Shown one piece after another: positions 1 through 38,090 of a stretch of 38,090 nucleotides of DNA. The stretch spans positions 1 to 38,090 of the forward strand of contig CAMIZL010000021.1 in NCBI GenBank assembly GCA_946403295.1, written 5' to 3'. Each line of letters opens with the position of its first letter. Within the stretch, counting starts at the first letter, position 1. The notes under the pieces were generated by a model. That model was not told where the DNA came from. It ran no database searches and saw nothing but the letters and a program-made list of their open reading frames with translations. The position numbers were made by a program, and so were the translations under genes. The stretch comes from an uncultured Clostridia bacterium. GTDB lineage: Bacteria > Bacillota > Clostridia > Lachnospirales > Lachnospiraceae.

Positions 1-55
<55 letters not shown>

Positions 56-63
56 CTTCCCAC

Positions 64-100
64 AAAAGCCTTGAAGCCAAACGGTTTCAAGGCTTTTTCT
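64..100. terminator. Bidirectional intrinsic terminator
   Basis: The stem AAGCCTTGAA (66-75) pairs with TTCAAGGCTT (86-95). A T-run follows on the plus strand and the mirror A-run precedes it, so it can end both the tRNA-Thr transcript (+) and the receiver-protein transcript (-), whose stop codon is at 111. Confidence 0.85.
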
Positions 101-110
101 TAGTCCTTCG

Positions 111-1373
111 TCAAGTCAGATCGATCGCCAGCTTCTCAAAAAGCGTCCTGAAATCAACGGGTTTTGCAAAAAATGCCGAGAACCCGTATTCGATCGATTT
201 GATAACATCCTCGTTGAAATTATTTGATGTCACGGCATAAATGGGGATGTCACGCGAATCATCCTTTCCCGAGATTCTTATACATCTTGTGGACGAATAA
301 CCGTCCAATATCGGGATATCTATGTCCATAAGTATCGCATCGTATGTTCCCGCGGGCATGGACACGAATCTGATAACGGCCTTTCTTCCGTCTTCGGCTA
401 TGTCCACTTCCGCTCCGGCTCCCTCAAGAAGCTCACGCATTACCTCTATATTGAGTTCGTTGTCCTCAACGACAAGTATCCTCTTGCCTGTAAAATTATA
501 AACCGGTTTTTTCTTGTTTCCTTCTTTTCTCTTGCCGGAGGTATAAACAAAATCATCGGGTATTTCGGGTTTTTCTTCCCCGTCGTCCGTCTTGTCGGCC
601 ACTTCCTTGCGGACACTGTATGTGATCTTGTTGATCGCCTTGTCATTAAGAGCGTCGTTTATGAGCTCGGGATCTTCGCTCGTATCCTCGTCCTCGCGAA
701 TGAGCGACATCGTCTTGTCGAGCTTTCTTGCTTCTTCGCTGATCTTTTTGATCCTGTCGGCAAGCCTTGCGGCATCATCATTGTTTTCGGCGGCAAGTTC
801 GGTCATGCCGATGATCCCGCTGAGCGGTGTCTTGATCTCTCTGTATATACGGTTAAGAAGGGCGCTCTTGGCCTCGAGTTTTTTCTTCGCCATTTCAACG
901 GCATCATTTAATTCCTGTCGCGCCTGAAGATCTTTACCGGTCTCTTCGTCAACGAGTCTGAAGCACGAGAAAAAGCGCACCTCGTCCGTAATGTGCTTCG
1001 TGGGAACTATGTTCTTTACTTTTACCCAACGGTAATCTCCCGTCTCATCGATAAGACGGAAATTGAGTTTGGTGACAAAGATCCCTTCGCTGATGAGTTT
1101 ACCCACCTTATCAAGGTCGAAAAATTCTTTGAACGCCTGCTTATCGTCGGGATGAACAAGTTTTTCGGCCATAAGTATGACCTCTATGTTCACGAATCCC
1201 TTTCTGGGCCAGAAACTCTTTTCGTTGCCCATAAGCGAATCAAAGCTTCCCGTCTTTAAGTCAACCTCAAAAATCTCGGTGTAATAATCGCGCCAAACCT
1301 GGAGCAGCTGTCCGACACGCTGCTCCGTGGTGAAATTTTCAAGGCTTTCGATGCTGAATTCTTTTTGTTCCAT
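111..1373 (-). CDS. PAS / degenerate HisKA / receiver protein without ATPase domain
   Basis: This is a 420-residue cytoplasmic signalling protein. Residues about 25-145 resemble a PAS domain with a PAC end (VHPDD near 73-77, YRWVKV near 114-119). Residues about 165-225 look like the dimerisation helix of a hybrid histidine kinase (EIKTPLSGIIGMTEL), but the phospho-accepting His is replaced by Arg178. No N, G1 or G2 box of a HATPase domain follows; instead there is a charged linker (about 225-295). The C-terminal receiver (about 297-420) keeps the acidic pair E303/D304, acceptor D350, T382 and K404. I infer a phosphorylatable receiver on a kinase-like dimeriser, receiving phosphate from another kinase. 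The ATG start has a GGAAGGA-like RBS. It lies downstream of htpG with a 95-bp gap and may be cotranscribed. Confidence 0.85.
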   Translation of the reverse strand: MEQKEFSIESLENFTTEQRVGQLLQVWRDYYTEIFEVDLKTGSFDSLMGNEKSFWPRKGFVNIEVILMAEKLVHPDDKQAFKEFFDLDKVGKLISEGIFVTKLNFRLIDETGDYRWVKVKNIVPTKHITDEVRFFSCFRLVDEETGKDLQARQELNDAVEMAKKKLEAKSALLNRIYREIKTPLSGIIGMTELAAENNDDAARLADRIKKISEEARKLDKTMSLIREDEDTSEDPELINDALNDKAINKITYSVRKEVADKTDDGEEKPEIPDDFVYTSGKRKEGNKKKPVYNFTGKRILVVEDNELNIEVMRELLEGAGAEVDIAEDGRKAVIRFVSMPAGTYDAILMDIDIPILDGYSSTRCIRISGKDDSRDIPIYAVTSNNFNEDVIKSIEYGFSAFFAKPVDFRTLFEKLAIDLT

Positions 1374-1468
1374 TTCCTTCCGATCCGCCTTTTGGGGGCC
1401 ACTGTAAGGGAGTGCGGCGTGCGGTATTGTCTGCCCCCGGCCGGCCTCTTACAAATGTCCCGTACGGC

Positions 1469-3448
1469 TTATTTGGAGATCATCTCCATGATCTCGTTGC
1501 TTCTGGCAACAAATTTCGTCATGGCTTCCGGTGAAAGAGGCTTATGTGAGATCATTGCCAGATCATAAAGCTGTTCGCATATGAGCTCAACCTTCTTACC
1601 CTTTTTATGCTCGAGAATGAATTTAACGAGCGGGTTGGCAAGATTGAGTGTGAGGGTCTCGCCTTCTCCGAACATTCCTTCGTCCATGCCCGACATGCTG
1701 TACATCCTCATCATGTCCGACATACGCCTGCTCTCCTCGGAGAGTGTTATTACCGACGATACCGAAGCATCCTTTAAGGTCTGTGCCTTAACGACAAGCT
1801 TATCTTTTCCGAGAACCTTCTTAAAGAGCTTGGAAAGTGCCTCTTCGCTCTTTTTTGCCTCCTCTTCCGAACCTTCTTCTTTCAAAGAATCGCTGATATC
1901 GGCGTCGATGCGGAGGAATGCTATCTTTTCGTTATCCTGCTCGAGCTGCTGGATGAAAGGCTGATCGATGTTATGTGTCAGGATCACCGCATTAAGGCCT
2001 TCGTTCTTAAACATGTTTACGTACTGGCTCTGCTGTTTCTCGTCGGTAACGTAATAAACCTTGCTCTTGGCGGGTTCTTTTTCTTTGCCTTCTTCGTCAA
2101 CGACTTCTCCCTCGACCTTCTCGAGTCCTTCGTCATTCTTATCGGCTTCCTTGTCTTCTTCGGGCTTTTCTTCGGCTGCGGGTCCGCCGATCTCTTTGAT
2201 ATATTCGTCAAGAGTCTTATATTTGCCGGAGAGATCCTTAAAGAGGCAGTATTCCCTTATCTTCTCCTTGAATTTCGAATCCTTTATGCAACCGTATTTT
2301 ATGAAAGGAGCAATGTCGTCCCAGTATTTCTCATAGTTCTCGCGGTCGGTCTTAAACATGCCCGAGAGCTTGTCGGCAACCTTCTTTGTGATATAATCCG
2401 AGATCTTCTTTACAAAACCGTCGTTCTGAAGCGCACTTCTCGAAACATTGAGAGGAAGATCGGGGCAATCGATGACGCCCTTGAGGAGCATCAGGAATTC
2501 CGGAATGACTTCCTTGATATTATCCGCGATAAATACCTGGTTACTGTAAAGCTTGATCACTCCCTCAAGGCTCTCGTATTCGAGATTGATCTTGGGGAAA
2601 TAAAGGATTCCCTTAAGATTGAAGGGATAATCCATGTTAAGGTGTATGTAGAAAAGGGGCTCCTTGTAGTCGTGGAAGACGGTTCTGTAGAACTCCTTGT
2701 ATTCTTCTTCCGTGCAATCGTTAGGATGCTTGTTCCAGAGAGGAGTCGTGTTGTTAAGGGACTTCTCCTCTTCCTTTTTATCCTCCCCGCCTTCCTTTTT
2801 CTCAGGCACGGGGGCATTTTCATTCTTAAGATAAATAGGCACGGGCATGAACGAACAATACTTGTTCAAAACTTCTCTTGCCCTGTATTCATTGGAGAAT
2901 TCGTAGCTGTCCTCATTGAGATAGAGCGTGATCGTTGTTCCTCTCTCTGTCTTGTCACCTTCGCTCATCTCAAATTCCATGCCCTCATCCGATGACCAGA
3001 ACACGGGCTTTGCGTCTTTCTTGTATGAAAGGGTCGAGATCGTAACCCTGTGCGCAACCATGAACGAGGAATAAAATCCGAGACCGAAATGACCGATGAT
3101 CTGATCCTCGCTTGCTTTGTCCTTATACTTCTTAAGGAAGTCCTCGGCACCCGAGAACGCGATCTGATTGATATATTCCCTGACCTCGTCGGCCGTCATG
3201 CCGATACCGTTATCCGAGATGGTGATAGTCTTTTCTTCCTGATTGACACTGACGTCGATCCTGTATTGTTCTCCTTCCGGCTCCTCAAATTCACCGATAA
3301 GCGCAAGTTTCTTAAGTTTCGTAACGGCATCGCAACCGTTTGATACAAGCTCTCTGTAGAAGATATCGTGGTCCGAATAGAGCCATTTCTTAATTATGGG
3401 GAATATGTTCTCCGAATTGATTGAAAGATTACCTTTTTCCGTACTCAT
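1469..3448 (-). CDS. htpG: Molecular chaperone HtpG (Hsp90 family)
   Basis: ATP-dependent cytosolic chaperone of 659 residues (E. coli HtpG has 624). The N-terminal GHKL ATPase shows FYRELVSNGCDA with the expected catalytic Glu33, SDNGIGMT (78-85) and the lid motif GHFGLGFYSSF (119-129). The middle domain carries the catalytic arginine motif LNVSRSALQ (R337). Two charged stretches enlarge it: a Lys/Glu linker at about 212-232 and a strongly acidic insertion at about 423-462. The ATG start at 3448 has a GAGGAG ribosome binding site. It is transcribed from a TTGACA/TATGAT promoter (3531-3560) directly next to a perfect CIRCE operator (3568-3594), so HrcA control is expected. Its 5' leader carries a degenerate copy of the two-hairpin repeat described elsewhere in this list. 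Confidence 0.98.
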   Translation of the reverse strand: MSTEKGNLSINSENIFPIIKKWLYSDHDIFYRELVSNGCDAVTKLKKLALIGEFEEPEGEQYRIDVSVNQEEKTITISDNGIGMTADEVREYINQIAFSGAEDFLKKYKDKASEDQIIGHFGLGFYSSFMVAHRVTISTLSYKKDAKPVFWSSDEGMEFEMSEGDKTERGTTITLYLNEDSYEFSNEYRAREVLNKYCSFMPVPIYLKNENAPVPEKKEGGEDKKEEEKSLNNTTPLWNKHPNDCTEEEYKEFYRTVFHDYKEPLFYIHLNMDYPFNLKGILYFPKINLEYESLEGVIKLYSNQVFIADNIKEVIPEFLMLLKGVIDCPDLPLNVSRSALQNDGFVKKISDYITKKVADKLSGMFKTDRENYEKYWDDIAPFIKYGCIKDSKFKEKIREYCLFKDLSGKYKTLDEYIKEIGGPAAEEKPEEDKEADKNDEGLEKVEGEVVDEEGKEKEPAKSKVYYVTDEKQQSQYVNMFKNEGLNAVILTHNIDQPFIQQLEQDNEKIAFLRIDADISDSLKEEGSEEEAKKSEEALSKLFKKVLGKDKLVVKAQTLKDASVSSVITLSEESRRMSDMMRMYSMSGMDEGMFGEGETLTLNLANPLVKFILEHKKGKKVELICEQLYDLAMISHKPLSPEAMTKFVARSNEIMEMISK

Positions 3449-3457
3449 TAAATGTCA

Positions 3458-3515
3458 CTCTCCTCTTTTGAAGCGGTATGCTTCGTTTCCTTTTCCGATA
3501 CCCGAAAGCATCGGT
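3458..3515 (-). repeat. Two-hairpin leader element, htpG copy (degenerate)
   Basis: Read on the minus strand the order is hairpin A (CCGAT/ATCGG, 3495-3514), the link AAAAGGAAAC, hairpin B (GAAGC/GCTTC, 3470-3484), then AAAAGAGGAG, which contains the htpG ribosome binding site. The order and spacing match the copies upstream of xpt and of the capD-type gene. The element lies downstream of the predicted -10, so it should be in the mRNA leader. Confidence 0.65.
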
Positions 3516-3530
3516 CTTCTTTCTTTCAAT

Positions 3531-3560
3531 ATCATATACCACGCCGGTCCCCGATGTCAA
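3531..3560 (-). promoter_or_regulatory. Sigma-A promoter of htpG
   Basis: On the minus strand TTGACA (plus 3555-3560) and TATGAT (plus 3531-3536) are separated by 18 bp. The predicted start of transcription is near 3524, giving a leader of about 75 nt. Confidence 0.75.
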
Positions 3561-3567
3561 TAAAAAA

Positions 3568-3594
3568 TTAGCACTCAAACAAAACGAGTGCTAA
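3568..3594. promoter_or_regulatory. CIRCE operator (HrcA binding site)
   Basis: Perfect inverted repeat TTAGCACTC-N9-GAGTGCTAA. This is the consensus HrcA operator of class I heat-shock genes. It sits 7 bp upstream of the htpG -35 box. Its right arm (3591-3593) also supplies the TAG stop codon of the DUF5721 gene upstream. Confidence 0.97.
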
Positions 3595-4037
3595 CAATTT
3601 TCCGTATCAAGCCCGAGGCCCTTAAGAAATTCATATGCTTCTTTATCCCAGTCTCTTTCAGGCTGTTTGTCGGGATCAAATCCCTTTTGGGCAAAGCCCG
3701 TAACAACCACGAGCCCGCTCTGGTCGAAACGAATGTTTATGATCTGCGTCCCGTTCGCGCCTTCTTTTTGAAGCACGATCTTCATCCTGACGGGAAGCCT
3801 TTTTCCCGATACCGTCCTGCGGACGCTTTCCTTGGCGGCAGTCCACATATGATATGTTCCGTCGCCCATGATCTCATTTTCATCGGAAGTGAAGAACGCT
3901 CTGTTTATGCGTCCCGAGATCCTGTGATCCATCGCCATGCCAACCTCGGCCTCGATGAACATGAAATTATCGAAAGCCTCTCCCGAAAGAAGAAGCTCCA
4001 TAAACTTCTTAATGTCATTCACCCGAAGTGCGGTCAT
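3591..4037 (-). CDS. DUF5721 family protein
   Basis: Protein of 148 residues with no signal peptide or membrane segment. The opening (NDIKKFMELLLSGEAFDNFMFIEAEV) and overall length resemble DUF5721, an uncharacterised family common in Lachnospiraceae. The function is unknown. The ATG at 4037 has the RBS GAAAGGAT. It starts 4 bp after the stop of the GH13-like gene, so it is probably the last gene of a ykpA / GH13-like / DUF5721 operon. Its stop codon lies inside the CIRCE operator of htpG. Confidence 0.75.
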   Translation of the reverse strand: MTALRVNDIKKFMELLLSGEAFDNFMFIEAEVGMAMDHRISGRINRAFFTSDENEIMGDGTYHMWTAAKESVRRTVSGKRLPVRMKIVLQKEGANGTQIINIRFDQSGLVVVTGFAQKGFDPDKQPERDWDKEAYEFLKGLGLDTENC

Positions 4038-4041
4038 ATAT

Positions 4042-5973
4042 CTATCCTTTCAAGACGTCATTATTCTTTTTTTCGGACTCTGTTTTTTTCCTTGTTCTGA
4101 CCGGTCCGCCTGCACCTTTTGTTTCCTTCTTCCTGTTCGGCGCTTCCTTTGTCCCGGGATCGTCCACTCTGAACAATACGGCGGTCCTTCCTTCAAGCAC
4201 GCACGTTCTTTCCCCGACCGATACTGCCGTATCATCCGAAGCGAGGATTCTCGTATAAGGATTGTCATCTATCGTCGGAAGGTCGAATTCATGCGCTTCC
4301 CAGTGCATGTTTATGAGAAGGAAAAATCCTTCATCGGCATTTCTCTTATCCTTCATCGCGTACTTTCCGTTAAGAAGGATTCCGAGCGTCCTGCTGTAAT
4401 AACCGTAATCGGGCATCCATGCCTTGATCCCGTGGAACGAGATATCGGGAAGACCCTGTCCGGCATAATCCTGTCCCTTAAGGACCGATTTGCTCGCAAA
4501 AACGGGATGCATGCGCTTGAGCTCGATAAGCTTCTTTACGAACGACGTGATCTCGCGGGCCTGGGCATTCTTTTCCCAGACCACATAACCCGTCTCGTTG
4601 TCGCAGCAGTAATAATTATTGTTTCCTCCGGCCGTATTAAGAAATTCGTCGCCGGAATTTATCATGGGCACACCTTCCGAAAGGAACAAGAGCATCAATG
4701 CGTTCTTGCACATCTTCTGCCGTAGGAGCCTTATGTTCTTCTTGCCCGTAGGGCCTTCAACGCCGCAATTCCAGCTGTAGTTGATCTCTCTTCCGTCACG
4801 GTTTCTCTCGCCGTTCTCTTCATTGTGTCTTACGTCGTAGCAGAAGACGTCGTACAAAGTGAATCCGTCATGATCCGCAAAATAATTGATCCTTGCGGTG
4901 TCGCCGCCGTTATCCTTAAACGTGCCCGCAAAGTATTTTATCTGGTCCTCGTCGCCCTTTATGAGCCTGCGGCAATTGACCATAAATGCATCGTTGCAGC
5001 TTCCGAGCCTTTCTTTGCGGCATTCGTCGCCTATGCCCGTGCTGTCCCAGCCGTGTGCTATAAGCGTCATGCCCGTAAGATACGGATCGACCGCGAGCAT
5101 CGGGATGCAGGGGTTGTCGCCCATCAGCCTGAAACCGTCGATTCCGTATTCGTTCCTCCAGTACATGAGGACCTGTGTTACAAATGTATATGCCACATCG
5201 GCAGGGAAACACATCTCCATCATAACGTCGATGCCTGCTCTGTGAAATGTCCTGATGAGTGACTTAAATTCTTCATCCGCCTTTAAGGGCTGCGATGCAT
5301 ATGAAGCCTTGGGCGCAAAGAAAGCGGCAGGCGCGGAATATCCCCAGACGTTGAGTTTTTTCGGCTCGTCCGCAACCATGACGGCAGGGTTTAGCACAGC
5401 CTCAAAAGGGGCCGCCTGTTTTCTTTCCGGAGGCCTTGTAAAATCCCTGTCACGAACAATCTCATCGAAATCGTAGCAAGGCATAAGAAGGACAGTCGTA
5501 ATGCCGAGTCCCTTGAGATATCTGACTTTTGACGCCACTCCCGCAAATGTTCCGGGAGCCGGAACACCCGAAGACGGATGGGCCGTAAAGCATCTTACAT
5601 GAAGTTTGTATATTACGGATGAACGAAGGTCGTGCGGTTTATATGCGGTTTTGCTATCGGCCTCTTTTCCCCCCGGAACGGGAAGGATCGCGTCGGGCAC
5701 CTCGCTTCTCACTCCGAAACCGTCTGTTTCGCACAGAAGCTTTGCAAAGGGATCGGAGAAGGCGCCGTTTTCATTTTCGAAATGATAGACAAGCGGAACC
5801 GATTCGTCTTTGAAGGAGCAGACAAACCAGCCCGGATCCGTCTGCGATTCCTTCATCACTATGGACTTTTTATTGCATATGAGCTTAACGCTCTTTGATC
5901 CGGGAGCGAATACGGAAGCTTTGATCTGTCCGTTTCCCCTGGTCAGTCCGGCCGACCTTGTGTCAATCATCAT
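4042..5973 (-). CDS. GH13 (GlgX/isoamylase-like) protein with degenerate active site
   Basis: A 643-residue protein with the layout of glycogen debranching enzymes: an N-terminal CBM48-like beta domain (about 10-95), a (beta/alpha)8 barrel (about 115-500), a C-terminal beta domain, and a basic tail (about 607-643). The GH13 signature regions are eroded. In region I (MMEMCFPA) the Asn-His pair is replaced by P257-A258. In region II (GFRLM) the nucleophile Asp is Met284. In region III (LIAHGWD) the acid/base Glu is His307. Region IV keeps H368 and D369 (ADHDG). Two of the three catalytic carboxylates are therefore gone, so I infer a carbohydrate-binding or scaffold protein, not an active debrancher. 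Similar degenerate paralogues occur in Lachnospiraceae as far as I recall. The ATG at 5973 has a GGAG RBS, 18 bp after ykpA. Confidence 0.85.
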   Translation of the reverse strand: MMIDTRSAGLTRGNGQIKASVFAPGSKSVKLICNKKSIVMKESQTDPGWFVCSFKDESVPLVYHFENENGAFSDPFAKLLCETDGFGVRSEVPDAILPVPGGKEADSKTAYKPHDLRSSVIYKLHVRCFTAHPSSGVPAPGTFAGVASKVRYLKGLGITTVLLMPCYDFDEIVRDRDFTRPPERKQAAPFEAVLNPAVMVADEPKKLNVWGYSAPAAFFAPKASYASQPLKADEEFKSLIRTFHRAGIDVMMEMCFPADVAYTFVTQVLMYWRNEYGIDGFRLMGDNPCIPMLAVDPYLTGMTLIAHGWDSTGIGDECRKERLGSCNDAFMVNCRRLIKGDEDQIKYFAGTFKDNGGDTARINYFADHDGFTLYDVFCYDVRHNEENGERNRDGREINYSWNCGVEGPTGKKNIRLLRQKMCKNALMLLFLSEGVPMINSGDEFLNTAGGNNNYYCCDNETGYVVWEKNAQAREITSFVKKLIELKRMHPVFASKSVLKGQDYAGQGLPDISFHGIKAWMPDYGYYSRTLGILLNGKYAMKDKRNADEGFFLLINMHWEAHEFDLPTIDDNPYTRILASDDTAVSVGERTCVLEGRTAVLFRVDDPGTKEAPNRKKETKGAGGPVRTRKKTESEKKNNDVLKG

Positions 5974-5991
5974 AATAAACTCCGTGAATTA

Positions 5992-7626
5992 TCAGTCTTC
6001 CTCTTCTTCGTTAACCGCAAGTACGGTTCTCTTACGTGCCATCTCGTCGCTTGCAAGATAATCGTCATAGGTCGAAACCTTATCGATGAGCTTGCCGTCG
6101 GGGAGGATCTCCATGATCCTGTTTGCCGTGGTCTGTATAAATTGATGATCGAGCGCCGTAAAGAGCTCTACACCGGGGAATTTGATGAGCGCGTTGTTAA
6201 GAGCCGTGATCGATTCCATGTCAAGGTGGTTGGTGGGTTCATCCATGACGAGCACGTTCGAACCGAGGATCATCATCTTGGAAAGCATAACCCTGACGCG
6301 CTCTCCTCCCGAAAGGACATTGACCTTCTTGATGCCGTCTTCGCCCTTAAAGAGCATACGTCCGAGGAATCCCCTTACATATTGCTGGTCATCAACGGGT
6401 GAGAAAGGCATAAGGTGATCGACGATCGTCTCGCTTCCCTTGAATTCTTCCGTATTATCCTTGGCGAAATAGCTTCTTTGTGTGGTAACGCCCCACTTGA
6501 ACGAACCCTCGTCGGGTTCCATCTCCTCGTTGAGGATCTTAAAGAGGACGGTTGCCGCCTGGTTGTTTCCGCCTACAAAAGCGATCTTGTCGTCATGTCC
6601 GACAACAAAGCTTATATTATCAAGAACCTTAACACCGTCGATCGTCTTTGAGAGGTTGCTGACCGTAAGCACCTCATTACCGATCGCACGGTTGGGTCTG
6701 AAGTCGATGTAAGGATATACCCTGCTCGAAGGCTTGATATCGTCAAGCTCGATCTTTTCGAGCGCACGCTTACGTGATGTTGCCTGCTTGGATTTCGAAG
6801 CGTTTGCGGAGAATCTCTGAATGAATTCCTGTAATTCCTTGATCTTCTCCTCTTTCTTCTTGTTGGCTTCCTTCATCTGTCTGATCATGAGCTGACTCGA
6901 TTCGTACCAGAAATCGTAGTTTCCGGCATAGAGCTGGATCTTTTGGTAATCGATGTCCGCGATCTGGGTGCAGACCTTGTTAAGGAAATATCTGTCGTGG
7001 GATACGACTATGACAGTATTGTCAAAATTGATAAGGAATTCGTTGAGCCAGCTGATAGCCTCGAGATCAAGGTGGTTCGTAGGCTCGTCGAGCAACAGGA
7101 TATCGGGATTTCCAAAAAGCGCCTGCGCAAGGAGCACCTTGACCTTAAGAGAGTCCTTAAGCTGCGACATCATCATGTGATGATATTCGGTGTCAACTCC
7201 GAGACCGTTAAGAAGCGTGGCAGCTTCCGACTCTGCTTCCCATCCGTTCATGTTTGCGAATTCAGCCTCGAGTTCGCTCGCCCTTATTCCGTCCTCATCA
7301 GAGAAATCCTCTTTTGCATAGATGGCGTCTTTCTCTTTCATTATCTCGTAAAGGCGCTTGTTGCCGAGGATAACCGTGTCGGTTACGTCATATGCGTCAT
7401 ATTTGAAGTGATCCTGCTCGAGGAACGAAAGACGCTGACCGGGTGTGATGACAACTTCGCCCTTCGAAGGCTCAAGCTGTCCCGAAAGGATCTTGAGGAA
7501 TGTGGATTTTCCCGCACCGTTGGCGCCGATAAGTCCATAGCAGTTTCCTTCCGTAAATTTAATGTTAACGTCCTCAAAGAGTGCTCTCTTTCCAAGACGC
7601 AGTGTCACATTACATGCTGCGATCAT
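5992..7626 (-). CDS. ykpA: ABC-F ATPase, YkpA type
   Basis: Soluble ribosome-associated ABC-F protein of 544 residues with two nucleotide-binding domains and no membrane domain, closely matching B. subtilis YkpA. The first domain has Walker A GANGAGKST (34-42) and LLLDEPTNHLD. Its signature is non-canonical (LKDSLKVKVLLAQ), as in YkpA itself. The linker is the charged KKKEEKIKELQEF helix with the SANASKSKQATSRK motif. The second domain has the degenerate Walker A GGNNQAATV, a good signature LSGGERVRVML, and MDEPTNHLD. ABC-F proteins act at the ribosomal E site; the specific role of YkpA is not settled. The ATG at 7626 has the RBS AAGGAG. It heads the operon with the GH13-like and DUF5721 genes. 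Confidence 0.95.
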   Translation of the reverse strand: MIAACNVTLRLGKRALFEDVNIKFTEGNCYGLIGANGAGKSTFLKILSGQLEPSKGEVVITPGQRLSFLEQDHFKYDAYDVTDTVILGNKRLYEIMKEKDAIYAKEDFSDEDGIRASELEAEFANMNGWEAESEAATLLNGLGVDTEYHHMMMSQLKDSLKVKVLLAQALFGNPDILLLDEPTNHLDLEAISWLNEFLINFDNTVIVVSHDRYFLNKVCTQIADIDYQKIQLYAGNYDFWYESSQLMIRQMKEANKKKEEKIKELQEFIQRFSANASKSKQATSRKRALEKIELDDIKPSSRVYPYIDFRPNRAIGNEVLTVSNLSKTIDGVKVLDNISFVVGHDDKIAFVGGNNQAATVLFKILNEEMEPDEGSFKWGVTTQRSYFAKDNTEEFKGSETIVDHLMPFSPVDDQQYVRGFLGRMLFKGEDGIKKVNVLSGGERVRVMLSKMMILGSNVLVMDEPTNHLDMESITALNNALIKFPGVELFTALDHQFIQTTANRIMEILPDGKLIDKVSTYDDYLASDEMARKRTVLAVNEEEED

Positions 7627-7706
7627 TTATAACTCCTTCTTTTGGCCCGCGCGGATCTTACCGGCCCGGCCATTTCATGTATACTTGACTGCGTTTTAAC
7701 GCAATA

Positions 7707-7751
7707 ACAGTGTGCGTCTCTCTGTCTACGAGCGCACACTGTTTTATTTTA
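7707..7751. terminator. Strong hairpin with plus-strand T-run, ykpA leader region
   Basis: ACAGTGTGCG (7707-7716) pairs with CGCACACTGT (7733-7742), and TTTTATTTT follows on the plus strand. No plus-strand gene precedes it. On minus it falls between the SH3 gene and ykpA, where the downstream side is only weakly T-rich. It may terminate the SH3 transcript or act as a leader hairpin of ykpA. The rest of 7627-7843 holds a small palindrome (GCGTTTTAACGC at 7691-7702) and no gene. Confidence 0.5.
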
Positions 7752-7843
7752 CAATAATATTCACATATTTGCAAGATTGCGGGATATTCACATCGTCGGT
7801 CCCACAGCCGGGAGCCGTCACCCCCGTACGCACGGAAAGTTCA

Positions 7844-8728
7844 TCACTCGACGGTACAGAAGCTTGCGGAAACATAAGCCTTAGGCGCATCGTTATAAAC
7901 GATAGCCACCCATCCGTGAACCTCGGGAGCTGTCGGATCTACCGAATAAACGGCTCCTTCCGCTGCGATCGCGAGCTTATTGGATTCCATGTTTGCATCG
8001 TCACGGATAAAGACTGCTCTGTCGATCCTTACCCTTCTCGCACTGACACCCTGTATCTGCTCATCCGCGGCTCTTCCGGTCATAAGATAGGTATTTCGTA
8101 TATAACCCGCGACGTCACCGCATATGATCTTTGAAAAGTCCTCTCCTGCCTCCGTCACTATGCCGTAAGACCCCTTTAAAAGGACTCCGACCTTATCGGA
8201 TGAACTGCTCGCCTCTTTGCGGACATTGACGGAAGTCTCTATGTTCTGGAGTACGAAATGCGTTTCGGTTCCGTCAAATTTCAGATCCTCTTTCGGAACG
8301 CTGTTCCCGATAGGAAGTCCGTCGTCCGTGAATGCAGCCGTCTGCGCCGATGTGCCCGCGTCAGGTTCTTCCTGTTTTACGGTATCGTTATCGTCCTGAT
8401 TTTGATCCGTTCCCGTCTTAACCGCATCAGTCTTTTTATCTGTCTGTGCGTCATCTTTGTCCGCCGCGTCTTTCTTTTCACCGGAGGCAGCGGTATTTAA
8501 TGATTCATCGACTCCCGTGGACCGATCGTCCGATCCTTTTTGTTTCCCGTCGGTTCCGGAAGACGGAGACTTTTCGCTTTCTTCCTTCACCACCGCCTGT
8601 TTTCCGTCGTCACCCTTGTTCTTTTTGTTGTAATCGCTTATCAGGGCGATCACGCCGAATACAAGAGCCAGCACCGCGGAAGTGATAAATATCACCGTTA
8701 CGATCTTAAAAAGTCTGTTTATATTCAT
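7844..8728 (-). CDS. Membrane-anchored protein with two bacterial SH3-like domains
   Basis: A 294-residue protein. One N-terminal membrane segment (about 8-32) is followed by a long acidic low-complexity linker rich in Asp, Lys, Ser and Thr (about 36-135). Two SH3b-like domains follow, the first at about 157-217 (VNVRKEASSSSDKVGVLLKG is typical) and a more diverged one at about 230-294. The topology suggests a short cytosolic N-terminus with SH3 domains outside the cell, where such domains usually bind peptidoglycan. The start overlaps the stop of the RsbW-like gene by 4 bp (ATGA), so the two are translationally coupled. The RBS GGGAG lies inside the upstream gene. Confidence 0.85.
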   Translation of the reverse strand: MNINRLFKIVTVIFITSAVLALVFGVIALISDYNKKNKGDDGKQAVVKEESEKSPSSGTDGKQKGSDDRSTGVDESLNTAASGEKKDAADKDDAQTDKKTDAVKTGTDQNQDDNDTVKQEEPDAGTSAQTAAFTDDGLPIGNSVPKEDLKFDGTETHFVLQNIETSVNVRKEASSSSDKVGVLLKGSYGIVTEAGEDFSKIICGDVAGYIRNTYLMTGRAADEQIQGVSARRVRIDRAVFIRDDANMESNKLAIAAEGAVYSVDPTAPEVHGWVAIVYNDAPKAYVSASFCTVE

Positions 8729-9156
8729 ACTTTTTCTCCCGATTCGCTTTTTTTCATGATCGTAAGAACATTTCTTCCGCCGATACGTTCATAATCGACC
8801 TTATCCATGCTCATTTTGACCATGTAGATCCCGAGTCCGCCGATCTTCCTGTCCTGCGCGGGAAGCGTAAGGTCAGGGTCATTGCGCAATAGCGGGTTGT
8901 ATTCCACCCCTTCGTCCTCGAAAATTATTTTTGCTCCGCCCTTTTTATCGGTATCGACAGTGATATCGGCATACTTATGTGCGTCAGGCAGATCTTCATA
9001 TGCATATGATGCTATGTTTACGAAAATCTCTTCAACAGCAATATCCATCGTCGGTAACAATTCCTTGTCCCATCCGACCTTCACGAGAGAACCGTTGACA
9101 AACTCGATCACTCTCGTAAGTTCCGATACATTTGCATCAAATCTTGCCTTTACCAT
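8725..9156 (-). CDS. RsbW/SpoIIAB-like anti-sigma factor ATPase (HATPase_c_2)
   Basis: A small GHKL ATPase of 143 residues. The N box is AVEEIFVNIASYAY (E43, N47), the G1 box is FEDEGVEYNP (D81), and the G2 box is GGLGIYMVK (from G106). Proteins of this size and fold are serine kinases that bind a sigma factor or an antagonist. No sigma factor, STAS-domain antagonist or PP2C phosphatase lies nearby. An earlier ATG at 9168 gives 147 residues, but the only good RBS (GGGAGG) overlaps those extra codons and sits 4 bp before the ATG at 9156, so I chose 9156. It is coupled to the downstream SH3 gene by a 4-bp overlap. Confidence 0.88.
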   Translation of the reverse strand: MVKARFDANVSELTRVIEFVNGSLVKVGWDKELLPTMDIAVEEIFVNIASYAYEDLPDAHKYADITVDTDKKGGAKIIFEDEGVEYNPLLRNDPDLTLPAQDRKIGGLGIYMVKMSMDKVDYERIGGRNVLTIMKKSESGEKV

Positions 9157-9260
9157 AAAACCTCCCATTATCTCAGAAATATAGTGTACCCTTATCGATC
9201 CTTACGGATCGCTCGATTTCCCGGAAATATGCGTATATCCTTTCGGGAACCGACAGACAG

Positions 9261-9467
9261 CTACAAATTTTGCGCCTTTAACACATCCCTGCTTTCACAG
9301 GCAAGGACACATTGTCCGCATTTGTTGCAATCTTCCGCAACGTACGGCACGGGATGACCCACCTCAATGCTGTAGATCATCATGATACTGTTTGAATCAC
9401 ACGCTCCGAGGCATTCACAACACCCGGTACAAATTCCTTCTTCAACAATCATTCCAACATTCTTCAT
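9261..9467 (-). CDS. Small 2[4Fe-4S] ferredoxin-like protein
   Basis: A 68-residue protein with two cysteine clusters. The first is C13-x2-C16-x2-C19-x3-C23, with an extra Cys17. The second is C47-x2-C50-x2-C53-x3-C57. Each ends without the usual Pro after the last Cys (CD, CE), so this is a divergent ferredoxin. It is expected to carry electrons in the cytoplasm; its partner is unknown, as no oxidoreductase lies next to it. The ATG at 9467 has the RBS GAGGGG. The gene stands alone, with about 100 bp on each side. Confidence 0.85.
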   Translation of the reverse strand: MKNVGMIVEEGICTGCCECLGACDSNSIMMIYSIEVGHPVPYVAEDCNKCGQCVLACESRDVLKAQNL

Positions 9468-9568
9468 GGCACGCCCCTCATTTAATACCCAAGCCCCGAC
9501 CAGGTCGGTATCATCTGTTGCTTAGTCCGAATATCAAAGAACAATCATCAATTACTAACAGTCAAATA

Positions 9569-12208
9569 TTATTTTGTTGCTTTTTTCTTTTCTTTCTTGG
9601 CGGTGATCTTCGGCTCGCCGGCCGGTTTCTCCGCCCCGGTCTTCTTTACGGCTTTTTTAACGGCGGGCTTTTCAGTCTTTACCGAGGTTTCTTTCACAGC
9701 GGTTTTTTCCGTCTTTTCAGCCTTTTCAACCTTCTCTGCCTTCTTTACCGTTTTCTTTACCGCAGGCTTTTCAGCTTTTTCGGCCTTCTTTACCGTTTTC
9801 TTTACGGCGGGCTTTTCAGCCTTTACCGAGGTTTCTTTCACAGCGGTTTTTTCCGTCTTTTCAGCCTTTTCAACCTTCTCTGCCTTCTTTACCGTTTTCT
9901 TTACCGCAGGCTTTTCAGCTTTTTCGGCCTTCTTTACCGTTTTCTTTACGGCGGGCTTTTCAGCTTTCTCCGTTTTCTTCACCGTTTTCTTTGCCGCGGG
10001 TTCTTCCGGCGTACACGTGAACACCGTCATCCCCAGCGGAGGAAGCTTGATCACTATGGAATCCTGCCATCCGTCCTTTTCAACCGCTACCGACGTCTTT
10101 TTACGGGGATTTACATGGCCCGAACCGCCGTATTTGACGGCATCGCTCGAAAGGATCTCTTTATATGTTCCGGGGAACGGAACCGCCTGTCTGTAGTCGT
10201 TATATTCCACGGGCGTGAAATTGAACGCAAACAGGAGCGTTTCACCCGGATTACGTGTCTTTCTGATAAAGCTTACTATACTGTGATCCGCGTCGAGGCA
10301 TCCGAGCCACTTGAATCCGTCGGGATCGCAGTCGAGCTCCGTAAATGCCGGCATGTCGCGGTACATCCTGTTAAGTTCGGCAACATAGTCCGAAAGCTTT
10401 GCATGAAGCGGATCGTCAAGAAGATCCCAGTCAAGGCTTCTGTTCTCCGCCCATTCTCTGACCTGTCCGAATTCCTGACCCATGAAAAGGAGTTTCTTTC
10501 CGGGATGACCCATCATGAATCCGTATGCCGCACGAAGATTCGCAAATTTGTCTTCAATCTCTCCGGGCATCTTATTTATCATCGAACCCTTGCCGTGAAC
10601 AACCTCATCGTGCGAAAGCACGAGGACGAAATCTTCGCTGTAGGCGTACATCATACTGAACGTAAGCTGTCCGTGACATCCTTTTCTGAAAAGGGGATCC
10701 TGTCTCATATACGATGTGAAATCGTTCATCCATCCCATGTTCCATTTGAGATCGAATCCGAGTCCGTCTTCCTCGACAGGCTTTGTGACATTCGGCCAAG
10801 CCGTCGATTCCTCCGCGATGATGACCGCTCCGTTTTTCTTCTTGTGGAACACCGAATTGAGATGTTTCAACAACTCGATCGCTTCAAGGTTCTCTTTTCC
10901 GCCGTACCTGTTGGGAAGCCACTGTCCTTCCTTGCGTCCGTAGTCAAGATAAAGCATTGAAGCCACGGCATCCATTCTTATGCCGTCAGCGTGATATTTC
11001 TCGGTCCAGAAAAGAACGCTGGCGATCAGGAAGTTCGATACTTCGGGACGTCCGAAATCAAATATCAGAGTGCCCCAGTCCGGATGCTCGCCGAGCCTTC
11101 TGTCGGGATGCTCATATAAACATGTTCCGTCAAATCCGGCAAGCGCGAAAGAATCTCTCGGGAAATGGGCGGGTACCCAGTCAAGGATGACACCTATCCC
11201 TTCGCTGTGCATATGATCGACGAACGCCATAAAATCCTGCGGTGTTCCGTACCTCGATGTGGGTGCGAAATAACCGGTCACCTGATAACCCCACGAACCG
11301 TCATACGGATGCTCCATAACGGGCAACAATTCAATGTGGGTATATCCCATTTTCTTGACGTATTTTGAAAGAAGCTTCGCGGTCTCGCCGTACGAATAGA
11401 AATCGTTGTCGCCGTCGCCCTTTCTCATCCACGATCCGAGATGAACTTCGTAGATCGACATCGGGGTCTTTGTGATATCGAGCTTCTTTCTCGCATCCAT
11501 ATATTCCCCGTCTTTCCAATCGTAATCAAGGGTCGTAACGATGGATGCGTTTCCGGGTCTCATCTCCGCCGCATTCGCATAAGGATCGGCCTTCAGATAT
11601 GTCAGGCCGCTTTGAGCCTTTATCTCAAATTTATAGATCTCGCCCTTTCCGAGCCCGGGAATAAAGAGTTCAAATATTCCGGCGGCACGAAGCTTTCTCA
11701 TGGGATGACGTCTGCCGTCCCACGTGTTGAAATCTCCGACAACGCTCACACGCTGGGCGTTCGGTGCCCATACCGCGAAATATGTTCCCTTAACCTTATT
11801 GACGGTGATCACGTGCGCACCGAGCTTCTCGTAGATCTCGTAATGAACGCCGCGGATAAATCTGTCTTCATCTTCTTCGGAGATCTGCTTGGCGAAGCTG
11901 TAGGGATCATAAATAAGAGTCTTCGAATCGTCCCTGTACGTAACGTCAAGCTTATAATTTCCGACCTTGCCTTTTTCGATAAGAACCGAAAAATTACCCG
12001 AATCATCAACGCTGCTCATGGGATAAACATTCTTACCGATAACAACGCTGACTTCCCGTGCAGTCGGAAGGAACGCATTTATAAGCGTTCCTTCTTCCGT
12101 ATCATGCGGTCCGAGCCACGAGTGAGGATCGTCATGCTCGGAATATATCAGCGCCTCCATGGCCCCCCAGTTCATGTACTTGTACAGAACATCATCCTCT
12201 TCGATCAT
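9569..12208 (-). CDS. glgB: 1,4-alpha-glucan branching enzyme GlgB with lysine-rich C-terminal tail
   Basis: Transfers alpha-1,4-glucan segments to alpha-1,6 positions during glycogen synthesis. The 879-residue protein has an N-terminal beta domain, a CBM48 domain (about 120-225, VVGDFNTWDG), a GH13 barrel and a C-terminal beta domain ending near 735. The active site is intact: region I ILDWVPAH (D343, H348), nucleophile D413 (IRMDAV), acid/base E466 (IAEEST), and D534 (LSHDEVVHGKGS). Residues about 738-879 form a histone-H1-like Lys/Ala/Glu/Pro tail built from a 48-residue tandem repeat. Such a tail is not usual for GlgB and makes the protein about 140 residues longer than the core. The ATG at 12208 has the RBS GGAGG. 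It lies downstream of the DUF624 gene with an 80-bp gap. Confidence 0.97.
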   Translation of the reverse strand: MIEEDDVLYKYMNWGAMEALIYSEHDDPHSWLGPHDTEEGTLINAFLPTAREVSVVIGKNVYPMSSVDDSGNFSVLIEKGKVGNYKLDVTYRDDSKTLIYDPYSFAKQISEEDEDRFIRGVHYEIYEKLGAHVITVNKVKGTYFAVWAPNAQRVSVVGDFNTWDGRRHPMRKLRAAGIFELFIPGLGKGEIYKFEIKAQSGLTYLKADPYANAAEMRPGNASIVTTLDYDWKDGEYMDARKKLDITKTPMSIYEVHLGSWMRKGDGDNDFYSYGETAKLLSKYVKKMGYTHIELLPVMEHPYDGSWGYQVTGYFAPTSRYGTPQDFMAFVDHMHSEGIGVILDWVPAHFPRDSFALAGFDGTCLYEHPDRRLGEHPDWGTLIFDFGRPEVSNFLIASVLFWTEKYHADGIRMDAVASMLYLDYGRKEGQWLPNRYGGKENLEAIELLKHLNSVFHKKKNGAVIIAEESTAWPNVTKPVEEDGLGFDLKWNMGWMNDFTSYMRQDPLFRKGCHGQLTFSMMYAYSEDFVLVLSHDEVVHGKGSMINKMPGEIEDKFANLRAAYGFMMGHPGKKLLFMGQEFGQVREWAENRSLDWDLLDDPLHAKLSDYVAELNRMYRDMPAFTELDCDPDGFKWLGCLDADHSIVSFIRKTRNPGETLLFAFNFTPVEYNDYRQAVPFPGTYKEILSSDAVKYGGSGHVNPRKKTSVAVEKDGWQDSIVIKLPPLGMTVFTCTPEEPAAKKTVKKTEKAEKPAVKKTVKKAEKAEKPAVKKTVKKAEKVEKAEKTEKTAVKETSVKAEKPAVKKTVKKAEKAEKPAVKKTVKKAEKVEKAEKTEKTAVKETSVKTEKPAVKKAVKKTGAEKPAGEPKITAKKEKKKATK
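9650..9975 (-). repeat. 144-bp in-frame tandem repeat coding for the GlgB tail
   Basis: ACCGAGGTTTCTTTCACAGC begins at 9681 and recurs at 9825, a period of 144 bp (48 codons). There are about 2.3 near-identical copies. Inside each unit is a smaller 15-16-codon repeat (KPAVKKTVKKAEKAE-like). The near identity at DNA level points to recent duplication or gene conversion. Confidence 0.9.
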
Positions 12209-12288
12209 ATATGTTACCTCCTGAGAAGTATTTTCAAATCTTACCGATCAATGTTTCACAATTACATTTTTGAACCTAACGTTTATGA

Positions 12289-13245
12289 TTACTCGTTGTA
12301 CCATTCATCAACGGACGAAACTTCTTCACCCTCAACGATGCATTCGTTATCACCGGATCCTTCTTTGCTTCCCGTCTGTGCGGGATCTTCGGTATTCTCA
12401 CCGCCTTCATCGCTTTCCGATGAAGATGACTGATTTGAACCGCCCGTGTATCTTTTAAGGACGGGCTCAATGATGAATGACGACAAAAGCGCTATTCCCG
12501 CGGGAAGTATGAACGGGAAAAGGATCAAAATGCTCGCCATGTCACCGGCAAATCTGTACAGTATCCAGAATATCAAAACCATACCGCCGGCGAGTATGAA
12601 CGAACCGATAAAATGCCTTATGGAAATGAGCATGGCATTTTTAAAGAGCGCCTTCACCGAGATCGTAAATCTCGAAAGCAACGGGAATATCCATACCAAA
12701 ATAAGCAATACAAAAATGCAAACGACCATGAGTGCTATATTGAGCACATTCGAAAATGTCGGATTCTCGGCCGCTACCGCATCGACATATCTGAAATCCA
12801 CAAACATAAGGATACCGAAAATAACAAATATGAGCGATGTGGGGGCACCTGTCTTAAAATTCACCTTAAAGCCGTGGAAGAACGTCTTTGTCGCATATCC
12901 GCGCTCACGTCTGATTACCTTCACCATTGTGTAATAAAGTGCGGATGTCGCGGGTCCGATGAGAATTCCCTTAACAAGCATTTCGATCAGTAAGATGTAA
13001 TACGTCTCGCTGACCATCAGACCGATCACTTCCGCATTGCTCGCGGGATCGGTTCCGAATGCGGTTCTGTATATCTCGATATAAGCGTCGGGGTCGCCTC
13101 CGAATGCCGCGATAGTCGATAACGCGTAAAAGATCCATACCACAGGTAAGCAGAACAAGCACCAGAGCACGCTCATCCATATCATATCAACCACTTTGTT
13201 TATCCCCGTCATCACTTTACTGTCGGGGCTTAATAAATTTGCCAT
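12289..13245 (-). CDS. DUF624 (YesL-like) membrane protein with acidic C-terminal tail
   Basis: A 318-residue integral membrane protein. I see about six hydrophobic segments and the conserved DUF624 start (NLLSPDSKVMTGINKVVDMIW, then WCLFCLPVV). YesL-type proteins often sit near carbohydrate transport or utilisation genes; the biochemical role is unknown. The C-terminus from about 268 is a low-complexity Ser/Glu/Asp/Gly tail. A TTG at 13266 would add seven residues and overlap the upstream stop, but ATG at 13245 is the more usual start and I prefer it; the RBS (AAAGG) is 13 bp away, so the choice is not certain. It follows the AI-2E family gene closely. Confidence 0.82.
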   Translation of the reverse strand: MANLLSPDSKVMTGINKVVDMIWMSVLWCLFCLPVVWIFYALSTIAAFGGDPDAYIEIYRTAFGTDPASNAEVIGLMVSETYYILLIEMLVKGILIGPATSALYYTMVKVIRRERGYATKTFFHGFKVNFKTGAPTSLIFVIFGILMFVDFRYVDAVAAENPTFSNVLNIALMVVCIFVLLILVWIFPLLSRFTISVKALFKNAMLISIRHFIGSFILAGGMVLIFWILYRFAGDMASILILFPFILPAGIALLSSFIIEPVLKRYTGGSNQSSSSESDEGGENTEDPAQTGSKEGSGDNECIVEGEEVSSVDEWYNE

Positions 13246-13262
13246 AATTACTGTATTACCTT

Positions 13263-14687
13263 TCAATTATTCTCTGTTTCAGCATCCTCTTTGTCATCGT
13301 CCCCTGCGGCATCGACTCCGGTCTCATCGTCGTTACCCTTTGCGGCACTGACTTTAGCCTCGTCGTCGCTGTCCTTTGCGACATTTACTCCGACCTCACT
13401 TATGGCGGGCTCGGTGCTGATAACAATGACCTCTGTCTCATCAACGCTGTCTATCGACAGATATTCTTCGGTCGTGGACGGCAGACCCTTCCTGTGGAGC
13501 CTGCTATCCATGATCTCTCCGAAGATCATCTGCAGACAAGCTGTTGCGGGTACTCCGAGAAGAAGTCCCCATATACCGAACAGGCTTCCGAAAACGACAC
13601 ATGAGAAAAGTACCCAAAATGCCGAAAGCCCGATCGAATCTCCGACAATCCTCGGATCGAGGATGTTGCAGTCGATCTGCTGAAGGACAACGATAAATAT
13701 AACAAACCAGAGGCACTGGAGCGGATCAACAAAAAGAATGAGAAGCGCGCTCGGAATGGCTCCGATATAAGGTCCGAAAAACGGAATAAGGTTCGTCACA
13801 CCGACGATAACACTGATAAGCGCCACATAAGGGAATTCAAACAACGTCATACCGACGAAGCATATAATACCGACAATGGCACTGTCGAGGATCTTGCCCG
13901 TGATGGCTCCCGTAAATTTTCTGTGGCAGTCTCTCGCGGTCCTGATGATCCTGTTTGCTCTCTTACGCTTGAACAAGGAGAACACAAGTTTCTTTGAGCT
14001 TGCCGTAAATCTCTCTTTTGCGAGGAGAATGTATATGCTGAAAACAAGCCCGATAACTATATTGTAAAGTATACTGAATGCACTGATAACGCCCGACGCA
14101 ACCGACTCAAGGAGTCCGCCCGCAAACGACAGCATTCCGTTATCGATAAAGTCCTCGATCCACAAAGTGACTTTCTCAACACCCGTCGCAAGGACATTTC
14201 CGAACCAGGAGCCGTCGCCGACGGTGTCCTTGAACCAGTCAAGGAACCTCTCTGCCTGTCCGGGCACTTCATCCGTAAGTACTTTGACCGTTTTGGCGAT
14301 CTCGGGAGCAAGCATATAAACAAGAACGCCTATGATAAGCACTACCACTATCAAAGTGAGGATAAGACTGAGTCCTCTCGAAAATGAAAGCGCACGTCTC
14401 TTTTTCTTTGCTCTCTTGAGCAGGAAATGCGAGATCTTCCTGTCAAAGAACGACATGAGCGGATTCATTACATAAGCCATGATGCCTCCGACTATGACCG
14501 GCGCGAGCGCGGATGTCAATTTGTCAAAAACATCGGAAAAATCTTCTTTTTGAACAAAAAGAAAAATAAGCACTATGGCAGCCGCAAGTACGAGGAATGC
14601 CATAATTCCCCATGTGACGTATTTTTTAAAAGCACCGCCGCCCCTGCGGTCCACTATCACTCTTTCGTTTTCTTCTCTCTTCTCCAT
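13263..14687 (-). CDS. AI-2E family transporter (PerM/YdiK-like) with acidic tail
   Basis: A 474-residue polytopic membrane protein of the AI-2 exporter-like superfamily. Hydrophobic segments are seen at about 23-45, 55-75, 105-128, 195-222, 265-285, 288-320, 325-340 and 352-390. Family-typical motifs include VTNLIPFFGPYIGAIP (297-312) and NILDPRIVGDSIGLSAFWVL (341-360). Members have been linked to export of small molecules or to Na+/H+ exchange; the substrate cannot be told from sequence. Residues about 406-474 are an acidic low-complexity tail with imperfect repeats (VAKDSDDEAKVSAAKGNDDE). The ATG at 14687 has no strong RBS. The stop is 18 bp from the DUF624 start. Confidence 0.9.
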   Translation of the reverse strand: MEKREENERVIVDRRGGGAFKKYVTWGIMAFLVLAAAIVLIFLFVQKEDFSDVFDKLTSALAPVIVGGIMAYVMNPLMSFFDRKISHFLLKRAKKKRRALSFSRGLSLILTLIVVVLIIGVLVYMLAPEIAKTVKVLTDEVPGQAERFLDWFKDTVGDGSWFGNVLATGVEKVTLWIEDFIDNGMLSFAGGLLESVASGVISAFSILYNIVIGLVFSIYILLAKERFTASSKKLVFSLFKRKRANRIIRTARDCHRKFTGAITGKILDSAIVGIICFVGMTLFEFPYVALISVIVGVTNLIPFFGPYIGAIPSALLILFVDPLQCLWFVIFIVVLQQIDCNILDPRIVGDSIGLSAFWVLFSCVVFGSLFGIWGLLLGVPATACLQMIFGEIMDSRLHRKGLPSTTEEYLSIDSVDETEVIVISTEPAISEVGVNVAKDSDDEAKVSAAKGNDDETGVDAAGDDDKEDAETENN

Positions 14688-14738
14688 AAAAACCGTGTCC
14701 CGTTTAATTTATGATAACGGAGTATCCTCCCGTCCGTC

Positions 14739-15326
14739 TTATTCCTCATCCCTGAATACGATCTGTCCCGTCTTGTCGTCCATCGACTCGACGATAGCGA
14801 GCGAATGGAGCGGGATGCCCATGTCCCTGATGATCTGTCCGCCGTTCTGGAAACCTTTTTCTATGACAATGCCTATGCCTTCGATCGTCGCTCCCGCGCT
14901 TTTTACTATGTCCGCAAGCCCCATGAGCGCACAGCCGTTGGCGAGGAAATCGTCAATGATGATGACATGATCGCTGCTGTCAAGATATTTCTTCGAAACG
15001 ATCACGTCATAAACCCTCTTGTGCGTAAAGGATTCGATCTTTGTGACATAAGAATCACCTTCAAGATTGATGCTCTGGGATTTCTTGGCGAATACGACAG
15101 GAACATTGTTAAAATATCGCGCCGCCACGCAGGCGACAGCGATCCCCGATGCCTCGATCGTGAGGATCTTAGTACACTTAACCCCCTTAAACAGTCTTGC
15201 AAACTCCTTACCGATCTCATCGAGCAGTTCCACATCTATCTGATGATTAAGGAAACTGTCCACCTTCAGGACGTTACCCGCTTTAATGATCCCGTCCTTA
15301 CGGATTCTGTCTGTTAAGAGTTGCAT
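14739..15326 (-). CDS. xpt: Xanthine phosphoribosyltransferase
   Basis: Converts xanthine and PRPP to XMP in purine salvage. At 195 residues it is the normal size for the family. The N-terminus [12 protein letters not shown] and the PRPP loop [13 protein letters not shown] (121-133) are diagnostic. The frame stays open to 15380, but the ATG at 15326 has a clear GAGGAGG RBS and fits the family, so I use it. B. subtilis xpt is controlled by a guanine riboswitch. I do not see that aptamer here; the leader instead holds two tandem copies of the two-hairpin element. It is followed by the AI-2E gene after 51 bp. Confidence 0.96.
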
Positions 15327-15336
15327 TATAATTTTC

Positions 15337-15399
15337 CTCCTCTTTGGAAGCACTTTAGTGCTTCCGTTTCCTCGTACCACATATCACTGAGGTAACAGG
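15337..15399 (-). repeat. Two-hairpin leader element, xpt proximal copy
   Basis: Minus-strand order: hairpin A (TACC/GGTA, 15375-15394), the link CGAGGAAAC, hairpin B (GGAAGCAC/GTGCTTCC with loop TAAA, 15346-15365), then AAAGAGGAGG, which is the xpt ribosome binding site. Confidence 0.75.
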
Positions 15400-15402
15400 T
15401 TT

Positions 15403-15463
15403 ATCTTTGGAAGCGCGCAAAGCGCTTCCGTTTCCTCGCCACATATGCCACCGGCATAACAGG
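15403..15463 (-). repeat. Two-hairpin leader element, xpt distal copy
   Basis: Minus-strand order: hairpin A (ATGCC/GGCAT near 15445-15457, or alternatively GCC/GGC), GGCGAGGAAAC, hairpin B (GGAAGCGC/GCGCTTCC, 15409-15429), AAAGAT. A shared CCTGTTA opens this copy and the proximal one. Further upstream, 15470-15489 has a truncated GGAAG hairpin followed by AAAT that looks like a third, decayed hairpin B. Confidence 0.75.
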
Positions 15464-15705
15464 CTTTATTTGGAAGGGGCGTAGCCCACTTATACATAGT
15501 TAAGTTTATCACATTCATGTTCTCTTTACAAGAATTGATTATGTGAGAAGAGCCCATGTCTCATACACGAAAAGCGTAAAAAGTTCCCCGTCGAAATGCA
15601 CAAAAACGCGGGTGTCGTTTCGTTAAATACGCCGATAGACGAGCGCCTTTTTCGGTGATATCATCCTGATCAGGATCACCGCTCTTTCCGAAAGAAAGAG
15701 GTCTT
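15464..15705. other. Intergenic region between divergent xpt and DUF5688 genes
   Basis: No gene is seen. A weak minus-strand promoter for xpt may be formed by TTGTAA (plus strand complement near 15525-15530) and GATAAA about 15 bp downstream. The plus side leads into the DUF5688 gene, with the imperfect palindrome TGATCAGGATCA at 15667-15678 and an RBS-like GAAAGAGG before 15706. Confidence 0.4.
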
Positions 15706-16653
15706 ATGAACATCTCAGCGTCACCTGTCCTCGACATGGACGGTTTCACACGCACATTGGTGCACAACATTTCTTCCTCACTGGGTCCCGGTTTTGAAGT
15801 GACCGTAAGCGATCAGGAAAAGAATAACCGGATCACTTATACCTGCCTTACGATCCGTCATCGCGACAACAAGATCTCGCCGAACATCCGGGTCGACGAA
15901 CTCTTTTCTGCCTACAAAAAAGGCATATGGAGTATGGAAGAGATCACCCGGCGGATCATCGAATCCTACGAAAACATAGATCAGGAAACAACAGGGCTCG
16001 AAGATCTTTATTCCGATCCCCAAAAGCTTTCGGACAAGATCTTCTACAGGTTGATAAATTACGAGCGCAACTGCGAGATCCTCGATTCATTTCCTCATTT
16101 TCGCATTCTCGATCTTGCGATCGTATTCTGCCTGAGCGTTACTGTTTCGAATGACGAATCGGGTTCCGTAAAGATCGACAACAGGCTTGCCTCGATCATC
16201 GGTTTGGATGCGGACAAGCTCTTGACGATCGCTCTTCGCAACACACCCAAACTGTTTCCCTCCGAATTCGGAGATCTCGACGATCTCATCGCCAACATCA
16301 TGAGGAAAAGAGGTATCCCCGAACACATGATCCCCGTCTTTATGGGTGGCTGTCTTCACTCACCCATGAAAGTCCTCACGAATGACAAAGAATATTTCGG
16401 TGCCTCGTGCATACTCTACCCCGGGCTCCTAAAAAAATTCAGAGAAGAACTGGGGAAGGATTTCTTTATCATTCCGAGTTCCGTTAACGAAACGATCATC
16501 GTTCCGGCGGACTGCACAAATATCGATCATCTCAGGGAAATGGTCAGGGACGTCAATCAGACCGTCGTTCCTCCCGATCAGATATTGTCCGATAACATCT
16601 ATTGTTATCCCTCGGATTTTGACAAGGACTTTATCGCTCATCTTCTTTCTTAA
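15706..16653 (+). CDS. DUF5688 family protein
   Basis: A 315-residue protein without membrane segments or signal peptide. Its pattern (IRVDELFSAYKKG followed by MEEITRRIIESYE, a middle YERNCEILDSFPH block, and near the end FIIPSSVNETIIVPAD) resembles DUF5688, an uncharacterised family frequent in Lachnospiraceae and often present in several copies. The function is unknown. The ATG at 15706 is preceded by GAAAGAGG. The gene is isolated: divergent from xpt and convergent with upp. Confidence 0.8.
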   Translation: MNISASPVLDMDGFTRTLVHNISSSLGPGFEVTVSDQEKNNRITYTCLTIRHRDNKISPNIRVDELFSAYKKGIWSMEEITRRIIESYENIDQETTGLEDLYSDPQKLSDKIFYRLINYERNCEILDSFPHFRILDLAIVFCLSVTVSNDESGSVKIDNRLASIIGLDADKLLTIALRNTPKLFPSEFGDLDDLIANIMRKRGIPEHMIPVFMGGCLHSPMKVLTNDKEYFGASCILYPGLLKKFREELGKDFFIIPSSVNETIIVPADCTNIDHLREMVRDVNQTVVPPDQILSDNIYCYPSDFDKDFIAHLLS

Positions 16654-16661
16654 CCTTCATG

Positions 16662-16700
16662 CAAGCAGGCTCCCCCGTCATCACGGAAGGAGCCTGCTTG
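16662..16700. terminator. Hairpin between convergent DUF5688 and upp genes
   Basis: A perfect 12-bp stem, CAAGCAGGCTCC (16662-16673) with GGAGCCTGCTTG (16689-16700). No strong T-run is seen on either side, so termination is inferred mainly from position. Confidence 0.55.
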
Positions 16701-16720
16701 TATATGATCGCGATATTTGA

Positions 16721-17365
16721 CTATTTGGTACCGAAAAGCCTGTCGCCGCAGTCACCAAGACCCGGTACGATATAGGCATTTTCATTGAGTTTTTCATCAA
16801 CACATCCGCAAAATACGGGGATGTCGGGATGGGCTTCATGAAGCGCCTTTATCCCTTCGGGAGCAGAAATGATGGACACCCATCTGATATTCTTGCATCC
16901 TCTTTGTTTGATGAAATTGGTTGCCGCAACGGCCGATCCGCCTGTTGCGAGCATGGGATCGAGAAGGATGACCTGTGTGTCCGCCACATCATCGGGCAGC
17001 TTGCAGTAATACTCTACAGGCATCTTTGTGTCATGGTCACGATAAAGTCCGATGTGACCCACACGTACCTGAGGAAGTATCTTGAGGAATCCGTCAACCA
17101 TACCGAGTCCCGCACGAAGTACCGGAACAAGCGTAACTTTGTTCTTGTGTGAAAGGATCTTGGCGGTAGTCTTACAAATGGGTGTTTCCACTTCCCAGTC
17201 TTCAAGCTCAAAATTTCTTGTTACTTCGTAAGCCATGAGCATGCCGACCTCGGAAACAAGTTCCCTGAAATCTTTTGTAGTGGTGTTGATGTCCCTCATC
17301 AGCGAAATCTTATGCTGGATAAGGGGATGGTCGAAGACGAAAACATTGTCAAATTCCTGCTGCAT
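16721..17365 (-). CDS. upp: Uracil phosphoribosyltransferase
   Basis: Makes UMP from uracil and PRPP in pyrimidine salvage. At 214 residues it is close to the usual length (about 209). The PRPP loop is [14 protein letters not shown] (132-145). The uracil-binding C-terminus [17 protein letters not shown] is intact, as is [14 protein letters not shown] (79-92). The ATG at 17365 has an ideal AGAGGAGG RBS. It lies downstream of tRNA-Pro and its terminator; no clear promoter of its own is visible, so partial read-through from the tRNA promoter is possible. Confidence 0.98.
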
Positions 17366-17424
17366 CCTAACCTCCTCTGAAGATCCATCCGATCGTTTTT
17401 GCTTCGGTACATCACCGATGCATT

Positions 17425-17454
17425 AAACAAACGGGCCGGACACACTCCGGCCCG
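17425..17454 (-). terminator. Terminator of tRNA-Pro
   Basis: CGGGCCGGA (17432-17440) and TCCGGCCCG (17446-17454) form a 9-bp GC-rich stem with a 5-nt loop. On the minus strand it is followed by TTTGTTT. Confidence 0.85.
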
Positions 17455-17455
17455 A

Positions 17456-17529
<74 letters not shown>

Positions 17530-17545
17530 TAATCAAACCTCTGTT

Positions 17546-17574
17546 ATTATGAAACCGGGGTAAGGAAAAGTCAA
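17546..17574 (-). promoter_or_regulatory. Promoter of tRNA-Pro
   Basis: Minus-strand TTGACT (plus 17569-17574) and CATAAT (plus 17546-17551), with a spacer of 17 bp, ending 16 bp before the tRNA 5' end. Confidence 0.65.
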
Positions 17575-17584
17575 GGAAAAAAAG

Positions 17585-17612
17585 TTCGACAATCCGGTGC
17601 GAATGATATAAT
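17585..17612 (+). promoter_or_regulatory. Probable promoter of the YhhN-like gene
   Basis: TTCGAC (17585-17590) and a consensus TATAAT (17607-17612) with a 16-bp spacer. The leader to the ATG at 17739 would be about 120 nt and holds three short repeats. Confidence 0.55.
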
Positions 17613-17645
17613 ATTGTTTAATAAATGTCAACCGTTATTTATTCT

Positions 17646-17711
17646 GCGGTGCCGGACCATATTTGTTTTGCTACTCCGGACCATGTTTGTTTACGGTGCC
17701 GGACCGGAGTA
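17646..17711 (+). repeat. Three short direct repeats around CCGGACC in the YhhN-like leader
   Basis: CCGGACC occurs at 17652, 17676 and 17699 (spacing 24 and 23 bp). The first two are followed by ATATTTGTTT and ATGTTTGTTT. TACTCCGG (17672-17679) can also pair with CCGGAGTA (17704-17711), forming a hairpin just before the RBS. Confidence 0.7.
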
Positions 17712-17738
17712 TAACACGTTTCGAAGGGGATCAGCCAA

Positions 17739-18491
17739 ATGCAATACGACAAACTCATAACCAAATATTTTATCTCGATCGAGGCGATCATATACGTCAC
17801 GTTCATTTTGCTCGATATACTCGGCACGACCCCCGCTCTGTCGGACATCTTCAAATATTCGGGCATCATTGTTGTCTTTGCTTTCGCTCTTTATTGGTGC
17901 ATAAAAAGACGCGACAGGAACCGGACCGTCGTCACAAGCGCGCTGTTATTTACCGCCGTTGCCGACTTTTTTCTGCTCTTTTGTTCGGATGACATTCGTC
18001 TTCTCATCCCCGGCCTTTTGTCCTTCTCCGTCACTCAGACGCTTTACTACGTCCACCTGACCGAAAGCAAACGAAAGAACAAGCGCATACTCATTCCCTG
18101 TCTTGTATTTGTTTTGTCCGCGGTATCCTCGTGTATCATCGACCTTTTGCTCTCCTACGACACAGTCGCTCTGATACTTATCACGCTCGTATTTTACTAT
18201 GCGATCACCTTTGCGTTAAACACAGCGGGTTCCGTGGCAAGATGCAAAAAAAGCCGTTTGCGCACCGACTTTATCTTCGCTCTCGGTCTGATCCTTTTTG
18301 TCCTTTGCGACATAAACGTTCTCCTTCGCCATCTCAATACTTTCTTCTTCGAAGCTGTACCTCGCACTATGGTAGAAGCAAGCATCTTCCTTTCGTGGGT
18401 ATTTTATCTTCCCGCCCAGGTTCTCATAGCTCTTCACTGTAAAACATCAGACGACCCCCGGCCTCTCGGTTCCGGCAGTAAAAACGCTTAA
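17739..18491 (+). CDS. YhhN-like (TMEM86/lysoplasmalogenase family) membrane protein
   Basis: A 250-residue protein with about eight hydrophobic helices and short charged loops. The pattern TAVADFFLLF (about 72-81) then GLLSFSVTQTLYYVHL resembles the YhhN family signature (an Asp in one helix, then an F-x-x-x-Q/H-x-x-Y helix). A second Asp lies in VLCDINVLL. Family members include lysoplasmalogenases that cleave vinyl-ether lysolipids; whether this one is active is not clear. The ATG at 17739 has the RBS GAAGGGGA. It sits 94 bp before the signalling giant, which has its own promoter. Confidence 0.68.
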   Translation: MQYDKLITKYFISIEAIIYVTFILLDILGTTPALSDIFKYSGIIVVFAFALYWCIKRRDRNRTVVTSALLFTAVADFFLLFCSDDIRLLIPGLLSFSVTQTLYYVHLTESKRKNKRILIPCLVFVLSAVSSCIIDLLLSYDTVALILITLVFYYAITFALNTAGSVARCKKSRLRTDFIFALGLILFVLCDINVLLRHLNTFFFEAVPRTMVEASIFLSWVFYLPAQVLIALHCKTSDDPRPLGSGSKNA

Positions 18492-18520
18492 AAGAAGCTT
18501 AAGAAAACGTGAAATCCGCC

Positions 18521-18549
18521 TTGTCTTTTTACCTATTTTTTTATATAAT
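18521..18549 (+). promoter_or_regulatory. Promoter of the signalling giant
   Basis: TTGTCT (18521-18526) and TATAAT (18544-18549) with a 17-bp spacer. It is followed by an AAGGAGG ribosome binding site (18569-18575) and ATG at 18586. Confidence 0.8.
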
Positions 18550-18585
18550 ATGATTTAATTATGGGGAAAAGGAGGAGACGACCTG

Positions 18586-21500
18586 ATGGATCCGTACGAG
18601 AATGTCATTTTCTTTGACAGATATCAGGTAGAACGCACGCTCGAAGAGGGCGCTTTTTGTATGTCTCTCATCGGTCACGATCTCGCAGCGAACCGCGATG
18701 TCCTTATCCGTCTCGTCAACCCCTCAGTCATTACAAAATACGAGATCGACAAGATCTGCTATGTAAAAGACATAGGTGTCATCCGTCATTTCGAAGCTCC
18801 CGGCATCTTAAAGATGCTCGAGACCGGCAATTATGCCAATACCATCTGTTCCATCTACGAATACAACAACAATACATTCCTTTCGGATCATCTCGTGAAA
18901 TACGGAAGACTTGACACCGTTACGGCGCTCAAGCTCGTCCGTCAGCTTGCATATGCGCTCCGTTATGCTCACGACCAGCACATCTACCACCGCAATCTTT
19001 GCGCGGAATGCGTTGCTCTTCACGAAAACGACCAGGGCGAGCTTTCGGCCGAGCTCTTTGACTTCGGCCTTTCATACATGATCGACTATTCAACCGCTTC
19101 GGGCAAGCAGGTTGATGAACATTTCGGCTATATGGCTCCCGAATCGACCGGTCTTCTTGACACAAAGATTGACGGCCGTTCGGATCTTTATTCCCTCGGT
19201 GCTCTTCTTTACCAGTTGATCACCGGAACGATCCCCTTCCACTCCGACAGCATCGACAGCATGGTATATCAGCATGTTGCCGTTCCCGTCAGGCCGCCCC
19301 ACGAAGTTGTCAGCGGTCTTTCGGGCGAAGCTTCGAGGATCACACAAAAACTGCTTGCAAAGGATCCCGATCAGCGTTACCAAACATGCAACGAAGTGAT
19401 CAACGACATTGACAGATTCCTTGCCGGAAGCATTGACAGCGAACTCTTCTCATCGAGCGGCGCCAATCTCATAAAGGCACTAGAATCGGATTCGAAATAC
19501 CTTTGCAGACGTCAGGAACTTAACGACATAAAAGCACTCGTCACAAAAGCCTTCGACAAAGGCGGTGTTTTCTACCTGCTGCGCGGTCCCAAGAATTGCG
19601 GCAAGAGCGATCTTTTCACCAACCTCTGTTCGGAGCTTGTGGCTGCTTCGATACCGTTCTTCAGGTGTCATTTCTCGCAGATCTCCTCTCCGGTTCCTTA
19701 TTCCGGTTTCAGCGAGATCCTTGATGACTTCCTCAGTCTCTTCAACAAATACGACAGGAAACTTCAGGTGACTGAAGGCCGACGCCTTGCCGGATTGCTT
19801 TCGGGCAGTACCGACACGGTTTTATCGTTCTGTCCCGAAATGAGATCCGTGCTTCCAAAGAGGACCGGCGGACTTTCTGAGCCCGAAGCCTTCAGAGACC
19901 AGCAGCACACTCTCATGCAGCTTGCTTCCTTCTTCCTTTCGCTTTACACACAGAAGAAGCCTTTTGTTTATATCTTTGACGACATTCATAATGCAGACCC
20001 CGCCAGCCTTGCGCTCATCGAAGAGATCGCACGCAGCGTCTCCTCCTACAAGGTCTTCATCATATGTTCATACAGTAACAACCTTTCATCCGAAAACGAC
20101 TACCTCAAGAACTTCCTCGACGGTCTTATCGAAAGAGGCTACAACAACTTCTTCGATCTGTTCCCTTACGACGAAGCCAGACTTGCGGGTTTCTTCAAGG
20201 ACCTTTTGAGCCTCGGTCATGACGACAGTCAGGCGCTTGCCTCATATCTCCTTCCCAAGACCGAAGGCAATCCTTATTATGCCGTCAACATCATCCGTTC
20301 AATGCTTGAAGATGATGTCATCTCGATCCGCGACGGTCATCTCGAACAAAACTGGCAACAGCTCAAGTCGCTCAATTCCGTAAGCGACATGAAAGAGATC
20401 ATCGAAAGAAGGATCAACAGCCTTGACGAGGACACCGTCACTCTCCTCGAGATAGCATCGGTTATCGGCACCGAATTCTCGCTCGACATCATTTCGATCA
20501 TTACCGACTTAAGAGTCGACGAGCTTATCAGGATGTTCGATCTTCCACTCAAGCGCAATCTCGTTGAGTACAGCTCTTCAAAGAATATTCTTGTTTTTGC
20601 TCATAACGATATTTATGATGCCATCATTTCGCGCATAGAGAAGCCGAGACTCGAAAGCCTGCATCTGTGGATCGCCAAGGCCATCGAGCTTTCGATTGAT
20701 TCGCATCCCGCAAATATATTCGCACTTTGCGGCCATCTTGATGCTGCCCGTGCCAATGCCGATCTTCGTACCCACATCATGACGGCTGCGCGCGCCGCTC
20801 TCGCTTCGAATGCGATAGATGCCGCCATCGGTTATTATGTGACCGCCCTTCGTCTCCTTGACGGTCAGGCCGCCACCGGAAATGCCGAGTGGAAAGAATG
20901 TAAGCGTTCGCTTGTACAGCTTTATCTCACCTGCGGACGATTCGACGATGCGATCGCCGCGGCAAACGATCTGCTCGCCGTCCTTCGTGACAACACCCAG
21001 ATAGCCAAGCTCCTTTATTACATAGGACTCGGTTATTTCAGACAGAGCCGTTTCAGGGAAGCCGAAGATGTCCTTATCAAAGCTCTTGATTACGTCGGCC
21101 ATGCTTTCCCCAAGAACAACATGGCTATCAAGACCTCTTCATTGCTCCTCAAGATAAACAAATCATTGCTCGGAAAGAACCCGAAATCCCTTGATGAATA
21201 CAGGGTTCCGCTTATGGGAGAAGAACTCGAGCAGGCCGTCACCACCGTCTCGATCTACGAAATTCTTTGCTGGATCTACGTATACAGCGATATGGGGCGT
21301 TTCGATTACGTTTGCCTCACGCTTTACAAGTATGCCAACAAACATTTCGGTTCATCGGTCCAGATGTCGATAGCATGCTCCGCTCTTTCGCTCTATTATA
21401 TGCTCCACGGAGAAGACTCGTTATCGGATTCGGCTCAGCACCTTTCTCTTAAGATGCGCCGTTCCAACAACGACGGTTTCGGTATCGCGAGAAGTCTTTT

Positions 21501-23451
21501 CTTCTCCGGCCTTTGCAAGCTTTGCCAGGGTGATGTCGAACGAAGCATCAAGCTCTTCACGGAAGCGGCCGAAGATTTCACACAGGTCGGAGATCTTTGG
21601 GAGATCAATAATACAAATTCATTCCTTGTTCTGGCTTATCTCTATGCAGGCGAATACGAGAAGTGCGAAAAGCTCGCCCTCGAAGTCATAGAGATCTCCA
21701 AGAAGATCAAGGACAGCCTTGCGCAGTGCCAGGCATATTCGGCACTCATCAGAAGCTATACACACCGCGGAAATTATCCCAAGGCTTCCGAAGTATCATC
21801 CCGTTGCGAGATGCTTGTCGGCCAAATGAGGCTTCCTTATATGACGACTCTCTTCAATCTCACATACGGCGAGCTTCTCATTGAACAATGCAAATACCGT
21901 GATGCCGTCAAGTACCTTGACGCAGCCAGAATATATTACGAGACAAATGATTTCGTCAGAGAATTCACCGCCTCGCTGTTCGGATACCTTTGTATCGCAA
22001 AGATCAAGCTTCTCGATACGGAGCGCGGCGATCTTGCCATGAACGAGATCCACAGTCACGAGCTTGATATCGGATCGTTGTGCGAGAAAGCTCTCGACGA
22101 GGTCGATCACAGGCCGAACCTTATCTTCTCGGCATACAGAGCAAACGCTCTTTACAATATCATCCTGAACAAACTTGAGAAAGCGGATTATTATTTCCGT
22201 AAAGCATCCGCTCTTGCTTCAGACTCGGGAATTCGTTACGAATCGGCTCTCATCGACTACGAATACGGATGCTTCCTTACAGCACAGCATCGCAATCACG
22301 AAGCACGCTATTATACCTTTGAAGCATATATGACCTTTTCGTCATTGTCCTCATCCGTTTATCTCAAACAATGTGAGGCGATCATTGCCGAAAAATATCA
22401 GGACGACTTCAAGGAGAATTCGCTCATCGCCAACGTTACGGCAAGACGTAACCGCATGAATATCGACCGAAAGGTCAATACTCTCCTCCACCTCGGAAGT
22501 ATCCTTACCTCCACGCTCGAGCTTGAGGAACTTCAAAAGAGGATCCTTAAGGATGCCGTTGAGCTTGTAGGCGCGGAAAGAGGAATCCTCTTCCTGTACC
22601 CCGAAAACGGAGAAAAGAGATTATATGTCGCTTCGGTTTACAACCTCGGCAACTTTGATACCAACACATACGACTGGATGCTTGAAGAAGTTGAAAAGAG
22701 CAAGCGACCCATCGTTATCAACGATATGCAATCGGATGAATTCCGTAAGCACTATACCAACATGGTACGCTACGGCATCAAGTCCGCCATGGCTATGCCG
22801 ATGTTCGTAAGAGGCGTCCTTTTCGGAGTTATATACCTCGATTCGAGACTTGTAAGACAGATCTTCAGTGATGATTATCTTGAGACGATGGAATTCATAG
22901 CCAACCAGGGCGGCGCTCCCATCGAGAATGCCCGTCTCTACCACAGAGCCATCACAGACGGTCTCACAGGCATCTACGGTCGTTCTTATCTCGATAACCT
23001 TATCATGGACAGAACGAGCGAGAATTCGATCGAACTCTCCGCTCTCATGATCGACGTTGATTTCTTCAAGAAATTCAACGATACATACGGTCATCCCTTC
23101 GGTGACAAGGTCCTCAAGATGATCGCGGGCGTCATGAAGCGCGTAAGCGGCGAACACGGCGTGCCTTGTCGTTACGGTGGCGAGGAATTCGTTATCCTTC
23201 TCGACATAAGCGATCCCGCTGCGGTTATGGAGATCGCCGAGAACCTTCGTCAATCGGTCGAGAATTCGACGATCGCATACAACAACGGGATCGAAGTGAC
23301 CATGGTCTCCGTCACGATAAGCGTCGGTGTTTCGATCTGGAACAGTTCATTCGAGCGTGTCGACCTCATAGAACATGCCGACAAGGCTCTGTATTATGCA
23401 AAACAGCACGGCAGGAACCGCTCGGTTCTCTGGACAGACGAACTTCAATAA
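18586..23451 (+). CDS. Pseudokinase / STAND-type ATPase / TPR-like / GAF / GGDEF signalling protein
   Basis: A 1621-residue soluble protein. Residues about 9-280 have a Hanks-type kinase fold, but the beta-3 Lys is Arg42 (VLIRLV), the catalytic loop reads HRNLCAEC (D to N137, K to C139, N to C142) and the glycine loop is poor. DFG (159-161) and APE (184-186) remain, so it is probably a pseudokinase. Next is an AAA_16/STAND-type ATPase with Walker A GPKNCGKS (334-341) and Walker B VYIFDDIHNAD (D465, D466). Helical TPR-like repeats fill about 710-1280. A GAF domain lies at about 1295-1447. The C-terminal GGDEF domain (about 1455-1615) keeps DGLTGIYGR, metal-binding D490-equivalent MIDVDFF (1488-1494) and GGEEF (1531-1535), so it is probably an active diguanylate cyclase. 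The RxxD inhibitory site is absent. The N-terminal architecture resembles the large kinase-AAA-GAF proteins of cyanobacteria and other bacteria. Confidence 0.93.
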   Translation: MDPYENVIFFDRYQVERTLEEGAFCMSLIGHDLAANRDVLIRLVNPSVITKYEIDKICYVKDIGVIRHFEAPGILKMLETGNYANTICSIYEYNNNTFLSDHLVKYGRLDTVTALKLVRQLAYALRYAHDQHIYHRNLCAECVALHENDQGELSAELFDFGLSYMIDYSTASGKQVDEHFGYMAPESTGLLDTKIDGRSDLYSLGALLYQLITGTIPFHSDSIDSMVYQHVAVPVRPPHEVVSGLSGEASRITQKLLAKDPDQRYQTCNEVINDIDRFLAGSIDSELFSSSGANLIKALESDSKYLCRRQELNDIKALVTKAFDKGGVFYLLRGPKNCGKSDLFTNLCSELVAASIPFFRCHFSQISSPVPYSGFSEILDDFLSLFNKYDRKLQVTEGRRLAGLLSGSTDTVLSFCPEMRSVLPKRTGGLSEPEAFRDQQHTLMQLASFFLSLYTQKKPFVYIFDDIHNADPASLALIEEIARSVSSYKVFIICSYSNNLSSENDYLKNFLDGLIERGYNNFFDLFPYDEARLAGFFKDLLSLGHDDSQALASYLLPKTEGNPYYAVNIIRSMLEDDVISIRDGHLEQNWQQLKSLNSVSDMKEIIERRINSLDEDTVTLLEIASVIGTEFSLDIISIITDLRVDELIRMFDLPLKRNLVEYSSSKNILVFAHNDIYDAIISRIEKPRLESLHLWIAKAIELSIDSHPANIFALCGHLDAARANADLRTHIMTAARAALASNAIDAAIGYYVTALRLLDGQAATGNAEWKECKRSLVQLYLTCGRFDDAIAAANDLLAVLRDNTQIAKLLYYIGLGYFRQSRFREAEDVLIKALDYVGHAFPKNNMAIKTSSLLLKINKSLLGKNPKSLDEYRVPLMGEELEQAVTTVSIYEILCWIYVYSDMGRFDYVCLTLYKYANKHFGSSVQMSIACSALSLYYMLHGEDSLSDSAQHLSLKMRRSNNDGFGIARSLFFSGLCKLCQGDVERSIKLFTEAAEDFTQVGDLWEINNTNSFLVLAYLYAGEYEKCEKLALEVIEISKKIKDSLAQCQAYSALIRSYTHRGNYPKASEVSSRCEMLVGQMRLPYMTTLFNLTYGELLIEQCKYRDAVKYLDAARIYYETNDFVREFTASLFGYLCIAKIKLLDTERGDLAMNEIHSHELDIGSLCEKALDEVDHRPNLIFSAYRANALYNIILNKLEKADYYFRKASALASDSGIRYESALIDYEYGCFLTAQHRNHEARYYTFEAYMTFSSLSSSVYLKQCEAIIAEKYQDDFKENSLIANVTARRNRMNIDRKVNTLLHLGSILTSTLELEELQKRILKDAVELVGAERGILFLYPENGEKRLYVASVYNLGNFDTNTYDWMLEEVEKSKRPIVINDMQSDEFRKHYTNMVRYGIKSAMAMPMFVRGVLFGVIYLDSRLVRQIFSDDYLETMEFIANQGGAPIENARLYHRAITDGLTGIYGRSYLDNLIMDRTSENSIELSALMIDVDFFKKFNDTYGHPFGDKVLKMIAGVMKRVSGEHGVPCRYGGEEFVILLDISDPAAVMEIAENLRQSVENSTIAYNNGIEVTMVSVTISVGVSIWNSSFERVDLIEHADKALYYAKQHGRNRSVLWTDELQ

Positions 23452-23462
23452 GAAATTAAAAA

Positions 23463-23503
23463 GAGGATGTTGCCTTTGTCACTCGGCAACATCCTCTTCA
23501 TTT
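23463..23503. terminator. Bidirectional terminator overlapping the end of the TPR gene
   Basis: GAGGATGTTGCC (23463-23474) pairs with GGCAACATCCTC (23485-23496). On minus a run of five T follows; on plus TTCATTTT follows. The TPR gene stop codon (23479-23481) lies in the loop, so one arm encodes the last residues of that protein. Confidence 0.85.
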
Positions 23504-24921
23504 TGTCCTTCAATATCTGTTTCTTCTTCTCCCAAAGCTTTCAATGCGTTCTCACAAGCTTCGAGTCGCTGCGGTATATAATCCCTCAGTGTGGAATTCG
23601 GAGCTACCGTCAGCATATGTCTGTAGTGGAAAATGGCTTCGTTGTAACGCCCGTCTTCCTCGAGTGCTTTTCCGAGATAATAAAGGGCGACATCGGAATT
23701 GGGATCAAAATCCGAAGCTGCGCTCAGCAATCTGACCGCCTCCGGGATATTTCCGTCATCCAGGCACTGTTTTCCTTCCTTATAAACAAGTTTTTCAGCG
23801 AGCGGATATATGTCCTCCCTCATCTTTGAAAGGATATCCTGCGCGTATTTACTCTGGATTCCTCCAAAATCGAGGTCCCAAAGATCCATCGCGAGATTGA
23901 TGAGTTCCTCATCCGAATATTCCTTTGAAACCAGATCGTTATATTTGCTCCAGGCATCAAAGAACGAGGAAAATGTCTCGTCTCCGACCGCGATCTCTAT
24001 CGTATCGTAAGTAATTCCGTTAAGCTGCGTTTTGAGGTCGGTAACCTGTTTGCGCAAACTCGTTATCTCTTTTTCCTGCTGCGATATCGCTGCCGTTTTG
24101 GCACTGAGTTCACTGCTGTAGTCAACTCTTCCGGCATTGTATTCCTCTCTGATCTCTGCTTCCTTCGAAGGAACTATCAGATAATAAACAACCGCGATAC
24201 CGATAAGAACTCCGACGATCAGATTGATGAAAAGCATCATGTTGGGTTTATCGTCACCGAAGAATTTTGAGAAAAAGCTTCTTCTCGAATGTTCGATACC
24301 CATCTCCTCGTCAAATTCGGTCTCGGCGGCCGATTGTGTCTGAAAGAGTCCCGGCTTCGTCTCAGGCGCGAGATTTTTCTCGACTTCGGAAAGATAACGC
24401 AGAACATCCGTGTCCGTATGATCGATCGCTCTGGCTTCAACAAGGATCTTCTTTGCTTTTTGATATTCATCCTGGCTGATATAAAGGAGGCCGAGCAGCT
24501 TCATTGCGCGGACATACCGCGGATACAACCCGACAGCCTTTTTAAGCTGGATGATAGCCGTATCGATATTGCCGATCTGCGCCGCTTCAAGTCCCAGATT
24601 GTATTTTTTGACCGCAGTGTTTATGTTCTCAAGCTCATCGGGATCGTCCTGAATGCGCTCGAGGAAATAATCCGCATCGTTTTCGTAATTATCGAGATTT
24701 CTGCTTATGACCCATTCGGTAAGGGCGCTGACTACCTCTCCCTGCTCATAATAAACAAGGCCGAGAAGGTTTCTCGCCTCGGTATTACACTTGTTATATA
24801 AGAGACTTCTTCGAAGAGAGATCGCAGCTCCTGTAAGATCCCTGACCTTAGCCTTTTCAAGTCCATCATTATAAAGGCGGTTAGATATCCTCACGAGCTT
24901 GTCATAAGGCCTATTGTTCAT
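23479..24921 (-). CDS. Membrane protein with TPR repeats on both sides of one transmembrane segment
   Basis: A 480-residue protein. N-terminal TPR-like repeats span about 10-185 (for example GLEAAQIGNIDTAIIQLKKAV). A transmembrane helix lies at about 229-250, a coiled coil at about 270-303, and a C-terminal TPR pair at about 380-465 (ALYYLGKALEEDGRYNEAIFHY). It is probably a bitopic scaffold; a precise role is unknown. A GTG at 24933 would add four residues, but ATG at 24921 has GGGTGG eight bases upstream, so I prefer it. The start lies inside the end of the small upstream ORF (11-bp overlap), which suggests coupled translation. It is convergent with the signalling giant. Confidence 0.85.
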   Translation of the reverse strand: MNNRPYDKLVRISNRLYNDGLEKAKVRDLTGAAISLRRSLLYNKCNTEARNLLGLVYYEQGEVVSALTEWVISRNLDNYENDADYFLERIQDDPDELENINTAVKKYNLGLEAAQIGNIDTAIIQLKKAVGLYPRYVRAMKLLGLLYISQDEYQKAKKILVEARAIDHTDTDVLRYLSEVEKNLAPETKPGLFQTQSAAETEFDEEMGIEHSRRSFFSKFFGDDKPNMMLFINLIVGVLIGIAVVYYLIVPSKEAEIREEYNAGRVDYSSELSAKTAAISQQEKEITSLRKQVTDLKTQLNGITYDTIEIAVGDETFSSFFDAWSKYNDLVSKEYSDEELINLAMDLWDLDFGGIQSKYAQDILSKMREDIYPLAEKLVYKEGKQCLDDGNIPEAVRLLSAASDFDPNSDVALYYLGKALEEDGRYNEAIFHYRHMLTVAPNSTLRDYIPQRLEACENALKALGEEETDIEGQNEEDVAE

Positions 24922-25054
24922 ATTGGTATCCACCCATGAACTGATCGAAAAGATCAGCCAAATCCTTTATGTCGGCTTTGAGGACGTTCTCCTCCACGCC
25001 GTCTGTTTCCTGGCTCATTTCAAATCTTGATACTTCCTCATCAAAATCGATCAT
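24911..25054 (-). CDS. Small acidic protein of unknown function
   Basis: A 47-residue acidic protein beginning MIDFDEEVSRFEMSQE. I do not recognise a family. The frame stays open upstream to 25120, but the ATG at 25054 has GAAGGAAG nine bases before it and the extra upstream residues look non-coding. The gene lies between proS (47 bp upstream) and the TPR gene (11-bp overlap), so it is probably part of one transcript and may work with the TPR membrane protein. Confidence 0.65.
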   Translation of the reverse strand: MIDFDEEVSRFEMSQETDGVEENVLKADIKDLADLFDQFMGGYQYEQ

Positions 25055-25101
25055 AGAGTATACTTCCTTCCGTACATAACCCGCTCCGCAAGCTTTGGTG
25101 G

Positions 25102-26544
25102 TTAATAGGCTCTTCCCCAATATACCAGCTTCTTTGCGGGTCTACCGCAGCAAACGCACTTATCACTGATCGCTTTGTGATCTCCGAAGGGGATGCAGCG
25201 TGATGTTGCCGCAGTGTCTTCTTTGATCTTGTCCTCGCAAGCCTGATCGCCGCACCACATAGCCTTGATGAAGCCGGGCTTGTTGTTGATGGTGTCGACG
25301 AACTCGTCGTATGTGGTTACCTCGTATGTATGAGCGTCTCTGTGTGCTCTTGCGGCTTCGAGCATATCCTTCTGGATCGTATCAAGAAGCTCTGCCGTGC
25401 TGTCGGCAGCACCGTCAAGGGTCATCTCGCTCTTCTCGAGAGTGTCACGTCTAACAGCCACGCAAACGCCTCTTTCGATATCCTTGGGACCGATCTCAAG
25501 TCTTACGGGGAATCCTCTCATCTCCTGCTCGGAATATTTGAAACCGGGACGCTTATCGGAATCATCGATCTTAACCCTGATACCCTTTGCCTTAAGGCTG
25601 TCCGCAAGTTTCTTCGCATTCTCCATAACGCCTTCCTTGTTCGGCATGATGGGAATGATGACTACCTGTGTGGGAGCGATCCTCGGAGGAAGCTTAAGTC
25701 CTCTGTCATCGCCGTGAACCATGATGACAGCACCGATAAGTCTTGTCGTCATGCCCCAGGATGTCTGATGCACATATGATAATTTATTGTCTTTATCCGT
25801 ATATTGAATATCAAATGCTTTAGCGAATCCGTCACCGAAATTGTGGCTTGTTCCGGACTGAAGAGCCTTGCCGTCATGCATGAGTGCTTCGATCGTGTAT
25901 GTAGCCATGGCTCCGGCAAATTTCTCTTTGTCCGTCTTCTGTCCTCTGACAACCGGGATAGCAAGTACTTCCTCACAGAAGTTCGCATAAACGTCAAGCA
26001 TCTGAATGGTACGTGCCTCAGCTTCCTCGGCTGTAGCATGTGCCGTATGGCCTTCCTGCCAGAGAAACTCTCTCGAGCGAAGGAAAGGACGCGTTGTCTT
26101 CTCCCAACGAACTACGCTGCACCACTGGTTATAAACCTTGGGAAGGTCTCTGTAGGATTGAACGATATTCTTGTAAAGGTCGCAGAAAAGAGTCTCGGAA
26201 GTAGGACGCACGCAAAGCTTCTCCTGAAGGGGTTCAAGACCGCCCTGTGTAACCCAGGCAACCTCGGGTGCAAAACCTTCCACATGATCCTTTTCTTTCT
26301 CAAGCAGGGACTCGGGAATGAACATGGGCATATAGACATTCTCTACGCCCGTTTCCTTAAATCTCTCATCGAGCTGTTTCTGAATAAGCTCCCAAATAGC
26401 GTATCCTGCGGGCTTTATTACCATACATCCCTTAACGCTCGAATAATCGGTAAGCTCCGCCTTGATGACTATGTCGGTATACCACTGGGCGAAATCCTCT
26501 TTCATGGAGGTGATCGCTTCAACCTGCTTCTTTTCCTGTTCCAT
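25102..26544 (-). CDS. proS: Prolyl-tRNA synthetase, archaeal/eukaryal type (ProS type 3)
   Basis: Charges tRNA-Pro. It is 480 residues long and lacks the large editing insertion of the usual bacterial ProRS. Class II motifs are visible: [27 protein letters not shown], and [21 protein letters not shown]. The anticodon-binding domain follows, and the C-terminal domain has paired cysteines (CGDQAC and CVCC) and ends in Tyr, as in this subfamily. The ATG at 26544 has GAGGA seven bases upstream. It follows metK after 45 bp, so the two are probably cotranscribed; there is no room for a T-box leader. Confidence 0.97.
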
Positions 26545-26589
26545 CGTTTTATCCTCTTTTACTACTTGATTATTTTATTGCTCCAACGC

Positions 26590-27834
26590 TTATGCCTGCG
26601 CACGAAGTACCTCTGCCTTGTCAAGCCTCTCCCACGGCAGATCGAGATCGGTACGTCCGAAATGACCGTATGCCGCTGTCTGTTTATAGATCGGGCGTCT
26701 CAGGTCAAGCATCTTTATGATGCCTGCGGGGCGCAGATCAAAATTCTCTCTGATGATGCCGAGAAGCTTCGAATCGCTGAACTTTCCGGTGCCGAAAGTA
26801 TCGATGTTTATTGAGGTGGGTTCCGCAACACCGATCGCATAGCTGAGCTGGATCTGGCATTTGTCGGCAAGACCTGCGGCAACAATATTCTTTGCCACAT
26901 AGCGGGCTGCATAACATGCCGAACGGTCCACCTTTGTGGGATCCTTTCCGGAGAAAGCTCCGCCGCCGTGGGGAGCGTATCCGCCGTAGGTGTCAACGAT
27001 GATCTTACGTCCCGTAAGTCCCGAATCTCCCTGAGGTCCTCCGATAACAAAACGTCCCGTGGGATTTATGTAATATCTTGTATTTTCATCGACCATATTT
27101 TTCGGAAGGACGGGATCAAATACATATTTCTTTATGTCCTCATGGATCTGTTCCTGAGTGATATCCGGATCATGCTGTGTGGAAAGTACGACCGCGTCGA
27201 TCCTTGCGGGTTTGCCTTCCTCGTCATATTCAACCGTTACCTGCGACTTTCCGTCGGGACGGAGATATTTCAATGTACCGTTTTTTCTGACCTCGGCAAG
27301 CTTTCTGGTGAGCTTGTGCGCCATTGAGATCGGGTAGGGCATATATTCTTCCGTCTCGTTTGTCGCATATCCGAACATCATGCCCTGGTCACCGGCTCCG
27401 ACATTGTCGGGATCGGCCTCGGCACACTTTGTTTTGAGTTCGTTCTCAGCATCGACGCTGCCTGCATCTGTTATATCTATATCCGAAGCTGCCTTTTGCT
27501 CTGCCGAAACATTTACACCCATGGCGATATCGCTGGACTGTTCGTCAAGGGCTACCATAACGCCGCATGTATCGGCATCAAAACCATATTTTGCACGGTC
27601 GTAACCGATCTCACGAACCGTATCGCGAACGATCTTTTGTATGTCAACATAACCGTTCGTGGTGATCTCACCCATTACGAGTACAAGTCCCGTTGTGCAG
27701 CAGGTTTCACATGCCACACGACTCTGCGGGTCCTGTTCAAGGAGCGCGTCAAGCACCGCATCCGAGATCTGGTCACAGATCTTGTCGGGATGTCCTTCAG
27801 TTACCGATTCTGATGTAAAGAGTCTTCTCTCCAT
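26590..27834 (-). CDS. metK: S-adenosylmethionine synthetase
   Basis: Makes S-adenosylmethionine from methionine and ATP in the cytoplasm. The true N-terminus is [20 protein letters not shown] at the ATG at 27834, with AAGGA six bases upstream; the longer open frame to 27909 is not typical of the family. The protein is 414 residues. It has the signature [12 protein letters not shown], the P-loop-like [16 protein letters not shown] and the DPD motif. A hairpin GCAGGGA/TCCCTGC (27849-27868) sits directly before the RBS. I see no SAM riboswitch in the 120-bp leader. Confidence 0.97.
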
Positions 27835-27848
27835 ATCAATTCCTTCCT

Positions 27849-27868
27849 GCAGGGAGATGTTTCCCTGC
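27849..27868 (-). promoter_or_regulatory. Hairpin abutting the metK ribosome binding site
   Basis: GCAGGGA (27849-27855) and TCCCTGC (27862-27868) form a 7-bp stem with a 6-nt loop, immediately upstream of AGGAAGGA. It could affect translation; no T-run follows, so it is not a terminator. A TTGACA at about 27915-27920 on the complementary strand could be a metK -35 box, but its -10 is weak. Confidence 0.4.
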
Positions 27869-27954
27869 CGTGTGCCGCATTTCGAAAAATGATCCGAATG
27901 CTTGGTCAAAATGTGTCAACCCTATTAATCGATCCCTGTTGATCGTCAAATTTC

Positions 27955-29772
27955 TTATCTGTTCGCTCTCTTGCGGAGAGTACTGTCGAGGATCCTCTTT
28001 CTTATACGGAGGCTCGTGGGTGTAACTTCCAAAAGCTCATCGTTATCGATAAAGTCGAGTGCCTGCTCGAGCGAAAGGATCCTGGGCGGAGTGAGTCTTA
28101 ATGCTTCATCCGCGCTTGAAGAACGGGTGTTGCTCATCTGCTTACGCTTGCAAACATTGAGTTCTATATCCTCGCCCTTACCGGAGAGTCCCACAACCAT
28201 GCCGGAATATACCTTTTCGCCGGCACCGATGAAGAGAACTCCTCGCTCCTGGGCATTATAGAGGCCGTATGTAACGCTTATGCCATCCTCGAAAGCTATA
28301 AGGCTGCCCTGCTTTCTGGAAGCGATATCTCCCTTGTAAGGCGCATATCCTTCAAATATCGTATTGATGATTCCGTTACCCTTTGTATCGGTAAGGAATT
28401 CTCCCCTGTATCCGATAAGTCCTCTCGAGGGAATGAGGAAATCAAGTCTTGTATAACCGCCGGCCGCGTTGCTCATGCCCTGGAGCTCGCCCTTTCTCTG
28501 GCTGAGCTTCTCGATAACACTGCCCGAGAACTCGTCCGGAACGTCTATTATGGCACGTTCCATGGGTTCAAGCTTTTCGCCGTGTTCGCCCTGTTTAAAA
28601 ATGACCTGTGCCTTGCTTACCGCAAATTCATAACCTTCACGGCGCATTGTTTCGATAAGGATCGAAAGATGAAGTTCTCCACGACCCGAAACCTTAAAGG
28701 CCTCCGTTGTGTCGGTCTCTTCGACTCTCAGGCTGACATCCGTATTAAGCTCCCTGAAAAGTCTCTCGCGAAGGTGACGAGATGTTACCCACTTTCCTTC
28801 CTGTCCCGCAAGAGGCGAATCGTTTACCATGAAATTCATGGAAAGCGTGGGCTCCGAGATCTTCTGAAAAGGTATCGCATTGGGAGCGTCAACCGAACAG
28901 ATCGTATCACCGATATGAATATCATCGATACCTGATATCGCTACGATCGAGCCGACCGTTGCCGACTCAACTTCCACCTTTTTGAGTCCGTCATATTCGT
29001 AAAGCTTGCTGATCCTAACTTTCCTCTGCTTATCGGGATCGTGGTAATTGACGATGATGGCATCCTGTCCGACTTTGATGGTTCCGTTATCAACTTTACC
29101 GCAACCGATCCTGCCGACATATTCATTATAATCGATAGTGCTGATAAGCACCTGCGCACCGGCATCGGGGTCTCCCTCGGGAGCCGGGATGTATTCGAGG
29201 ATAGTATCGAAGAGAGGCTTCATGTTCTCTCTGCTGTCCGAAAGCTCAAGGATCGCGATACCTGCTTTTGCCGAAGCATAAACGAAAGGACAATCAAGCT
29301 GATCCTCGCTTGCATCGAGCTCGATAAAAAGATCGAGCACCTGATCGATAACACGCTCGGGGTCTGCCTCGGGGCGATCGATCTTGTTGATGCAAACAAT
29401 GACGGGAAGCGAAAGCTCAAGCGCTTTCTTAAGTACGAACTTCGTCTGGGGCATGGGGCCCTCAAATGCATCAACTACAAGTATAACCCCGTTTACCATC
29501 TTAAGCACACGCTCAACCTCGCCACCGAAATCGGCATGGCCGGGTGTGTCGATGATATTGATCTTTACACCATTATAATTGACAGCCGTGTTTTTTGAAA
29601 GGATTGTTATTCCACGTTCTCTCTCAAGATCGTTTGAGTCCATGACTCTTTCTTCGACAACCTGATTGCTGCGAAAAACACCGCTCTGTTTTAAAAGACA
29701 ATCAACAAGTGTGGTCTTGCCATGATCTACGTGAGCGATAATGGCTATGTTTCTGACATCTTCTCTTTTCAT
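27955..29772 (-). CDS. typA: Ribosome-associated GTPase TypA/BipA
   Basis: Translational GTPase linked to ribosome assembly and stress growth. At 605 residues it has the usual length. G1 is AHVDHGKTT (13-21). The switch region motif is RERGITI, G3 is DTPGHADF and G4 is NKID. The TypA-specific C-terminus with [17 protein letters not shown] is present. The ATG at 29772 is preceded by an AAGGAAG about 13 bases away. It is divergent from valS; its -35 box falls inside the first of two 37-bp tandem repeats. Confidence 0.98.
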
Positions 29773-29821
29773 ATGAGTATTTCTTCTTCCTTAACTTCTC
29801 TTTTAGTTAATCAACTTGAAG

Positions 29822-29849
29822 ATTATATCATATTTACCGTAAAGTGCAA
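29822..29849 (-). promoter_or_regulatory. Promoter of typA
   Basis: Minus-strand TTGCAC (plus 29844-29849) and consensus TATAAT (plus 29822-29827) with a 16-bp spacer. The -35 lies in the conserved start of the first 37-bp repeat. Confidence 0.65.
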
Positions 29850-29914
29850 TACTTGTAGTCCCCGAGCCGATCCGCGCAAAGTGCAATACTTGTGGTTCCC
29901 GAACCGGTCCGGAC
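29841..29914. repeat. Two tandem 37-bp repeats between typA and valS promoters
   Basis: Copies at 29841-29877 and 29878-29914 both begin AAAGTGCAATACTTGT and continue with a conserved CCCGA.CCG.TCCG core. The second copy abuts the valS -35 box and the first contains the typA -35 box. Confidence 0.88.
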
Positions 29915-29944
29915 TTGACAAATGCGGTATTTTCAATATATTAT
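29915..29944 (+). promoter_or_regulatory. Promoter of valS
   Basis: TTGACA (29915-29920) with TATATT (29937-29942, 16-bp spacer) or TATTAT (29939-29944, 18-bp spacer). The leader would be only about 40 nt, too short for a T-box. Confidence 0.75.
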
Positions 29945-29992
29945 CAACTCTATGTAATTATATATAAATAAGAAGTGAGGAGGAGCAAAGCT

Positions 29993-32722
29993 ATGGCTGA
30001 CAATGCTAATAACAGCAAGGCCGGAAAAGAACTTGCCAAAACCTATAACCCTTCCGAAATCGAAGACCGTATATACAAGAAGTGGCTCGAGAAGAAGTAC
30101 TTCCATGCCGAAGTCGATGAGACAAAGAAACCCTTTACTATCGTGATCCCGCCCCCCAACATCACGGGACAGCTTCACATGGGTCATGCTCTCGACAACA
30201 CCATGCAGGATATCCTCATCAGAACAAAGAGGATGCAGGGTTATAATGCGCTCTGGCAGCCCGGAACAGACCACGCTTCCATCGCTACGGAGGCAAGGAT
30301 CGTTGAGACCTTAAAGAAGGAAGGCACCTCTAAGGAAGAGCTCGGACGTGAGAAATTCCTTGAGCGCGCCTGGGAATGGAAGAAAGAGTACGGCGGAAGG
30401 ATCGTTGAGCAGCTCAAGAAGCTCGGTTCGTCATGTGACTGGGACCGTGAGCGTTTCACCATGGACGAAGGCTGCAACAAGGCCGTTAACAAGGTATTCA
30501 CTTCCCTTTATGAAAAGGGTCTCATCTACAAAGGCTCCAGGATCGTTAACTGGTGCCCTGTTTGTAACACATCCATCTCGGATGCCGAGGTTGAATACGA
30601 GGAGCAGGCAGGTCATTTCTGGCACATCAAGTACCCTCTCATAGAGGATGACGGAAGCATTTCAAAAGAGAAATTCCTCATCTTCGCCACAACACGTCCC
30701 GAGACAATGCTCGGTGATACCGCCGTGGCTGTTAATCCCGAAGATGAAAGATACAAGGATCTTGTTGGAAAGACACTCTGGCTTCCTTTCGTAGACAGAA
30801 AGATCCCGATCATCGCCGACAGCTACGTTGACATGACATTCGGAACAGGTGTTGTAAAGATCACACCCGCTCACGACCCTAACGACTTTGAAGTAGGAAA
30901 GCGCCACAATCTTCCCGAGATCAATATCCTTAACGATGATGCCACCATCAACGAAAACGGCGGCAAGTTTAACGGTCTTGACCGTTACGAAGCACGTAAG
31001 CAGATCGTTAAGGAACTTGACGAGATGGGACTTCTCGTTAAGATCGAGGATCACGCTCACAACGTAGGCACCTGCTACCGCTGCCATACAACCGTTGAGC
31101 CCATGATCAAGAAGCAGTGGTTCGTTAAGATGGACGAGCTTATCAAGCCCGCTGTAGAGTGCATCAAGAACGGCGACATCAAGCTCATCCCCGAGCGTAT
31201 GGATAAAGCTTACTACAACTGGACCGACAACATCCGCGACTGGTGTATCTCCCGTCAGCTCTGGTGGGGTCATCAGATCCCCGCGTACTACTGCGCCGAC
31301 TGCGGTCATATCACCGTTTCGGGCGACAAGGTCGACAAATGTGAGAAGTGCGGAAGCACACGCATCGAACGCGATCCCGACACACTCGATACATGGTTTT
31401 CGTCGGCTCTCTGGCCTTTCTCGACACTCGGATGGCCCGAGGACACAAAGGAACTTAAGTACTTCTACCCTACCGATGTACTTGTAACCGGCTACGATAT
31501 CATCTTCTTCTGGGTTATCAGAATGATCTTCTCCGGATATGAGCAGATGCATGAGCGTCCTTTCAAGTACGTACTCTTCCACGGTCTCGTTCGTGACGAT
31601 CAGGGTCGCAAGATGAGCAAGTCGCTCGGTAACGGTATCGATCCTCTTGAGATCATCGAGAAGTATGGCGCCGACGCGCTCCGCTTCACACTCATCACCG
31701 GTAATGCACCCGGTAACGACATGCGTTTCTACATGTCACGTGTTGAGGCATCGCGTAACTTTGCAAACAAGGTTTGGAACGCTTCCCGTTTCATCATGAT
31801 GAACATGGACCAGTGCAGGGAAGCCGGCATAAGCATTGATTTCGAAGCGCCCATCGGGAGCGTTCGCGACATTCTCGAAGACGCCGACCGCTGGATCCTT
31901 TCGAAGGCTGCCACGGTTGTAACGGAAGTTACCGATTCTATTGAGAAGTTCGAGCTCGGTATCGCAGCCCAGAAGATCTACGACTTCATCTGGGAAGAAC
32001 TTTGCGACTGGTACATTGAGATGGTTAAAGCCCGTCTCTACGGCAGCGACGTAACCTCAAAGAAAGCAGCCATGTGGACACTTTCACATGTACTCGTTGA
32101 CTCACTGAAGCTTCTTCATCCCTACATGCCTTTCATCACGGAAGAAATCTTCTGCACATTGAAAGAGGAGCAGGGAACACTTGACAAGAACGAATCGATC
32201 ATGATCTCTTCATGGCCCGAAGGAAGTCGCGAAACTCTCTTCCCTTCGGAAAGAGAATCGGTTGAGCTCATCAAGGAAGCCGTTAAAGCCATCCGTGCTC
32301 TCAGAACGGACATGAACGTTCCGCTCTCACGCAAAGCTGCTGTTCACGTTGTTTCCGAAGACGCTTCCATATTGAAGATCTTCGACAACTCAAAGAACTT
32401 CTTTGCTTCGCTTTGCGGAGCTTCGGAAGTATTTACGGCAGCCGACAAAGCAGGTATCAGGGATGACGCCGTTTCATCGGTTATCCCCGGTGCGACGATC
32501 TACATTCCTCTTGAGGACCTTGTGGATCTCGAGAAAGAGAAGGAGCGTCTTGTCAAAGAAAAGGCACGTCTTGAAGGAGAACTCAAACGTGTCAACGGCA
32601 TGCTCGCGAACCCCAATTTCGTAAACAAAGCACCCGCAGCCAAGCTTGAGGAAGAAAAGGCAAAGCTCGAGAAGTACACCGATATGTACGAAAAAGTCAC
32701 CACAAGACTTGCACAGCTCTGA
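29993..32722 (+). CDS. valS: Valyl-tRNA synthetase
   Basis: Charges tRNA-Val; class I synthetase of 909 residues. The HIGH motif is HMGHA (from H62, preceded by PPPNITGQL) and KMSKS is at 540-544. The zinc-like cysteines (CADCGH, CEKCGS), the editing domain and the C-terminal coiled-coil arm (from about 840, [19 protein letters not shown]) are present. A GTG at 29975 is in frame, but it is part of the GAGGAGG ribosome binding site, so ATG at 29993 is the start. It is a single-gene transcript with its own promoter and a strong terminator. Confidence 0.98.
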
Positions 32723-32740
32723 TAACAGGATAAAAAGCAA

Positions 32741-32775
32741 AGAGGATGAAGGCCTGTGCCGACATCCTCTTTTTT
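32741..32775 (+). terminator. Terminator of valS
   Basis: AGAGGATG (32741-32748) pairs with CATCCTCT (32763-32770), followed by a run of T to 32775. Confidence 0.9.
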
Positions 32776-32790
32776 GTGCGATAAACGAAT

Positions 32791-33025
32791 GCCATCTGTT
32801 GCAAGCTTGCTTGCAATTGTATCTGCTATCACGGTTTTCGGAAGAAAGTTTACTTTCTTATCGAAAATCGTGATAGCAGATACAAAGTGAGGCAAAGCCT
32901 CACGTACAGATGGCTGAGTGAACGGTCATCGAGCGGACTAGTACGCGAGATGTCCGTCGCATCGAGTAGGAGTCAGCCTACTCGATTATTAATGTTACGA
33001 TCGATCATTGTTGATCCGTTTTTCG
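32791..33025 (+). ncRNA. Candidate structured non-coding RNA or palindromic element
   Basis: No ORF lies here. An outer stem GCCATCTGT (32791-32799) with ACAGATGGC (32906-32914) encloses three helices: TGCAAG/CTTGCA (32800-32815); a 21-bp stem with one G-U pair (32820-32840 with 32862-32882) continuing to AGAAAG/CTTTCT; and GTGAGGC/GCCTCAC (32887-32903). Two more hairpins follow: CGGAC/GTCCG (32934-32956) and ATCGAGTAGG/CCTACTCGAT (32961-32986). A weak hairpin GATCA/TGATC (33003-33016) followed by TTTTT could end a plus-strand RNA. The orientation is not settled; on minus it would be the 3' end of the Panacea gene transcript. I do not recognise a known RNA class. The remaining bases to 33048 hold nothing more that I can see. 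Confidence 0.5.
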
Positions 33026-33048
33026 CGCTCATCGTTATTGAGACAGTT

Positions 33049-33864
33049 TTATTTCGTCGCGGTTGATTTTTTTATGAATGCGATCCTCTTCTGCAGGTAC
33101 GTCCCAATGTCTTTAAGTTTTCTCACACCGGCCTGATCGAACACTTCCGCATACGCTTTTCTCAATGTTTCCGCTTTGACGATCCTCCTCTTTCGTGCCC
33201 CGGGTGCACCGCAAAGTCTGTAATTTTCCGCTTTCATGAGCGCCGAAAGGGCGGTCGGACCGTACCACATAAGGACATCATTAACCTTCGCGATAAGTTC
33301 TTTCTTTTCCGGGGTGAGCAAATCGTCACTCATTAAGGGCATATTGACGATTCTCGCATAATCGTCTTCAACCGCTTTATACGGCATTCCTGTTTTACCG
33401 GGCTGAAATTCGTCTTCAAAGAGAGGTTTTCCCAGCAACCTGATCGCAAATATCTGCGACCACAACAACACCGATTCAAGCCTTAAGAGGCCCACGGCAT
33501 GTGCTTCTCCCGATTCCTGTCTTCCCGCCTCGGCCAGCTTCTCATCCATACACGCGCATGCCCATGCGGCACACTCGAGTATCGGTGACCCCTTAAACAT
33601 ATTGTCGACGGCAGCAAGGCTTTTATTAAATGCCACGGCTGTGATATTATTTCTTCCGCTTATAAGTATTTCCCTGTAATATCCGGGATCGTCAAGAATT
33701 CTTTTTAGTTTTTTTGAATATTCGTTATTGGGAATGTTTTCGCAATTTAAATATTGCATGACTGTTGTAACTCCCCAGCCTAGAAGCTTGGCGAGAGGCT
33801 TTTTTCCGATCCTGTAACGATCGAGAATTTCAAGAACGTCTTCCTTTGTAAGAGGTTTTCCCAT
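33049..33864 (-). CDS. HTH protein with Panacea (DUF4065/SocA-like) domain
   Basis: A 271-residue cytoplasmic protein. The N-terminus (about 7-56) looks like a helix-turn-helix (LAKLLGWGVTTVMQYLNC). Residues about 125-245 resemble the Panacea domain (LLRLESVLLWSQIFAIRLLGKPLFEDEFQ, YKAVEDDYARI, then LTPEKKELIAKVNDVLMWYGPTALSALM). Panacea domains neutralise unrelated toxins in toxin-antitoxin systems. No toxin ORF sits beside it: the neighbours are a structured non-coding stretch and a membrane protein. It may be an orphan antitoxin or a regulator. The ATG at 33864 has the RBS GAGGAGG. Confidence 0.72.
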   Translation of the reverse strand: MGKPLTKEDVLEILDRYRIGKKPLAKLLGWGVTTVMQYLNCENIPNNEYSKKLKRILDDPGYYREILISGRNNITAVAFNKSLAAVDNMFKGSPILECAAWACACMDEKLAEAGRQESGEAHAVGLLRLESVLLWSQIFAIRLLGKPLFEDEFQPGKTGMPYKAVEDDYARIVNMPLMSDDLLTPEKKELIAKVNDVLMWYGPTALSALMKAENYRLCGAPGARKRRIVKAETLRKAYAEVFDQAGVRKLKDIGTYLQKRIAFIKKSTATK

Positions 33865-33970
33865 AAGTCCTCCTCTTCATACGGTGCACAAAGCCCCTTT
33901 TAAACGATAACCGGATTGAAGATATGTCTCTCTTTTTCTCCCGATTCTTTACCCCTTATCCCGCCGTCTC

Positions 33971-34465
33971 TTAAAAGAGGGCGGGTATTCCGTACGTGAT
34001 CAGACACATGATGGTTGTAGCAATGAGAAGTCCGATGATCACCGCAGGAAAAGCCTTTTTAAACTTGACTCCGAGAAGTGCGGCTATAAAACATCCCGTC
34101 CATGCGCCCGTTCCCGGGAGCGGGATCCCGACAAAAAGTACTATCCCCCAGAATTCATAACGCGCGATCTTCTCACTCTTGCCCATGGCCTTCTTTTCGA
34201 GTCTTTCCGCAAAGCCTTTGAGGATGCGGGTCGTCTTCAGCCAATCCATGATCTTCGTGATGAACAGGAGGATAAAAGGAACCGGTATGATATTTCCTGC
34301 AAGGCAGATAAGGATCGCTTTTACGATATTCATGCCGAAAAGCGGTGCAAGGATAAGACCTCCGCGCAGTTCGACTATCGGAAGCATAGACACGAAGAAA
34401 ATGATAAGTTCGTGAGGAAGACCCTCAAATGTTGCCGCAAACCATGTTGCTATGCTTTCTGCCAC
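33971..34465 (-). CDS. Small multi-drug export family protein (COG2426)
   Basis: A 164-residue integral membrane protein with about four to five hydrophobic segments. The pattern LPIVELRGGLILAPLFGM, NIIPVPFILLF, and GIPLPGTGAWTGCFIAALLG matches the Sm_multidrug_ex family, related to DedA-like proteins; the real substrate is unknown. The start is GTG at 34465, supported by AAGGGGA six bases upstream. It begins 19 bp after the capD-type gene and is likely in the same operon. Confidence 0.9.
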   Translation of the reverse strand: MAESIATWFAATFEGLPHELIIFFVSMLPIVELRGGLILAPLFGMNIVKAILICLAGNIIPVPFILLFITKIMDWLKTTRILKGFAERLEKKAMGKSEKIARYEFWGIVLFVGIPLPGTGAWTGCFIAALLGVKFKKAFPAVIIGLLIATTIMCLITYGIPALF

Positions 34466-34484
34466 TTTGATTCCCCTTTATCTT

Positions 34485-36350
34485 TCAGTTCTTTGCCGGC
34501 TTATATGTCGGAACAAGCTCCATAAGCTTCTCCCTGATGTCATCAGGCTCTTCCTTGACATAATCATAGAAATCGTCGATCCTAGCAAGGAAGTCATCGT
34601 AATCCATCTTGATGGGCTTTCCGATATGTATGAGACTGTTCGCCGTATTTTGAAGTCCTTCCTCATCCATGAGGACTTCTTCGTATAGTTTTTCACCGGG
34701 TCTGAGGCCCGTGAATTTAATGTCTATATCCTGATAGGGAACATAACCCGAAAGCCTGATAAGGTTTTCCGCAAGTGTGCGGATCTTTACGGGTTCTCCC
34801 ATATCAAGAACGAATATCTCGCCGCCTTTCGCAAATGCCCCTGCCTGAAGGACAAGCGAAACCGCTTCGGGAATGGTCATAAAGAATCTTACGATATCGG
34901 GATGGGTTACGGTCACGGGGCCGCCCTCTTCTATCTGTTTCTTAAAGAGAGGGATAACGCTGCCGTTGCTTCCGAGCACATTACCGAATCTGACGGCCAC
35001 AAATTCTGTCTTCGAGATCCTGTCATAGGTCTGGATGATCATCTCGCAAAGGCGCTTGGTGGCACCCATGACATTTGTGGGATTAACAGCCTTATCGGTC
35101 GAGATAAGTATAAAACGCTCAACGCCGTGCTTGTCAGCGGCACGAACCGTCTTAAGTGTTCCGTAAACATTATTCTTAACTGCTTCGTTGGGGCTGACTT
35201 CCATAAGAGGCACATGCTTATGCGCAGCCGCATGGAAAACGATCTCAGGCTTGTATTTTTCGAAGATCAGGTCGATCCTCTTTGTATTACGTACCGAAGC
35301 GATCATAACAACAAGGTTAAGATCGGGATAATCCCTGCGAAGTTCCTGTTCTATCTCATAAGCATTATTTTCATAAATATCAACTATAAGGAGCTGACCG
35401 ACGCCATGGCGTGCAAGCTGTCTGCAAAGCTCGCTTCCGATCGATCCGCCTCCGCCCGTGACGAGTACGGTCCTGCCCGTAACAAAGCCCATTACGGAAT
35501 CAATATCAACTTCGATCGAACCTCTTTCAAGGAGGTCTTCGATCTGAACGTTACGAAGCTGCGAAAGCTTGGTTCCGCCGTCAACAAGCTCCTTGATGCC
35601 GGGAAGGATCTTAAGGGCACACTTGGTACCCTTACAGATATTTACGATACGTCCCGTCTCTTTCTTACTTATGGACGGAATAGCGATTATGATCTCGCGA
35701 ATGTTATATTTCTCGGCATAGTAAGGAATGTCATCGGTATTTCCGACGACCTTAACGCCAAGGATGTAATTACCGATCTTTTCTTTTGAATCATCGATAA
35801 CGCAACAAACAGTCTTATGGGTATCATCGTTGTTCGTCATCTCTCTGATTATCATGCTTCCGGCTTCACCGGCACCTATGACCATAACATTGCTGCCGTA
35901 TTTGCGGTCAACATAGTTCCTGATCATCGTTCTGGCAACCCTGTAACCGAAGCGGCTCACCGCAAGTATTATCAGGAGCAGGCAAAAATAAAGGAAATAG
36001 AAGCTGCGGGGAAGTCTGTATTCGTCATAATGGAATACATAGATCAATATCACGTAGAATACAGTGGAAAGAACGCTTCCGAAAACGACTCTCTCAAGCT
36101 CCTTAATGCCCGCATATGTCCAAAGGCTGTTATACAGGCGGAGAACCCAAAGAATAATGATCGTTGCTGCCGTCGCAACCGGCAACAGATCAAGCACAAT
36201 GTTAAGGTAAGGTTCCTGAATCCTCTCGAACGAAAGATCAAACCTTAAAAGAAGCGCTCCTATAGAAGCAACCGCAACCGTAACGATATCAATTATGGCA
36301 AGTAGAAGTTTCCTCAATAACACCTTTCTTCCATGTTTAAACCAGTCCAT
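34485..36350 (-). CDS. capD: Membrane-bound UDP-sugar 4,6-dehydratase (CapD/WbpM/PglF type)
   Basis: A 621-residue polysaccharide biosynthesis enzyme. About four N-terminal transmembrane helices (about 12-36, 52-72, 90-107, 117-133) lead to a CoA-binding-like Rossmann domain (VIGAGEAG, 157-164). The SDR domain follows with TGGGGSIGSE (298-307) and the family catalytic segment STDKAVNPTNVMGATK (T418, D419, K420, M428, K432), where Met replaces the usual Tyr. Members convert UDP-GlcNAc to the 4-keto-6-deoxy sugar for capsule or glycan synthesis. The ATG at 36350 has an AGAGGAG RBS. The leader of about 145 nt holds two tandem copies of the two-hairpin element. No other capsule genes lie in the window. 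Confidence 0.95.
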   Translation of the reverse strand: MDWFKHGRKVLLRKLLLAIIDIVTVAVASIGALLLRFDLSFERIQEPYLNIVLDLLPVATAATIIILWVLRLYNSLWTYAGIKELERVVFGSVLSTVFYVILIYVFHYDEYRLPRSFYFLYFCLLLIILAVSRFGYRVARTMIRNYVDRKYGSNVMVIGAGEAGSMIIREMTNNDDTHKTVCCVIDDSKEKIGNYILGVKVVGNTDDIPYYAEKYNIREIIIAIPSISKKETGRIVNICKGTKCALKILPGIKELVDGGTKLSQLRNVQIEDLLERGSIEVDIDSVMGFVTGRTVLVTGGGGSIGSELCRQLARHGVGQLLIVDIYENNAYEIEQELRRDYPDLNLVVMIASVRNTKRIDLIFEKYKPEIVFHAAAHKHVPLMEVSPNEAVKNNVYGTLKTVRAADKHGVERFILISTDKAVNPTNVMGATKRLCEMIIQTYDRISKTEFVAVRFGNVLGSNGSVIPLFKKQIEEGGPVTVTHPDIVRFFMTIPEAVSLVLQAGAFAKGGEIFVLDMGEPVKIRTLAENLIRLSGYVPYQDIDIKFTGLRPGEKLYEEVLMDEEGLQNTANSLIHIGKPIKMDYDDFLARIDDFYDYVKEEPDDIREKLMELVPTYKPAKN

Positions 36351-36357
36351 ATTGTTC

Positions 36358-36420
36358 TCCTCTTTAGAAGCGGTTTTTAAACCGCTTCTGTTTCCTCGCC
36401 GGATACCCGACCGAAGTACC
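36358..36420 (-). repeat. Two-hairpin leader element, capD proximal copy
   Basis: Minus-strand order: hairpin A (GGTAC/GTATCC with a bulge, 36399-36420), GGCGAGGAAAC, hairpin B (AGAAGCGGTT/AACCGCTTCT, 36366-36389), then AAAGAGGAG, the ribosome binding site of the capD-type gene. Confidence 0.78.
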
Positions 36421-36484
36421 GGTTTTTCTTTAGAAGCGGCCTGAGCCGCTTCTGTTTCCTCGCCGGATACCCGACCGAAGTACC
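36421..36484 (-). repeat. Two-hairpin leader element, capD distal copy
   Basis: Hairpin A and the GGCGAGGAAAC link are identical to the proximal copy. Hairpin B is AGAAGCGGC/GCCGCTTCT (36432-36453), with a different apical stem but preserved pairing. The copy ends AAAGAAAAACC. Confidence 0.78.
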
Positions 36485-36502
36485 GAATATACCCTATAAC
36501 CT

Positions 36503-36531
36503 ATTATACATAAAATCCAAAAATAATCTAA
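36503..36531 (-). promoter_or_regulatory. Probable promoter of the capD-type gene
   Basis: A consensus minus-strand TATAAT (plus 36503-36508) with TTAGAT 17 bp upstream (plus 36526-36531). This puts the transcription start just before the tandem leader elements. Confidence 0.6.
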
Positions 36532-36532
36532 C

Positions 36533-36561
36533 AAAAAAGCCATACCGATGATTGGTATGGC
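36533..36561 (-). terminator. Terminator of tRNA-Arg
   Basis: GCCATACC (36539-36546) pairs with GGTATGGC (36554-36561). On the minus strand TTTTTT follows (36533-36538). Confidence 0.9.
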
Positions 36562-36564
36562 TCA

Positions 36565-36638
36565 CGTGTGTGACACGATTCGAACGCGCGATCTTCTGGT
36601 CCGTAGCCAGACGCTCTATCCAGCTGAGCTACACACAC
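36565..36638 (-). tRNA. tRNA-Arg (ACG)
   Basis: Complete 74-nt cloverleaf. The acceptor is GTGTGTG/CACACAC. The anticodon stem is TCTGG/CCAGA with loop CTACGGA, giving anticodon ACG (expected to be edited to ICG). Discriminator G, no encoded CCA. Confidence 0.96.
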
Positions 36639-36709
36639 ATCTTCAGATGCTATGCATCATGACGGATAGCCTTATATTGATTACTTCGCATTAGGCCTCG
36701 CAAGAAAAT

Positions 36710-36738
36710 ACAATATCATAAATATACGATTGTGTCAA
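36710..36738 (-). promoter_or_regulatory. Promoter of tRNA-Arg
   Basis: Minus-strand TTGACA (plus 36733-36738) and TATTGT (plus 36710-36715) with a 17-bp spacer. Confidence 0.7.
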
Positions 36739-36791
36739 GGAAAAACAATTCAATCTTTGTCCGTTAATTTTTTGAAATTTTTTACATGTCC

Positions 36792-37499
36792 TTATATGTT
36801 TTCGACGTTCTGTTTCCTGTCGGCCGATTTATCGCTGTATATGTCATAAACCATAAAAATTATGAATAAAATCATAAACAAACCAAAAAATCCCAAAAGA
36901 AACTCAAATAATTCAAATGAAAATTCGAGAGGAAATTCCGCAGATTCCTGCAACGATGTCAGCGGGTAATCCCTTGACTCATGCACTCCAAAGCCACTTT
37001 TTCCGGTACACTCTCCACCCGAACTATCAATCGCAAGCCAAATATCCTTTGTCGTTACATACGAAAAAAGGTTGATCAGGAGTCCCGCACAATTAAAGAT
37101 GCCGGATATCAACATCGGCCACAATAATATCTTCTTATAATTTAACGCCCTTTCTTTATCTTCCGCATGCATAAACGAAGAGCAAAATACGCCGATGAGC
37201 GCAACGGCCAGACAGATCACGTAGGAAAAGACGGCTACTTCGATGAAAACACCGGCATTCTCTTTCCAGATCAGATAATCCCCAATACATGCAAGTTGCA
37301 GAGCGAGCAAAATAAAGTAGATCTTTTTTTCGTCTCCCTTTCCGATATGGACGCCGAGTATCAAAAAATACAGGACATTGAAAAAGAAAAACTTAATATA
37401 TTTGGTAGAACGGTCCAAAGGCGATAAAAACGAAACGATCAAAGGTATAACAAAAAGAAGAACAACAGAAACGGCTATACGGATCTTGGTTTTTTTCAT
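36792..37499 (-). CDS. Unrecognised six-helix membrane protein
   Basis: A 235-residue protein that I do not recognise. Hydrophobic segments lie at about 6-25, 34-52, 60-77, 84-105, 123-147 and 195-222. A polar loop at about 148-190 precedes the last helix, and the C-terminus is short and charged. The frame extends to a TTG at 37520, but ATG at 37499 with GGGAGGGAG five bases upstream is clearly the start. It is flanked by tRNA-Leu upstream and tRNA-Arg downstream, so the neighbours give no hint. Lower GC content than the rest of the window suggests a lineage-specific gene. Confidence 0.75.
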   Translation of the reverse strand: MKKTKIRIAVSVVLLFVIPLIVSFLSPLDRSTKYIKFFFFNVLYFLILGVHIGKGDEKKIYFILLALQLACIGDYLIWKENAGVFIEVAVFSYVICLAVALIGVFCSSFMHAEDKERALNYKKILLWPMLISGIFNCAGLLINLFSYVTTKDIWLAIDSSGGECTGKSGFGVHESRDYPLTSLQESAEFPLEFSFELFEFLLGFFGLFMILFIIFMVYDIYSDKSADRKQNVENI

Positions 37500-37560
37500 A
37501 AGTGCTCCCTCCCTGAACAATTGTTTATCATATTATATCACAATACAATTTTAAAGAAAA

Positions 37561-37606
37561 GAAAAAAAATTGGCTGTATGATCAGATACGATCTGATCGT
37601 ACAACC
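37561..37606 (-). terminator. Terminator of the tRNA-Val/tRNA-Leu transcript
   Basis: A stem of about 16 bp with two wobble or mismatched positions (37572-37587 with 37591-37606), followed on minus by AATTTTTTTTC. Confidence 0.9.
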
Positions 37607-37617
37607 ATTCATCATAC

Positions 37618-37703
37618 TGCCGGCGACCGGGGTCGAACCGGTACGAGGGGTAAGCCTCACGGGATTTTAAGTCCCGGGCGTCTGCCAATTCCGCCACGCC
37701 GGC
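37618..37703 (-). tRNA. tRNA-Leu (TAA)
   Basis: An 86-nt tRNA with a long variable arm. The acceptor is GCCGGCG/CGCCGGC. The anticodon stem is CGGGA/TCCCG with loop CTTAAAA, giving anticodon TAA. Discriminator A, no encoded CCA. Confidence 0.96.
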
Positions 37704-37727
37704 ATACTCGTATAATAATTAAAAAAA

Positions 37728-37800
37728 TGGGACCTATAGGGCTCGAACCTATGACCCTCTGCTTGTAAGGCAGATGCTCTCCCAGCTGAGCTAAGATCCC
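37728..37800 (-). tRNA. tRNA-Val (TAC)
   Basis: A 73-nt tRNA. The acceptor is GGGATCT/AGGTCCC (one G-U pair). The anticodon stem is TCTGC/GCAGA with loop CTTACAA, giving anticodon TAC. Discriminator A, no encoded CCA. It lies 24 bp upstream of tRNA-Leu in one transcript. Confidence 0.96.
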
Positions 37801-37810
37801 ATACAACCTC

Positions 37811-37951
37811 CAAAATTCGCTTCACGAATTTTGTGAGCTCGGCGAAAAACGTTGCGATGCTTCAACGCAATCGTTTTCGGTAGAGTCGCGCAGCCTGCGG
37901 AGCGAGTTGTCAGACTTTTTTCGAGTCGCAAGCGCGATGATGAAAAAAGTC
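37811..37951. other. Hairpin-rich spacer between tRNA-Asp and tRNA-Val
   Basis: No ORF. CAAAATTCG/CGAATTTTG (37811-37833) is a perfect 9-bp hairpin. A 13-bp stem with two single-base bulges follows (37843-37856 with 37866-37879). A GACTTTTTTC/GAAAAAAGTC stem (37913-37922 with 37942-37951) encloses TCGC/GCGA. Between them a GC-rich stretch (37884-37907) can also fold. Confidence 0.55.
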
Positions 37952-38017
37952 GATTGCCCAACCTTCAGCAATCCTAAGCAACCCTAAAAGAAAACCACTA
38001 TAAAATTGTAAATCTCT

Positions 38018-38035
38018 CTGTGATAAACCTCACAG
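38018..38035 (-). terminator. Hairpin abutting the 3' end of tRNA-Asp
   Basis: CTGTGA (38018-38023) pairs with TCACAG (38030-38035). On minus it is followed by AGAGATTTAC and further T-rich sequence. It is a weak terminator at best. Confidence 0.45.
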
Positions 38036-38036
38036 A

Positions 38037-38090
38037 CGACCCAGATCGGACTCGAACCGACGACCTCCGCCGTGACAGGGCGGCGCTCTA
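38037..38090 (-). tRNA. tRNA-Asp (GTC), 5'-truncated by window edge
   Basis: The anticodon stem is CCGCC/GGCGG with loop CTGTCAC, giving anticodon GTC. The T loop is TTCGAGT. The 3' acceptor strand is CTGGGTC with discriminator G. The 5' acceptor and most of the D arm lie beyond the window. Confidence 0.93.

Follow-up and report, generated by a model that had tools for sequence, protein, structure and literature searches.

A modular hairpin element locked to start codons in one genus of rumen Lachnospiraceae

A repeated, structured element lies directly upstream of the Shine-Dalgarno (SD) sequence of dozens of genes in an uncultured Clostridia bacterium of the family Lachnospiraceae, and five copies fall within the window, the whole 38,090-nt stretch of contig CAMIZL010000021.1 analysed here. 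One of its hairpins (B) is conserved in both sequence and structure, its copies have the sense orientation of the gene and are locked to the start codon, and the element is present in rRNA-type leaders and retained at orthologous genes. Among the genomes searched, it is restricted to a single genus. The element is tentatively read, from its sequence, as a lineage-specific, modular cis-acting leader RNA, the core of which would be bound by a factor altering ribosome access or mRNA stability. The union of a dispersed, expanding repeat with a conserved, start-codon-locked RNA is uncommon, and provides a system for testing how selfish-looking repeats turn into gene-control parts.

Copies in the window and structure of the unit

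The preliminary description had placed five copies in the leaders of htpG (one), xpt (two) and a capD-like gene (two), in the sense orientation of each gene. All were recovered by covariance model R3, on the minus strand like the genes themselves; the locations agreed, while the ends given earlier were off by a few bases, units being 58-67 nt long by the model.

1469..3448, minus strand: htpG gene (ORF; NCBIfam HtpG over the first 330 aa), start codon at 3448
3464..3521, minus strand: element copy before htpG (R3 28.1 bits, E 3.8e-4); by sequence, hairpin A 3495-3514, linker AGGAAAC 3485-3491, hairpin B 3470-3484, AAAAGA tail 3464-3469 with the SD next
14739..15326, minus strand: xpt gene (ORF; NCBIfam xanthine phosphoribosyltransferase), start codon at 15326
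15341..15403, minus strand: gene-proximal copy before xpt (R3 49.9 bits; model-free pattern); linker 15366-15372, hairpin B 15346-15365, AAAGA 15341-15345, GGAGG next
15404..15469, minus strand: upstream tandem copy before xpt (R3 63.9 bits; model-free pattern); linker 15430-15436, hairpin B 15409-15429, AAAGA 15404-15408
34485..36350, minus strand: capD-type gene (ORF; named as in the preliminary description), start codon at 36350
36361..36426, minus strand: gene-proximal copy before the capD-like gene (R3 65.2 bits; model-free pattern); linker 36390-36396, hairpin B 36366-36389, AAAGA 36361-36365
36427..36493, minus strand: upstream tandem copy before the capD-like gene (R3 63.0 bits; model-free pattern); linker 36454-36460, hairpin B 36432-36453, AAAGA 36427-36431

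The order first described, hairpin A, linker, hairpin B and then a tail, was found again in these sequences, together with covariation of hairpin B among the window copies and fusion of the gene-proximal copy to the SD as AAAGAGGAG. The four xpt and capD copies each reach E<=3.7e-9 with R3, matches that hold by construction because these four of the five, not the htpG copy, were in the alignments used to build the models. A model-free core pattern (AGGAAWC, an arm with fixed A and C, a loop, the other arm, AAWGA) matches these four copies and no others in the window, with 0.00 expected from 100 dinucleotide shuffles. The htpG copy is a weak match and the most diverged of the five, its stem B having only 5 bp; a similar copy accompanies the htpG orthologue in genome G011 (R3 25.6 bits, E 0.0014). 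The first 330 aa of the capD-type product matched no NCBIfam family at E<=1e-35. The xpt orthologues of G002, G012, G015 and G023 gave no R3 match at E<=1; by eye, other hairpins precede the SD of those in G002, G012 and G023.

Hairpin B is proven, as a predicted RNA structure, by covariation beyond the controls. In a MAFFT alignment of 36 copies from the organism's own genome, 93.5% of hairpin-B cells pair and two-sided changes occur in seven of nine pairs; RNAalifold, applied to this alignment, predicts exactly hairpin B. The joint score of both hairpins in the 36 copies is 0.455, compared with 0.202 for shuffles and at most 0.158 for slid versions. The covariation first described in the window also persists in a larger set of 125 distinct copies from several species, where 95.4% of hairpin-B cells pair in a structure-fitted alignment that leans towards the structure. 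Ranked by corrected mutual information, the top seven column pairs in these copies all belong to hairpin B. Model R3 and alignment A5 were both made by R2, and counts on A5 therefore lean towards R2's structure.

Compared with hairpin B, hairpin A is weakly supported, with 67.5-69.5% of its cells paired and no place in the RNAalifold prediction; of the two hairpins originally proposed, B stands and A is far less certain. Hairpin A is also exchangeable, being replaced as a block at orthologous sites and not of one fixed kind, and an extra hairpin A2 that may follow it is optional. The most conserved letters are those of the linker and the 3' tail (A63 0.99, A64 1.00, C66 0.97; in the tail A99 0.98, A100 0.99, G102 0.98, A103 0.98), and individual A-U and C-G base pairs within hairpin B are conserved as well. 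No terminal inverted repeats were seen by eye. In a manner recalling kink-turns and tandem sheared G-A motifs, the GGAAWC linker and AAWGA may extend helix B through G-A/A-G pairs, although by eye no canonical stem was found on the other side.

Position before start codons

The preliminary description had named random orientation as a sign of a mobile repeat, and the matches in the organism's own genome (G000) are not random: a same-strand start codon follows 56 of 65 arrays at a distance of 7-18 nt, against 3 of 65 in an opposite-strand control. The same holds for 39 of 50 arrays in G023 (control 4; among the 51 of 62 matches listed) and for 25 of 27 in G011 (control 1; among the 51 of 110 matches listed and fetched). 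Gene starts were assigned by a mechanical rule (ORF >=60 aa, SD preferred), and the control by a slightly different one (SD of >=3 within 25 nt). Several of the 56 start-linked arrays are weak, for example those before recA (E 0.42) and S20 (E 0.042). The nine arrays off starts comprise two at contig ends (C62, C58), one in an rRNA-type leader (C5), one at 42 nt before serA, and five that appear weak or chance-like.

Both intercistronic and 5'-leader positions occur, since 19 of the 56 arrays start between -22 and +29 nt from an upstream same-strand stop codon and 13 have a divergent neighbour gene. Downstream, 57 different proteins are encoded in the own genome, and NCBIfam names obtained for 19 of 20 scanned describe unrelated functions. 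The element is thus unlike a metabolite riboswitch, because the downstream genes share no pathway. Retention at orthologous sites is well above expectation: the element precedes 57 genes in G000 and 41 in G023, of which nine are shared orthologues where 1.1 would be expected (2100 genes assumed, P 7e-7). At the hisS orthologues, stem B carries a compensatory A-U/U-A difference. Predicted SD accessibility is 0.572, compared with 0.539 for shuffled elements, with a gain at 35 of 56 loci; insulation of the ribosome-binding site (RBS) by folding was rejected, as this gain is only small.

A CsrA dimer can bridge two GGA sites, and a CsrA operator, with the dimer spanning the linker GGA and the SD GGA, looping out hairpin B and blocking the ribosome, would account for the SD lock. 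The linker contains GGA in 109 of 128 aligned copies, GGAG directly follows 84 of 117 gene-proximal copies, and CsrA is present in all 11 element-bearing genomes against 8 of 13 element-free ones (Fisher P 0.03, uncorrected for kinship or genome completeness). However, A64, C66 and AAWGA are better conserved than GGA, and the four-copy array ahead of the MARFNRIMIKLSGEAL gene in G011 has GATGA rather than GAGGA throughout. CsrA is also common in element-free species; its presence does not discriminate between the two groups, and it was kept as a minor, very improbable rival.

The mixture of positions bears on another explanation, that of a processing-stabiliser cassette, in which an endoribonuclease would cut the CRAGGAAWC linker, leaving hairpin A to cap the 3' end of the upstream RNA and hairpin B to cap the new 5' end before the SD or pre-rRNA. 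A conserved single-stranded linker between two hairpins, the first of them exchangeable, is what such a cassette would look like, and its occurrence in tight intercistronic gaps, leaders and rRNA-type leaders alike is explained less well by a translational model. RNase cleavage of repeat-derived hairpins has precedents in Correia/NEMIS and ERIC, as described in PMC2229807 and PMC10969869. The strict AAWGA and the conservation of single hairpin-B pairs (A-U, C-G), however, exceed what a cut site needs, and this explanation is considered unlikely, if still worth weighing.

Distribution across genomes and rRNA-type leaders

At E<=0.001, R3 finds 68 copies in the 2.39-Mb G000 genome. Of 23 further genomes from this genus of rumen Lachnospiraceae, ten carry between 4 and 107 copies, giving 11 element-bearing and 13 element-free genomes among 24; these copy numbers are lower bounds, with at most 150 candidates scored per genome. 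In 248 genomes from the family's other genera no copy was found, with strict filters and at most 20 candidates scored per genome, settings that returned 23 copies in the own genome against 68 in the fuller search. Seven genomes outside the genus each gave one weak match to model R1 (E 0.0016-0.099), and none of the six matches inspected lies before an SD-led start. The exact core pattern, searched in 84,980 species genomes, occurs in 32 stretches, of which 29 are titled Lachnospiraceae and one uncultured Clostridia, while the remaining two (Cycloclasticus, Bacteroidia) look like chance. Viral contigs contained no match to two exact patterns, which would miss diverged copies.

Copy number varies between close relatives, with 68 in G000 and 7 in G002, whose HtpG proteins are 92% identical. 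Such fast change also suits a spreading repeat, and the element may descend from a mobile one. In an HtpG tree built without G001 and G018, which yielded split HtpG matches only, G013 (9 copies; assembly contamination 6%) is separated from the ten remaining genomes that bear the element.

rRNA-type leaders add a second setting. In those of G000, G011, G015 and G023, which carry up to three tandem units, the element immediately precedes a boxA-like ACCTTGATAATCG, and this boxA-like sequence is followed by a 16S gene in G012 and G009. rRNA leaders without the element also occur in the same species. Two rRNA-type leaders of one genome form a with/without pair that differs by one unit, with GCAAAGAG at both ends of it; the unit itself, however, finishes in AAAGAG at its 3' end.

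This pair is among the observations expected of a mobile palindromic repeat (MITE-, BOX- or REP-like) that is tolerated upstream of the SD or targets that site, RNA function being incidental. Dispersed modular copies ranging from 0 to 107 per genome within one genus, arrays of at least two copies (15 of 66 in the own genome, 15 of 27 in G011) and the exchange of hairpin A as a block at orthologous sites fit as well. Against it stand the orientation and start-codon lock, unlike the pneumococcal repeats as described in PMC3049150, compensatory hairpin-B changes between paralogues and at orthologous sites, the retention of old copies at orthologous genes, and the lack of viral matches to the two exact patterns. 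Mobility as the whole explanation is accordingly judged distinctly unlikely. The earlier statement that the element is "not a simple repeat" holds for the conserved RNA, yet the element also behaves as a family of modular repeats, present in many copies and expanding in tandem.

The boxA-like neighbour and the 16S genes behind it would also suit an antitermination signal akin to the boxB-boxA region of rRNA and transferred from rRNA to mRNA leaders. Hairpin A and the boxA-like region look alike by eye, but 1849 of 2000 shuffles reach the same score, so that the region resembles the element consensus no better than shuffles do, and kinship was rejected. Such a signal leaves the SD lock unexplained, and within one species not every rRNA leader carries the element. 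The own genome has no LoaP above the curated cut-off, and LoaP was rejected as a partner on that ground; it passes the cut-off in 4 of 24 genomes, G013 being the only one of the 11 element-bearing genomes among them. Antitermination is the least probable of the readings considered.

Proposed action and relation to known elements

In the preferred reading, that of a cis-acting leader RNA, each unit is made up of hairpin A (with or without A2), a single-stranded CRAGGAAWC linker, hairpin B and AAWGA, and runs directly into the gene's SD. The core CRAGGAAWC-hairpin B-AAWGA, which borders the RBS on its upstream side, would most likely be recognised by a trans-acting RNA-binding factor, whose binding may alter ribosome access or mRNA 5'-end stability for many housekeeping genes. 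The search for such a partner covered CsrA and LoaP and found none that fits. Action would be post-transcriptional, at the RNA level, with tandem copies supplying additional binding sites. A purely translational role fits poorly, because the element also occurs in untranslated rRNA-type leaders. We infer, in line with the preliminary description, a cis-acting RNA regulator or protein-binding site, and the results support it. A broader and rather doubtful possibility is a genome-wide RNA operator through which one factor or nuclease would jointly set ribosome synthesis and translation, copy number acting as dose. If functional, this single RNA module would place rRNA leaders and dozens of genes of unrelated function under a common signal.

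Several known repeats offer partial parallels. BOX elements of Streptococcus pneumoniae are described as small, multi-copy, modular intergenic repeats with some modules in multiple copies and a predicted RNA structure; some are reported to alter expression of neighbouring genes, and BOX and its companions are MITE-like and likelier downstream of genes (PMC3049150). The present element is likewise modular and multi-copy, but differs in its start-fused sense arrays (56 of 65) and strong hairpin-B covariation. NEMIS/Correia and ERIC, described as miniature transposable elements, are transcribed into mRNA stem-loops with post-transcriptional effects through RNase cleavage (PMC2229807, PMC10969869), whereas the present element is fixed to the SD and shows, by eye, no terminal inverted repeats. 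The bcr10 and bcr18 repeats of the Bacillus cereus group have conserved secondary structure, are transcribed in 5' UTRs and are predicted functional RNAs (PMC3446304); the likeness is one of description only, and the account of them in that source mentions no SD lock.

Rfam 15 contains riboswitches and other cis-regulatory leader RNAs that are likewise structured, covarying and located in 5' leaders adjoining the RBS, but no family matched. Within the window only tRNA reached a gathering threshold, eight loci gave no match, and one two-copy stretch had a best sub-threshold score of 19.7 bits against 50; permissive thresholds returned nothing. The comparison with Rfam proposed at the outset thus left the window and the tested loci below every threshold for this element. 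With a clear covariance model and well over 100 copies, the element is a candidate for Rfam.

Element structure and position relative to start codons

Five copies of the element, a unit of about 65 nt, lie on the minus strand of the window: four ahead of xpt and a capD-like gene, and a shorter, weaker one ahead of htpG. Each unit comprises hairpin A, a CRAGGAAWC linker, hairpin B and an AAWGA tail leading to the Shine–Dalgarno sequence (SD). A search of the window for its core pattern, AGGAAWC-arm-loop-arm-AAWGA, finds four instances; shuffles give an expectation of 0.00. Across the source genome (G000; 2.39 Mb in 65 contigs, the window being contig C21), a core covariance model from 16 own-genome copies (R1) and a full model from 36 (R2) gave 74 and 86 matches, respectively, at E<=1. 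The 86 copies form 65 arrays of one or more adjacent units, 56 of which end 7-18 nt ahead of a same-strand start codon (ORF of at least 60 aa), compared with 3/65 in the opposite-strand control. Among the hits listed and fetched from two other genomes of the same rumen genus, the corresponding figures are 39 of 50 arrays in G023 (control 4) and 25 of 27 in G011 (control 1). In these three genomes, GGAG immediately follows the AAWGA tail in 84 of 117 gene-proximal copies. Since 19 of the 56 own-genome arrays start -22 to +29 nt relative to the stop codon that ends an upstream same-strand ORF and 13 have a divergent neighbour gene, the element is used both within operons and in leaders.

Hairpin B is the best supported part of the structure. 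In a MAFFT alignment of 36 copies, 93.5% of its cells pair, seven of nine pairs are changed on both sides, and RNAalifold predicts no other hairpin; in 125 distinct copies 95.4% of cells pair, and the top seven column pairs by corrected mutual information all belong to B. Its arms vary widely with pairing kept (GGAAGC, AGATGC, GCAGTC, GCAATC, GCATGC, GGATAC), and one hisS orthologue pair differs by a compensatory change in this stem. Two pairs within B barely vary (A-U, alignment columns 69/96; C-G, 72/93), and AGGAA, C66 and AAWGA are almost fixed, which suggests sequence-specific recognition. The letters flanking B could stack as non-canonical pairs, tandem G-A included. For hairpin A the paired share of cells is 67.5-69.5% in the two alignments; a few pairs have mutual-information support (15-49, 13-51), and its consensus forms differ by species.

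The lock to the SD, the near-invariant single-stranded letters and the covarying stem together point to recognition of the RNA at the ribosome-binding site or mRNA 5' end. The favoured reading, held tentatively, is a putative binding factor that would alter ribosome access or 5'-end stability. Passive insulation of the SD is not a sufficient explanation, because the predicted rise in SD accessibility from folding alone is slight (0.572 vs 0.539). A processing cassette cut in the conserved linker ranks next, as a distinctly less likely account, and a CsrA operator, placed fourth, appears improbable.

Distribution, modularity and turnover

A third model (R3), built on 128 matches from several species, finds the element at E<=0.001 in G011 (107 matches), G000 (68), G023 (55), G012 (40), G005 (19), G020 (11), G009 and G021 (10 each), G013 (9), G002 (7) and G015 (4), and gives 0 matches in the other 13 of the 24 genus genomes. 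No match was obtained in 248 genomes from other genera of the family, under strict filters that recover 23 rather than 68 matches in G000. The element-bearing relatives, where named, are rumen Lachnospiraceae MAGs. In a tree of HtpG sequences from 22 of the 24 genomes, ten of the 11 bearers fall in one supported clade, which also contains the element-free G004 and G016; G013 lies outside it. The true copy number in G000 is probably higher, as the end of C62 and the start of C58 interrupt tandem arrays.

Retention and turnover are both evident. The element is shared at nine genes between G000 and G023 (1.1 expected, assuming 2100 genes; P 7e-7), at three between G000 and G011, and at three between G011 and G023, with an identical core at several. 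Copy number nevertheless differs greatly between close relatives (68 in G000 vs 7 in G002). R3 matches precede htpG in G000 and G011 and are absent there in G002, G012, G015 and G023; ahead of xpt, G000 alone has a match among G000, G002, G012, G015 and G023.

In some copies hairpin A and the linker are separated by an extra hairpin, A2 (ATTCCCTTCGGGAAT type), which is doubled in one case (own C1:39849). Comparison of orthologous genes shows hairpin A or A2 exchanged next to an unchanged hairpin B and SD flank, as before fliG and the MKFYPELGEV gene in G000 vs G023. Tandem arrays with 60-82-nt spacing account for 15/66 in the own genome, 1/50 in G023 and 15/27 in G011, with a maximum of four copies; the end of C58 holds one more own-genome pair, with a 39-nt spacing. 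A tolerated mobile repeat is the third-ranked explanation and is considered unlikely.

Downstream genes, rRNA-type leaders and known relatives

From the 57 different downstream proteins extracted in the own genome, 20 were scanned and 19 received NCBIfam names: DprA, an OmpR-type response regulator, GlgC/GlgD, Xpt, HtpG, TrpA, GlpK, PyrG, SmpB, FliG, FabD, phosphoglycerate dehydrogenase, HisS, L17, HisZ, ACP, L20, S20 and RecA, some of which (RecA, S20) depend on weak model matches. At the cut-off used, the first 330 aa of the capD-like protein matched no named family. No pathway is common to the named genes.

Certain rRNA-type leaders also carry the element. There it lies between a strong TTGACA-TATAAT promoter and ACCTTGATAATCG, immediately preceding the latter. 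In G012 and G009, 16S rRNA comes after this boxA-like sequence; the element-bearing leaders, whose contigs stop short of the gene, are presumed to be linked to 16S from the shared leader sequence. One unit is present in one of two such leaders in G000 (C5 end, L322, with; C40 end, L299, without) and likewise in G023, in each of two in G015, and in neither in G012; in G011 one leader has one unit and another three. The two G000 leaders, closely alike immediately around the site, differ in one unit, which has GCAAAGAG at either end; this fits gain or loss through insertion or through recombination between the repeats. An antitermination signal is the last-ranked reading, and a very doubtful one.

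No Rfam family matched the element in the window or in the other loci compared, and no publication describing the element was found at the level of titles and opening lines of abstracts, with subscription literature mostly beyond reach. The nearest kinds are the modular BOX repeats (PMC3049150), NEMIS/Correia and ERIC repeats, whose effects are reported to be RNase-dependent (PMC2229807, PMC10969869), and, from the B. cereus group, the bcr10/bcr18 repeats (PMC3446304). Unlike BOX-type repeats as portrayed there, the element is not orientation-free, and unlike riboswitches it does not follow a shared pathway; on these grounds it is placed in neither class. Its way of working resembles that of a cis-acting leader RNA, its spread that of a repeat family.

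Neighbouring sequence features

In three G023 stretches (L248, L238, L251) and one from G012 (L068), GGAGCGAGAGCG... follows the element. The G023 stretches share a GGCTAGGCAG-type sequence where the start codon would be, perhaps another RNA; none of the four matched Rfam.

Two window leaders have a stable hairpin right before the SD, lacking the conserved linker:
Upstream of 7626, minus strand: ABC-F gene leader hairpin
Upstream of 27835, minus strand: metK leader hairpin
These hairpins may be unrelated, or may be decayed element copies.

A CIRCE-like inverted repeat, TTAGCACTC-N9-GAGTGCTAA, lies at 3568-3594, in the stretch that separates the htpG element from its upstream gene; a similar repeat precedes htpG in all 12 genus members inspected. 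Repeats occupy 9620-10010, in the 3' part of a glgB-like gene (KAEKPAVKKTVKK-type tail). Both contig ends (1-55 and 38037-38090) fall within tRNA genes, a typical assembly break. A probable terminator comes directly after valS, at 32817-32885: an inverted repeat of 24 nt with 96% complementarity.
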